A DNA stretch of 64,000 nucleotides, taken from contig JADGKB010000062.1 in assembly GCA_027604185.1 (NCBI GenBank), positions 1 through 64,000 on the forward strand, written 5' to 3'. Of this stretch, positions 1-64,000 are shown one piece after another. How positions within the stretch are numbered: position 1 is the stretch's first letter; each line of letters starts with the position of its first letter. The DNA is from Boothiomyces macroporosus (Eukaryota > Chytridiomycota > Chytridiomycetes > Rhizophydiales > Terramycetaceae). The notes under the pieces are model-generated. The model ran no database searches, had not been told where the DNA came from, and worked only from the letters and a program-made list of their open reading frames with translations. Both the position numbers and the translations under genes were made by a program.

Positions 1-128
1 TTGGAAAGGTATCTACCAATAGCAATTCAATTCCATTGCAATCTAGATATTATTCATTCCATATTCCAATTTGTTGAGGAATACCACCTTCCCTATACGG
101 AACAACGGATTCGATTTTTCTATATTTA

Positions 129-765
129 TTAAACCTCATCATCAAGTATTTGATCTCTTGGAGCAACAAACTGCACTTCTCGTTTGTATTTGTTACTATT
201 TTTGTCATAAACACCTTGTATTTCAAAGGATGTTTCTAGCTGCGTTTTTGTTTTAGGTTTCCGGAAGTCTCGCTTAGAAAAAACCTGAAATTCGTTCGTC
301 ACTATTTCATGAAGTGTGAATCGTGGTTAATGAAGGGTTTACTCTTTCATGTCGATTACTCGGCAAAACAGCCGATAGAATCCTGGGTATACAATTCCGA
401 CATCATTAAATACAAAAAACAACTTTTTTTTACCATCAACAGGGTCTGTTAATATTGTTGGTGCTATGCACAATTCTCCCATTAGATTCACATCTATCCG
501 CTTTGGAAACTTTGCAAAATTGCGGTTGGTGCAGTCTTCAGAATCGTTAATACTTATATGGCAGAGTAAATTATTTTGTTGCAACTCGATTAACAAAGGT
601 TTACTATGTCTACAAAAACCTCTTGGTTCAAATTTACTTGTAATATCAACATAGGTGTTCTAGTTAGTCCTCCTCTTACAGCATTGTCGGTATCAACGGG
701 AAAAGTATGCCTCCACAAGATCTTCCTATTTGTGGTTGTTGTCGAATGGTAATACTTGGCTCCAT
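129..765 (-). CDS. velvet-domain protein, array copy 1
   Basis: Single-domain velvet protein of about 191 aa, the last copy of the tandem array. Exon 1 starts at 765 with the velvet N-terminal signature (TIRQQP then GRSCGG); exon 2 gives MLILQV; exon 3 carries the core NLMGELCI, LTDPVDGKKK, LFFVFNDVGI; exon 4 ends with FQVFSKRDFRKPK and a QGVYDKN motif. Velvet domains have an NF-kappaB-like fold and regulate development and secondary metabolism as dimeric DNA-binding proteins in fungi. Introns are placed at 660-679, 585-604 and 322-342. The third restores the frame only if its acceptor is CG instead of AG, so this copy may use a non-canonical site or be damaged. Copies at 1902 and 5733 are its closest relatives. 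Family call is firm; target genes are unknown. Confidence 0.82.
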
Positions 766-1901
766 GATTCAGTTTTTACAAAACTTTTCCTGACTGGAGA
801 GGAAAGGTTGAGGTACAAATGAGCTTATCTTTATTTTAAAGTAAGAGAGACGCCCATAAGAATGCAGCTAACTTGAATTCACAAATTACCTGTTTATTTA
901 GAGTTTGCAGGTGCATATACTGAATTGGGTACTCTATTTTACCAATGGAACGTCATTTGTATTGTACTCATGACATGTTACAGATTCTACTAAGACTTTG
1001 AATATTAATCCTAATATCGTTTCTTATGCGCCCTTTGATCTATCTCTATGAAGCCAGCCTGATATCCCAGCCATGGTTTAGGATTGATATTAAACCAGCC
1101 CGATTCAGCACAATATACCCTCAATTTACCAGCAGGGCTATATCAGGACAGATAGCATGCAACACTCTCTTACCATATAACAAGTAGAATATTCCCAAAT
1201 ATTTGTGATAACTTTTTTTTTCATATTCAAATCCTACTTATTTTAGAGTTTTACAACGTTCAAACACTATTCTCAGCCAAATGCAAGTGATAACCAACTA
1301 GTATAAATTCAGTGAAATGATGAAACGATGTGCTAAAGATTATTCGACTTTTACAGTTGTTTATTTCTTTCAATTGTATGGCATTTGGAAGCCAAACAAT
1401 GTGATAGTAGAAATGAAACAATAATGGGGAGATACCAGTGAAAGCACTAGCCAGCTACTTTCTCAATTCTGGTTGTTTAAATCCCAAAAATGCATCTAGC
1501 ACTTAAATTCCCGGTTAATCTTGAATGCTCCATTGTAAACAAGCAATAATTGATTTCGCTGACTTTTCAAAAAGTATTAATTTTTCTTGCAAACCTTTTT
1601 AAATAACTATAAAGTAATTTAAATAGGTCTGCAAATACTCTGTACAAAGGCGAAACAGGATCCTGGCAGAATATTGATCAATTAATTATTTTTTCAAATT
1701 CCTTGAAGGAATTAATAAAATCACTTTTTTGTGTAGTATCCTATCGAATATCATTTCAATTTGGTCAAGTAAACGATTGTCGTTAACCAACACCCTGGTA
1801 AAAGCCTCCAAAACTATTTTCAAAACTTTTAAAATTGCGGAATAATTTTAAATTAACGAAATATTAATTTATTTCTTATTCATCAAGTTTGACAATTGGA
1901 T
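766..1901. other. intergenic spacer between velvet copies 1 and 2
   Basis: About 1.1 kb of AT-rich sequence with dense stops in all frames read. No gene recognised. A short inverted repeat (TGGTTTA, 10-bp spacer, TAAACCA) lies near 1074-1097. It probably holds the promoter of copy 1, which reads leftward from 765. Confidence 0.5.
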
Positions 1902-2536
1902 CTATTTTGGGTCTTCGGCAGCTATATCAGGTTCAGTAATGTACTGGAATTCTCTTTTATACTGGTTGCTGTTTTTATCATAAACCCCCTGTCTTGCAAA
2001 CGAATCTTGCAATTGTGTGATTTCTTTCGGTTTGCGAAAGTCTCTTTTTGAATAAATCCGAAATTCATCAGTTTTAACTTGTGTAAAGTTTAACCTACAT
2101 AAGAAACAGTTACTCATCCATATCGATGATTTTGCAAACCAATCCATAATATCCGGGGTGTAAAATTCCGATATCGTTGCATACGAAATACAGTTTTTGT
2201 ATACCATCTTCAGGATCAGTGAGAAATGTAGGTGTGATACAAAGCTCTCCGATAATGTTAATATCAGTCCGTTTTGGAAACTTTGCAAAGTTGCGGTTGG
2301 AACAATCATCATGGTATATTAAGCTGATATGGCAAATTAAATTACAATTCTTTATCTTCCTTTAATTTAAAATTACCTGGTGAGGGGTCATTTCTTCCTT
2401 GAAACGTATTTCCAGTATTAACATAGGGTGACTAATTAATAATGTATTACAGTAACGTTGGAATTAGTGGATACAGTACACCGCCGCAACTTCTACCGAA
2501 TATTGGCTGTTGCCTTATTTTCACTTCAAAAAACAT
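1902..2536 (-). CDS. velvet-domain protein, array copy 2
   Basis: Velvet protein of about 191 aa. Exon 1 from ATG at 2536 reads MFFEVKIRQQP then FGRSCGGVLYPLIPTLL; exon 2 reads HPMLILEI; the core has NFAKFPKRTDINIIGELCI, LTDPEDG and YFVCNDIGILHPGYY; the last exon has FRIYSKRDFRKPK and FARQGVYDKN, the usual C-terminal velvet motif. Introns: 2432-2450 (19 nt), 2356-2376 (21 nt, or 27 nt with a downstream AG) and 2095-2113 (19 nt). Intron positions and phases equal those of the other copies. It belongs to the left subfamily with the GELCI / LTDPxD signature. Stop at 1902-1904. Role inferred only from the family. Confidence 0.87.
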
Positions 2537-5259
2537 CAAAGTTAGAAAACAAAATTTCAGAAAATTGCCACAATTGTTGTTTTAAAGCCTAGAACGATCA
2601 AGGTAATCAATACCAGTAAGGGTGGGGTGGTCAAGTGTACTCGAACAATATTCACTGTTAGAGGTAATTTTACATCCAGTCCAGTTGTACCAACTAAGTA
2701 GTAATGAATAGTACCTTCATGTATTTAAGTTTAGTTGAGTAATGAAAACACACCTTGCCGTGCAATTTCTATTCTTCCCTTTTCATAAACTACATTTTAA
2801 TTTAATGATTTCGGGAAGCGTTTCAAATTAATTCGTTGCGGATAATTTTCCATTTTCTTTTTTGAATTGCCTCCTGAAAATCTAAAATGTTGATATCAGA
2901 TACCAACCCAGTTCATTCGAATTGATGAAATTCACACGATATAGTATTAGAGTTGCACTAATCGGTTTATTGGTCTAAAGGAAATTTATGATTGTAGAGA
3001 TTATTGAAAGTTTGTGTAATCTTCAATTGCTCATACTTCAAGTTACGATTTCATTGAAAAAGTATCGCTTTAAAATTGAAACCATCTTTTAATTTTCATC
3101 ATTGAAATACCTCGGTATTGATTAACGTAATAGTCGGAAATTGTAGAGCCGTGTAATTTACATTTAGCGTTGTTTTGTGTCATAACTCTGGTAGCAAAAG
3201 CCCAGGTTTATATCAAGGACGGTCACACATAAAGTTGGTCATTGTAATTGTCCATTGTTCCACTTTTTCAATCATTGAATTCATCTATAACCAGATCAAT
3301 ATTGGGACTGCTGATTCAAGACAATGTTCTTTGCAACCCTAGAGTTTGGTAATGGAAAATTTTTCTTTTGATTAAAGCTATAGGAGCGCGATGGAACTCG
3401 CATATGAGTAAAACTTGTACTCATAAGGTTTGGTGCTATTGTAAGTGGTGATTTTGTCGTCAAACTCCAGGAATATGCAGTTAATTGTTATTCGTAAACC
3501 GTATTTGATCAGGGATTATCATTTTTATAGATTACAGAGCGTACCTTCCACAATTCTGATGTTGTTGATTGTAATACAACGTTGGTAAATAGTAAAAGAT
3601 GCCATTTGAAGCCTGTGGAGGAATGATAATCAACCAATCGTGATTAAGATGTTGACTTTGTTTTCAGCTGAACTTTATCGTTAAACCAATTGAAAATATA
3701 TATATTGTTAACTTCTTTAAATGGCCACATGTTGAATCAGACAATATCCGAATCTGGGGAGTTCATTTCAAAAGAATGTAATTTGCTTACTGATCTAATT
3801 TGAACAACGAAATGCAATATTTGCCTTACAAAGGACTAATATCATAAATTATACTTGATCCATAGAGAATTTGTATATTTATGTGATAAGTTATAATTGA
3901 ATTCTTCATTGTGCGAAATTACATTCTTGTTTTAAATTATTTGCTTAATTCTCCTGTTGATGTGAAAATTTGTGATATTTTAATTTTCTTTTTAATGTAT
4001 ATATCAGAGTAGTTGTGTTTTTATAGCTTGAGCGAACAAAGATTGTTGCAAATCGTGCGTAAAGATCAACAATTGAGTTACTCCAAAATATAGGGATCTC
4101 CAACTCTTTGATCTGTGTCGCTCATCTGCCTGTACTGTCGTTTATCATGGGGATTATTTACTACCTACTATAGAATTTCCAGAGTTAAAAGCTTAAGAAA
4201 ATTTTTTCTTTTGATTGGAGATATAACAACCTTTGGGAAACAGAATATCAAAATTTACTTTCCCGATATTACCGTAACAACTGCCATTGAATGAATTATT
4301 GGATAGTTTCTAGTATTTTAACAACAAAACACGAAACCACAGAATAAAATTCAATACAGCATGGTAGGTATTAATGGGTAAAGAAACCCGCCACAACTTC
4401 TTCCAAATGATGGTTCGTGTTGAACTTTAATAGAAATTCCATTAAAATTTTTCAAAAAATGATTCTTCCCCACATTATACTTCAGTCACGTTCAGCAATC
4501 AGAGACGCTTATTGAAGGATTAAACTGTGCTTACCTATGCATCGTATTTATGTGATGGCTTCTTTTTGAAGAGCTTGAATACCTGTGATTCTTTCAAATG
4601 TCACGGTTATTCAAGTGAATTGGCTCCTATTTGTTTTTCAATTTCAAATTTATCAAATGGTAAAAGTTAAAATCCAAAGTATTAGACTTAATAAAATCTT
4701 GATTTTCAAGCCTGTATAAACTGTTTCTGTTTCTCATCATTAAATAGAAAATACCATTAAAATTTTGTCTAAATGAACCATAAAATGCAAAACTTATTAA
4801 ACTGCCCATTTTGATTTTTGCAATTTTTAAATATTCTTATGCGTAAAATGAATGAACATACCATCTGCCGAATATTTGTTATACAATAGACAATGCAACT
4901 GCGAATACAACATTAACGTTGTTTCATAGACTAGTATTACTATGTCTGTTCCTGTGTGTGGCTATTCGGAAATAGTTGGTATAAATATTGATTAGCAAAT
5001 TCCACCAATACTATTAAAATATGGAACAATATACTAAAAAATAAAAGTAAAATTATTGGGGCACAATGATCTAGAGAATTCTGCAGTTTTGGAAATTATG
5101 TTGTAAAATAAAAAATAAGTGCCCAACCAAAGAAAACCTGTCTCAGTACACTTATTAAAAAAGAGTTTAATACATTGATATGTCAATTATAGTTTTTTCT
5201 CATTTTGGACTTTTGGAAGCTATTCTGTGCTGCTTCGTCTCTGTTCTTATGATTCAGGG
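2537..5259. other. long gene-poor spacer with velvet relic
   Basis: About 2.7 kb, AT-rich, without a recognisable intact gene. It contains the velvet exon-1 relic at 4357-4440 (separate entry). A short open stretch on the plus strand near 2588-2700 has no start or match that I recognise. The size suggests that a further velvet copy stood here and decayed. Confidence 0.5.
4357..4440 (-). pseudogene. decayed velvet exon 1
   Basis: Minus-strand translation gives KVQHEPSFGRSCGGFLYP followed by LIPTML. This matches exon 1 of copies 1-3 (IRQQP, GRSCGG, YPLIPTML) closely. The conserved RQQP is altered to VQHEP, and an ATG upstream (near 4440) is one base out of frame with the velvet frame. No matching core exon with the LTDPxD / FFVxND motif was found downstream. 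I read it as a dead ninth copy of the left subfamily. Confidence 0.7.
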
Positions 5260-5707
5260 TTAAATGTGTGGAAGGGTGATTGTTCCTTCTATAAGGATGG
5301 AATTGGAGCTTAGTGGGTCGAGTTTTGGTGGTAGTGTGACTACCAGGCTATTTTGTAAGTTGGGTGAATCATAGAACCACTTACTGGACCTGATTTTCTG
5401 TAATCCAATCGCTTCTGTACACTTGAGCTTGATCTAACACCTGGACACTTGATTCGGGTAACACTGATTTGGTAAAAGTTTGTTTGATCAAGTTTCGTCC
5501 AGAACGGAGCATTGATATTGCACCCACTGGGCCTGTTAATACCATTTGTACAGTATAGTTTCTTTTGCGGGGGGTTGAATGGTTAATTTTGATTCGTTTT
5601 GGAGTGATAGTAGAAAACTTTTTTTTGGAAGTGAAACCAAGGGAGAAACAACTCTTCTTGGAAGCTCTTTTTCTTGAAGGTATTTTGACAAGTATATAAA
5701 TTTATTC
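5260..5707 (-). CDS. unidentified two-exon coding segment
   Basis: An open minus-strand frame runs from about 5707 to 5441 without a stop. A 19-nt GT-AG intron (5422-5440, gtgttagatcaagctcaag) then joins it to a second open exon ending at TAA 5260-5262. The joined protein has a basic, Ser/Lys-rich first part (RKRASKKS, FTSKKKFSTITPKRIKI), a middle reading VLTGPVGAISMLRSGRNLI, and an end reading VVTLPPKLDPLSSNS. The first in-frame ATG is at 5545; the open frame upstream of it has no ATG, so either the start is at 5545 or an upstream exon is missing. I do not recognise the family. It lies about 25 bp downstream of velvet copy 3. It could be a small gene, or a fragment of one. Confidence 0.4.
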
Positions 5708-5732
5708 TGCTATTAGACTACTGGTGTAGTAA

Positions 5733-6337
5733 TTAATTATAATTGAGAAACTCACGACGATACCTCTTTGTGTTCTTGTCATAATAGCCTTCTCTTGCAA
5801 ACGACTCCTGTAGCAGAGAAAACGATCTTGGTTTCCTGAAATCTCTCTTTGAAAATATTCTAAATTCTTCGGTCTTCAGTTCTGTAACCATAAACCTAAA
5901 TTAGAGTTTAGTACTGGTCCATATCTATTATCTTGCACATTAGAGCGTAATAACCAGGGTGCAATATGCTTAAATCATTACACACGAAAAACATCTTGTC
6001 TTTTGAGTCGACAGGGTCTGTCAATACAACTGGTGGTATGCATAGTTCTCCCGTCAAATTAACATCTACTCGTTTTGGAAACTTTGCGTAGTTGCGATTT
6101 GATTCATCTTCTGAGAATATAAGACTCAGGTGACACAACAGCTTATACTGAAACATCTGAATTAGTATTCCAAACCTCTGCTACCGTTAAATCCTGGCTG
6201 AAAACTACTTCCAAAATCAACATTGGGTGACTACATTAACAACATCGATACAGCATGGTTGGTATTAATGGGTATAGCACTCCTCCGCAAGTCCTTCCTA
6301 TCAGTGGTTGCTGCCTAATTACTACTTCAAAATTCAT
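5733..6337 (-). CDS. velvet-domain protein, array copy 3
   Basis: Velvet protein of about 181 aa. ATG at 6337 gives MNFEVVIRQQP, then GRTCGGVLYPLIPTML; exon 2 HPMLILEVVF; core NYAKFPKRVDVNLTGELCI, LTDPVDSKDK, FFVCNDLSILHPGYY; last exon FRIFSKRDFRKPR and FAREGYYDKN. Introns at 6231-6251, 6157-6175 and 5896-5914 (21, 19, 19 nt), at the same positions as in its paralogues. An open frame continues upstream of this ATG to 6577, but all paralogues start at this point and the upstream part has no velvet features. Member of the left subfamily. Confidence 0.87.
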
Positions 6338-7987
6338 GGAAAACGTGAAGGCAAATTTTTTCAGAGCCCAGAAGGAACTTTGACGCCAAGGGGAAATTAA
6401 AGTTGGTAACCAACAAACAAAAGTCTCAAATGATTGAAAAATAATGTTCAATACCAACAAACCTTGAAATTCCGAGGGGTCCGCTGAATTAAAACTGCAT
6501 GTTAGCCTTATAACTTTTTTTGTGGTAACCAGTCCAGCAAAATTTGGACAAACAATAAACATGAAATGATCAGGCATCTCAATAAGGTTGGCAAATAGAA
6601 CTCACTAGGTCACTACTAGTAGAATATTCACTGGTGCGGGCTGTTTTGTGTATAATTTGAAAAACTAAAAAAGCATTTCTAATATACAATCAGGAAATGA
6701 CGGGATACATGAAGCAAAATGAAATAATCTACTCACTTGAAATTCCAGAGCTGAATAACGTACCCCCAATTATATTGAGGTCAAATTGTATTTCAATCCA
6801 CACAAAATTCCACCATAAGGAAATATTTGAAATTCATAAATGCAGGGTAAGCCTCTCCTCCATAATAGACATTCTTTTCGGGATCAAATTTTCCCGCAAT
6901 CGTTCTCGTTGCTACCATTAGTTAATATCAACGTTCAGTTACTAACTGTAAAGTAAACAGATTTGAAATATTGGGCAAAAGCGTTTGAACAAAGAACATG
7001 GGCCAGATTTTGGTTCCTGTTAAACCTACTATACACAAATTTACATGAACTATCTGCGTCGGATCCAATGTTGTTCAATACTAAAAGGATTATTTTTTCA
7101 TAACTCGTTTTGGAAAAAGTTTTTCGACCTTGGGCGGAAAAATGCAATCACTTGAAATCGCATGTTAGAGTACGTACGAGTGAATTAAAGACTAATCCTG
7201 ATGGATTCCTCATTTCTATTCAGTATTAGATTGGCAAAGCAACTTTTTATCAAAAATGGATAAAGTTTAATTCTACAAATTTTCTTTCACATTCCATTTC
7301 TGGGTGTTTTATTGGAGGATTTTGGGTTGTTATGAAGCGCTATACATTTTATCCTTGATTTCTATGCTTTATTGGAATGGGGGAAATTCACTCGTATTTG
7401 GCTAAATTATAAGAAAGTGATTCTTGTGCTCGCCCAGCGTTCAATCTAGTTCAGCAAGCCAGTAATTGTTGGCCGGAATCCCCCTTGTTCACTACTGCTG
7501 ATCGTCATTTGCGAAAAGGACATAAAGCCATAGCTTGAGCTGATCAAAACTCTTTATGATGCTAATCTTCAGAGTTCAAGTAGAAGAGTTTTCTTGGAAT
7601 GGAGTCAATAGAATAACACATCGTATCGAACAATACCACCAAACATTTTTTAATTGCTCTTCTCATTGATATTTAGACCTTGATTTATATTTGTGAATTA
7701 CAGTTCTATCAGTTTGTAGTTTGCCTTAATTTTTACTTCTAGTTTTAGAATTCGAAATATACTGCACTCTTTCGGCTCCTCTAGACACTTATCACCCCAC
7801 TCTTTCTATGATCTTTATCTCAATTATCAGCTCTATTACTTTTATCTAAACTAAAATTTAAATAAGGAATGAATAATGTACAGATCTAGCTTGAAAAACA
7901 AGTGCACAGATCAGGACAGAGAAAATGGAGAGGTAGAATATCTATTCGTAAACTTTTTAATCACCTGATTTCAAGTCTAATATATTG
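6338..7987. other. spacer with possible second velvet relic
   Basis: About 1.65 kb between the two velvet subfamilies. On the minus strand near 6985-7125 a frame reads YEKIILLVLNNIGS then CKFVYS, which resembles the velvet core KYFFVFNNIG and KFQC, but the rest does not align well. A 74-aa plus-strand frame at 6697-6921 has no recognisable features. I cannot support an intact gene here. Confidence 0.35.
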
Positions 7988-8591
7988 TCAATTAATTTTA
8001 GTAATATGTCTGTATTCTTTACTGTCTTTATGAAAAATCCCTTGGATCTCAAAAGACCTTTGCAAGTCTGTTTTCTCTCTAGTCTTTCTAAAATATCTCT
8101 TGGAAGAAACTTTGAAGCTGTCAGTTACTTTTACTCCGATTTTGTGACTATAATTAATGCAGCAGTACTTTTGTAAATCTATCACCGAGCATTTGAACTT
8201 GTAAAGTCCAGTTAATCTTACTCCAACATTGTTGAATACAAAAAAATGCTTCCTCCGCTGATCAATGGGGTCGTTCAACAATATCGGTTCAATACAAGTC
8301 TCTCCAATAAGGTTGGAAAATAGTGTCTTGTTACCGTCATCGGATTGTATTATATTTCGGGGCTGGTTGTCAGTAGATAAGAGCGTTAAATGGCAAAGGA
8401 AATCGGCGGGAAACTGAATTTAAAAATTGTTTTACCTGGTCATGAGAATTACTTTCCAGTTCGATTATCAGCATTGGGTATCTACCATTAACTAATTCCT
8501 ACATATGACTGTATATCGTTTTTGAATTGATTCCCTCAACACTCCTCGCATTGGAAGGCTGCTGTCTGATTTTAAAATTAATAATGTCCAT
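7988..8591 (-). CDS. velvet-domain protein, array copy 4
   Basis: Velvet protein of about 179 aa, first member of the right subfamily. ATG at 8591: MDIINFKIRQQP, ARSVEG; exon 2 YPMLIIELES; core LFSNLIGETCI, LLNDPIDQRRK, FFVFNNVGVRLTGLYKFKC; last exon FKVSSKRYFRKTREKTDL and FEIQGIFHKD. Introns at 8482-8502 (21 nt), 8414-8435 (22 nt) and 8148-8168 (21 nt). The third is a multiple of three and has no stop, so it stays open when unspliced; it is called because the same position is an obligatory intron in the other copies. Stop TGA at 7988-7990. Confidence 0.86.
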
Positions 8592-9071
8592 GTAAAAAAG
8601 TGAGAAAATTTGAACTACGGTTGCAGAATTCTCTCCAATTACCCTCAACTATTGGTATTTATGCAATTGCCCGCTGTTTCCCATATAAAAGCCATAATTT
8701 ATGATTCGCCGCAATCCAACATAAAATGGATCAGAGTAAAGATACCGACCTAAAACTTGGTGGGTTATGATCCTTGGATATAAACGAGGAAAATGCACTT
8801 GAAATTGATGTAAATATATTGCTTGATCAGTGTGTGAATCAACTATAAATAAGAGGCTGAAAAAATTTTCTGCAACCGATTTTCATTCAAATCGGGAACA
8901 GGCTGTTTCATCATTCTTGCAGCCCACTAGCATTCGGTATGTTTGTTCTTTTACATAATCAGCCGAAATAACGAAATAACGAAATATCAACAGAAAATTT
9001 CACTGTGGCTAAATTTTGATTATTTTCAGAATTCATGTTTCGGTATTTGGTAATTAGAACAGATTACAATA
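8592..9071. other. intergenic spacer, velvet copies 4-5
   Basis: 480 bp, AT-rich, no coding sequence recognised. Most likely the promoter of copy 4 plus the 3' flank of copy 5. Confidence 0.5.
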
Positions 9072-9690
9072 TTAAATTATATTCAACTGTCGAAACTCTT
9101 TACAATCCTTATGATATATTCCTTGGATCTCAAATGATTTCTGGAGAAGAGTTTTTTCGTTGCTTTTCCTGAAATATCTTTTCGAGGAAACCTTGAATGG
9201 CTCTGTTCTAAAACTTTGCAATTTTCCACTGTTTAGACTATCCATACCTTTGAAGATCAATTACTAGTCCTTTTAAGTAGTAATATCCCGTCAATCGAAT
9301 ACCAATGTTATTAAAAACAAAAAAATACTTTGGTTGATTGTCTAGTGGATCATTCAACAGCAGCGGGTGAATAATTGTTTCACCTACTAGATTTGAAAAT
9401 GTTTGATCGACACCAGACTGGTTTCTGTATTTGAATATGCTGCAGTTCAGCTCTTCCGAATATAACGACAAGTGACACAATAAACCGCTCGCATCCTATC
9501 TAAGCTCAAAACTACCTACATTAGTAGTATTTACCGATAGATTTTTAGAATTTTGTACCTGAACTATCAACATTGGAGAGCTAGGTTAAGCAACTATTCA
9601 CATGTGACTGTATATTACTCTGGTGTAAATCCCTTCTATACTTCTAGCAATTTGAGGCTGTTGTCTGATTACAAACATATCTTTCTCCAT
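9072..9690 (-). CDS. velvet-domain protein, array copy 5
   Basis: Velvet protein of about 184 aa. ATG at 9690: MEKDMFVIRQQP, ARSIEG; exon 2 SPMLIVQVQNS; core FSNLVGETIIHPLLLNDP, KYFFVFNNIGIRLTGYYYL; last exon FKVSSKRYFRKSNEKTLL and FEIQGIYHKDCKEFR. Introns at 9581-9601 (21 nt), 9496-9519 (24 nt) and 9229-9247 (19 nt). The 24-nt intron is the only GT-AG solution I found that joins exon 2 in frame to the conserved LLCHLSL start of the core. The right subfamily shares the GE(T/N)CI, LLNDPxDN and FNNIGIRxTGYY signatures, unlike the left one. Confidence 0.86.
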
Positions 9691-10260
9691 TTTCGAAAAC
9701 AAAAGGAAAAAACAGAAATTGGAAATGTCGCGTCCCATAACGTGAAGCTAAAATATAGTGAAATAGAGCAAATATGTGAGCAGACTAGATCGTAGCTCAT
9801 GTTTCAAGCAGAATGTAATCAGATCAATTACCAACAGTATGGTAACGGAAACCCTCACTTGTACAAATAAACCACCCGTGGCTGTGCCATTACTCATTAT
9901 AAAGCATTGGGAATCATTCAATTTCAGATAGTGGTAATAAACTTTATAGAATTTGTAGTCTGAAGGATGGTAGATCACGGATATTAAACCGCCCTTTTGG
10001 TAAATTTGCTCTTCTCCTGTACTTTTCAATACTGGCAATATCAGCCAGGAAATGTATGAATCGATTCCTTAAGATTGCTCTTGAGAAGCTTTCCAACTAA
10101 TTCACATTGGAAATACTGAGTTTTTCATGCCTGGTCAATAATTTGGAGTCAGGCTTTTACTTTTAATGGCTAAACAGAAAAAAATTATTGGGCTCGTAAG
10201 AATTAATGGGAAGTTCATCCTCTTTACCACAGAATACTTTTCATCCTTTCTAAATTGCTA
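9691..10260. other. intergenic spacer, velvet copies 5-6
   Basis: 570 bp. A 96-aa minus-strand frame (9748-10038) lies here but has no recognisable motif, no paralogue at the other spacers and a hydrophobic AT-driven C-terminus; I do not call it a gene. Probably regulatory sequence of copy 5. Confidence 0.4.
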
Positions 10261-10864
10261 TTACGATATTATATTTATATGTCTAAATTCCTTGCTATCT
10301 TTATGGTAAATTCCTTGGATTTCAAATGATTTCTGCAGCACAGTTTTTTCTTTAGGTTTTCTAAAGTACCTTTTGGAAGAAACTTTGAAGCAGTTGGTTT
10401 CTAAAACAAAAGTAGATCCGCTAAATTTAACCAAAATTACTTTTCTAAATCAACCACAGTACATTGCAGCTTATAATAGCCGGTTATTCTTACCCCAATG
10501 TTGTTGAATACGAAAAAGTACTTTTGGGTGTTATCATTTGGATCGTTTAGCAGAATAGGTGGAATACAAGTTTCTCCCACCAAGTTAGCATACATTTTGC
10601 GTGGAGAGGAAGTGTTGGATACTTTAATTATGTCGGTACATTCATTTTCTGTAGATAATAGAGACAAGTGACACACTAATTTTTCCGCTATCTTCATCAG
10701 ACCACTAATACCTTCGTGTTTGACAAGTTTAGCTCAATAATAAGCAATGGGTATCTATTGTTAACAGTTGTTTACATATGACTATACAACACTTTGTCGT
10801 GAAATCCTTCTATACTTCGTGCTGCGAAAGGCTGTTGTCGAACGACACACGAAAATCCGGGCAT
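10261..10864 (-). CDS. velvet-domain protein, array copy 6
   Basis: Velvet protein of about 180 aa and the clearest example of the shared architecture. ATG at 10864: MPGFSCVVRQQPFAARSIEG; exon 2 YPLLIIELNLS; core MYANLVGETCIPPILLNDP, KYFFVFNNIGVRITGYYKL; last exon FKVSSKRYFRKPKEKTVL and FEIQGIYHKDSKEFR. Introns at 10755-10775 (21 nt, phase 2), 10692-10711 (20 nt, phase 0) and 10421-10440 (20 nt, phase 2). Removing them gives one continuous frame from ATG to TAA that covers the whole velvet domain. Transcription leftward, as all copies. Confidence 0.9.
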
Positions 10865-11543
10865 TTTGAGGAGAAAATTGGAAAGGAGCAAACGTTAAAT
10901 TTAGCAACCCCAAGGTGTAAATAACACCATAAACTCTTCTGGTAAGCAAAATGCCAAACTATTACCGTGAAATGCTAGTATCAAATTAAGCAGCCAACAT
11001 ACTAGAGCGTAAAATCTCGAGCATCTTTACTATCTACACCATTCTTTAATTCTTGTTGGTTTTGCATAATGACTGTCTAAAGGTACTGTTATACCAAGTA
11101 TATATATTCAGAAGTGTTTAGTTTTACTTTAAAACCAATTAAAGTTACCCAAAGGTATTCGTTAGAACACAATTATGTAAAAGATCCATATTATTCACTC
11201 GCAGTACTACTATTATCGTAATTTGGTGTAAAAAAAATCTTTTGATCAAATTCACAAGATTTTGTTTTTTTAGTGCTACTGGTTTTGATTCATTTCAATA
11301 GCGATCTTCACGATTACCACGGTCGCCATTTGAATGAATTATACAAATGGGTCCAATTTATTTCCTTTGGTATAAATTTCATGGATGAAACTTGGTACTT
11401 GTAAAATATTTGGACCCTTGGAAATTTCTAGATAAAGAAAAACAAATAATATCTCAAAAACTTGAAATTAATTTAGGATTAAGTCTCAATTTGAATAGAT
11501 TCTTTATATTTATTTACTGAAAAGGTTCGTTTATAAATTTCTT
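10865..11543. other. intergenic spacer, velvet copies 6-7
   Basis: 679 bp, AT-rich. No gene recognised. Likely promoter of copy 6. Confidence 0.5.
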
Positions 11544-12141
11544 TCAAAACAAAAAATTTTGATGATTGAATCCTTTTGTATCTTTATGGTATACTCCCTG
11601 AACCTCAAAGGACTTTTCAAGGATTGTTTTAGATTTTGGTATGCGAAAATAACGCTTAGAAGCGACTTTAAAAGTACCCGTCGACATTTCAACCATTGAA
11701 TTTCTAAATTTAGTCCTCTTTTTTTACTTTTCTAAATCGAATATCTTGCATTGGAATTTGTAGTAGCCAGTTAATCTGATTCCCAAGTTGTTAAAGACAA
11801 AGAACAGTTTGGGGAGATTGTCGTGTGGATCCACGAGTACATTCGGGGTAATGCAGTTTTCGCCTACCAAGTTGGAGTAAATTGTGGAAATACTTTCCAT
11901 TTCTACCGTGTTTCTCAACTCTCCTTCTTCAGAAATTAAAGCCAAGTGGCAGAGCAGATTCAATGGATTAGATACGCTACATGTATTTGAAATACTACTT
12001 ACATTCTGTATTTCAATTATCAACATCGGATAGCTAGATTAATATATCGTACATGTAGCTTTTGATTGTTGGACTTTCAATTCCGCCAATACTTCGTGCC
12101 ATAGATGGCTGTTGCCTAAAGACATAATTGAATCCAGCCAT
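11544..12141 (-). CDS. velvet-domain protein, array copy 7
   Basis: Velvet protein of about 184 aa. ATG at 12141: MAGFNYVFRQQPSMARSIGG; exon 2 YPMLIIEIQN; core IYSNLVGENCITPNVLVDP, LFFVFNNLGIRLTGYYKFQC; last exon FKVASKRYFRIPKSKTIL and FEVQGVYHKD. Introns at 12034-12052 (19 nt) and 11704-11727 (24 nt). At the position of the usual second intron the frame stays open and no phase-compatible GT-AG pair exists, so this copy has either lost that intron or fixed it as coding sequence (VSSISNTCSVSNPLN). Otherwise typical of the right subfamily. Confidence 0.87.
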
Positions 12142-12836
12142 ACCGTGAAAAATTTAAAAAGTAAAATCAAACCGTGAATGGCAACCAAAACCACTCAACT
12201 AATAATGTAATTTAGTATAATTTCAATATCGGTATAACTTGGAGCATCATTTCGATTAAAATTAATCGCTAGTAGGTTATTGTATAATTAAAATTTACAG
12301 CTATTAATCTAAAATGTTTTCAAAATTTCATAAGTTATTGATCTCAAATGTAGTCAAGTATATATCTTATTCTAATCTTTTGGCAGTGTTTTTATAGAAC
12401 CGCTTCTATATGCTTCCATTTAGGTTAAATTATTGGAGATTAACAACTGGTATTGTTTTCTCAATCAATCATTCTACTTTCAGATTGCGTTTCTGCAAGA
12501 TTGATCACAATCAAGTCTTTCTAAAGTTTTTTTGCCTTGAAAAATCAGCTTATTATTCACTTGCACACTATTTAATATATCTAGAGACTAATTAGTCAGC
12601 TCCTGGAATTGTATATTTTGACTCAAATACACATCAGATACACAATCAATTCTTGTTGAAGAAAATCTTTCTGGTTATTCAAAATTCTCAAAAAGTAATT
12701 CCAAAAGGTTTCCTCAGCAGACAGTATAAAAAAGTCAACCAAGTTCGTAATGGAGATACTTAAACTGCTAAATCTGGATCTAGTTAATAGCTATTTGAAA
12801 TACATTTAAAATATTTTATTTAATATAAATAATAGG
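12142..12836. other. intergenic spacer, velvet copies 7-8
   Basis: 695 bp, AT-rich, with a meaningless 61-aa plus-strand frame at 12410-12595. Nothing else seen. Likely promoter of copy 7. Confidence 0.5.
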
Positions 12837-13426
12837 TCAAGGATTCTTTAAACTTTTTCTATACTCTTTACTGTGCTTATGGTATATACCTTGGACTGCA
12901 AACGACTGTTCAAGTAAAGATCTTTCTTTAGGAATTCGAAAATAACGTTTAGAAACCACTTTAAAAGGTTTTGAAAGCTTTTCAGCAAGTTTGAAACTAT
13001 TATTAATATAGTATTACGAATCCATTTCAATAAAGTTACATTTTAGTTTGTACATTCCTGTAGTTCTGATTCCGACATTGTTGAAGACGAAAAAGTATTT
13101 TTTGATATTATCCATAGGGTCGTTTAGTTCAATACAGGGCTCACAGATTTCTCCTACGAGATTTGAATATATTTGATTATCTTTGGCAATGTTGTATCGA
13201 TGTTCTTCGTTTCCCGAAACCAAACTCAAATGGCAGACTATCCTTGGATGACGCTTTGATTAGAGATTATATACTAATTTGATTATAGACTGTAGTTCGA
13301 TTATTAACATGGGATGCCTGACGTTAGGGCAATTTACATGTAGCTTGCCAATAGGTTTTCGTTTATTCCATCTACGCTTCTTGCTATATCAGGTTCCTGC
13401 CGAAAAACAAAATTAATGTCATTCAT
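12837..13426 (-). CDS. velvet-domain protein, array copy 8
   Basis: Velvet protein of about 175 aa, the promoter-proximal end of the array. ATG at 13426: MNDINFVFRQEPDIARSVDG (RQQP changed to RQEP); exon 2 HPMLIIELQS; core IYSNLVGEICEPCIELNDP, KYFFVFNNVGIRTTGMYKLKC; last exon FKVVSKRYFRIPKERSLL and FAVQGIYHKHSKEYR. Introns at 13318-13337 (20 nt), 13254-13274 (21 nt) and 12997-13017 (21 nt). Structure and phases equal copies 4-6. Stop TGA at 12837-12839. Confidence 0.87.
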
Positions 13427-14707
13427 GGTACTAGAGAAAAAATTGGTAAAAAGTCACAGGGTTAATTAAAAATTTATACAAGGATATCTCTTGCAGATTT
13501 ATTCAAAATAATCCACGGGCTTAAACCATGGTTGAAATTGCTCAATTAAAACCAATAAATCTTTAAAATGCCATAGTTACCAGTACTAGACAAGAAATTC
13601 AATGAGCAGGTAATAATACCAAAGTAGAACAGGGGTACAAATTGACCAGCCACAAAGAAACTTCCAACTGGATGGAACAATGGACGAAATTGGAACAAAT
13701 AGGATATCCAATGGAAAAAACCAAATAAACATGTGATGGCAGTAATTAGAATACAGCAGAACTAAGATATAGTTTTATGTGATAAAGCGTTAGAAGTCGC
13801 GTTTGAAATAATTTTTATCCTGAGCATGTTCCTATTTCAGATATGAATAATTATACTTGAATTAAAACTTGGTAGTAAGTTTATCTAGTGCCCATTCAAA
13901 TTTGTTTTGTAATCTCAATTTATTCTCATGAAAACTTCTGGTCAGGATTGAAAATGTAATTTCACAAACACTCTTGTGACTTCAAATCGTTCAACTTTTA
14001 CAAAATAGATGAATGTAAATTTTACCAACAGAACTTTTCTATTGTAGTCATATTCCTGTCCAATTATTAGTTCTGTACTGTGGATTTGCGAAACTTTAAT
14101 TACAAAAGAATTGCATACTATCAATAGCCGGAAAGAAAGACTAGCGTAAACAAAATTAAAATACTATCAGGATTATCCATCTCTATTAGCTGTATGTTAC
14201 TGAACAACGAAAATTAAACTGATCGGATTTCCAAGTCAAGACCAATCGATAAATTAAATAACAATACCCACAATTTAACTAATCCCAATTTACTTCATTA
14301 TTAATTAGACAACTTTCCTCCCCTTGCTCAAGTAAGGAATTTGAAAAGTGGCGGAACGGGTTTCATGTTTTCTCGATTCAAAGCACATGGAATGAATACA
14401 ATATGAAATGAAGAAATATAACGCTATTTGCGACTGAATGGCAAAAGATATTGTTACCAGTTTTAAAAAAAGAAACGTAATAATTATTTAGTCGAGTTAT
14501 AATTAAAATAACCATCGACAGCAGTAGAAAAAGTAAAAACATTAATTTAATATATTTAATTAATATTTACAAATAAAAGAATTCCTGCATAAAAGAAAAT
14601 ATTTGTTGACTAGATATGGCAAGTCAGTGAAAATGCAGTGTTTAAAATTAACTTTAATTTTTCTTGGCCAATATATTTATTTTACAACTATATTTCTCGA
14701 TTAGCAA
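13427..14707. other. spacer flanking the velvet array
   Basis: About 1.3 kb between velvet copy 8 and the next gene end. A 60-aa minus-strand frame at 13942-14124 shows no motif. No velvet relic, tRNA or repeat recognised. It probably contains the promoter of copy 8. Confidence 0.45.
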
Positions 14708-15838
14708 TCAAGATTCTTCGTCACTGTATACTAAACCAGTGCTAGAGTACATGTTTCGATTTGCTTTTTTGGATAATGCTTTAGCAAGCATTTGACGATA
14801 TTCGGACTTGGCACCAGGAGGAGTAGTAATGTTTTTCGTTAATCTTTCTACTGGTTTTGAATGTCTAGATGGTTCTACTTCACTATCAGAAATGGTAATG
14901 TGGTTAGTGGGCAAATATTGTTTCAGTTTGCTAGAATGATTCTGTGATGCACCACTTGTTGGTTTCTTTTTGATGGTATTTGTTTTGCTAGAGCTGGTTG
15001 GTCGAACTGGAGGTTTGTCGGCGATTTTCTTTGAACGAGCTGACTGGGGTTTAGTTAAATCGTCAGTATCGGAATCTATTTTCTCGTAAGCTGGTTCTGA
15101 TTTACGGATTGGTTTGGAGACTTTTTTTGGTGGTGTTTCGATATCACTTGATTCCTCGCTCGACGTGTAGCTTGATGTGTCGCTGCTATCAGAAATGTAT
15201 CTTGTATTCTTTCTCTTTGCTTTCTCTGCTAATAGCCGCAACCGCTCCTTCTTTGAGTCTGGGCTAGATATAACCTGGGTTTTGTCTTGGATATCCTTTT
15301 TACGCTGAAGTCGCTTTACTTTTCGGGCTCTTTCAGGAGAGCTTGAATCACTCTCTTCCACTACTACTTTTTTCTTTTTTGCTGCTGGTTTCTTTTTTGG
15401 AGAGAGTTGCTTTTTTCGCTTTTTCCTTTTTTTGGAATCACTTATATATTCAACTTCATCACCTTCCACAATAAAATCTGATAGATCTTCATAGTTATCA
15501 TCAACGTTATTGCTGCTTCCTTTTTCTTCCTCGACCATTTCTGGAACCCACTTTTTTCCTTGAGTATGTCTCAAACAAAACCGAAAATCTTTTGGTTGCT
15601 CCAATTGCTTGTTTGAAAAATCAGTAACCGCATATTTTCGTTTGCATAAGAAACAATAAATCTGAACTGGGGCTTCTCCCAAAACGTGTCCGCTATCATC
15701 GCTAGACTCCAATTCGTCTTCCTCTTCTTCCTCATCCTCGGAAACTGATACTTGGTCTAAAATACTATGATTCTGTCTTCTTTTTAACTCTTCATCCTGT
15801 TTTGCTAGGTCCGCTAGTAATTCCTTCAGAGTTGGCAT
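14708..15838 (-). CDS. low-complexity acidic/basic nuclear-type protein, unknown function
   Basis: Intronless frame of about 376 aa from ATG 15838 (MPTLKELLADLAKQDEELKR); the open frame extends further upstream but that part overlaps the flank of the preceding gene and lacks character. An N-terminal acidic run (SEDEEEEEDELESSDDS, about residues 30-47) precedes a small Cys/His segment (CFLCKRKY...FCLRH, about 60-95), which could bind a metal. The rest is rich in Ser/Asp and Lys/Arg blocks (KKRKKRKKQ, KKKPAAKKKK) typical of nuclear proteins that bind chromatin or RNA. It starts 35 bp after the PIG-N stop, same strand. I do not recognise an orthologue and assign no function. Confidence 0.7.
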   Translation of the reverse strand: MPTLKELLADLAKQDEELKRRQNHSILDQVSVSEDEEEEEDELESSDDSGHVLGEAPVQIYCFLCKRKYAVTDFSNKQLEQPKDFRFCLRHTQGKKWVPEMVEEEKGSSNNVDDNYEDLSDFIVEGDEVEYISDSKKRKKRKKQLSPKKKPAAKKKKVVVEESDSSSPERARKVKRLQRKKDIQDKTQVISSPDSKKERLRLLAEKAKRKNTRYISDSSDTSSYTSSEESSDIETPPKKVSKPIRKSEPAYEKIDSDTDDLTKPQSARSKKIADKPPVRPTSSSKTNTIKKKPTSGASQNHSSKLKQYLPTNHITISDSEVEPSRHSKPVERLTKNITTPPGAKSEYRQMLAKALSKKANRNMYSSTGLVYSDEES

Positions 15839-15873
15839 TTGAGATTCCTCAAAAAAAATGAAACTTGCAAAGT

Positions 15874-18800
15874 TTATTCCAGTTTTAAACCACTCTTTTT
15901 TGGAATGAGCACCCCACCCACAAGTAAATGAGAAGCGGAAAACAATAGAATCTGGAACACAATGAAGGAGCTGGACATTACAAAGTGCGAAATTGTAGTC
16001 CCGATTTCTAGCCAACTTCCCGAATCTGTAACCAAAAAGAAAAAGTTTAGTGTCATTATATCAGTGGTAGAAAGCACCAACAAGAATAATGAAAATGGTG
16101 GAAGTTCCAGACATCTTGAAAGGAGCGATAATGTAGAGGACAATAAAAAGAAAGGAATAAGCAGTTTGAGAATGATCAGGGCAGCCATCAGAAATGGATT
16201 AAATAAGGTCGTGAATCTATATACCGAAGATATTGTGAACGATGCTAGAGATGCCATACTAAGTTAACAAAAGATCTTACTTTCCAGTCCCGAAAAATGC
16301 CATGTTGATAAAAAACAAGAAAAAGCTAGCAATTCGCATATCTGTAGGTCGAAGTGTTCGATTCTTTGCTTCCGCTAAAGTAGGAACTTCCTATAATTAA
16401 AGAAAAATACAGTATATGCGACCCCATTGAATTCTTTGGTATCGTAAAAGAACAATTGCTGTTCAATCATTAGCCATGTAAAAACTGTCATCGAGTAGAA
16501 AAAGTAGAACAGTGTCTCGTAGCTGAATCAATACCATAATTACCTAACGCTAAGTAAGATGAAGATTGGTGCAAATGATAAATAAATAATCACAACTCGG
16601 TACAAGTAGTGCTGCTTTTGAGAGACTCTATCGAAAATCGGAATTAAAATACTGGAAGCTACTATTAAGGACACTTACCCAAAATAATCCAACTTGTTAC
16701 TGCATTTACCACTGGTAATCCCTTTTTAGCCTCCAAAGATTTGGAAGTGTGATATGTGACAATTAGAGATGTCAATATGATTAAAATCTGGAACCAAACA
16801 ATTTTCAGTTGGGATGCGCTAGCCTTTTTATCATAATCAAAAGGTAACGATGCGTTAATGTACCTTGGAACAACTAATAAGGCTACAAGGGCCGACGCAA
16901 TTATGAAATATCCACCAAAGAGACTACGTAAGTGATAATTTACATTAGAGTAATATTTTCCTCTAGCTCTACTGGAAGTAATGTAAAAACACATGTTGTA
17001 GCAGACAATAACCTCCAGAAATTAATCAAATGGATATGACGATTCCTAAACTCAACTTTCATCGTAAGTGGCCAAACTAGTCCCATTAGCAGCAAGTACA
17101 CAGTTAGCAGTTCCCTGTAAAAGTAAGACAAAACTAAAAGTTCAAGTGAAGCTAAATAGAGACCAGTGTAACCATAAGATTGCAAGCGGTTGCGGTCAAA
17201 TGTACCAGATAAGAGTGTTTGGACAAACCCAATTTGTTTTAAAACTTCTCCCCAAAAGTAAATTGGGAAGATAGAGTAGGCATAATACGACACAGGAGAT
17301 TCCTTGTAAAATAACATCCCAGATAATCCGGCAAATATCAATAGTTGACCAAGTTGTGTTTGAAAGTGATTTCCCAAAGGGTTTTCCTTTTGAGAAGTTG
17401 AAATGCTTGAATAATAAGTGTGAATGATAAATAGGACAGAATAAGCGATCCACCCCAAATACCCCAACGAAACAATAGTTCGAAGGAGTAGCCAATCATA
17501 CCTGATGTTAAGGAAAGTTACGTTTGGTAATATCTTAGTCCTTCTATTGAAAGATCTATCAGCATTGAGCTCAGTGATTCTGCCTTTTCGTATTCTCCTC
17601 GCTCGATATCTTCTTCAATTGTGTTTAGTATGTCTGTATAATTCAATAAAGGGCTGTAAGGTTTCAGAACCAATTCGGTTTTTGCCTTTTTCGAAGCTTT
17701 AATTAGATATTGGGCTAGAATGCCCTTTGAATTTGCATACATTGCTTCCGCTTTGTATCTATCGGTATTTTTCAAATACGGAATGGGTAGCTTTCCGACG
17801 GAATTTTTTGGGAATGCAACCCCAATTATGGAAGACTAATTTAAGATAGGGCTACCATTAAAGGGGCAATATCAGCTTGATTGACATCGTTTCTTTGGAG
17901 AGAATTTAGTCTCCAACTGATGGAATAGTCATCATGGCCAGAAGGGGAGTCTGTATCTGGCTTGCTGATACCAGCACCCCAAGCAATCAGAGGAGTCTCA
18001 GTGTTTTGTGGATCACCGTCACCATGATTTCCTACATGAATTGAGCATCTACCTCTATTGCTCATACCGTGATCTGAGGTGACAACATAAGCCGTTTTTC
18101 CGTCTTTATAAAAGTTTTCAATCAATCTTTCAACTTCCTTTAATCCGCTATCGACAATCCCAATATTAGACAAGTATTTCTCCGAATATGGTCTGAATCC
18201 GTGTCCGTTGGTGTCCAATCCAAGAAGATGTAAAAAGAACACAATTTTATCACTCCGTAACATCTTGTCCAACGTTGCATTGGTCTTTGCATTGCTGAAA
18301 AGTTGTTCAAAATGATCGAATACCCAAGTATCCAATTTACTGGCATCTAATATCAAAGGCTGGCCTACCATCATCTGCAAAGTCCTCATCCTCAGCCTCA
18401 TACATGAACATTTCGACTTTATTTGGATCTGATGCCCCGTATGCAAACATGGGCAATATATCAGGAGATCCAAACGACCATGTATGTCTGCTTTGATTAA
18501 AAACTGAGTCAAAGTTAACAGGATTGGTTTTCCATCCTGAAATTAAATCCTATTACCTTTAGTTACTGCGGATACATCTTCATAGAACCCAGCAATTAAC
18601 GCTACATGACCTGGTCTACTTTCGGTTGGAACTCTTGTGTGTGAAATACCCCACCGTCCTTCTTTAAATACCTTCTCTTTCAAGAATGGAGCCCTTTCTA
18701 GTGCATTTTCATACAACTTGTCCGCTCTTAATCCATCCGCTATAGTGAAATTGTGTGTACCTACAGCCAATACCAATCGTTGCGCTGGTGCAGGTTGAGG

Positions 18801-18942
18801 AGGGAATACTTCATCCATTCCGTGAACCAGAGGTGATCTGAAGTAGATATCAAATATAGATCCAATATATATAACATGAAATATTACACTGATGTTTAAA
18901 TTTGATTTACCCCAATAGAAGCACTTTGGTCACTGGATGCAT
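15874..18942 (-). CDS. MCD4: GPI ethanolamine phosphate transferase 1 (PIG-N/Mcd4)
   Basis: ER membrane enzyme that adds ethanolamine phosphate to the first mannose of GPI precursors. About 939 aa after removing twelve 20-22-nt introns, close to the usual 920-930. Exon 1 (ATG 18942) gives a signal-anchor helix, then [15 protein letters not shown]. The alkaline-phosphatase-like domain shows [37 protein letters not shown] and HGDGDP, with TPLIAWG. The multi-helix C-terminal domain carries ALDP-free membrane segments ending with [16 protein letters not shown] and [14 protein letters not shown], typical of Mcd4. Introns at 18740-18760 and 18032-18052 are 21 nt, stop-free and recognised only because they interrupt conserved motifs. 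The eighth intron (about 16664-16683) offers TAGTAG acceptors. The metal-site motif reads ADGLRADK rather than GDGLRADK. Divergent from the gene at 19196. Confidence 0.92.
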
Positions 18943-19195
18943 TTTTGAAAAAGTTGGAAAACTAGAAATTTAAAGTACAATCCAGTGAGGTTTCGTTACC
19001 AAATTAGGATGTAATGACTGCGCTCAAGTTTTTTGGATAGGTCAATGTTCAAGTAATATTTCCTCTCTGGGTGCTTAAATTCAACAGTGCCAAAAATTGT
19101 TTACGCGTTCATGCCCTCGAAAGACAAAGCTCTACAGATAGGCTACACCTTTCAACCACCTTGCATATACTTGATCTACTACTCTGATTTTCACC

Positions 19196-21116
19196 ATGGT
19201 AATGATAAACTTACTGAAAGAAAAGCGATATCGCAAAATGCCGGTGAGAGGGATTAGAAGTGATACAATCAAAAAGAAAAATGGCGTTTTGGATTATGAA
19301 GATATAATAGGAGAACTGAGCTCCCGTCATTGGCCGCTTTTAAATGGGTTTCCGCATCAAAAGGTATTTAGATTTAACCACAGTTGGTTGAGTTCATCAA
19401 TATCATGTACAAGCACTTTCATCCTGACAAAGCTAATACAGCAACTTTAAACGAAACCCAAGTCGCTAAGGCAGTACCTGAGAAAAAGCTGTCTACAGAA
19501 GCATTGGATACCTCGTCAGGGGCATCCAAATGGCATTCCAGAGAGAGGAGGTGTCTAAATATTGACATAGTGGGCTACTTGACTACAACCAAAGCAGCTC
19601 TCACCAGTTCTCGTTTGATACAAAAAAAGATTTAAACAAACTATCGTAAACAATGATAATCCTAGGGATGAAGATTTGAAGAAAATCAAAGATGAAATGA
19701 ATATCCAGTTTGAAAAGAACAAAATTGCAAAAACTTCGGATAAATTTGAATACGATGTTAAAGTAATTTCCATTAATTTAGAAAGATTTTGGACCAGCGA
19801 CTGAACCTAGCGATTGGGATTCCGACGAGGATAGCGGCAGCAAAAAAACAAAGCTGAAGGAACCTACCAAAGGTGACTCAAAGACAAGCACGTTAGCTAA
19901 TGAGATGAAATCAAAGAAAATGAAAACGCGAAAGGATGAGCTTGATGAGATCGATTCTCTTTTGGACTCTTTTGAAAGTTCTGCTAAAGTCTCAAGCACT
20001 ACGCCAAACTCCTCTGATACTCTAAAAGAAAGTAGCAGTTTAGATAAAGTAGTAGAAACAAAAAAGGATGATCATTTACGCGATGCTAAAATATCTCAGC
20101 AAACTCAGAAGGATGAATCAAAGGCAGTTGATTTAAAATCAAAAGCCAGCTCAATTCCAGTCCCTACCAGCCTCTCTTCCTTATCTGGGTTACCTTCTCT
20201 CAATGGATCTCACTTGGGTAATTTGCCTCCCCTGCATGGGTTGAATAAGGTTTTAGCACCACTATCAAAAGAAAAGGAGAACTCATCTCCTAGAAATAGC
20301 ATAGAAAAGAAAGAAATGGAAAAATCACCAATCTCCCCAAAGCTAAAGGATGAAGCGAAATCAGAAACAGTTGAAATACCCAAGCCCGCAGAAGCAAAGG
20401 AAAAACCAAAAGATATCTCAAAAGTTGAGCAACCCCATTCAATTAATACCCCTTCTGACCCAAACCCAGTGATGCAATCAAAATACCAAAATGCTGTACC
20501 ACTGAGTAAATTGGATAAAAAGGGCGGATTAGGAAGCGAAATAATCGACGACATTTCTGAAGATATCGAAGAGGATATACTTATAAATAGCGATGAAGAT
20601 GAAGAATTTTCAAAACTTAAAGTACAGACAAATAAGATAAAGAAAGATGATCAAATTCCTGCAATTGCGAAATCTACTTCTTCAATCATACCAATTTCGC
20701 CTTTAAGCCCATTGATGGTTAAGGAGGATACTCCTTTGAAAGAAAATTCCTCCAAAAATGAACACAGAGCATCGCTGACAGACCCTTCAAAGCTCCAAAT
20801 CTCTCCAATCAGTCCTAAAAACTTGATTCCAAACACAGATAAAACTGAGCCCGCAGCAAAGTTTGATTTGAAACCCGTCCAGGCCGGACAATTGAAGGAT
20901 AAGCCAATTGATCTGGCTGCAAAGAAGAGCTCGTTGTTAGGAGACTTGCCATCGTTGGGAGGAGCGCCATTCACCAAAAAGGTCACAGCTGAAGCTATAA
21001 AGAAAGAGTCCAATTATGGATACGAAGACGATTTTGGAGCAGGGGAAACAGACTCTGAAGATATTGTTTTCTCAGATGACGGGTTGCCAATCGACGATGC
21101 AAACGATGCATTCTAA
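19196..21116 (+). CDS. unknown protein with long disordered acidic/Lys-Ser tail
   Basis: About 613 aa assembled from five exons joined by 19-20-nt introns (after FPHQK, after SRERS, after DLNKLS, after EYDVK). The N-terminal ~130 residues look ordered (VLDYEDIIGELSSRHWPLL, LVEFINIMYKHFHPDK). The middle has KDFGPATEPSDWDSDED, and then a long low-complexity region with DELDEIDSLLDSFESS, many SPISP-type repeats, and an acidic C-terminus (YGYEDDFGAGETDSED). I do not recognise the family. Short EDDF and SLLDSF motifs recall adaptor-binding or ciliary proteins, but this is weak. The exact start is uncertain: ATG 19196 is followed at once by a possible GT-AG pair. Head-to-head with PIG-N (253 bp apart). 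Confidence 0.65.
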
Positions 21117-21220
21117 GAATATCCTAATAAAATCGATTAGTTTTCAGTCAAAGTGCTTCGTTTTGCAACAACTTCAGGGGCTAGAACAGAGATCTGTGCG
21201 TTAACTTTTTCTCCAAAAAA

Positions 21221-23812
21221 ATGTACTCTAGAGTGCCTAGTGAGCCCCAAGTCCAACAACGGTAATACTGCATTAACAAAGCGGGCCTAGACAATCCAAT
21301 TACAATGCGTAAAGGATCAGCTAATCAGTAGCAATGCGAACTCGGGTTACAGAAACTACAACGACGCATTTGAACCGCAGTATCTAGTAGTTAACCTCAA
21401 GGTCAGTTCGTCAAGTCAGTAAGGAATTAAGCTCCAGAAGTGGCAACTTTGTTCAACATGTTCCACTCGCAAAGGAAATCCTCTCACAGAGCAAATTTCA
21501 AACGGGAGATGAATTCACACATTTTACTTACACTGCTGTGACTCGAGAACCACGAGCTGCAGAAGGACAACCAGAGCTTCCTCATGAAATTGATACATTT
21601 CCCCAAAAGTACGATTTGCGACAGCGACTATGGAATCGTGAAATTAATGTTGCATTGGTACTGACAATGTACAATGAAGATGATGAGCTCTTTATTCGTT
21701 CAATGAGTGCTGTTCAAGAGAACATCAAAAGGCTTTGGTAAGCTATTTGCTAAGCATCTAGTTCGGAAAAGTTGTGGGGTCCAGAAGGATGGAAAAAGTT
21801 TGTGGTAGTAATTGTCTCTGATGGACGAATGAAAATCCACAAGAAAGTCTTGAATTGCTTGGAAGTGATGGGTGTTTATGCGGATAACATCACCAAGACT
21901 TCCATCAATCAAGCACCTGTTGAAGCTCACATTTTTGAAGCTACCTCACAAATCTGCATCACTTCAGCAGATGATGGCGATTTAACACTTGCAGGGACCA
22001 AAGACGATTACTTCCCAACGCAGATCATCTTTTTGCTGAAAGAGCAAAATGCAAAAAAGGTAATTGGTATTGATATAGATTAACTCTCACAAATGGTTCT
22101 TTAATGCAATCTGCGAAACTATTCAGCCAAAGGTAACCATGTTGATAGATGTCGGAACCCAACCAAGCTGTAATTCATTATGGCACTTGTATAGAGCATT
22201 TGAAAGAAATGAATTAGTTGGCAAGTTTAAACTAACTGAAGGTGGCGCGTGTGGAGAAATTAAAGCTGATATTGGAAGTTGTGGAAAGAATCTGCTCAAT
22301 CCTCTCGTTGCTGCCCAAAACTTTGAATACAAAATGAGCAACATTTTGGATAAGCCTCTTGAATCCATTTTTGGTTATATTTCAGTTCTTCCTGGTGCCT
22401 TTTCTGCATATCGGTATTCTGCGTTGAAAGGTAATCTGAAATAACTATAGGAAGACCTCTTGAATGTTACTTTAAAGGAGAATCACCTGGTGCAGATATT
22501 TTCACTTCCAACTTGTATTTGGCTGAAGACAGAATCCTTTGCTTTGAATTGATTACCAAAACGAATGAACCGTGGATTTTGAAATACGTCAAAACAGCAT
22601 ATGCCTCAACTGATGTTCCAAGTACTCTATCTGAGTTTGTGTCTCAACGACGAAGATGGTTAAACGGAAGTTTCTTTGCATCCTTACATGCTCTTGCCAA
22701 CTTTACAAAGATATTCACTTCCGCTCACACTACTTACCAAAAGTTTTTATTTTCCATCGAGTTTGTCTACAACGCGATCAACGTACTCTTTACTTGGTTT
22801 GCAATTGCCAACTTTTATCTCTCCTTCTACTTTTTGTTTGACATTCGAAGAGGGTTGACCCAAACACCTATCAGTGTTGCAGGAAGTGATCCATTTTATC
22901 CTTATGGCGACCTTGTTTTCCAGCTTCTTGAAGGTCTCTTCATAGGAGGTACTTTTAACTAATCTAGGGATGTTTACAATGTTTATCACAGCACTTGGTA
23001 ATCGCCCTCGTGGAAGTCGGTGGCTTTATGGATTGATTTCTATTTTCTTTGCATTGATGATGGCTTTAATGATTTTTATGGCAGTTTGGAGAATTCGTTT
23101 GTCAATCAGGGCATTCGAAGCAACGAACGTTGGATACACCGCTCCTCAACTGTGGGCTTACCTGAAATCTGATCATGCTTTTAGAGATATGGTTATTTCT
23201 GTTGCTGCCACATATTTGGTCTACTTTTTATCTTCTGTGATACACCTTGATCCTTGGCATATATTCACCTCTATGGTTCAGTACTTTTTATTGTTCCCGA
23301 CTTATTTGAATGTTTTTATGGTATATTCATTCTGTAACCTGCACGATGTCTCTTGGGGAACTAAAGGAGCAACAACTGTAACTGAAACTGCCGCTGTAGT
23401 TAAAGAAGTAAAGCCTGATGGATCAACCGTATTTGAATACCAAGCGGTCGATCAAGGTGACGCAAGTGCACATTGGAATAGCGCATGGAAGACGTTGAAA
23501 ACTCACAATAATCCAGAAGTGGATAAACGTGACGCAAAAACTAAAGCCGAAGACGCTACAAAAGAGTTTAGGACAAAGGTGGTTCTCTTTTGGGTATTCT
23601 GCAATGTAGCTTTGGTTGTGTTCTTTACAAATACTGCTTCATTGAGCTACTTTTTCCCAAACAATTTTGCTGATGGGGACACTTCAAATCCATACTTGAC
23701 CTTCCTCTTCTGGTCTGTTGCGGGGTTATCGATGATTAGATTTATTGGAAGTACCCTTTACATTTTCCAATGGTGGGGTGAAAAAATTGCTGATCCAATT
23801 AAAGATGCTTGA
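21221..23812 (+). CDS. CHS: chitin synthase (GT2, QRRRW type)
   Basis: Polymerises UDP-GlcNAc into chitin at the plasma membrane. About 815 aa from eight exons, with introns at 21262-21281, 21309-21328 (or to 21331, tandem CAG-TAG), 21380-21401, 21738-21761, 22060-22078, 22431-22450 and 22949-22967. Chs landmarks in order: [14 protein letters not shown] and [60 protein letters not shown] (split exactly by the 19-nt intron), [19 protein letters not shown] (split by another), [10 protein letters not shown] (about residue 393) and the catalytic-tunnel motif [10 protein letters not shown] (about 433), then five to six membrane helices. No myosin head. Its stop is 2 bp from the stop of the convergent focadhesin-like gene. 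Conserved exon joints make this the best proof of the tiny introns. Confidence 0.95.
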
Positions 23813-23814
23813 AT

Positions 23815-26800
23815 TTATTGATCTATTAGATATTTAATGTGTTTTGAGACAGTGCTTTGTTTAGATAAATCTAATTGAGAGTATAGAGCAATCAAACGAT
23901 TTTCCAGTGTCTCGTTTGATGCTTTATACGATTTAAGAGACAACAGCCCTGCTGAAGCAATAAGCGGCCAAGAGATATCCCCGTACAAATCAAAGCCAAC
24001 ACCTGCATTTGATGCATATGAAAATCCTAAAACTACATAAAGCCAGAAATATTCCAATTGTTTTGGACTATTTTTGCTGTTAAGGATAATCATGGTATCT
24101 ATAATTCTAATCATCATTTTTTGAACATCTTGTGGGATCAAGTTCAGTCTGCACACTGATCCAAGAACACTTAACGCACAACTAGTTTGATATTCACCTC
24201 GATCACTGACATCAATTAATATATCGAGGAAAGCGGAATGAAGCGACAAATCGTATTCCATTAGAAACCCAACAATCCAAGACCCAGTCAAAGGAGCTGT
24301 TTTTGCCAAAGTCATCAACTTATTCCTTGAAGGTGGGCTATTACCTAAGCCAATGACAATACTTTGGATGATAGATATACTGGAATTTGTCAGGGCAATA
24401 TCCTTCATTTCTGTCAGTATATTGATCAAAAGTGCTTCTAGTATTTCGTAATTAGTACTGGCCTTATATTCATAGGACCGAATTTTAGTGCCAATTAGAT
24501 TGTAAAAACCTGAGGCATATTGGCTTTTGTATCCTAATTTGGGCACTACTGATTGAATAATGGTAATAAATTGATTCATTGATATTAAGCCGGGAGTATT
24601 ATTGAATCCAGCTAAATCTAAAAGCCTACCTATTCCCATATCTGAGGCTACTACATCCAAATGCCCAGTGGTAGAAAGCTTTTCAAAAAGTTCCAAAAAT
24701 TTAGTCGTGAGTGATTTTGCTGAATTCCTACCCACCTGATTTGAAGTGAATTGGAAGCATTTTAATGGCCCTTGAGGTAGACGGTTAACATAATTAAGAA
24801 TGACTTTCCATTCTACAGGAGGTAGAGAACCTTTTACATCGCCAAGCACAGTCAACAAATCCAAACTTTCTTTTTCTTGTTTTTCGTTAATGCAGTGGAT
24901 CAAACGATCATATACACTTTTCAAGAAACTCTTTTCAGGATTCAGCCGTTTATAGTCCACAGGGTCACTTTGATAGTTTGTCAAGAAAGAATTGCCCGTA
25001 ATCATTATGAATGATTTGTCCAAACAATTTCCGATTGCCCATCCTAACGATCTGACAACTTTTGGCGATGTCTGCGCCTCTTTAAGTACAGCTATTAAGG
25101 AGTGCACCAATGCCAAATTGTCTTTAAGCGATAAAACTGGATGAAAACAAACACCGCTGAAAGAATAATCACCACCGTATAATATTCTCAATGATTGGGT
25201 GTATGCCAATTTGCCATGTTCGTTTTCGCGTTCAATTGACTTTATGATTGTATCGGAAACGGAAGTCAGTTGAGAGTCTGAATTACTCATCCAAATCATT
25301 AAGCGGGTTTTTGCAGTAATTAGCAGGTATTCAATTTCATTATCCTTCTGGGTTAAATAATGTTACATTTGCAAATCGTACTGAGTTTTCAATCAAGCTT
25401 TCGAGTTGATCTTCACCAATAAATCCTTTCCATCCCATGGTAATTATCCAGCATGATGTTAGAATAAGCTTCTTATCGACAATTGAGTCAGACATCAAAA
25501 CATTTTTCGCATGTTCAACCACCTTTTGAACACGTGTAAAGTACCCACTGTCAATTTCTTGAATATCTTTGAGCAAAATCGAAAATCCGATTGCTGCACC
25601 ATTTGAAACCCACCCTGTGGACTGGTCAAAGAACTTTTTCAAGAAACAATCGAAATATTCCTGTGCAGTGCTTTCCTTATTGACCATATACATTAGCAGT
25701 AACTTTGCTGCACAAAATCCAAAGTTGAATTTATCGCTATTCTTCATACATTCATTCCAAATCCTGTTTAAGGTGTTGAAATCGACAGTCGAAAGAGAGG
25801 TTGCAATATATGCAAGACCCACAATTGTATTTGATTGAACTTCCGATGAAAATCCTTTTGTAGTTAAAAGCTGAAATAGGTTTTCAATCACTCGATCTAC
25901 AAAGACAGAGGATGGAATTGTCTCCAATTGGGAAATGGCAATCATCATTCCGGACAGGAACATCAATAAAACAGAAGTTGAAGATGGTACTTGCGACTGC
26001 TCGATTCTTGCCATCAAGCCGCTGCAATATTCTTCAAGATAGGCTTTCACTACGGATTCATCATCTGAGAGTTTCAGCAAATTTCCAATGAGTTTTTGCC
26101 AAAACGCTGTGCATCCTTCGATGACATCTATGAAGGATAAAGTTGAGTATGACATGTTGATTTCTTTCACAATTAGATTTGCAAAATAATCAACATATTG
26201 AATTGCTTCTTCGATAGTGTTTTGTTTGGGAGGATAAAATAGAACAATCGCTAATGTCAATATGTACGTACGAACTAAACCCTGACGTAAAATGTTATTG
26301 GATGATTTTTGTAGCACTAAATGCAGATCCACTGAAATTCCTTCCAAGGTTGATATATCTATAGTTTCGGACGCCTTACTTTGAAGATCTCTTTTGGTTG
26401 CCTTTGCTCCAAACTCCATGCTAATGCCTTTGAATACCGGCCGACTCATGTTCTGTGCTTCATATTCTATCCTCTTAGTAAAGAATGATTTATAAGAACC
26501 CGGCAAATTATTTGAAATTGCCTCGTCCATGTATTCTATTGGATTCACCATGAACATCTCCGTATCTTCTGATGGGAATTCCATTAGTGCAAGCAGTGCA
26601 TAATTGCGAACATTGTAATTGGAATGTTTGAGAAGTGGCACCAAGTAATCATTCAATATTTCAGACCTAAAATTCATAGATTTGTCAGTTTCTATGTAAG
26701 TCTTGCATACCATCCGTTTTCTTTGCAACTAACCCAAAGAACCTGCAGATATTTTCGTAAATCACTATAAAAGAATTTTCATTCAGCGATTCAAAATATT

Positions 26801-28490
26801 TCTTGAATACAACATTCCAAGCTGCTCTGGTAGTAGATATCTCGGCTTCAATGCAAAGCAGAAATGCAGACAGCACTTTTCCAGTTCCAAATTCAGACAA
26901 ATCCCGAGTTTTTCCAAACTCTTGAACATTAGGAGTTTTAAGGAGACTGATGATTATTGGCATCAAATCAGCACCATTGATATGAGGATTGTGAAGGCAG
27001 AAATTATAAATTGCCAAACAGACTACTTTTTCCAAATCGTTTTCTCTGTCTTTAACTTCTTTGGATTTGACTCTTCCTGCACCTTCGCTTTGTTTAAATC
27101 TTGCAGCCCAGTTGGCAATATACACTTTAATATGGTTCCAAACTCTAGGCTGTATTTTCCAAATATTTGTAATGGCTTCCAAACCAATAAATTCAAGATT
27201 AGACACAAACTCCTGCGGTTTCAAAAATGATAGTGTAATTTGCAAGCAGGCGTTGGTAATGAAAGAGTCGTTGAATTTCACCAACGCAGGGATACATTTG
27301 GCGAGAATAAAGTGTACATGTTTTTCTTTTTTGATAAAATACAAGTAAACAGAGAGTATTTTGAGCATATCCTGCTGTCGGAAATTCATTATATCTTCAT
27401 TGAATTCATTCATTATTTGGTACCTTTGTTCACTACGGCTTTCAAACAAGTTTGCAATGTACAAGATGCTTTTCAATCCAGGTATATTTGTGAAATAGTG
27501 CATACTGTTTGCATCATCTACAAAAGGATACGATAGTGACAGTTGTGTGATACATTCATAAACCACATTTGTAGGAGTAATTTCAATCGCGGTTTTTTGA
27601 TCGTTGAGCTGATGAATGGTTTCGATTTTAACTAGCAAATCAAAAGCCTTCTTTCGATATTGTTTGCCAAAAGAAGTCTCTGGAATCATAAGGATTGTCA
27701 ATATAGACAGGATAGATAATTTGACTATGCTAGAGGATGTTAGATGATCAACAGCCAAGTCCAGCATCTCGATCAACGGATTACAAGAAGGAAAATCCAG
27801 CAAAATCAAGGACGCTACAACCAACAGATTTTTGTAATATATTTCCGAAAAAGATTTAGTGTTCTTTTCCAAGATTGAAAGTGAGAGTTCACAAATAGTT
27901 TCTTGAAACTTCCAGCAATAAACCAATCTTGCAAGTAGCCCATGTGCCATTCTTTCAGAGATATCCATTCCTGACATAATACGCAAGACTTGCTCTTGAA
28001 CTAAATCACCTACAACTTGCTTGTTTTGTACTAATACATCCACAAGTATATCTGCAACTAATCCTGAAGTATCCTTTAGACTTTGTACATGATTCAACAC
28101 TAGAATTTGACTAGCATAATCCTTTGAATATAGAACATGTTTGTAAAACTGCCAGTGCTGATCCATAAGCTTCCTGATACACAATTTACTCAATATCAGT
28201 GACAGTAACTGTTTCTGCTGTTCATATACAGCAATCAATGGGTGCGGTTCAATTGTATTCTTTTCGTACAAGTCAAGAACAGCTTCCAACAAAAGAGACG
28301 GTTTCGTTCCTTTTCCAATCTCGAGAATAAGTTTTGGTATTGAATTGACATATTTCAAACTTGATGAAGCAACGTAAGCAGTCCCTTGGAGCGATTCCAA
28401 TAGAATAATTTGATTCGCTTTTGCTTCTAGTACTCCAGAGTGCTGTACGGATATGTGTTTACTGGAGATTCGTTTCTTTACAAGATCCAT
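23815..28490 (-). CDS. FOCAD: focadhesin-like HEAT/ARM-repeat protein
   Basis: Helical-repeat protein of about 1,545 aa encoded by three long exons; introns at 26692-26710 and 25348-25366, both 19 nt. Start ATG 28490 (MDLVKKRISSKHISVQHSGV); a non-ATG frame continues upstream. Repeated amphipathic helix pairs fill the protein. Segments that resemble focadhesin (DUF3730 family) are an early HPLI block, PRVWNHIKVYIANWAA, MSRPVFKGISMEFG and a C-terminal VVRSLGWAIGNCL. Focadhesin in animals has been linked to focal adhesions and to the SKI mRNA-surveillance complex; its role in a fungus is unknown. The assignment rests on remembered family pattern, not on a search; another large HEAT-repeat protein remains possible. 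Confidence 0.6.
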
Positions 28491-28542
28491 GAAAAGAAAT
28501 TTCAAGATAACTTTTTAAAACTTATTAGTGATGTACATTTAT

Positions 28543-29619
28543 TTAAAAGATTGCATTATCCAATTCCATTTCAAACATTAAATCATCAGATTTACGGTCA
28601 ACTTGCTTCCAGGCAAGTGGCTCTTTGAATGATTCTGGAGTTCCAGGAAGCATTTGAGTGTTTCCATGGAAGCCTTGGAACGGAAGTGAGGATGGGGTAA
28701 GCATTCCGTTTTGCTTTTGTGGTGGTGTATATTTGACAGGAGCAATGGAATTATTGACATGGAAGAAAGTGGGAAGTTGTTGCACCATTGACAGGAATTG
28801 TCTAACGGTCGGTCTAGTGCTAGGTTGCATTTGGAAGACCATGCGAAGTATTTGACAGAAAGAATCGGAAAAGTTGAATTGCTGACGGAAAGAGTCGATT
28901 GAGCCTTGTCTAGACAGCAGATGGGCCCTAAAGTGCTTGTCATTCTGATGTGGCTGAACCCAAGGATTTTTGCCAGTGAGCATATTGATCAGTATGATAC
29001 CCAAAGACCAAACATCATTAGCAGGCGAAACGTAAGGCTGACTGGTCTTTTTGTTTTCGGGTTTAAGGCATTCAGGAGCCATGTATCTGACTGATCCACA
29101 CCCATATTCGGAAGATAGGTATTCGGTAGTTGACAGGCCAAAATCAGTGAGTTTTATCACTGGAGAGCGCAATGAAGAAATCAGTACATTTTCCGGCTTC
29201 AAGTCTCTGTGATAGATTCCCAAATCATGACAAGCAGCCACGGCATTCGCCAGTTGAGTGAAAAGCTTCAGCGCCAGCTTAGAGTCAAACGGCCTCTTCA
29301 TTATACTGTCAAACAGGTCGATTTCACAGTATTCTAGAACCAAATACAAGTGATGGTCGGTTTCCACACTCTGCAATAAATTTACAATGTTTGGGTGGCC
29401 CCTTAGCTTTTCAAGGATAAACACCTCTTCCCTCTGCAGGTTGATTTGATGTTTGGTGAGTCCTTGTTTGTATAGACATTTCACAGCAACCTGTTCTCCA
29501 GAGTAGACATTTCTTCCCAAAAAGACTACCGCAAAAGATCCTTCACCAAGGACTCTGATTAGCTTGTAAGTGTTTGCAATTGTTAGGCCGATTTGAGACG
29601 CAGGGTTGAGGGTGTCCAT
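28543..29619 (-). CDS. Ran1/Pat1-like serine/threonine kinase
   Basis: Intronless, 358 aa, ATG 29619. All kinase elements are present: glycine loop GEGSFAVVFLG, VAIK-type lysine in VAVKCLYKQG (about residue 48), catalytic loop YHRDLKPENVL, DFG in LTDFGLST, then YGCGSVRYMAPECL and NDVWSLGIILINMLTGKNPW. The sequence C-L-Y-K-Q-G-L after the lysine and the GCGS activation segment are features of the fungal Ran1/Pat1-Ksp1-Sks1 group, which acts in nutrient signalling and in the switch to sexual development. The ~80 residues after the kinase domain are disordered. A paralogue lies at 39687. It is divergent from an HMG-box gene (see findings). Family firm; exact role inferred. Confidence 0.88.
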   Translation of the reverse strand: MDTLNPASQIGLTIANTYKLIRVLGEGSFAVVFLGRNVYSGEQVAVKCLYKQGLTKHQINLQREEVFILEKLRGHPNIVNLLQSVETDHHLYLVLEYCEIDLFDSIMKRPFDSKLALKLFTQLANAVAACHDLGIYHRDLKPENVLISSLRSPVIKLTDFGLSTTEYLSSEYGCGSVRYMAPECLKPENKKTSQPYVSPANDVWSLGIILINMLTGKNPWVQPHQNDKHFRAHLLSRQGSIDSFRQQFNFSDSFCQILRMVFQMQPSTRPTVRQFLSMVQQLPTFFHVNNSIAPVKYTPPQKQNGMLTPSSLPFQGFHGNTQMLPGTPESFKEPLAWKQVDRKSDDLMFEMELDNAIF

Positions 29620-30291
29620 CAATATACAGTGAGTTCAGGGAAGTAGAAAGCTTGGAGTATTTAAGAACGGCAGTCACCTGACTCAGCCTAATAAGCATGA
29701 TTAGAGGGGCACCACAAAAACATCAAAAGACGAGGCGCTTTATTGGCCCAAGACTGAATGGGGAACAATTAAGGAAAAAATAAAGATGTGCCAAAGATAA
29801 TAACTATAATTAACTCTATTCTTGGTCTGGTTGTCCAAAGAATGCACATGACTCATTTCGAAAATTCGAGAATCATTTCGACACACTATGAGTCCAAGTC
29901 ACCCAATGACTGAACCAGTAAAAATTTCTCAATGCTAGTAACCCAATATGAATCACTTTTATGAGATTGCCTCGATCCTTTGATTGCCAGGTTGGTTTTT
30001 GTGCTTGATTAATATCAAACCGTCTAGATAAATATATCTGGGATAGTCACAGACTATTAATAGAGATTAAAATGATTTCATTATGCACAGATCAGTGCAC
30101 CTGAGAATAAGGATAAAGAAACGGATCCGATTAGCATCTATATTATGGACGAGTTAATCGCTTCAGTCTAGTAATCAACGCTTAGTTGCAACTTGTTTCG
30201 GTCAAGGGGCTTTCCTTTTTCAGTCTGTGCGTTTTGAAGAAAGTTGAAACGATTTTCCCCTCAAAAAAGTTTTACAATAGTTTTACAGTAA
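29620..30291. promoter_or_regulatory. divergent promoter region between kinase and HMG-box genes
   Basis: 672 bp without coding sequence, shared by two divergently transcribed genes. It includes an inverted repeat TGCAC-AGATCA-GTGCA near 30085-30100. Specific factor sites cannot be named. Length is large for this compact part of the window, where most gaps are under 150 bp, suggesting regulated promoters. Confidence 0.45.
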
Positions 30292-32055
30292 ATGGAGAAT
30301 CAAGAGAAAGCGGAAGAGCGGAAACCCGAAGTGAATGACCAGGAAGTGTCGGATGCAGAAAACGATCCTCGAGACAAGGAAAAGAAGAAGAACTATGTAA
30401 AGAAACCGCTCAACAGTTTCTTTCTTTATAGAAGGGCAATGCGGGACAAAATCATTAAAAAGTACAATATTACAAAGTCACATGAAATTTCCAAGATGGC
30501 CGGAGATTGCTGGGCATTGGAGCCAGAATCCGTAAAGCAAAAGTACCAGAAACTGGCTCAGGAGGAATATTCCAAGCATAAAGAGACCCATCCCGAATAC
30601 AAGTGGCCGTCTAGGAATGACCCTAAAAGAAAGGCAAACAAGCAAAAGGTGCCTACTGCAACAAAGAAAGTGTGCAACCCCAATGAACCTGTGGCATTCT
30701 TTTTCGGATCTTCTTCCACACTAAATGCAAAACCAATCAACCCTGCGCAGTTTCCGAATAACTGGGGCCAGCAAGGATACTATAACCCTGCCTCACCTAC
30801 TGGATACTACAATCCAGCATCCCCAACTAATTCCATGGCATCTCCTACCACTGGATTTGCTTATCCACCAGGATTTGCTAGCCCAACAGCATATCCAGCA
30901 TCTCCGAATCCTATGGCTTCACCAATGGCATCTCCAACTATGGGAATGGTGTCACCACTACAACAACCAATGGTTAGTCCTACAATGCAAATGGCCTCTC
31001 CCCAAATGCAAATGGTTTCTCCTGTAATGCAAGCAACAAAGGTATTCTTAAGCCCTCAAATGGATGGATCATTCATGATGATTAACCAACATGGTCAGCC
31101 TCAGAATGCTGTTTTAACCCCTCAACCAGATGGATCTTTCTTGATGCTCTCCCCTAGAGCCGACATTCAACCACTTCAAGGATTGTTTCCAAACAATAAT
31201 AATGTGCAAGTGAAAAAAGAAGATCCAAGCAGGCCAAAGCCTGCTCCATTGGCAGACACACTTTCTCCAAAAGCCAATAGCGGAACAAATAGCAACAATA
31301 TGACCACTCAGCCTGTGTTATCACCACTACTGTCACCATTACTTAGTCCCCAACTAAAGGCGATAGAAAATACTCTGTCTCCAAAGATGAATGCAATCGA
31401 CAATTTCTTATCCTCCACCAGCCCTCCTCAAGCACCTGCGGAAGCAGAAAATTATAATTTCGATTCAAGTGCATTTGCTTTACCGCCAGTAGCGCAAGAC
31501 CTGCATCCTAGCATTTCAGAAATGGCTCCTCACTTGACTTCGTTATTTGCAGATGCATATCCAAGCACCGAACAAAAAAGTAAACTCCAAGAAAATATGG
31601 TACAGAGCAATATCGTTCAATCGATAAAAGGTGAATCCTTACCTGAAACCCCCAACGGTATACAGCAAAATTCTACGATTAGTCAAGGAATGCACCATAT
31701 AGTTCACAATGGATTAACTAGCCAACCGAATATTACCAGTATTGCAAATCAAGGATTACAGAACAATATTAACACCCAAAAAATATCCCATCCTAATATT
31801 CCCCCAAACCATCGTACAGCTCAGATGCCAATGCAGACGATATCGAGTCCCACACATGGCCAAGGTTTGTTTGATAATACAAAGCAGATAGAGCAGAACC
31901 AATTTCCTAAACCTTCGGAGGATATTTCTAATTTATTTGGCGAACCAGACCTGGGAAATTTCAATAATCTTAATGCAAACGGTAGCTCTGATCAAACAAA
32001 TAATTTTGCAAACGAGTGGTCCTTTGACGGAACATTATTCGATGGGAACTCTTAG
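30292..32055 (+). CDS. HMG-box transcription factor (MATA_HMG-like)
   Basis: 587 aa, apparently intronless. A single HMG box at about residues 33-105: KKPLNSFFLYRRAMRDKI, then HEISKMAGDCWALEPESVK and YQKLAQEEYSKHKETHPEYK with a basic end. The P-x-NSFFLYR start resembles sequence-specific MATA_HMG/Ste11-type boxes more than the non-specific NHP6 type. A long tail has about 20 repeats of short (M/A)SP units (for example PMASPMASP), two copies of a PQxDGSF(M/L)M unit, and a Gln/Asn-rich acidic end (EWSFDGTLFDGNS) suitable for activation. The many SP/TP sites are possible kinase targets. It may act in mating or development, by analogy with Ste11; this is inference. Stop lies 42 bp from the convergent Vps8 stop. 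Confidence 0.85.
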   Translation: MENQEKAEERKPEVNDQEVSDAENDPRDKEKKKNYVKKPLNSFFLYRRAMRDKIIKKYNITKSHEISKMAGDCWALEPESVKQKYQKLAQEEYSKHKETHPEYKWPSRNDPKRKANKQKVPTATKKVCNPNEPVAFFFGSSSTLNAKPINPAQFPNNWGQQGYYNPASPTGYYNPASPTNSMASPTTGFAYPPGFASPTAYPASPNPMASPMASPTMGMVSPLQQPMVSPTMQMASPQMQMVSPVMQATKVFLSPQMDGSFMMINQHGQPQNAVLTPQPDGSFLMLSPRADIQPLQGLFPNNNNVQVKKEDPSRPKPAPLADTLSPKANSGTNSNNMTTQPVLSPLLSPLLSPQLKAIENTLSPKMNAIDNFLSSTSPPQAPAEAENYNFDSSAFALPPVAQDLHPSISEMAPHLTSLFADAYPSTEQKSKLQENMVQSNIVQSIKGESLPETPNGIQQNSTISQGMHHIVHNGLTSQPNITSIANQGLQNNINTQKISHPNIPPNHRTAQMPMQTISSPTHGQGLFDNTKQIEQNQFPKPSEDISNLFGEPDLGNFNNLNANGSSDQTNNFANEWSFDGTLFDGNS

Positions 32056-32097
32056 TATAATTTTATTATCAAATAAAAACTTGTCACAATAAATTCA

Positions 32098-35000
32098 TTA
32101 CTCCTCTTCCAAAAAGCTGTCATTCATTTGAATCTCATCCAGTGCACTTTTACTCAAAGTGACCACCAAGCTATTATATATCTCGCTCATTTTCGGTTTG
32201 CCTTCCAAGTATTTTTCAACCTTTTCGAATTTGGTCAATTCACTACTAGTCTCGGTATTCTACATTAGCAAAACTTACTACGTGTTCGTACTGTATCTCT
32301 GCCTGTTTTCCCTTGAACTTTACTTGAGATGGCTTTCCACAAATAATACACCTGAATTAAATACAATTACCATAGTTCGTAGTCTTCAAAAGAGTCTTGG
32401 CCGTAAACTTTTTGTGCCTTTTCCAAAGCAGAAACAAGACATGTAGAATGGAAGGCATGGTGGCACTTGAAAATTACCACCTTGTCCTGTTGTTCCTGGA
32501 TTGTCATTGCTTTAATGTGGAATAATCGACGACATAATTGGCACTGCCCCAGACTGGGATGGAAGGAAGATTTACACTTTTGAATGTATTCATGGTATAG
32601 TTCAAATCCAAATGAGTTTGTCAATGTAAGTGCAATTTCAAGAGTCTGTTTTTGGTAGGCAGTCGTTTCTAATAGATGAGTGATCAGCTGTCTGTATTTG
32701 CCGAATTCGGCTTTAGGTTGGGATTCGATCAAATGGATTAATATTTTTGGAACGGGTAGGTGGGCGATACATGCTTCCATTGCTAGTGTCTTTATATCTT
32801 TTAAAAAGCCTGTAGTTTCTTCCAATGCAAAGCAGATCCTATCCAGAATTTTAAACCACAAAAGATGGTTTTTGATGTCCAGTTCACAAATTCGAATAAT
32901 GTCATTGAGCATATCATAACTCTTTTGTTTCTGTTTCTTTAGGGCAGTTTCGTCAGAGCGCGGAGGTTGATCCAAAAGTGTGCTGTTGGTTTCCGATAAA
33001 TGCACCAAGAAAATCTCTAAATACAAGTCAACAGCTTCCATGTAATTTCGACTTTTTTCCAACAGCCAAATGGTGACTCGATTTAATTTATACTTGCTAC
33101 ATAAACTTGTAACTAGCTCCAAGTGGTATGGCTCTTCAGTGTAAATATCATCTAACCATTTTAAATATTTCAATATTGATTTTGGCTGAATTTCACACAT
33201 CAATTCCAAGTATTTATCAAACAAAAATTTCCCATACAGCGGTGTACCTGCTCCATTGGATTTTTTAAATCCGATTAAACCCCCGATGTACTTGTATTGC
33301 AAAGATGGATTGTCTTTTAACAGTTCAATATTATCCTGGTGTTCGTTTGCCCACAAATCTTCATACAGTTTAACAATTTCGTGGGTGTCATCCAAAAGGT
33401 CAGGCAGACGTTTTTGCACAGTTGATTTAATGAGAGAAACAGTTTCCGGTTTACCTTCGCTGATCCACTTTCTAATTGATGCAAACACCGATGGCTTCCT
33501 GTTTACGTCTGCAATATAAGATTCTATTGCAAGATCGTACTGACCAGTTTCAAGGACAGATTTTTCATATAATTTCCAAAATTTCGCTTCTTTAAATCGT
33601 TCCAAAAACCGGTCTTTATCAGACTCTTGACGTTCTGGAATAAATCCCCCTTCATATAGTGAAATCACAGCAATCTGTCTTTCTTCAGTAGTTTCATTAA
33701 TTTGACTGGCAATTAGACTGTTGAAAATTTCCATCAGCTTCTTTTTTGATATATTCATGTACACTCGGTACTTGTTGTATGATCTTGCTATAAAGCTATA
33801 TATCGCATCCAACTGCAACTGCGACCAAGAATAACTTTCAATCAGGTGCAAAAACACATTGATAATGTAATGCCTTGTAATTAGCAAAGAGTCTTTGTGC
33901 TTATCGTCTTGAAGTGAAATACCACTATTCAAAACTGAATTGTCAAATACAGCACCCATTACTTTAAGGAGTTCCACTGTGTCCTTTTCCAATAAAAAGA
34001 ACAAATACGGCCAAGGTTCTTTTCCAACTTTTAATTCATTATCTTCGAATAATACAAAAGAGGGGCTACAAAGAATTCCGAATATGCTTTTGTATGCAAT
34101 GTTTGCAACATCCTCTTCTAAAATACCGAATGGAAATGCTTTGCCTTGGAGGATATAAGCCAAGTATACAAATAAGGTGTATAGATCCTGAGCACTGTCT
34201 CCTTCGTTTTTATCAATCTTTTCAATAATCTCTAGCACCGGAAGACCAAATTCCATTAGACCACTGTTGTATACATGGATCAAAGCATTAGTAAATCCCC
34301 ATTGCTTACATAGGCGAACAGTGTTGTGCAAATCCATGATTTTCGGATCCAATAGCATCAGCACCTGCTCCAATTGTGAAGTATTCTCCCTCTTTAAATT
34401 CTCAAACATAAGTTGGATAATTTGGGGGTTTGGAACACTGGTGATAGTCCCGTTCAAAATCAGATTTTGCAGAATATCATTGAAAATGCTGGATAACGAA
34501 ACATCTACAAATCTTTCGAATATATCACCAAAGATTAAATCCAATTTGTTGATTGATATACAAGTGTCGATGATTAGTTTTGCAGTATCGTAGTAGATTG
34601 AAGGATCTTCTTGGTTGGAAATCCCACTTAACGACATTGAAGTGAGATTCAGAATTAACCCAGACAGGTGATCTGCAACTATCTGTTCACGCTCTTCCTT
34701 GTCAGCTGGGACACCAAGTACTACAATTGGGTATTCACCTTCGAATAACGCAATTCCATACTGGAAAGCCATTTTGAAATTGCCCGTTCTGATTAATACG
34801 GCAAGTCTATCTTGCCAAGAAAGTAAACTGCCAAAGCATATTTCTTTATCGGTCATGATGAACAGTCGGTTGAAATTTGACGAAATATTATGCTGTGGCG
34901 ATGGGTGCAATGGGATTACTTTTGGTATTGAAGTTTCCCACGAATTTTCTATTGGTTTGTGAGTTGATATTAAGACTGATTCAATCTTTTTGAGATTAGA

Positions 35001-36478
35001 CGAATCATAAATTTCAAATTTAGCGTCACTGGTTAAACATAATATAAACTAAATTACAATCGACTTACCTGAGAATTAATCCATTCGATTGCAGTGATGT
35101 CTGATTCGGATTCAGTCTGACATGCCACATTGAACACCAACTTTTTCGACTGGTCTTCTGCAGATTCCATTGTAGAGCTCAAGTTAATCACTCCCAATTT
35201 TCTCCCAAATGAAAACGCAAGTCTTGGCAATCTTTTAGAGTTGTATTTGTTGGATGTTGGAACCCACCATCTGGTACAAGAATACTCCACCGCGTGTTCA
35301 TTGTTTAACGACGACCACATAATTCGATGTTGAATCCTTGGGCTTGGTTTCATACTGAGAATAGCCAGTTTGAATGGTGATGTGACTGCCACCAATGAGA
35401 GAGAATCCCCGGGAAATTTAACTTTTCCTTTTAGCAGCGGGGACATTGAGTATATTGTTGTATTGATTAAATCCGGTTCGTCAGGAGCTTTTAATCGCCC
35501 ATGTATCCTGTACGATTTAAATGTACTGTATACAAGTCTTTTGTACAATATATGGTAATAAGCAGCGCCCTGCTGATTTGCTGAATAGAAAACATCCCTG
35601 GAATTGAATGCCAGGTGAGTAATCGCTATTCCTTTGAGATGTCCATCCCCGCCATCCACAGGATCAATGGTTTTCACAAGAACCCTCTTTCTGATATCCC
35701 ATAACGATATATGGCCAGATTGAAACCCAACAATCACTTGAGTTTGATCAGGACATATATCCAAGGCTGTAACTGCACCATATTCCTGTGGTGATTGCAA
35801 GGTCGCCAAGTGATTTTGTGCCAGATCATACAAGACTGTTTTTGAATCCAGAGTTCCAATTGCTATCCCAGATGATACTGCAAAGACTGTCGGTTTGAAA
35901 TTCTCAAATAGATGTAGCGAAAGCTCTCTAAACGAAGACCACCTAAAAATCCCAGTAGGTCCAGGAGGTATCGTATTCAATTGTTCATCCTGCAGATCCT
36001 TCATTTCCGGCACTGTTCCAGTTGTTTTTAGAGATAATCTCGAACTGGAATGCTTCAAACCCAGTGTACTCCCTCTTCGTGATGGTCCACTCTGTACTTA
36101 GAATATGTTTACCAAGATTGAAGTATCCGCAAAAGAAATATCCTCTTGTAATTCCGACTCGTTATGCTTGATGAAATGCTGATATAGTGATATATCTCTT
36201 CCAATCCTTTCCAACAGTAGAATTCCTTGATTCGAATCCTGTTGAATAATCAGTTTCTGCAAGTTCTCTAGGTATGTGCATGTTTCTATTAAATCTTGTT
36301 TTGGAGTATCGATCAGTTGCATCTCTGGAATCAAGGCTTTTAAATACAACCCTTCAATCCTGGCAATATTTTCGAGACTGTTTTGCTCTGGAATCTCCCT
36401 ATCAATATTGACATGCTCTGGTTTTGAGATTATTTCCATTTTGAGATCTTCATCCTCAGATTCCGAAATCAACTCCAT
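32098..36478 (-). CDS. VPS8: Vps8, CORVET tethering subunit
   Basis: Rab5/Vps21-binding subunit of the endosomal CORVET tether, about 1,432 aa (yeast 1,274). ATG 36478 gives an acidic start (MELISESEDED). After a 21-nt intron comes a WD/beta-propeller with Vps8 hallmarks: VSSGIAIGTLDSKTVLYDL, YGAVTALDICPDQTQVIVGF, GHISLWDIRKRVLVKTIDP, LKGIAITHLAF and a late ITAIEWINSQ. A long alpha-solenoid follows. The C-terminus is a RING-H2: CQLCRRLF, CHHAFHSTC, then CIICGKPS after a 19-nt intron. Further introns are 20 nt (after WINSQ) and 22 nt (before the last exon). Vps18 was considered but the propeller motifs fit Vps8. A tandem repeat lies directly upstream (36505-36680). Confidence 0.85.
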
Positions 36479-36504
36479 TTGGGTGAGATTTGTTTTGAAC
36501 ACAA

Positions 36505-36680
36505 GGGTGAAATTTAAACTCCAAAATACATTTTACAAGGGTGAAATTTAAACTCCTTCAAAATACATTTTACAAGAGGGATACTAAAACTCCTTCAAAA
36601 TACATTTTACAAGGGTGAAATTTAAACTCCTTCAAAATACATTTTACAAGAGGGATACTAAAACTCCTTCAAAATACATA
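36505..36680. repeat. 37-bp tandem repeat in the Vps8 5' region
   Basis: Nearly five units of about 37 bp. Two variants alternate: one begins gggtgaaatttaaactcc, the other gagggatactaaaactcc; both continue ttcaaaatacattttacaa. Unit starts at 36505 (34 bp, lacks ttc), 36539, 36576, 36613 and 36650. The alternation shows expansion of a 74-bp dimer. It lies between the Vps8 start and the malonyl-CoA decarboxylase stop. Confidence 0.95.
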
Positions 36681-36689
36681 TTTATTAAC

Positions 36690-38283
36690 CTACAATTTCG
36701 ACTTTTGAACAGCCCAAACCAAACAGTCTTGGACTGGCTTCATCACATCAATCGTCCCTCTTAACAAGTAAAGCTGATTGTTCTTTTCAATTTCACTTAT
36801 CTGGTAATTGTAATTGACCATTAAGCCGTAGCTTTGCTGGAATCCTTTTTCTGTGTTAATGTAATTTACCTGACAAGTCCGCTTTCCAGTTGATGTTGTG
36901 TAAACTTGCGCCATTTCGGGAATGAAAGTTGCAAACTGGGTCAAGAGCGAAATTTCTTCTCTTTTCCAGCAACAGGTATCTGCTACATAAGCGAGAAAGG
37001 ATTGGTTTGATTATCTTTTCCGTGTTTGGTTGATAAATATGCTCCCTTTCAAGATACAAGGAAAACACATTGTTGACTGGTGCACTAGAATATGGAACCA
37101 ATGTTCTGATTGCCTCTACCTCTTTGGGTAAAAATAATTCGCGATTTAAATTCAAATTGGTTTCCAGCCATTCCCTAAAATTTGGAATTGGGGAGAGAGT
37201 AACAAATGTTTTGATGGAAGGGACCTTTGCTTGCAATTCTTTAACTACTCTCTTGATCAAAAAGTTGCCTAAATCAACCCCAGAAAGGCCTGTAGTTAAG
37301 TTCAAATACCTTTCTTTGATGAAGTAATGGAATAAAAGATGGCTACTGAAGCACCATCGCCTCCTTGATCCGGATCATTTAAAATGCAGTCTATATTTTC
37401 CGGAATGCTCTTCATCGTTGCCACTTGAACAAACGTTAATGGCTCAAATGGTATCGATTTATGGAAGAATGCAAAGCAGTATCTCCCTGGACCTAGCCGT
37501 TGTTTCAAAGCATCCCAAGAATGAATTGAATGAACTGCTTCGTATTTGATTATCTAATGTTATTTAAAGTTACCTTTTCTAGGACTAGGGCTGAACTTGT
37601 CCAAGTTAGTTGCTCTAAATCGATATTGTTTAGCCCAAACCAATCCTGGAACTGCAGCTTCAATGACTCGTTTACAGCCAGTAGATAGTCCTTTTCCAGT
37701 TCAGTCTTTATAAATTCCAGCAAATCTTGTCTCAGATTAATCAAAAACAGCAATCCGCCAGGAAGTTTGCTGATGCTATTAAATAATTTGATGTAGCTTG
37801 GCTGTAATTGTTTTTGCAATCTGTTTGTCGCCATCACGAGCTTCCTGCCACAAGAAGGCTATATTAACAACAAACTACTGCAGATTCCTTATACTGATCA
37901 ATCGCAATTTGAATAGAATTGTGGTCCAATCCAAATTCTTTTCCTAATAAATTGAAAAAGTACAGTTTGCCGCTGTTATCTGTATTCTCGTAATATTCCG
38001 TCAATTGCTTGCATAGTAAAACCGGCCAGATATCTCCGTCCTGCCTCTTACTCTTTATTACGCTCTCTATAAAATTCCTGATTTGTGTGTCTTGTAGTTC
38101 AGTTTTCCCAAGATGGAATAGCTCCGGGTTATGCGTGTATACCATGATATCTTGCCAGTATTTGTTGATTACGGTTGGATTGTAGTTGTGGATAGGACGT
38201 AGCGAATGTACCCTTTTGGTGGCTGATAATTGAATTCTATTTAATTGACTGGCTCTAAAAAAGTAGATTGCTCTCTTGAGCAT
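36690..38283 (-). CDS. MLYCD: malonyl-CoA decarboxylase
   Basis: Converts malonyl-CoA to acetyl-CoA and CO2, sparing fatty-acid oxidation or removing malonyl-CoA in organelles. About 504 aa (human 493) in five exons with introns of 20, 20, 20 and 19 nt. Family motifs: KLPGGLLFLINLRQDLL, WFGLNNIDLEQLTW, RLGPGRYCFAFFHKSIP with EPLTFVQVA, FVTLSPIPNFREWL, and LEKRRNFALDPVCNFHSRNG followed by SYGLMVNYNY. The catalytic His of the NFHxRNG segment is present. The N-terminus (MLKRAIYFFRASQLNRIQLS) is basic and amphipathic like a mitochondrial presequence, and the C-terminus is KSKL, ending in the peroxisomal signal SKL. Dual location is therefore possible, as in animal MLYCD. Confidence 0.93.
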
Positions 38284-38337
38284 AAAGCAAAATTTGATGC
38301 TACTTTTTTTTATTTACAAGTCCAGCAATTACCTGGG

Positions 38338-38973
38338 TCACAACGGAGTAATGAGAATCAGAAATGTTGAAGTGCATTTCACTGTGGTTTTGATTCCGCC
38401 TTTCTTTAGCGTAAAATAATCCTCCACCGTCTTTAGAAAGTCTAAATCCGTTTGAATTACTTGCGCGCTCATATTCCATCTTGCCAGGAGATGGTCGATA
38501 TTTCGCTTGCTGCTTCTCTCGTGATAGGAAGTGATGAATATGCAGTTCTTGTTCTTTTGAAAGAACTGAAATACAGTGGCTATTAGAGGCTCAAATAAAG
38601 CAGGTTCGTAAAATAAATCGGACCCAATCAGATAATCACACTCTTGCACTTGTATTTCTTTTGACCAATCCAATTCTACCACATTTGCATCCAGCCCATT
38701 CAAAAGCACACACTCTTTTAAATTTGGTAATACATCGGCTTTGTCTGTCAATGTAACTGAGCACCCCAATCTAGCTGCAATCATTCCCGGTATTCCCACT
38801 CCTGCTCCCAACTCTAAAACCTTTTTTCCTCTGACCAATTCCAAATTCGCAATAATGAAATAAGAGAGCAAAAAGGCTGATGGCCATATATAATTTCCAA
38901 ACGGAGCGTCCAATATTTCATTGAATTTCACTGTGATTTTCAGTTTGTCTATTTCCAACTGGCACTTTTGCAT
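38338..38973 (-). CDS. METTL23-like lysine/protein methyltransferase
   Basis: 211 aa, no intron seen. Seven-beta-strand SAM methyltransferase of the METTL21/22/23 group (Methyltransf_16). PFGNYIWPSAFLLSYFI precedes motif I VLELGAGVGIPGMIAARLG (about residues 50-68), followed by VTLTDKADVLPNL, a post-I VVELDWSKE and the group signature DYLIGSDLFYEPALFEPL at about 112-129. The WPSA and SDLFY forms fit METTL23, which in animals methylates histone or other proteins; the substrate here is unknown. The stop lies 54 bp upstream of the malonyl-CoA decarboxylase start, same strand. Confidence 0.82.
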   Translation of the reverse strand: MQKCQLEIDKLKITVKFNEILDAPFGNYIWPSAFLLSYFIIANLELVRGKKVLELGAGVGIPGMIAARLGCSVTLTDKADVLPNLKECVLLNGLDANVVELDWSKEIQVQECDYLIGSDLFYEPALFEPLIATVFQFFQKNKNCIFITSYHERSSKRNIDHLLARWNMSAQVIQTDLDFLKTVEDYFTLKKGGIKTTVKCTSTFLILITPL

Positions 38974-39118
38974 CTACAAAACCAAAAAATATTATCCAGA
39001 CAATCTTTATCTAGATGGGGGTCGTCTTCAGTCATGGCCATCGCTTCGGCTCCAGCAAGGGCAATGATCAATAACATCATTTACACGTTATGTCATTCGA
39101 TAACTTTTACAATTTACG

Positions 39119-39655
39119 ATGGGCAACCCTATTTTTGTAGAAAAGAATACTCCTGAAAGGCTAGAATACCCAACTGGAAGTATGCGCACAACTAGGCGTC
39201 ACGGCGATGCTAATAATCATCCAATTCAAACGCTAATGGAACGCCAGCCCGTAGATACAGATGAGCTGGAAGAAATGATTATTAGGCAGTTACAGCCACG
39301 ATCATTCTCGTTGCTGTTTGGCCAGGAACGCCAAGAAGAAGACTCAATGGAGACTGCAATGGGAAGACTGCGCAGACAACTGAGACAATCTACTGCCAGG
39401 CTGGCAGAGCAAGTAACTCTTACCCATAGAAATAGCAGTATTGAAGCTAGAGATAGACTCGAAATGGATCGGATGTTTAGGAGGGTACGTCAAGAGCGTA
39501 GAAATGAAAATATGTTATTTCAGAGTGCAATTTATCGATGGAACATGAGAGATAGACAAGAAAGCGATATTGATATATCTAGGAATGAAGCTTTAGAGAG
39601 ATTATATGAAAGGCAGCGCCAACGGGGAGTGGATCCTCGTTTTGAAATTCCTTAA
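39119..39655 (+). CDS. hypothetical Arg/Glu-rich protein
   Basis: 178 aa from ATG 39119. It is strongly charged, with long Arg/Glu/Gln stretches (RLRRQLRQSTARLAEQ, RLYERQRQRG) that predict helices or coiled coils in the last two thirds, and no membrane segment. The amino-acid use looks like real coding sequence. No family recognised. It is divergent from the METTL23-like gene (145 bp) and convergent with the kinase at 39687 (31 bp). Confidence 0.65.
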   Translation: MGNPIFVEKNTPERLEYPTGSMRTTRRHGDANNHPIQTLMERQPVDTDELEEMIIRQLQPRSFSLLFGQERQEEDSMETAMGRLRRQLRQSTARLAEQVTLTHRNSSIEARDRLEMDRMFRRVRQERRNENMLFQSAIYRWNMRDRQESDIDISRNEALERLYERQRQRGVDPRFEIP

Positions 39656-39686
39656 TACATGTGAAAATAAACAATATATTACAAAT

Positions 39687-40706
39687 TTACAATTCCATTT
39701 CAAATATAGTGCTTTCACTATCCACACTAGGTTTGATTTTTTCTTCATAACTGTCAGTAGATAGCTGCTTGGAAGGGCTTTTGGTAAAACGTTCTGGGAA
39801 AAAGGTGTGTTCGTCTGGGGATACTGGAGTAAGAGGCAGATATTTGACTGGAATAGAATGGCAGAAATATCCAGATATTTCGCTAAACGATGCATGTAAC
39901 TGTGAGACTGTTGGCCGACAGAATGGGTCTAGATGGAATATGGTTCGCAAAAGCTTGCAGATTTGGGGGGAGAACCCAAACTTTTCCTGAAAAGTGTCTT
40001 GTGGGCTTTTGGTGTATATGTGATGCAGAAAATGTTTATCAGTGTCAGAAGCTTGGTTCCACGGATTTTTTGCTGTCAGCAGATTGATTAATATCACACC
40101 TAGAGACCACACATCGTTTGCTGCTGGATGGTATGATAGCGGTATAGAGTCTTCTCCTCTAGCTTCTGGGGAAAGGTAGCAGGCACTTCCGCAGCCAAAG
40201 TCAGAGGACAAATCGTCGGTGGTGGCTAGCCCAAAATCACACAGCTTTATATTATTCTCTAAAACAAGTATGTTTTCAGGTTTTAAATCTCTATGGAAGA
40301 CACCTTGTTCATGGCAATGAGCTACCGCACTAGTCAGTTGTAGAAATATCTTTCTAACCTTCGATTCATCCATCTTTTCATTCAAAATATAGTCAAATAA
40401 ATCACGATCGCAGTGGTCCAACACCATGTATCTATAATGAGGCGTTTCAACGTAGTCGACGATGTTGATGATGTTTGGATGTCCGGCAACCTTTTTCATA
40501 AACAAAATTTCCTCGTACTGGATATCTAGTTGTTTTTTCGAGAGGCCTTGCTTGTACAAGCACTTCACAGCGTATTTTTTACGAGTAACAGTATCTTCAG
40601 CGAGAAATACCACGGCAAAGGTACCTTCACCTAGTACTGATTTAATTTGGAGAGTTTTAGAAATAAATTCACCCAGCTGGGTAGTAGGATCGAGGTAATC
40701 TTTCAT
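39687..40706 (-). CDS. Ran1/Pat1-like serine/threonine kinase, second copy
   Basis: 339 aa, intronless, ATG 40706. GEGTFAVVFLAED, YAVKCLYKQGLSKKQLD, HPNIINIVDYVE, FHRDLKPENILVL, LCDFGLATT, FGCGSACYLSPEARGED and NDVWSLGVILINLLTAKNPW. It matches the copy at 28543 along the whole kinase domain, including the unusual CLYKQGL and GCGS segments, so the pair is a paralogous duplication about 11 kb apart. APE is SPE here, which is common in this group. The short tail ends TIFEMEL, similar to MFEMELDN at the end of the other copy, suggesting a shared C-terminal docking peptide. Probably a nutrient or development kinase. Confidence 0.87.
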   Translation of the reverse strand: MKDYLDPTTQLGEFISKTLQIKSVLGEGTFAVVFLAEDTVTRKKYAVKCLYKQGLSKKQLDIQYEEILFMKKVAGHPNIINIVDYVETPHYRYMVLDHCDRDLFDYILNEKMDESKVRKIFLQLTSAVAHCHEQGVFHRDLKPENILVLENNIKLCDFGLATTDDLSSDFGCGSACYLSPEARGEDSIPLSYHPAANDVWSLGVILINLLTAKNPWNQASDTDKHFLHHIYTKSPQDTFQEKFGFSPQICKLLRTIFHLDPFCRPTVSQLHASFSEISGYFCHSIPVKYLPLTPVSPDEHTFFPERFTKSPSKQLSTDSYEEKIKPSVDSESTIFEMEL

Positions 40707-41442
40707 TGTTTTGGCGAAAAATCCACTACCCTTTTTATACCAATGATATTTTCATGCGAGCGCCACAAAGTGACGAGTCAGGTGCCAGTATGGGACTTTT
40801 TGGACCCCCCAAAGAAAGAAGGAATGAGGAAGCTCAAGCTTCTGTCGTACAAGCAAGCTTATCAATTATCTATCCGTATTCCTTGACGTTTATTTCACGT
40901 TGCTGTCTAGTATTTTGGTCAGATTAGGAGCACAGATATTTTGAATGATGTGAGTTTGACTAATGTTTGACGAGCCAAACATCAAAGCATGTAATACCCT
41001 TAATTTATTTTTGCTTACGTAGGAGAAACTAGCCCCTCTTGAGGCCAATTACTCTTAAAATGCTTTTAGGACACCTTATTGGCTCCAATGAAGGTTCTCT
41101 TAATTTCTCTCAAATGACATTATGAAACGGCGCACAGATCGGATTGCATAAACTGGTATTAATAGTGCATAATAGGCTATAACTGCGTTACAGGTTCCAA
41201 CTTTTTGCTCTCCAACCCCATCGTTTTCCAAGCGGGAAATTCTCCGTGCATAATTACATTGTTTGAGAATTTAAAACAAACGTGAACGAGAGTTGCATGA
41301 AATTAAGCGGAACGGAAGAACTTCCGATATACCTAGAATATGAACCTCTTTTGTTCCAGCACTCTCCGCTTCATAATAAAATGTTCCAGAACGGTTCCAC
41401 GTTTCCATTTTACTCATACAACTATCATTTTTCCAAATCTGA
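40707..41442. other. spacer upstream of the SENP8-like gene
   Basis: 736 bp. The first ~570 bp show nothing recognisable. From about 41297 a plus-strand frame reads MKLSGTEELPIYLEYEPLLF and onward to 41530, overlapping the 5' end of the protease in another frame. It has coding-like composition but no known family, and I found no intron that would join it to the protease. It may be a leader, a small gene or chance. Confidence 0.35.
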
Positions 41443-42075
41443 ATGGCAAAGAGAGAGTGCATTCTCGCTTATGGAGACGTTCAAATTTACAACGAGGATT
41501 TGGAGACACTGGAGCCTTGTCAATGGCTAAACGATACAGTAATAGAATTCGTATACGAGTACACTGAAAAAGAAGAGGAGTGCGATTTCATTGACCTAGT
41601 TCGCCCAGCTATAGTATACTTGATCGCTAATACAGATTGCGACATAAAATATACTAAAGATTACGTTTTTTTGCCACTAAATGATTCAGATGGCGACGGT
41701 GGATCACATTGGTCTCTGCTTGTATATTCAAGAATGGAGAATACGTTTATGCATTATGACTCGATGAATAATCGTAACGATTATGTAGCTGAAAGAGCGA
41801 TCATTAATCTACAAAAGAATCTTGTGTGTAAGAATCCTAAACTTAAACATGTTAATACTCCACAGCAAGGGAATGGATATGATTGCGGGGTATTCGTACT
41901 GTATATTACACACTTGTTGGCAGATAGACTGAGAGAAGACCAAGAATATGGGGGAAGACCTGATCCAACTCTCTGGGAAATTGAAGGTTCATTTGACCAG
42001 AGAGATATTGATGAGTGCAGAAAAGAGTTGTTTGTAATGATATCTGACATGGCTGCAAAGTACCAAATAAAATGA
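41443..42075 (+). CDS. SENP8/Den1-like deneddylase (C48 protease)
   Basis: 210 aa, one exon. Ulp1-fold cysteine protease that in the SENP8 subgroup processes and removes NEDD8. The full triad is visible: His in GSHWSLLVYS (about residue 86), Asp in HYDSMN, Gln and Cys in QQGNGYDCGVFVL (about 145-158). The small size without an N-terminal extension, the early WLNDTVIEF motif and SMNNRN fit SENP8 rather than Ulp1/SENP1. Start at ATG 41443 gives the normal family length. A SUMO-specific enzyme cannot be fully excluded from sequence alone. Confidence 0.85.
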   Translation: MAKRECILAYGDVQIYNEDLETLEPCQWLNDTVIEFVYEYTEKEEECDFIDLVRPAIVYLIANTDCDIKYTKDYVFLPLNDSDGDGGSHWSLLVYSRMENTFMHYDSMNNRNDYVAERAIINLQKNLVCKNPKLKHVNTPQQGNGYDCGVFVLYITHLLADRLREDQEYGGRPDPTLWEIEGSFDQRDIDECRKELFVMISDMAAKYQIK

Positions 42076-42129
42076 ATTTATTCTAAAGAGTTGTCAAGTA
42101 CCAAGCCCTTCTTTCAATACATAATGGCT

Positions 42130-43789
42130 TTATTCAAGTACAAATAGAGATAGAATCTTTTTCACTTCATTGCGCGACAATCCTTCAATACCACTATCAA
42201 TCAAACTCACTTTTTCGTCTAATGGTTTCAGCAATACTTGTAACCCGACCATACTCTTTGGAATCTTTCCCAGTACTTGAAACTGGTTCAAATCAATCTC
42301 CAACTGCCTAGCACCCTCCATATCATACCTCTTCAGTATAACATTATCAAACACGTATAAATCGTACTTTTGCATTACAAGCATCCATATATCATTGTCA
42401 CCATTTAGTTCTTTAAGACTCTTGATAGTTTGTAATATAATCACAAAATCTCTTGATACTATTCCTTTGTATTCCATATCAAAACTATATTAGAAACACT
42501 TACTATTTGACATACATTAGCGATGAATTCACAATTTCCGTATAAAACTCACTGGTAATTAAATCTAATAATTCTGATTGGAATTCAGAGTGCTGATCAA
42601 TCAAATAATCGAAATTCGTCTTTCTTTCAAAAGACAATGTAATGTAAATCTGATCGAGTGTATCTTGCTCAATGGCATCTATAATTTGCTTGATTGATTC
42701 ATAAATGCTTGTAATAATTCCTAGTTTCTTGTGCTTTTCTTTGGTTTGATTGACTGTAAAAAAAGTGTTTTTGTACTCGCTTACTTTAACTTGCAGTTGC
42801 TCCCTGTAGTATAATACTATAGAATAATAAGCACCAGTGAATATTTCCAGATTATCGATATTCAAATACTTGGATTTCTGTTTGATTTGATTGAGGATAG
42901 TGAATAAAATCATTGTTGAATTCTCAGTTTCTACATTCAATTGGTGCTTTCCAATTTCAATTTCATGTTCTTTCCATTTACCAATATCCAATTCATTTAA
43001 TAAATCAAATTGAATCTTTGGCTGGAATTCAATCGTCTTTAGAATTAGATCAATAAACTCATTGCTATTTGATATTGCAAGATCATTGTTCAACTTTTTG
43101 ATCAGTATTGAAAACAGTGATTTCTTGTACTCATCCAATGGATTATCCAAGTCGATTGATTCCACCATTGATTGGTTTTGAATATATTCCTTGTAGACAT
43201 AATCAAAATAGTATTCCGGCTCCCATTAATTATTGTTACCTTGTATTAGGATAAACTAACCTAGGATAAAAAAAAAGAAAACCTTGTTTGTTTCCTTTCC
43301 ATGTTTGAAATGAAAATTAAACTTTTTCTTGAAATCAGTGGTAGTGTAATCCAACAAATGACCAAATTCTTTAAATTGAAACTTATCCATCAATTTCTGT
43401 AACGATCGCAAATCTTTTCCTTTTTTCAATTCTAAAAATGTAGGAATTATTGTCTTTTTATAGTGCATATCGATTGAATCAATCAATCGCCTGTGATATT
43501 CTTTTTTAGGATTAAAAGATCCTGGAACCGAATTAAAATTAACTTTTAATCTTTTCAGGATATTAAAGCCATCAATTATAGATTTAAACTGTATAAATTG
43601 ATCAAAATCACAGTTCTTGAGTTCATACAGTCTTTCCAACAGTCGTAAAAAGAGGTAATAGAATAAAGAGTAATCAATTGAATAATCCATCCTTTTCAAA
43701 TGAAATGATTCCAGTCGTTTCTTGTATTCCTTGATTTCCAATTTGAAATTTTCTAGTTTTAGTTTCTCCTTTTCCAACTCTAGATGCAT
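42130..43789 (-). CDS. RINT1/Tip20-like subunit of the Dsl1/NRZ tether
   Basis: About 525 aa, ATG 43789. Tethers Golgi-derived COPI vesicles at the ER with Dsl1/ZW10 partners. N-terminal coiled coil (LELEKEKLKLENFKLEIKEY), then a helical-bundle protein. The family hallmark is FHFKHGKETNKPEYYFDYVY, matching the conserved FxGxRxTNRxDKPEWFFxYV of RINT1/Tip20. In the genome it is interrupted after TNK by a 63-nt insert (43220-43282) built of three successive GT-AG units (see findings). A second intron of 19 nt lies near 42487-42505. Shorter than yeast Tip20 (701 aa). Only 23 bp separate it from the divergent gene at 43813. Confidence 0.75.
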
Positions 43790-43812
43790 CCGATTTTTTA
43801 ATTTTTTTTAAA

Positions 43813-44667
43813 ATGTTGAATAGCGACCTGCTCTTGATAATATTCAAATTGCTGCAGCCAGCTATCCGGATTAATCTTGATAATTTCACTTCGGATTCTG
43901 GAATTGTTTATTCGAAAAACAAACCAATTTTATTAATATTACTTCATGTCAACAAGTTGTTTCGAAGGACAGCATTAATGCATCCAATATTTACTTTTCT
44001 AAATCATTATCTATTATCAAAAAACAAGAAACCAAAAATGATTTTACTGAATGAAATAAGAACAAATAACAGAATTCAAATATACCCAGGGATATTCAAA
44101 TATGAATTAGAAATCGGCGATTTAATCTCGATGCTAAGCAAATACAATGACTGCCAACAACTTATTTTGGTAATGGACTGGTACGTGTTGGGGAACGAAG
44201 AACTACAGATAATTTCTCGATTCAATTTAAAAAAACTAGTCTTGCAAGGAATAGAAAACAAAAAAGTTTTAAAAGGATTCTCTTCAAAAACAATCAAAAA
44301 ATTTTACAATTTTAACTTGGACTATCTTCATTTAGATTGCTACGGATTATCATTCAAAAGAATTCTTCCCTTATTATCAATCAAAGAGTTATCTCTTTGT
44401 AATTTAAAAGAAATTGATTTGGATCAAATAACGAGCTCAAAACTAACTGTATATTTCAGAAAAATTAATATTTATCGACTGGATCCAATACTGATGATGA
44501 ATATCTTGATTAGTAACCAAACAAGGATAGAGCCGGAAATAAGAGGAAGGTTTACTGGATTAGAAATCAAATTGGTTTATCAAGACCCAGACTTTTTGTA
44601 TTCATTAGCAGAGAAATTGGGATTAAGAGTTAAAAGTAGAGGAACAAATTACCTTTTATGTCAATAG
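43813..44667 (+). CDS. F-box-like / LRR-like hypothetical protein
   Basis: 284 aa. The N-terminus (MLNSDLLLIIFKLLQPA) followed by a helix with HVNKLFRRTALMHPIF looks like a degenerate F-box. The rest has repeated leucine-rich strands (LKKLVLQGI, LDYLHLDCYGL, IKELSLCNLKEID) spaced like leucine-rich repeats. Such proteins usually select substrates for SCF ubiquitin ligases; here that is inference. High Ile/Asn/Lys reflects the AT-rich base composition. Its start is 23 bp from the divergent RINT1-like start, so both share a minimal promoter. Confidence 0.62.
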   Translation: MLNSDLLLIIFKLLQPAIRINLDNFTSDSGIVYSKNKPILLILLHVNKLFRRTALMHPIFTFLNHYLLSKNKKPKMILLNEIRTNNRIQIYPGIFKYELEIGDLISMLSKYNDCQQLILVMDWYVLGNEELQIISRFNLKKLVLQGIENKKVLKGFSSKTIKKFYNFNLDYLHLDCYGLSFKRILPLLSIKELSLCNLKEIDLDQITSSKLTVYFRKINIYRLDPILMMNILISNQTRIEPEIRGRFTGLEIKLVYQDPDFLYSLAEKLGLRVKSRGTNYLLCQ

Positions 44668-44910
44668 AATATTAGTTTGTTAAGAATCTTACTTTTGAGA
44701 TCCTCGTTATTTATTATTTAGTATTGAAATCATTTCCGTGAAGACTATAATACCAAGGCCCAGAACCTTGTATGGACACCAGAGCTCCAAGTATAGGGAC
44801 TAGAACCCGCTGTATTTGCACTAGAACTCTGAGTATAGGATGTATTACTCTGATATTTCACATGATGTTTCATATTCAAGCCACAGAAAAAAGTTTAACT
44901 CCAAGTTAAA

Positions 44911-46238
44911 ATGCATAAAGAGCCTCTTGACATGTTGCAGCAACTCAGTGATTTTTACAGAGATAATTCAGAATTATACTCCTCGTTCGATATCAATTCC
45001 TATGAACAGCTCACCGCTTCAGAAATGGCTCAGTTTGTTCTCTCTGTTCCTCAAAAGCTGGATGTGGTATTGGAAGACAAGTCGCTGGAAATTACTCCTT
45101 TAGGAAGCTTTGAAATATGGAGCGTAAATTAGTATTAAGTTAGACCGATCAAACACCTCCACCTAAATTTATCACAAGAAAGACAGTAGTAACCAGAAAA
45201 GAATTCTACAGCTGGTTTGACAGCTTTGGAAAATTAAAAGTACCTATTGGACAGGTGGAATATAGGATATTCTCTGGCGGGTTGGACTCTAGTATACGTG
45301 GCGAATGTTTTAAATTTCTATTGGGTGTATACCCTTGGTCCAGTACCACTGCGGAAAGAAACACTTATCGGGAAATCAACAAGAGTACTTATTCAAGGTA
45401 TAAATTACAGTGGCAGTCTATTCTCGAGCAAAAAACAAATTATCTGTACTCGCAATATCAGGAAAATTTGTTTAGAATTGAAAAGGATGTTGTCAGAACT
45501 GATCGAAATCATTCATTTTACCCTTCAATTGAAACTTCAGATCCTTCAGAAATGATTTCCAAATGTCCAAAAATGGGTTTACTAAGGGATATACTAATGA
45601 CATTCACCAGCAGCTTTCCCAACAACGAACCTGGGTTTGTTCAAGGAATGGCAGACTTGTGTTCACCTCTACTAATCCACATTGAAGACGAAAGTGAAGC
45701 ATTTTGGTGCTTTGCAGGATTAATGAACAAGAAAAAAGAAAACTTTAACAATGACGGTGCTGGTAATTATTACTAATTTAGGAATCAAGAGACAACTAGA
45801 ACTGTTGCGTAAACTATTAAAAGTAATGGATTTACCATTGTACACAAAGTTGAACGAAATTGGATCCATGAACCTATTTTGCGCATTTAGATGGATATTG
45901 GTACTATTTAAAAGGGAATTTCCATTTGAACAAACAATGAAACTATGGGATACTTGTTTCTCTAATTACTACTCGACAGATTTCCATATATTCATTTGTT
46001 TGACAATATTTGAAACACACAGAAACGAAATAATTGGACATATTGAAGATACTGACGAACTACTATGCGTAACTAGAATTAACAATAGTTTATACACGGA
46101 TTGAGTAACAAAATGGATTCCGACGCTATCTTGGCTTCTGCTGAAGATTTGTTTCTACAATTCAAAAAGATTTGCAAAGCCCAAGGGTGTTTGCAAGAAG
46201 GACGGCTAGATTTGGAAAAGGTTTTAGGCTCATTTTAA
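44911..46238 (+). CDS. TBC-domain Rab GTPase-activating protein (Gyp7/TBC1D15-like)
   Basis: About 422 aa with introns at 45124-45143 (20 nt), 45764-45782 (19 nt) and 46069-46088 (20 nt). TBC motifs: IFSGGLDSSIRGECFKFLLGVYPW (arginine finger IRGE), RIEKDVVRTDR, LLRDILMTF, then FVQGMADLCSPLL (glutamine finger YVQGM-type), FWCFAGLM, LFCAFRWILVLFKREF and LWDTCFS. The order and spacing fit the Gyp7/TBC1D15 group, which acts on Rab7/Ypt7-like GTPases. The N-terminus is shorter than in Gyp7. After the stop at 46236 an in-phase open piece (46261-46339, GIKVEYNEKWFPCS) could belong to the protein if a 41-nt intron is used. Confidence 0.85.
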
Positions 46239-46391
46239 ATAAATACTTTGTAATTCTATAGGGAATCAAAGTAGAATATAATGAGAAATGGTTTCCGTGC
46301 TCGATTAACAATCAAATAGAAGCCATGTTTAAGATAGCATAATACAATGAGATGAAGGTTTATTTCGAGCATAGAATCAGTTTTACGCGTC

Positions 46392-47094
46392 ATGGCAAAG
46401 AACAAACGAGTCGATATTCAAAATGACAATGCTAGCACCACATTCATTCTAGAACCAAAGCCAACACTACTAGAGCGTATTTCGAAACTCAAAGATATTT
46501 CCATCTACACAAACAAACCAATTTTTGTCAAGTTAGTACTCTTGTTGACTCTAGTAACTCTAGCTAACTTAGATTTCAAGCACAGTATTGGGGATATATT
46601 TGGCAACACAATCGTCGTACTATGCCGTACCAATGTTTGTACAGTTCTTTATTACAGCTATTCCAGCATTAATAGCATTCAATTTTCTTAGATTGAAAAA
46701 TCACAAAATGTCATTCTATTTAAACCTCATAGTAAGCATGGTATAACACAGTGTGCTCTGTTTACTTTGGCAGTTTTCATTGCACTTTCGACCCTTTCAA
46801 CCACAGCCAGTGCTTCAAAACTGCACAATGTAGCCAAATGTAATTCTGGTAAATTCGATTAATTCAGATTGTGATTTACCAACGAATTCGGTATTCTCTT
46901 TTAGTTACAAATGTCAAAACTACTACTGCTCAAACGATACTTTTAACTCGTACATGTCTTTGATTAGCACTTCTGTAACCGAAATCACTACTAGTACGAT
47001 ATTTCTTTTCATTCAAGTAAGGATTGCTAACGAGGTGTTGCTGTTTCACGTTTTAACAAATCGAATTGTAAAAAACAAGGAAGAAAATATATAA
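46392..47094 (+). CDS. four-transmembrane-helix protein, unknown
   Basis: About 208-214 aa from four or five exons. Introns of 19 nt (gtaactctagctaacttag), 20 nt and 19 nt restore a continuous frame; an 18-nt GT-AG segment after FLFIQ is stop-free and in frame, so it can be intron or coding. Helices: FVKLVLLLTLISSTVLGIYL, AVPMFVQFFITAIPALIAFN, LNLICALFTLAVFIALSTL and a last one near SVTEITTSTIFLFI. The loop before the last helix has several Cys (SDCDLP, YKCQNYYCSND), as in MARVEL or Sur7/claudin-like proteins, to which it might belong. Family not established. N-terminus cytosolic and polar. Confidence 0.65.
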
Positions 47095-47097
47095 CGT

Positions 47098-49096
47098 TTA
47101 TTGCTTTGAACTATTTGATCGTTTTCGAAGTAGTTTTACAGGTACTGGCGGGGGTGGTTTATTTAATGGCGGTAGTGCAGCGTTCTTTGCAGCAGACTTT
47201 TGAGTTGATGCAAATACATTTGGGTTTCCATTTTGGCTCATTTGACTGGGAGTGCGTTGAGGAGACAACAAGTTTTTACTGTCTTCTTTTTCCAGTTTAG
47301 ACTCTGGTTGCTCTGTAATCGTATTGGAAACCCCATCGCGTTCTTCAATTACCGCAAATGGAGTGAACTCATGCGCTTGCACGTTTATTGATGGTACAGA
47401 GTAAGCAGAGTTTGATTTTTTTAACGAGTTTCTTGAAGATGTTCTTCTGGAAAACCCTCCTCTGAAACTGCTATCTACATTTTCAACACTATAAGAAGGA
47501 AGTCTCGGTCTAACACTTGCTGGAGTATCACCCTGAAAGGAAGATCTACTACTTTCTGCAGGAGAGTTATCTTCTACTCTGATGGCCATTTTAGAGTATA
47601 TAGAATTAACAGGCTTTTCTTGAGTATCTGCTACGGATATTTCAGGCTGGGTAAGATTGGGGATGCTTGGGACTGAACTTTGAACGGCTAGTAAACTTTC
47701 AAGTCCTGAATATAGCTGAGAAAGAGTTTTGGAATACTCTATTAGCTCTGTGTATTTCCGCTGAGCAAATACTTTCCATTGCCCCAACCGAAATGTTTTA
47801 TTTTCCTCCATAACACTTACAACTTTATATCGAGCAGCTTCTAGGTGCAACATGGCTTTTTGCTTTGCCTGTTTCGATTGCTGCCCTTTTTGCATATTGG
47901 TTGTAGATATCGACTTGTCAATATATTCCCGGATATACTTTGTTCCATCCCTTTCTCTGCTCTCTATTTGAGCAAGGAGAGTAACTTGGTCATCAAATAG
48001 CTGCAAGACCTGTTTAAAAACGGGGTTAGCTTCGGGATTTTCTCCAGGAAAGACCGTTTTTACGCTGTAAACACTAGGGATTCTGTTTAACGTTCCAGTC
48101 GCATTTGATTTTCTCTTTATGCTTGGATTAAACTTACTCTTATGATTTGTTGGAACCAGCAGGAGAGAAGGAGAATTAATGTTATCGCTGTTAATCCACT
48201 TTTGAAGGACAGTAAACAGCATTGAATTATCACCACATTGCTAAAGTCAAATAAGAGTTACCTCCAAATTGAAACTTGCAAGAAAGAAGAGCCAATTGAA
48301 TATTTTACAGACATGCGTGATTTCCGTTAGCCTAAGGGCCTTCCACGAATACGAGCATCTTTCAGAATACCTTAACCACTTTTTCAAACTTTCCATTCGT
48401 ATTTCCCTTGTTTGGAGCTGCTTGGGGCTGGCATATCCAATTTTGAAAGTTCCCTTTACAGTTTCTTTTTTGTCCTTTGGGGCATTTGGAGGATTCAAGA
48501 AGCCTTTCATACTCTCATATATTGTAGAAAAGGTGTCCCATAATTTTGAATATTGAAATAACAGTTCTTTGATAACCAAAGGAGTTCGCGTTTGTCTAAT
48601 TGACATCAGCTCTACTTTTTTATCCTGTACCGACCTTTCTAATATTTCGTATTTCCTTTGGACTTTGGCATAGTTGGAAATCGTTTTGTCTTCGAGATAT
48701 ATCATGTCATCTTGAGTTACTGGAGATACTTTGGGGTTCTTCTTTGTTAGTGCAAGCAATTCTCGCTTCATTTTGATTCTACATTTGATTTCATGATGCA
48801 ATTCACGTTCCATTGCGAGAATATCTTTTATATGATTCAAGTGCTCGTCAATGGTATCCAAAAACGTCCTTGAAAGAATGAAAAATTCTGTGGACAGCAT
48901 AGACAATTGCTTCAAAATCCCAACAATAAATTCTCTTTCATCATCATCTTCATCCTAATATTAGTTATACGTTACACTTCCCCAATGGACGGCATACAAT
49001 TGAGTTTTTTCAAGCGTGTCGACAAAGTCCACTTTGGATTAAAAATTATATACTCCACGATGATTTAAAATCAACCCCAGAATCAATAATTTCCAT
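47098..49096 (-). CDS. coiled-coil (BAR/I-BAR-like) protein with disordered tail
   Basis: About 644 aa; ATG 49096 (MEIIDSGVDFKSSWMDF). Introns of 22, 21 and 21 nt: in the codon of the second Met, after VHWGS, and after FNLE. Residues about 45-400 form long helices (FLDTIDEHLNHIKDILAMERELHHEIKC..., YAKVQRKYEILERSVQ, KQKAMLHLEAARYKVVSVMEE, FAQRKYTELIEYSKTL) in the pattern of BAR-type or sorting-nexin C-terminal dimers. The tail is Ser/Pro-rich, with RPRLPS, SRRTSSRNSLKKS and a final PLNKPPPPVPVKLLRKR proline stretch that could bind SH3 domains. A membrane-shaping or endocytic role is plausible, not shown. Stop is 3 bp from the convergent membrane-protein gene. Confidence 0.6.
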
Positions 49097-49218
49097 CAAA
49101 TACTTTTTATTCTCTTTGCTGTGAAGAATTTCTAAATCCAGCTTTGAATTCAGACACCCCATTGCAGCTTGAAATTCTTGTCGCGTAAAATGACAAACTT
49201 GATTTATTAACTAAATTA

Positions 49219-52200
49219 TTATCTTCCTCTGCCTCGGCCAAATCCATCACGGTAGCCACGTGGATCTCGTTTCTTCCATTCGAAATCTCTTTCTCGGTCA
49301 TGCATTATCTCCCCAGAAGGACCGTACATCCTTTCACGGTCCAGCTGCTCTCTTGGTGGGCCAAATCTATCATTGAAATTATCATGAGCCCGGTAGTTCT
49401 GATGATAATATGGTTTGGGGAAATAAGGTCTTCCTCTTCCACGATTTGAATATTGATGTGGCGGAATAAATCTGTCATTTGGACCTTGAAAGCGTTCTGG
49501 ACCATTTGGAGGGAATCGTTCCCCCGAATTGTGAGAAAACCTGTCATTTGAACTTGGGGGAAATCGGTCAGCAGTGGGAGGGTATCTTTCATTAGAGTTC
49601 TGAAAACGATCACTAGGGCCAGTATATCTATCTCTATTGTCAAAAGAGTTCCACGAATCTTCACGACGATCATGCTGCCTGAAGCCCATTCGTTTGTCGT
49701 TACTATCTATCCGTGTTATTTCATCCTTCATTCCTCTTGGATCAATATCTCTGCTCATACTCTCTGCACGATGATCCCTTTCGCTCCACGAATCTCGTTG
49801 AGATGTAATGGTTGGACTTCTATATTGAACTTTTTCTCGTGGAATTCGATCACTGGCTGGCGGGAAGCTTTCTCGATAGCTTCTGCCATAAGGAACCCGC
49901 TCTGGAGCTTTATCTATTTCTCGATCATCTTTTAACCCATGCATTGGCTCGCTTTCCCTTCTTTCCCTGTATCCTCTATCATTGTCTCTCCAGCCCTTCG
50001 ATTCATATGACGTGTATCTTTCGTATTCAAGAATATCTGAATTGTAACGGGGCGGTTCGCGATGTTCCATTGTGCTCTTTTCATAGGTTGAGTAAGATTT
50101 GGGATGTATATGGTCAGAAACAGGCTTGGGCGAAGACTGTTCAAAAGTGTTACTTTCTTTTGTAGACTCCACATTTTGATCTGGAGTAACAATTTCGCCT
50201 ACTTCACTCGGTTGATATTCAGGGCTGTTGCTAATTTTCACTTCTGAATTTTCGTTTCCAACATCGGTTGTCAAATTTTCGGAAGGCGGCTCTATTTCAG
50301 CAACAGAGGATTCCAAATTCGAAGGTTCTTCACTCGCTGCTTCATTCATAGGGTGAGTTTCTGTGGATGGCATAACAAAAGACTTTTGCTTCATAAAATC
50401 TCGTAATGAAACTCTTTTAGGCTCCACCTTCTCAGCCTCGTCTTCTTGCACAGTATCCTTTGCTTCCCCGTCGTCTTGAATTAAAGACTCTATGTCTTGC
50501 TTCTCCATAGATTTATCTTCCACCATTTCAAAATCTTCGAATGAGCTGTCAACTGTTCGTGACGGTTCTTCTCCAAATAGCAATTCTTCCATTTCGGTGT
50601 TGGATATCTCCAAGTTGCTGTCTTTGGTTTCATCAGCTTCCTCCATAGTAGCAATTTCGCCTTGCTCGCTCTCTGATCCAGGTGTTTCTTCTATCTCGTT
50701 TTCGAATCTTTCCAGTATAATTTCGTCCTGATTTAAAAGGTAGTTCCACATGATCAAGTCCTTATTATTACTTTCCGCTGCAACTTGGACTCCCCTTTGC
50801 CGTTTTATTTCAAATTCAGATAGTGTGTCATAAAACTCACTTGTTGGGATATCAGGATCTGCAAATTAATCAAATTATACCTCCAAATTTAGATCTCTTG
50901 AAATTTTCTGCAAAAGAAATTGTATCATTTACATAACAGGTAGTATCTTCTTCACAGATGCATGAATAATGACAATACCCATCGCCTGGTTGTAGTATAA
51001 TTTCCTCTCCTTGTTTAATAGCTTTTGTTGTGAAAATGCCTAACCTTGGTCTATCGGAAAATGCAACTGGTGGATCTACAAAATCTGAGTTTTGCAATGA
51101 TTGAGATAGTTTTTCACTATTAATCAACTTGCGATCTCCAATTTCAGAATAGTCGATAGCCCATACAAGTTTCAAAGTAGCATTACATCTTTCCAAATCA
51201 TTCTCATTCGCACCGCAACATGATCGAACGAATCTGCCATCAAACCCACCAAACTCTCTGGAATCTATCCACAATTGCGATTCCTGAGACTGTTCAACTC
51301 CTGGAACACAAAACACAAAAGGTGGAGCCAGCAAGGCAGGACTGGATCGATTTTCTTTACATATGGGTATCAAAGATTGTACTTGATCTTTCTTGTCCAA
51401 ATCAACCTTTCCACTGATAACTCCCATAATTGAAGATACAAAGCAGCCAGAGTCCATATTTTCAGTTGCAAACAACCCCATCTTTTTAGCTCCTGAGCAA
51501 TATTTTTGGTCTACTGAATCATAGATAGCTTTAAAATTCAATGAAAATTCGTCTTCCAACATTGCAACTGCGTCTGGCAAACTTTCAACTGGGTTATTTG
51601 GCTTTTCTGATAGATTTGGAATAATATCTAAAACTTGAAACAATGGAAACGTATCAGTCTTGGTTTGAATCGACTCTAATGCATCCTTTGCAAATGGAGT
51701 AATCAAGCATCGAGAACAGCTAGCAAATATTTGTAAATTGGAAGCGTATTCTTCTTCATAAATGGTTGAAAACCTAGTCTGCAACTCCTTTGAAAAGTCT
51801 TTTTTACGAATTATAAATGGATCTGGAGAAGACTGTCTCGACTGGATCTGGGGGACACTATGCAGCCGAGGTCTTCCTCTCGGTTTCTGTCTTTCAAACT
51901 CCATTGCAATATCATTCCCGATAGAATCTTTAAATTTTTTTCGTGGTGGAGACTGCATCATATCCTTGTTCTTTTTCTTTCTTCCGTCGATAGCTTTTAA
52001 TCCGATTTCAGGCGATTCTTTCCTTTTCCTCGGAGATGGCTTTTCAAATCTCTCCATTCGCTTCTTCTTTTCTTCAACTTTCTTGCCTTTGCCAGAATCC
52101 TTCATCCTCTTTCCTTGAAGAATAATTGCTCGCTAAGTCAATCAAGATTTACTTCTTTATCCAGCGTACGAGGCTCGCACATTTCACAGAAATACAGTTC

Positions 52201-52356
52201 TGGAACTATTATTAGTATCAAAGAACCTGTTTCTTCCGTTATTTCTACGCAAACGGCATGCTGCCATACTAGACATTTTTCACATTGAATTGTAAATCCA
52301 TCATCATGTACGAACCCACATATACATCTGATTTCTCCTTCTTCGTCTGCTGACAT
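49219..52356 (-). CDS. Set3-type PHD-finger/SET-domain protein with Arg/Gly-rich tail
   Basis: About 1,024 aa from four exons. ATG 52356: MSADEEGEIRCICGF opens a PHD finger (CICG...CEKCLVWQHAVC...YFCEMCEPR); a 21-nt stop-free intron (52206-52226) and a 20-nt intron follow. After a basic linker (GRPRL) the SET region has GLFATENMDSG, FVRSCCGANENDLERCNATL, RLGIFTTKAIKQGEEI and post-SET-like CICEEDTTCYV. The FVRSCCxAN form of the usual RSCxPN, in the Set3/Set4/MLL5 group, is often linked to lost catalytic activity, so it may be a chromatin reader in a histone deacetylase complex. A 22-nt intron leads into a long acidic then Arg/Asp/Gly-rich tail ending GRGRGR. The tail could bind RNA. Confidence 0.82.
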
Positions 52357-52386
52357 TAGATTTAAAAAAGTCAAAAAATTTACAGT

Positions 52387-53087
52387 TTAATTTTCTATAT
52401 AAACAAGATAATCCGGCCTTTTAAAATAGCTCGTTGCTAGTTGGTTCCCCAAGTCAGTAGGTTGGGAGAAGGCTATGGATTCTTTTGGCAGCTCAACTCC
52501 ATAATAGAAATTCTTTCGCAAATAGTCCAACATCCATTTCCCGATCCCTTTTCTTCTATTAGGGTATGAAACCCATATTCTAGAAATCCCTATTTGTGCA
52601 GGCATCTTGTTTTCTTTATCCACATGGTTGTTGGATATTCTATAGCCGCCAGCAATTTCCAATGCAAGTAAAAGTCCAACAATCTGATTCTTGAAGATAC
52701 ACAAATATGCCAGAATTAGTAAATTGGTACCTTGTGATTCTCTACATCCAAATCCTGTTGGTGAGCGGCTCCTAATTCGTTATTTACGATATTCAATATT
52801 TCCAGAAACCTTTTCCATTTGCTAGAGCCTGATTTCAAACTAATTATAGTATACGTAGAGGCATCAGGGCAATTCCAGTTGAATATACTAGTGTGGTATT
52901 TGGAATGAATCTTTAAATCTTCCTCTGAATACTTGTTGTACTTCATTTGGCACTCTTTGCAGGTCTCGTATTCGGACAACTTTCTCTGGCCAAAGTTCAA
53001 ATGCGTTTGTTTGTACTCTTTCTTTGCTTCCGTTTTTTTCTTTATTTTCTTTATTTTTAGTTTTGTATTTTGTTTAAACAGATTCAT
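52387..53087 (-). CDS. ECO1: Eco1/ESCO cohesin acetyltransferase
   Basis: Acetylates Smc3 to establish sister-chromatid cohesion. About 226 aa, ATG 53087. A basic start, then QTHLNFGQRKLSEYETCKEC, a C2H2 zinc finger (CKECQMKY ... HSKYH), and the GNAT domain: GISRIWVSYPNRRKGIGKWM (acetyl-CoA loop RRKGIG), LDYLRKNFYYGVEL, SIAFSQPTDLGNQLA and YLVY at the end. The conserved strand KAYLCIFKNQIVGLLLALE spans an intron; keeping it needs a 20-nt intron (52711-52730, gtaccaatttactaattctg) with a TG acceptor. A 41-nt GT-AG alternative removes AYLCIFK. Intron choice is the only doubt. Confidence 0.92.
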
Positions 53088-53142
53088 TTCGGACAAGAAT
53101 TTTTGTAGGGTACCAGTTCATAATCAGCACCAGTCATATGAA

Positions 53143-53280
53143 GAGATAGAAATAGGTACTAGTATCTTTAAATTTCTGTCCCGGTGACGAGATAGAAATA
53201 GGTACTAGTATCTTTAAATTTCTATCCCGGTGACGAGATAGAATTAGGTACTAGTATCTTTAAATTTATATCTGGGTGAA
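53143..53280. repeat. 46-bp tandem repeat, three units
   Basis: Three head-to-tail units starting at 53143, 53189 and 53235, each beginning gagatagaa(a/t)taggtac and continuing through actagtatctttaaattt to a cccggtgac end; the third unit is diverged at its end. It lies between the Eco1 start (53087, transcribed leftward) and the CFAP54 stop (53307). Confidence 0.95.
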
Positions 53281-53306
53281 TAGCCAGAATCAATGACTAC
53301 CGTACT

Positions 53307-56300
53307 TTATTCGAAAGAAAAAACCCATTCCAATAGTTGGTTGTCAGCTGGGGAGGGCTGAGGCTGTTCCTTTACTTCTGGGAACAGTTTGGCAATGAAT
53401 GGGTTTGAAGAATTCTTGATTTTGTCTTTATCAGAACCACCAACGGTTTCAAGAGCAAATATCGCTGCAAGGACTGAAACATTGCTATTGCTCAACGTAG
53501 GGAAGGTTTTCTATGATTAATGACTAATTACTGGAATCACGGATTCCTTGTGTATAATTTGGTGTAAGAGTGTCAAGACGGATTTCCATAAATTCTCTGC
53601 TTGTTCTTTTACAGCTTGATCTTTGGTCAACGCGAAAAAGGCCAACTTGGAGTATATTGAATTAATTGAATTCTTTCCGATTTGAACAACCACTTTTGGA
53701 ATATTTCTCACTAAGACTTCTTGTTTGATTATTTCCTTTGTTTCTCTTTTTTCAACGATTTCAGTCTCATTGGTGATATCTGTTTGTGATTGATTCATAA
53801 TTTCAACAGTTACTTTTCGATTACAAAACATAACCATTACATGATTATTCTCTGGTTTCAGAGTATCATTTAGATTAAATAAATTGTTCTTTTCAGAATC
53901 TATTGTTTGGTGGCTGTCTTGAGTTTCTACTGTTTCCCTGGAATTTGGCTTACTGGTACTGGATTCAATCTTTTCTGATTCTGCATGATCAGTTGTATCA
54001 ATAGGAATCCTAAATTTTTCTATTGAAATATCCCGAGCGAAATCAATAATCTCCAAAGGCAAGTTGTTCTGAGGATCAATGATTGGGAGATAAAGCCAAG
54101 TCATAAAGTAGAACTGCGTATCTGGTGAGATTTTGATCCCATTTTGCACTTCCTCTATTTTATCCTTGTAGCATCGTTGCAACCTCAAGAATCTGGTTAT
54201 TGACGAGAGATATCTTTCATTATACCCTATCGGCTTGCAGTCAAAAATATCTGTCAAAGACTTTCGATACATTCGAATATCATTAGTAGTGATTGAGTGT
54301 GAGCTGAAGCCCTTGTATTTTTCAGTAATGCTGTTTTCGTCCACAGCAAGCAAATCCACTGAATCAAAAATAGGGTCATCTTTTTCCATAGATTTGAAAT
54401 TATCCAGTTCAATTTGAATGCTAATTGGCACATCCTTATAACCGAGGTTCTCAGAGGTACTTGCAATTAGCTTGCATTGACTAAATTTGTAAACTTGATA
54501 GTAGATATCAAATTCACTGGTGAGCCTGTTTTCTACTTGCAAAGTTAGTTGCATTAAACTGGCGTGATATTTCTTTTCAATACTGCCTCCAACAACTGAC
54601 GTTTGCATAAATGATTGAAGTAAACCTTTGACGAAATTTGTAACGATAACGTACTTTGTGGAACCTAGAGAGTATGCTGTTCTGGCTTTGAAGCTGTCCA
54701 AGGCGATTGAATATTTTAAAACTGTGATCAAGTCCATGTGAGCCTTGTATTTGCTATCGAAAAGCAAATACCGAAGGTTTTCAGTAAGTGATTCAAGTTG
54801 ATTTGAAGAGTGATCACCCACAATCAATTTACATCTTAACAGAAGGAAATTTTTTAGCAAATGGTCAATGTTTGACTCCCAATAACTTGTAGACGCTACT
54901 TTTGCGAAATGGCTTTTTACGAAAATCATTTGTAAATTATCCATATGCTCATAGTGATGAAGTGCCCCTTTTTGACGGTGGAAATAATTATCTGCCGCAG
55001 CCCTGATCTCTGAACATTTGACGAGTGTTAATAATGCCATTGGATGATCATTCAACTTCTCTTGTACTTTTTGAAGGCATTTCAATGTATGTTTGAGGGA
55101 CTGATCATCTTGTCCAGAGTAGATTAGTATTTTAGCCATGGTGGTCAAAACTCCTGCATAGATCAAATTTGAATTGAATGAAGAATACTCTTCCTCTGCA
55201 GTTTTTGCAAGGGAGTACGCGAACAAGTATTTGCCCTCTGCAAAAAGCGACCTAATGATAACTTCTAAATTGGATATCAAAAAAGTCTTTCCAAGCTGAG
55301 AAGTAAGTGCATTGAAAATATTCTGTCTATGACGATCGCCTGATTTCAAAGTGCTTATTAACTTCCTGATTGATAAAGCCCTGATTGTTATTTAATATTT
55401 ACCATTTCAGGGAAGACTTGAACCGTTTTTGAATGAAAAATGTTTGAAGTAGGATATCAAATAACACGATTAACTGGTAGTAGTTAGTTACAATGATATC
55501 CAATTCTTTGTTATATTTTAAATCAATCTCATTTGTGTTTCCCGTATCCAGCTTTCCTTTAATAACAGTTTGAATTGTTTGGACATGTTTGAAAATAATT
55601 CCACGAATGCCCGTAATAATATCAAGCTGCCATCCATCATAGTCTAATTTTGGCAAATCAATTCGATTTGCTTCTGATTTGTAAGCTTCAAACTCGTCGC
55701 AAGGAGTAGTATTGTTTGAAATCTCTGCCAGTTCAAAAACTTTTAATACCAGCCGCATTCGCGCAATATCATAATCGATAATATATCTAGGGGTATTATG
55801 AAGTTTAGTTTTTTCTGAAAGTGGTGAAATTAACAACTGTTTCAAAACCAAAAAATGATTGCCTGTTAGTGGATAAGAGTTGTTTTCGAATTGAAACTCC
55901 ATCCCGCCATCGTCGATTTTCTTCTTTAAAGGATTTGCCTTTGACGCCAAATAGAGATGATTTATCCCCTCATTGATTAATCCTATTTGAACCAGTGCTT
56001 CCGATTTAATTATTAGCGTGGTACTGCACATTGGAATGGAGCACAAAACATTCTTCGAAACATAGTCTGCCACAGCCAACATTGGTAACGAAGCAGCTGC
56101 CATATTGTTTTGTATCAGCACATTGGACATGTAGTGAATATTTTCAACAAACTCTACAGGGTTGAGTTCATGCTTTAACATGAATAAACCATTGCTTGAA
56201 TATAAATTATCTACTTGAAAATCTACGTATTCCATGTAGTTTGTAGGATTTGGAATTGTGTAGTACAGGCATGCTATATTCAAATGCGCAGCTATCCATA

Positions 56301-59300
56301 TGCATTCCAACTGCTTATCAAAGTTTTTGCAGAAAGTGAATCTGCCGATCCTAACCAGCGCGTTCGAAGCTTGAATTGCAAGTAAGATACCACCTAACTT
56401 GTCAACAATGACCCTTGCATTTTCTTCAGAAAACCTAGATTTTGGGTTGATTTCAAGATAGTTTAGCAAACTTTTGAGTACCTTTGGTTTTCCAGTGAGA
56501 TGATCTAAACCTCTGGACCAAAAAGTAGCAGATCCAGCATGGTCACCAATTTCATGGAGGAAATTTCCAAATTCGAACGATGCCAATGCAGCCAAGGTGT
56601 AATTTGTCTCTTTGATTGATTTTGAAATCACGCACTCAAATGCGGTATATATTTCGGTATTTACAGCCGCATTTTCATGAAGTATGTGTCCTTGTAAATG
56701 GCATTCCAGCTGATACGCAGCAACTTTATATCTACAATAATAGAGTGCTTCTTCCGCCGGTCTATCTTCTCTGTAGTCTACTACTGGCTTTGAAATTAGT
56801 TCGTTGTTTTTTATGGCTTCTTGGCAATATTTTAGGAGTGGATTCAATAGAGAGTCCATTGCAGGACTAAAGTAATTCTGAACTTTTTTGGTAAAATTCA
56901 ACAATCGGTGATATTTGCCTGCAGTGTGTATAACTTCGATAACAAACAGGAGGAATTCGCTACAAAATGCCAGGTCAAATATTTGATGCTGATTGAACTG
57001 TTGTCTATCTGTCCAACTGCCGATAAACTGATCATGGGTAATTTCAAAGTAAGTTTGGACTGGAACCACTCCTTTTTTAGAAGAAGGGTAGGTATGTGAC
57101 TGCAAGAAAGTATTACCTTTCGGAACTTTTGAAATTTGAACTGCTTTTAAAGTATCAAGTATTACATTTCCTACCGTGATTAATCCTCTCCATAAAGTCT
57201 GTTTCCAAAATGGCAAGTCAAGCCTGCCGTTGTAGAACATAAATCTTAACGACACCCACAACGATTTCGAATATTTTATGATTTTCAATGGGTCGAACGA
57301 TCTACTAGCTATAACAATTGATTGAATAAAAGATTGTATCATATCCACTGCCTGAGTGTGCTGGCTTCCATTTGGATCAATTGAGCTTTCTTTCTTGTTT
57401 AATTGTTTTATCATAAAGGACGCACTAGACCTGAACTCTAACCATTCTACAAGCGAGTTTTCCTTGGAATCATTTAAATTGAATTGAAATAGTTTGGAAT
57501 CCTTTCTGTATTGAATAAAAAGAGCCTTTGCTCTAAAATATAGCAACGATGACCTCCAAGGGTTTTCATAATCGAGAATCAAGCGCAATCGTCGAGCATA
57601 ACATCTTCTATGCCACAAATAATAAAGTTTGGTATCTAGTACTTTAATCGCTTGGTCGACCCTATCCCTTTCCGTGTTTGACATTCCATTAAAGTATGCA
57701 TGTCTGTGGGTTGCTCTCTTTCGTTTGGCCAGTTGAATGGAGGTAAGCTCATTATCTGCGGCATCTTCATGATTGATGGCCGGAGGGCTGGCAGAGTTTG
57801 CTCTAGAAAGGTCTCTTTTTGGTGAGCCATTGGAGGAATTCTTTGGGCTGGCTGAATTGGCTCGAGATATATTCCCTCTTGGAGGAGTGCTTGGTGTGCT
57901 ATGCGGACGATCTCTTGAAGAGTGTCGTGATCCACTAGACCCACTGGTTAAAGATGGGGTAGTAGAATTTGGTCTAGAACCACCGATCTTTCTTTCTGGC
58001 GAAGGCTCGACAACCACTCTTCTTGTGTCATCCTTCTTGTCCACATCTCTTCCTCGCACATGGTCCCTGAAATTAAAGTATTTCTACCCGTGGTGTGCTT
58101 TTCCTTTAATAGAATCCATCAAGGCAGCTTTGTCCAAGGAAAATAGTTGCCTTCTCCTTCTTTTAATTATAATTTCTTTTTTGTGGTGAGAAACATCCTC
58201 AAGTAGCTCGTCCATTCTTGATATAATCTGACACCTGATTGGTTAGAAACAGTCACCTTCTATCCACCCAGTCCTCAAGCTCCAGACTTAATCGTATAGC
58301 AGTTTCTATCGAGTCTTTCTCTATACACCAAGAGACTATTCTCGTAACAATTTCCACATATCTTGGATTTTTGCGGAATTTGGTTAATTCTTGCATTGTA
58401 GTTTCTGGCCCAGCAGTAATAAATAGCGTAAAAATGTCTTTCAATGTTGTAGTGCTGTCTAATGTTTTTCTGGAGACATTCTTTTTTACATTTGGGTCGT
58501 TCATCAAAGATGGAGGTATTGCTTTATGTTTGACCATGAGTACCTCCATCAATTCGTAAAACATATCAAATTGCTTTCTATGAAACGATACTCCAAATTT
58601 ACTTGGTTTGGTAACTGCTAACCGTCCAAGGTAGCCAAATTCTGCAAGATAATTCGAAGAAGACCGTTTCGCCTTCCCTTTGTGAGGTTTGTATATGTAT
58701 CCAAGCAGACTCGTCTCCATCATGTTAGAGTTGATAATCTTAATATCCGCTGAATATGTGGAAATATTTATGAGTGAGTTTGTGTCATATGCTATTTGGG
58801 CTGCCAATGTGACATTTCCTAATTCTATCAATCTAGTAACCAAATGGAAGGTGACCGGAACCAAGAATTCTCTCAGCCCCTTTGATTTATCATTTTCAAA
58901 TGCACCTGATTGTTTTAGTAGTGTATCGTGACACTTTACTAGAATGTTCAGAATAAATGGGGTGTAAACGTCGGTTTTTAGGAATGGTAGTATTTCTTGG
59001 TACAGCTTCACTACACACAGGATTTCTAGCGTTGGTTGACCGGTATACTTTGCGCATTCACTAGCAATCAAAAAGTCCCTGCAAAGCTCGAATCGAAAAT
59101 ATTGCGAAAGTAGAACGCTGTTGGACTGGCCACTCTGGTTAAATTCAGCTTTTCGTAATTCAATATAATAAAAGAAACATTGAATAAATCCCCTAATAAT
59201 AGCTTGGTTTGTTGTACCGAGGGTTTTGTAGTTCATCTCAAAAATTGCTGTATTGTTGGACCCATCAAATTTATCATCCACAAAGTTACGCAGAGACTCC

Positions 59301-62300
59301 ACTGTGCATTTGCTTTTTATAAATTGGCCTTCTAAATTTTTCATTGCTTGATTAACGATTTCCCTGTCATCCATTCTTGAAGCAATGGACAAAACATAGG
59401 TCCAACATAAATTGATGCTCAAAGGTAAAGCGGCTACAATCGGGATGGAATTTGACTTTACTTTTGCGCCTGCTGTTGAATCTGCATATATATCTGGGTA
59501 TAGTGAAAAGGTTACATGGTATTTGCAATCCTTTTGCAATCCATACAGTGTCGCAGTCGAGTTTTGCAAAAGTGGACGCATAATACCTGCACCATTTACA
59601 TTACTTGCTTTGATGTTCTTGTCAGAGAAATTTCCAAAAACTTGATACCACTTATTTTCCCCGTCAATATTGGGAATAGCTACAGATATAGAGTTGGAAG
59701 TACGTCGAATGAAAGTTGGGGAGTTTGAATCAGCAATTTTTAATTGCTCGAATAAAACATTTTCCTGTCTTCTTCCCTCCTTCAGATAGTTCACCGCTTT
59801 CCGGAGAAGACGGCTTCGATCAGCAAATGGGATTCCCTTTCCATGCAGAATTGTTGATAACAGAAAAATTGAGCGTTTCACTGGATCGTCTCCGCAATAT
59901 TTTAGTAAGATAGCTTCATCCGGAGATTCGTAAGGAATGGCAAGATCCAGCTTCATATGCCGAAGTTTTAGCGTCTCCTCCTGCTTTTTTCTTAATTTAC
60001 AAAGATTTTCTTCATAGTCATGCTCTATTACGCATCGATAATAGAAACTAAGCACATCAACTTCCAGGCAAGCAAAGTCACGAATTACCTGGTCGCCTTC
60101 ACTTTCTGGATATATTTTGTGATAAGATGGGTCCGCAGTAATACAATCCTTTATATCCACAGCGCCTCCAATATTTATTTCTCTAGCCCTATTGATGTTT
60201 CCTAGACACTCTTTCAGTACGGTCATGGCTCTGTCGAATTCTCCCATGCACTCGTAGATTAAGGCAAGTTTTTGGGAAATCCCTACTCCTAGCACAATAA
60301 GATGGTGGTCTGTAAAGTAATGGAGTTTGCAAAAAATGGAGTGAATAAATCCAAGCACCAACATTATTGCATCGTCACTTTTTAGATGGTAGATTTTTGG
60401 TGAATCTAGTGTTGATTTGATATCTCTAAGAAATGGCTCCACGAAATTCCAAAGAAGCAGTGCTGAATCGATTATCAGGTATGGGGATTTAATCAGCAAT
60501 TCGTGGCTGTCTAAGCATTCCAAGATGGAATTACAGAATATTGCGATTGTATGTTGAACTTGCTCAGCCAATTCAAACCTTGATGCTCTAAAGTCACTAG
60601 GAGTAGCTCTTCCAGCCAAGTTTGATTGGAAAAACACTTTTCGATCTATTTGAAATGAGAGCAGAAACTTTGAAGCAGATAAACGCAGATTTGTTTCCAA
60701 AAAGAGCGGATGCTTGTGCTTCAAAGGGAAAGTATGAATAACTTCTACAATTTTTTCTAGCCTGGACCAACTTCGATAGGTGAATAGAAATTGCGATAAT
60801 TTAACAATATCGTAGATGTCAAATTTGCCAGGTTCGGTTCTGGGCACTTCAGTTTGATCACCTTCAAAGTGCTGTCTTTTTTCTTTAATTTCTGCTTTCG
60901 TAGAGAATGATCCACTAAGCAAGTTGAACGCTTTTTCTAATAACAAAGATACTATATATTCTTTCAATGTATTTTCGTCGACTTTTTCTGGAATTTTCAC
61001 TCTCTTTTCATGAGTCAACAGACCATCCAATATTCCAATAATTGCAGAGAACTGTTGGGCTGGTGTATTGAACAAGTTTAGCGCTGCGTTGATTTCTTCC
61101 CAGCAACCTTTCTTGATTTTCACATCTTCTGAATCCTCTTTGATTATTTTCTTTTTTTCTGATTTCTTTGCAGTTTCCCCATCTATTTTAACTTCTTCTT
61201 TTGTCCCATATTCACTTGTATCAAGATGAGTGCTCTCATCTAATGAAATATTATATTGAGAAATCAAACTGCGATATATTTCCAAGTGACGGCTGTCTTG
61301 GATTTGAAAGTTTACTGGAAATTTGAAAATGCTGTAAGAAAAAAGAAAGAAATCGGGCTTCCATCCTGAGATCGATTGCAATTGTTTTTTCCAATTGAAA
61401 TTTTCTACAAATGACATTGCGGTGATTGAAGAAGAATTGCTGATCAGCATTTTTACTGCCTCTTGAATGCTTGGCTTGGGACCAATCTTTGATTTGATAA
61501 TCGCCGATGCCAGGAATGTATCAATCAATTTGGTTACATCTGATAAACCCTCTTGGCTGGAAGTAGAAAACAAAGTTGATTTGGCCCTTAAAAATTCAAT
61601 TCCAACTTGATCTTCCGAGTCAATGAATATCCATCTGTACGATTTTAAAAGCATATAGATGTAAATGCTGGAAATTTCGGAAGTTTCATAGAGCGTTTGG
61701 GATTCAAGGAAATTTAGCACCCAGATTATGGACTCCTTTGCCTGATGTTAGTCAAACTCACCATTTTTGCTTTTCCAATACTGGTTAGAAATTTGGCGAT
61801 TTGGAAAATGTGATATACGGTCATTAAAATTGTCCATTTCATTGTGCTATCTTCGTGAGCGAAGCGATAGGTGTTTTCTTTTAATTTAGCAAGAACCTGC
61901 TCCACGTCGTCAACAGATTTCGAATGCCGAACGCTAAAATCAATATTGACTATAGCCAAAAACTCTACCACTATCTCACTGAAATATAGTTTTGCCTTGA
62001 TTTCGTGAATATCGATTGACTTTTCTGCTGTACCATCGGCTATAGGTGCAATCGCTGGCATCGCCGAGATGTAATTATCAATACAAGTGAAGCAGCTTTC
62101 AAAGGCTAAATTGTGGCATCCTTTGATTTCTAGCAGCTGATCCCCAAAGTCCAAACACTTCTGCAGAAAGACTTTTTTGTCCAAGTACTTTTTGTATTTT
62201 TCCAGACAGCCTAGAAACTGAAAGGTAATGATTCTATACTGGCTGGCATTTGTTCTCGATAAAACAGTTGTATGAAGTGATTTTAGTAGATATCGAGCTT

Positions 62301-62421
62301 CATTCTCGAACATGGTCAACAGCCCATCGGATGAAATGTACGAGTCGCTCAAGTTATCCCATCCCAAGTTATTCGGGTTGAGCTTGTCGTATTTCAACTT
62401 TGCGTTGTTGGTTTTTTTCAT
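53307..62421 (-). CDS. CFAP54: CFAP54-like axonemal central-apparatus protein
   Basis: About 3,002 aa in six exons with introns of 20, 22, 21, 22 and 21 nt (near 61741-61760, 58225-58246, 58071-58091, 55380-55401, 53497-53517); human CFAP54 has 3,096 residues. CFAP54 is part of the C1d projection of the central pair and is needed for flagellar beating. The protein is a TPR-like helical solenoid without catalytic motifs. The strongest similarity to CFAP54 is the segment GDHAGSATFWSRGLDHL and the following ASLPMLAVADYVSKNVL ... KSEALVQIGLINEGINHLYL. A Ser/Pro-rich disordered insert lies around residues 1,290-1,370. Assignment from remembered family pattern; another giant axonemal TPR protein (CFAP46) is the main alternative. 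It implies a motile flagellum. Confidence 0.75.
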
Positions 62422-62598
62422 GGCAAAAGAACTGGCGCGTTCAAACCGTGTTTACTGTATTTTCAAAGACAAAAGTCTACATTTCGATCACTGTGTTATG
62501 CTAGGGTGGCTCCATTCGTTGTTCTGGTGTCAACTGGCATGGACACTGCCCCTTTGATTTGTGTAACAGCATGACACTTGAAAAAAGTTTCACAGCAA

Positions 62599-64000
62599 AT
62601 GAGAAAGAAAGCCTGCGACTCTTGCAGGCAAAAGAAAAGGAAGTGTGATGGGCAAACTCCATGCTCATATTGTGTTAAAACAGCCCATCTGAATCCCACC
62701 AAACTTCCAAACTGTACTTATAATAAGCTTCAATCAACCAGTAACACTAAGCCTGCAACACCAACCACACCTCCATATGAAGATACAAATTATAATTACA
62801 AGTTGGTAGATTCGAAATCCCCGATTTCTAATATACTGCCGCTAAGTATGGAACTGGATTTGATTCGGCTGGGTGTATTGCTCAACCCTTTACTAGTGAC
62901 TCATTTGGACGATTTGCTTTGCATTTATCGGGACTTTAAAATATCAAATGTACTGCATCTTTCTATGTGTGGTAATTTATAGCTAACGCAAGGATTTGGA
63001 ATCATGTATTCAAATCAGACACTAGTAGCCCCTCAAATTACCAAAGAAACAATATCAAGAAGCTATATTACTGCTGCAAAAGCAATTTTGGATGATATAT
63101 CACCTTCGATTACTTTGGGGGTGGATTACTGTTTAGATTTAGTTAGGAGTTACATCATCATTGGAGTGTGCCAATTCGGGTTTCATGAAGTCGATGCAGC
63201 ATTAGAGTGCATGTTTACACTGCAGGAGCTCATTCCAAAGTTGGGGATATTTGAAGGGATTTTTGACGAGCAGAATAGCATGCTAGAAAGTGACAGACTA
63301 AGGAGACAATTATTGTGGCAAAGCTGCTTGTTAATAGATACGCTGGGTTCAAATGCCAGTGGACAGGACTTTTTCCTGGATGATAACCTGTTTGATTGGC
63401 GAATTCAGCCATCAATATCCTATTTTGTTGGAATATCCAAGGAAAACTTACGACCAATGAATCACCTGAACAGAATAAGACACAGTCTATGGACGGATGA
63501 AAAGGCTATCCACTTTCTTAACGGGATGTGCGACATTGGATTTGTATCAGTTGAGAATGACTTGCACTATCTCTCTCAATCAAGATTTGCAATCATCAAA
63601 AGTTTTAGAAGGGTTTTGCTATTCGCAAGAGCCTATGACAAGGGACTGGCGGAGCATATAGATTACCATTCCCTTCATTCAGAGTTACTAACTTGGATGA
63701 AAGATTTGCCCGCAGCCCTGAAGCCTGTTTCAAAACTGGAAATATATGCAACAACTATTCCTAGCCTGGAATCACCTAACGATGTCTGGGCACGCCACCC
63801 TACTGCTGTTCAAGATTATCTATTATTTCTTTCAGGCTTGGTCCATTTACACTTACCAGGAGTACAGGCGAATTCACAAATCCCATATTCCCTTGATTTG
63901 AATAATGCCACTCAGTTTAATTCCAAAGAGATTGTGCTAACGTGTTTCAATGTGCTTATATATATCATTGAAACAATGTACGCGTTTTCCGACAACAAAT
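62599..64000 (+). CDS. Zn2Cys6 transcription factor (partial at window end)
   Basis: Begins at ATG 62599 (MRKKACDSCRQKKRKCDGQ). The zinc cluster reads C-x2-C-x6-C-x5-C-x2-C with a long loop before the sixth Cys (LPNC), followed by a Ser/Thr/Pro linker. A 21-nt intron (about 62973-62993) restores the frame into a helical region typical of the fungal-specific transcription-factor domain (RRQLLWQSCLLIDTLGSNAS, QSRFAIIKSFRRVLLFARAY, LLTWMKDLPAAL). The frame stays open to base 64000, about 460 codons, so the gene continues beyond the window. Divergent from CFAP54 with 177 bp between. Zn2Cys6 regulators occur only in fungi and close relatives. Target pathway not inferable. Confidence 0.88.

Follow-up and report, generated by a model that had tools for sequence, protein, structure and literature searches.

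Spliceosomal introns of a uniform length near 20 nt have so far been found in nucleomorphs, some ciliates and mikrocytids, all of them lineages far from the standard models of the spliceosome. Introns of chlorarachniophyte nucleomorphs measure 18 to 21 bp, and those of mikrocytids are a uniform 16 or 17 nt, with 224 introns in M. mackini (PMC10245619). In Stentor coeruleus the branch A lies at position 10 of a 15-nt intron (PMC9505925), and the introns of Paramecium bursaria have a median of 24 nt and a range of 15-100 nt (PMC12862383). On the fungal side, some 37 introns of 22-76 nt are given for Encephalitozoon cuniculi (PMC3629993), Cryptococcus neoformans has a mean intron of 63 bp (PMC8476143), and in yeasts the gap beyond the branch motif to the AG can be as short as 2-3 nt (2 in Yarrowia, 3 in C. 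guilliermondii; PMC2483917). Those parts of the literature that our search returned describe no fungus with a genome-wide intron class near 20 nt.

The chytrid Boothiomyces macroporosus very probably has such a class, nearly all of the introns observed being 19-22 nt long and thus close in size to the shortest on record for any organism. We analysed the first 64,000 nt of its contig JADGKB010000062.1 (the window), together with 20 other pieces of the 15.2-Mb genome, 264 kb in all. In a motif count that makes no use of gene models, 19-22 nt was the sole length peak between 14 and 400 nt: GTA...YTRAY...AG pairs numbered 93, 102, 64 and 30 at 19, 20, 21 and 22 nt, far more than chance would give, other lengths having about 16.6 each, and the window and the remaining 200 kb showed the same peak. 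Ten other donor triplets gave no peak comparable to that of GTA in the 264 kb, nor did the acceptors AC, TG and GG give one comparable to that of AG. Small peaks were seen for AGT, TAG and GG, which resemble echoes of real sites. A gene finder blind to both length and motif (a 4th-order model, used in place of a first one built on codon usage only, which was too weak at about 0.1 nat per codon) called 106 GT-AG introns, 65 of them 16-23 nt long, whereas with five decoy end pairs only 8-16 of 89-95 introns fell into that range. Genome-wide, the pattern GTAAN{5,30}CTAACNTAG had 241 matches, as against 189 for the reversed-pattern control, and 90 of 100 among the matches listed were 18-22 nt long. 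By spectrum, finder and the anchored introns described below, nearly all introns are about 20 nt or within a few nt of it, as in a genome-wide tiny-intron system; by extrapolation the genome may hold some 14,000-18,000 of them. The clustering at 19-22 nt stated in the first-pass annotation of the window is thereby confirmed and extends beyond the window. Its description of a uniform, very short class of mostly GT-AG introns in a fungus, recalling nucleomorphs and heterotrich ciliates, is supported.

Within the window, a gene model with position weight matrices (PWM) called 59 introns, 53 of them 18-24 nt; the remaining six were 15, 17, 28, 28, 29 and 31 nt. The 29-nt call, in Vps8, proved to be an artefact, the true intron being 20 nt by homologue alignment, and the 15-nt call sits in a kinase ORF that is open without interruption. 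Since the PWM model overlooked eight chitin synthase introns, two PIG-N introns and several velvet introns, the earlier figure of over 70 introns in the window is plausible.

Thirty-six window introns are anchored by homologues or tandem paralogues, and every one of them is 19-24 nt long. The gene for PIG-N (GPI ethanolamine phosphate transferase 1; 15874..18818, minus strand; PWM model and spliced alignments) has 11, all recovered both with the Terramyces and with the Globomyces protein, the alignment being gapless over nine junctions. Nine of the introns were placed by junction and spliced alignments (18537..18556, 17836..17855, 17502..17521, 16924..16943, 16659..16678 and 16391..16410, 20 nt each; 16523..16543, 21 nt; 18347..18368 and 16259..16280, 22 nt each), and two of 21 nt that contain no in-frame stop by spliced alignments to homologues (18740..18760 and 18032..18052). 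The chitin synthase gene (21221..23812, plus strand; sequence model and spliced alignment) has eight tiny introns. Junction and spliced alignments place the 19-nt gtaattggtattgatatag between KK and INSHKWFF (22060..22078), a 20-nt intron at 22431..22450 and the 19-nt gtacttttaactaatctag between IGG and MFTMF (22949..22967), so that both examples offered in the first-pass annotation for this gene were exact. A 24-nt intron (21738..21761) was found in spliced alignments to Terramyces and Globomyces, and one of 22 nt in a weakly conserved region (21380..21401) with Terramyces but not with Globomyces; the two N-terminal ones of 20 nt (21262..21281 and 21309..21328) are placed by frame and motif only, with no usable homologue across them. 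The eighth, placed by homology and spliced alignment, is a 21-nt GC-AG intron without in-frame stop (22221..22241). Stopless introns of 21 nt are easily mistaken for coding sequence: the public gene model P0001, at least, translates this one.

The velvet gene array on the minus strand shares two intron positions, placed by alignment to paralogous copies with copies 2 and 9 as references. At residue 28-29 the introns are 20 nt in copy 1 (660..679), 19 nt in copy 2 (2432..2450), 21 nt in copies 4 (6231..6251), 5 (8482..8502), 6 (9581..9601) and 7 (10755..10775), 19 nt in copy 8 (12034..12052) and 20 nt in copy 9 (13318..13337). At residue 121-122 they are 19 nt in copies 2 (2095..2113), 4 (5896..5914) and 6 (9229..9247), 21 nt in copies 5 (8148..8168) and 9 (12997..13017), 20 nt in copy 7 (10421..10440) and 24 nt in copy 8 (11704..11727). 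Vps8, also on the minus strand, contributes four introns by homologue alignment: 36092..36112 (21 nt), 35049..35068 (20 nt, the one miscalled as 29 nt), 32352..32370 (19 nt) and 32260..32278 (19 nt, with a tandem donor that gives a 22-nt alternative). The velvet and Vps8 anchors are less than fully independent, because we modelled the two velvet reference copies, 2 and 9, ourselves, and the public model used as the Vps8 reference belongs to the same genus. Other aligner calls did not fit the class. They measured 74 and 39 nt in chitin synthase against Globomyces, 12 and 42 nt in Vps8, and 17, 18, 18, 28, 12 and 39 nt in velvet genes at positions that only some of the copies have; the degraded third velvet copy (3752-4437) had calls of 81, 38 and 69 nt. 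In our judgement, these off-class calls are artefacts or twin units.

Further genes in the window carry introns of the same size in the calls of the gene finder. Malonyl-CoA decarboxylase (36690..38283, minus strand) has four (37859-37878, 37554-37573 and 37290-37309, 20 nt each; 36851-36869, 19 nt), and residues 105-486 of its spliced protein align to a solved malonyl-CoA decarboxylase. The introns of the others are called by the gene finder only. On the plus strand, these are a gene at 19238..21116 (19364-19383, 19551-19570 and 19646-19665, 20 nt each; 19763-19781, 19 nt) and a RabGAP-TBC gene at 44911..46238 (45124-45143, 20 nt; 45763-45781, 19 nt; 46069-46088, 20 nt). The minus strand has genes at 23815..28490 (26692-26710, 19 nt; 26251-26271, 21 nt; 25348-25366, 19 nt), 47098..49162 (49032-49053, 22 nt; 48955-48975 and 48241-48261, 21 nt each) and 49219..52356 (52206-52226, 21 nt; 52133-52152, 20 nt; 50859-50880, 22 nt), and a 3002-aa gene at 53307..62421 (61742-61761, 20 nt; 58235-58256, 22 nt; 58067-58087, 21 nt; 55381-55402, 22 nt; 53511-53531, 21 nt). 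The name CFAP54, assigned in the first-pass annotation, found no backing, with 0 Pfam families in the one piece tested.

The signals inside the introns are as constrained as their length. In a two-dimensional count over motif pairs, 13-14 nt from the first G precede the branch A and 5-6 nt follow it: (before, after) counts were 74 for (13,5), 54 for (13,6), 42 for (14,5) and 45 for (14,6), against about 6 expected, and the lower edge at 13 is abrupt, with 5 for (12,5) and 4 for (12,6). The branch point, its place taken from the motif, accordingly holds a fixed position. YTRAY surfaced in introns picked by length and GT-AG only; it is complementary to U2 GUAGUA and lies close to the AG, as in U2-type introns. 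Intron ends are GT-AG, rarely GC-AG. The earlier statement that each intron has GT, a branch motif and AG needs correcting for the one GC-AG intron among those verified by alignment. That every gene comes to a whole number of codons after removal, as also stated there, is built into the way in which the introns were placed and does not serve as a test. An in-frame stop occurs in 66 of 73 introns of 21 nt, which cannot be taken as a sign of selection, because stopless 21-nt introns escape the finder; three such introns were recovered by homology alone. We also counted intron-like motifs of 19-22 nt in exons (5 in sense, 20 in antisense) and dropped this depletion as evidence, partly circular as it is, since the finder removes such motifs.

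The genome encodes a major spliceosome, of which U1, U2, U6, the PROCN domain of Prp8, SF1, U2AF65, Cwc25 and Isy1 were identified. U1 (5' end AUACUUACCUG; 68.8 bits, just below the cut-off of 69.5), U2 (GUAGUA) and U6 (ACAGAGA) have canonical pairing sites. Conservation extends to SF1, to U2AF65 and to PROCN, the domain tested in Prp8; one stretch of U2AF65 scored 230.7 bits, below the family cut-off of 310.3. For U5 and RED (PF07808) there were no matches, but the search controls also gave none, and absence is not claimed. Because the pairing sites of U1, U2 and U6 are canonical and PROCN, SF1, U2AF65 and the glycine plug of Cwc25 are conserved, these segments are very probably ordinary U2-type spliceosomal introns held at a nearly fixed minimal size. 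Judged from these genes, what is unusual would be the substrate, that is, the introns themselves.

The same introns could instead depend on a spliceosome that has been altered to permit them, as proposed for Stentor with its changed branching factors close to the active site; the "altered spacing rules" of the first-pass annotation would amount to this. That the introns have one geometry in common would fit such a change. In Stentor the glycine plug of Cwc25 is reported to be missing and the N-terminus of Isy1 not to be conserved (PMC9505925). Our Isy1 model does not align over its first 31-36 residues to the best solved Isy1 chains. The start of that model is uncertain, however, since an exon of 1 nt has to be assumed there, with an intron unit on either side. 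The Pfam profile of Isy1 does match at this end, from its position 4. Cwc25, in contrast to what is reported for Stentor, keeps its MGGG plug (MGGGDLNLKKSWHP; MGGGDLNLKKSW). U2, U6, SF1, U2AF (its U2AF65 subunit) and Prp8, the genes to which the first-pass annotation had pointed, were all inspected and are ordinary in the parts tested, as is U1. An altered spliceosome is thus not supported where tested, and we consider it unlikely.

It is improbable, too, that ordinary fungal introns of 50-100 nt form another class, overlooked beside the tiny ones. Our samples amount to 264 kb of 15.2 Mb, introns in 5'UTRs or with other signals would escape detection, and back-to-back intron units of 39-43 nt are present. 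Left out of the counts were 73 introns of at least 40 nt called by an iterated model, which on inspection often appeared to join two tiny introns or to lie at doubtful gene starts. The length-blind finder, however, called 40 GT-AG introns of at least 24 nt, fewer than the 74-82 called with decoys; between 23 and 400 nt the motif spectrum of the 264 kb shows no further peak; and a genome-wide search with GTAAN{36,66}, which covers introns of 49-79 nt, gave 73 matches spread over 31 lengths without any class. Assembly or sequencing artefacts, or marks of pseudogenes, are very hard to credit as the source of the segments: the analysis does rest on an assembly and not on reads, and one velvet copy is degraded, but errors would not place GTA, YTRAY and AG at fixed distances, would not peak at 19-22 nt alone in the window and 20 other pieces, and would not leave PIG-N with introns on which two homologues agree throughout. 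Removal from the DNA itself or by some other route without a spliceosome, in the manner of ciliate internal eliminated sequences, would also suit short, uniform, frame-breaking segments, but we give it practically no credence, given signals that match U1 and U2 pairing and a genome that encodes U1, U2 and U6; we know of no DNA elimination of the ciliate type in fungi.

For ordinary U2-type introns of minimal size, the geometry can be read as follows. An intron opens with GTA, has 13-14 nt, counted from the first G, ahead of the branch A in YTRAY, and closes with 5-6 nt that end in AG, which adds up to 19-22 nt. U1 and SF1 would recognize the whole intron together (intron definition). No space would be left for a polypyrimidine tract, such that U2AF65, which is still encoded, would have to act via SF1, via U2AF35 or via the AG. 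Splicing would use the AG immediately downstream of the branch. The edge at 13 nt may reflect two RNA duplexes that abut, the one at the 5' splice site spanning about 6 nt and the one at the branch about 7 nt, and the spliceosome itself would need no alteration. Going further, it is an evenly balanced proposition that a tiny-intron system of fixed geometry (13-14 nt, A, 5-6 nt) has arisen independently in a fungus, across the whole genome and with a major spliceosome that is essentially unmodified. If this is true, the 13-nt edge would be the true minimum spacing between 5' splice site and branch for the standard spliceosome, at which the duplexes abut, and Stentor, with 9 nt, would go under that minimum only with altered branching factors. 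The chytrid case moves the question of tiny introns into the fungi, nearer to yeasts with solved spliceosome structures, and the minimum intron size and its cause become testable by transferring introns between fungi.

Among the described systems, as far as the accounts cited at the outset go, chlorarachniophyte nucleomorphs come closest in length and have a narrow class too, but theirs is a remnant endosymbiont nucleus with about 300 intron-bearing genes, whereas here the class occupies the main nucleus, with the 15.2-Mb genome of a chytrid. Mikrocytids have the same kind of uniform, very short class, but in a parasite with a reduced spliceosome and with 224 introns in place of the thousands extrapolated here. 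Paramecium also has thousands of very short GT-AG introns, their range wider and longer than that in Boothiomyces. Stentor resembles Boothiomyces in being free-living, with uniform tiny introns and canonical U1 and U2 pairing sites; it likewise has 5 nt after the branch A, but 9 nt before it instead of 13-14. Microsporidia are the nearest precedent on the fungal side that we found, with few introns of a wide range and no uniform genome-wide class in the source cited. Finally, ordinary fungal introns share the GT-AG ends, a YTRAY-like branch and, in yeasts, the short gap from branch to AG, but are about three times longer, and it is the 5' half that is the shortened part in Boothiomyces.

Four tests that assume no intron length agree that the class of tiny predicted introns is real, and the two 19-nt chitin synthase segments quoted by the first-pass annotation when it proposed that nearly all introns here measure 18-24 nt (22060-22078 and 22949-22967) were found in their places on inspection of the sequence. 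The first test employed a gene finder blind to motif and length (12-120 nt allowed) on the window plus twenty 10-kb pieces of other contigs, 264 kb in all. Of the 106 GT-AG introns that it called, 65 fell into the 16-23 nt bins; each of five decoy dinucleotide pairs yielded 89-95 introns, with only 8 to 16 in those bins. Introns of at least 24 nt numbered 40 for GT-AG versus 74-82 for the decoys. The 65 short introns carry a TTAAT/CTAAC branch-like motif near the 3' end, which played no part in picking them.

In the third test, GTA...YTRAY...AG was tallied by spacing only, without gene models. Over the 264 kb, lengths of 19-22 nt occurred 93, 102, 64 and 30 times, the mean count per length being about 16.6, and no second peak was present from 23 to 400 nt. 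The same holds for the window alone (17, 18, 16 and 10 versus 3.9) and for the other 200 kb alone (76, 84, 48 and 20 versus 12.8). None of ten alternative donor triplets and three alternative acceptors showed a comparable peak in the 264 kb; the small peaks for AGT, TAG and GG look like echoes of real sites, displaced by 1-2 bases. Across the whole genome, GTAAN{5,30}CTAACNTAG has 241 matches and its reversed-pattern control 189. Since the word content of this control differs, we relied on the length profile among the 100 matches listed of the 241, namely one of 18 nt, 39 of 19, 38 of 20, nine of 21, three of 22 and ten of 24-43 nt. An N{36,66} version gave 73 matches genome-wide (control, 205), spread across 31 lengths at 2.4 for each; several of these matches themselves end in a tiny intron.

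Homology anchoring employed a spliced aligner in which introns of 12-150 nt all cost the same. The Terramyces proteins placed six introns in chitin synthase (22, 24, 19, 21, 20 and 19 nt, the 21-nt one being GC-AG) and eleven in PIG-N (21, 20, 22, 21, 20, 20, 20, 20, 21, 20 and 22 nt), and the Globomyces PIG-N protein, at 64% identity, recovered the identical eleven. With Globomyces references, four decoy dinucleotide pairs lost 376-462 points for PIG-N and 82-148 for chitin synthase. The Globomyces chitin synthase run returned 74, 39, 24, 19, 20 and 19 nt with the GC donor disallowed, the first two calls falling in the poorly conserved N-terminal part. For Vps8, the 97% identical Boothiomyces sp. 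JEL0838 model gave 21, 20, 19, and 19 or 22 nt, and a 37% identical reference 20, 42 and 19 nt. An extra 12-nt call stems from the JEL0838 model itself (P0241), where the apparent intron deletes VIFK next to a likely zinc-binding motif and is probably an annotation artefact.

Nine velvet-like genes lie in tandem on the minus strand (132-13426), and Pfam Velvet matched in the two copies scanned. An intron at residue 28-29 is common to eight copies (20, 19, 21, 21, 21, 21, 19 and 20 nt), seven of which have another in common at residue 121-122 (19, 19, 21, 19, 20, 24 and 21 nt); the ninth, third in the array, is degraded (3752-4437). Copy 1 counts towards the first shared position only, its second having given no clear call. 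In these eight copies, introns called at other positions range from 12 to 39 nt. Since our own models of copies 2 and 9 served as references, four of the 15 shared introns were checked against themselves only; the remaining copies are interrupted at the same places in plain tblastn. Altogether, 36 introns are anchored (chitin synthase 6, PIG-N 11, Vps8 4, velvet 15), all of 19-24 nt.

The window covers positions 1-64000 of one contig in a genome of 15.2 Mb and 216 contigs; GC content is about 37%, and taxonomy look-up places Boothiomyces in Chytridiomycota, Rhizophydiales, Terramycetaceae. Spliced chitin synthase has 815 aa and is 100% identical to the public B. macroporosus model P0001 across 83% of its length; identity is 78% with Terramyces sp. 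JEL0728 and 58-59% with Globomyces. Against the JEL0838 proteins, identity is 98% for PIG-N and 97% for Vps8. The N-terminus of P0001 is shorter than ours, and it translates the stop-free 21-nt GC-AG intron (22221-22241) as KFKLTEG. After splicing, malonyl-CoA decarboxylase aligns with a solved malonyl-CoA decarboxylase over residues 105-486. This gene adjoins Vps8 and a Methyltransf_16 gene (32098-38973). Pfam domains from all three occur in one public Terramyces protein, P0242 (2001 aa), which suggests a conserved gene order and a fused gene model.

A tuned finder, with introns limited to 30 nt, placed 317 introns, or 1.75 per kb, in 181 kb of coding sequence, and an earlier pass 239, each of 32 nt or less. 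Extrapolated roughly, the 15.2 Mb would hold some 14,000-18,000 introns; for Batrachochytrium species, PMC5364385 gives 37,153 and 45,777 annotated introns. Intron-like units also stand back-to-back, 0-3 nt apart, at 43220-43260 and 9496-9534 (minus strand) in the window and, in three other genome pieces, at L014 6293-6335, L017 3718-3757 and L021 358-396. Each has about the right geometry (9496-9534 by a loose motif only) and would be removed either in one step, of 39-43 nt, or in two; strict pairs number four versus about one expected by chance, a small excess.

Donors are mostly GTA(A/T) and show little preference at +5, and the 239 acceptors comprise 155 TAG, 59 CAG, 23 AAG and 2 GAG. With the branch A placed by motif, a model-free table of nucleotides before and after it gave 74 for (13,5), 54 for (13,6), 42 for (14,5), 45 for (14,6), 15 for (15,5) and 17 for (15,6), where about 6 are expected per cell, and 15 for (14,4), where 4.3 are expected. 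The cells (12,5) and (12,6) hold 5 and 4, which puts the lower edge at a step between 12 and 13 nt. A looser TNA motif with 12 nt before the A and 4, 6 or 7 after it gave 58, 73 and 70 versus about 36 expected; most of this excess probably reflects these same introns with their A off register.

As far as checked, the predicted splicing machinery is canonical. U1 (5' end AUACUUACCUG) scored 68.8 bits (E 3.3e-16), slightly below the Rfam cut-off of 69.5; at a loose E of 10, nine of 14 control genomes matched too, none above the cut-off. There are two copies of U2 with GUAGUA, U6 with ACAGAGA, and Prp8 with a PROCN domain (775 bits). SF1 aligns with solved Splicing factor 1 from the KRKTRWG segment to the zinc-knuckle region. 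The match of U2AF65 to its solved chains covers the two RRMs and the C-terminal domain, and in the genome search the best U2AF65 stretch scored 230.7 bits, below the family cut-off of 310.3, with two of 14 controls matched. Cwc25 starts with MGGGDLNLKKSWHP, as in its solved homologue, and its region (L040 and L041, 3111 bases each) occurs with identical gene calls on contigs C49 and C100, which may reflect a recent duplication or haplotypes left unmerged. Isy1 (L038 1434-2313) matches its Pfam profile from profile position 4 and aligns from residue 37 with the best chains and from 32 with another, its 5' exon model being doubtful; this end requires either one 22-nt intron or two 20-nt introns around a 1-nt exon. 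Genome searches for U5 and RED gave no match, and their controls were silent as well. Since a short-intron-only finder modelled these machinery genes, the tiny introns inside them are no test of length.

The short segments carry signals that match U1 and U2, set at fixed distances, and removal of these segments yields predicted proteins that match homologues. We propose that U1 and SF1/U2, side by side, would recognize the intron as a single unit, that a polypyrimidine tract would be absent, and that the AG adjoining the branch would be used. Two abutting duplexes, one of about 6 nt and the other of about 7 nt, would fit the step at 13 nt, which is a proposal rather than a result.

No such fungal intron class was found in the literature searched, mainly open-access papers. 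The public models P0001, P0121 and P0241 already include several of these introns, which makes the data public even where no description of the class exists. Uniform very short introns are known in other systems (PMC10245619, PMC9505925, PMC12862383, PMC5014332), and microsporidian introns span 22-76 nt (PMC3629993). Measured as in PMC2483917, the branch motif-to-AG gap is 2-3 nt, inside the range reported there for yeasts, whereas the 5' half is unusually short here. In Stentor, where PMC9505925 places the branch A at nucleotide 10 of 15, the 3' half is equal in length to that found here, with 4 nt fewer in the 5' half.
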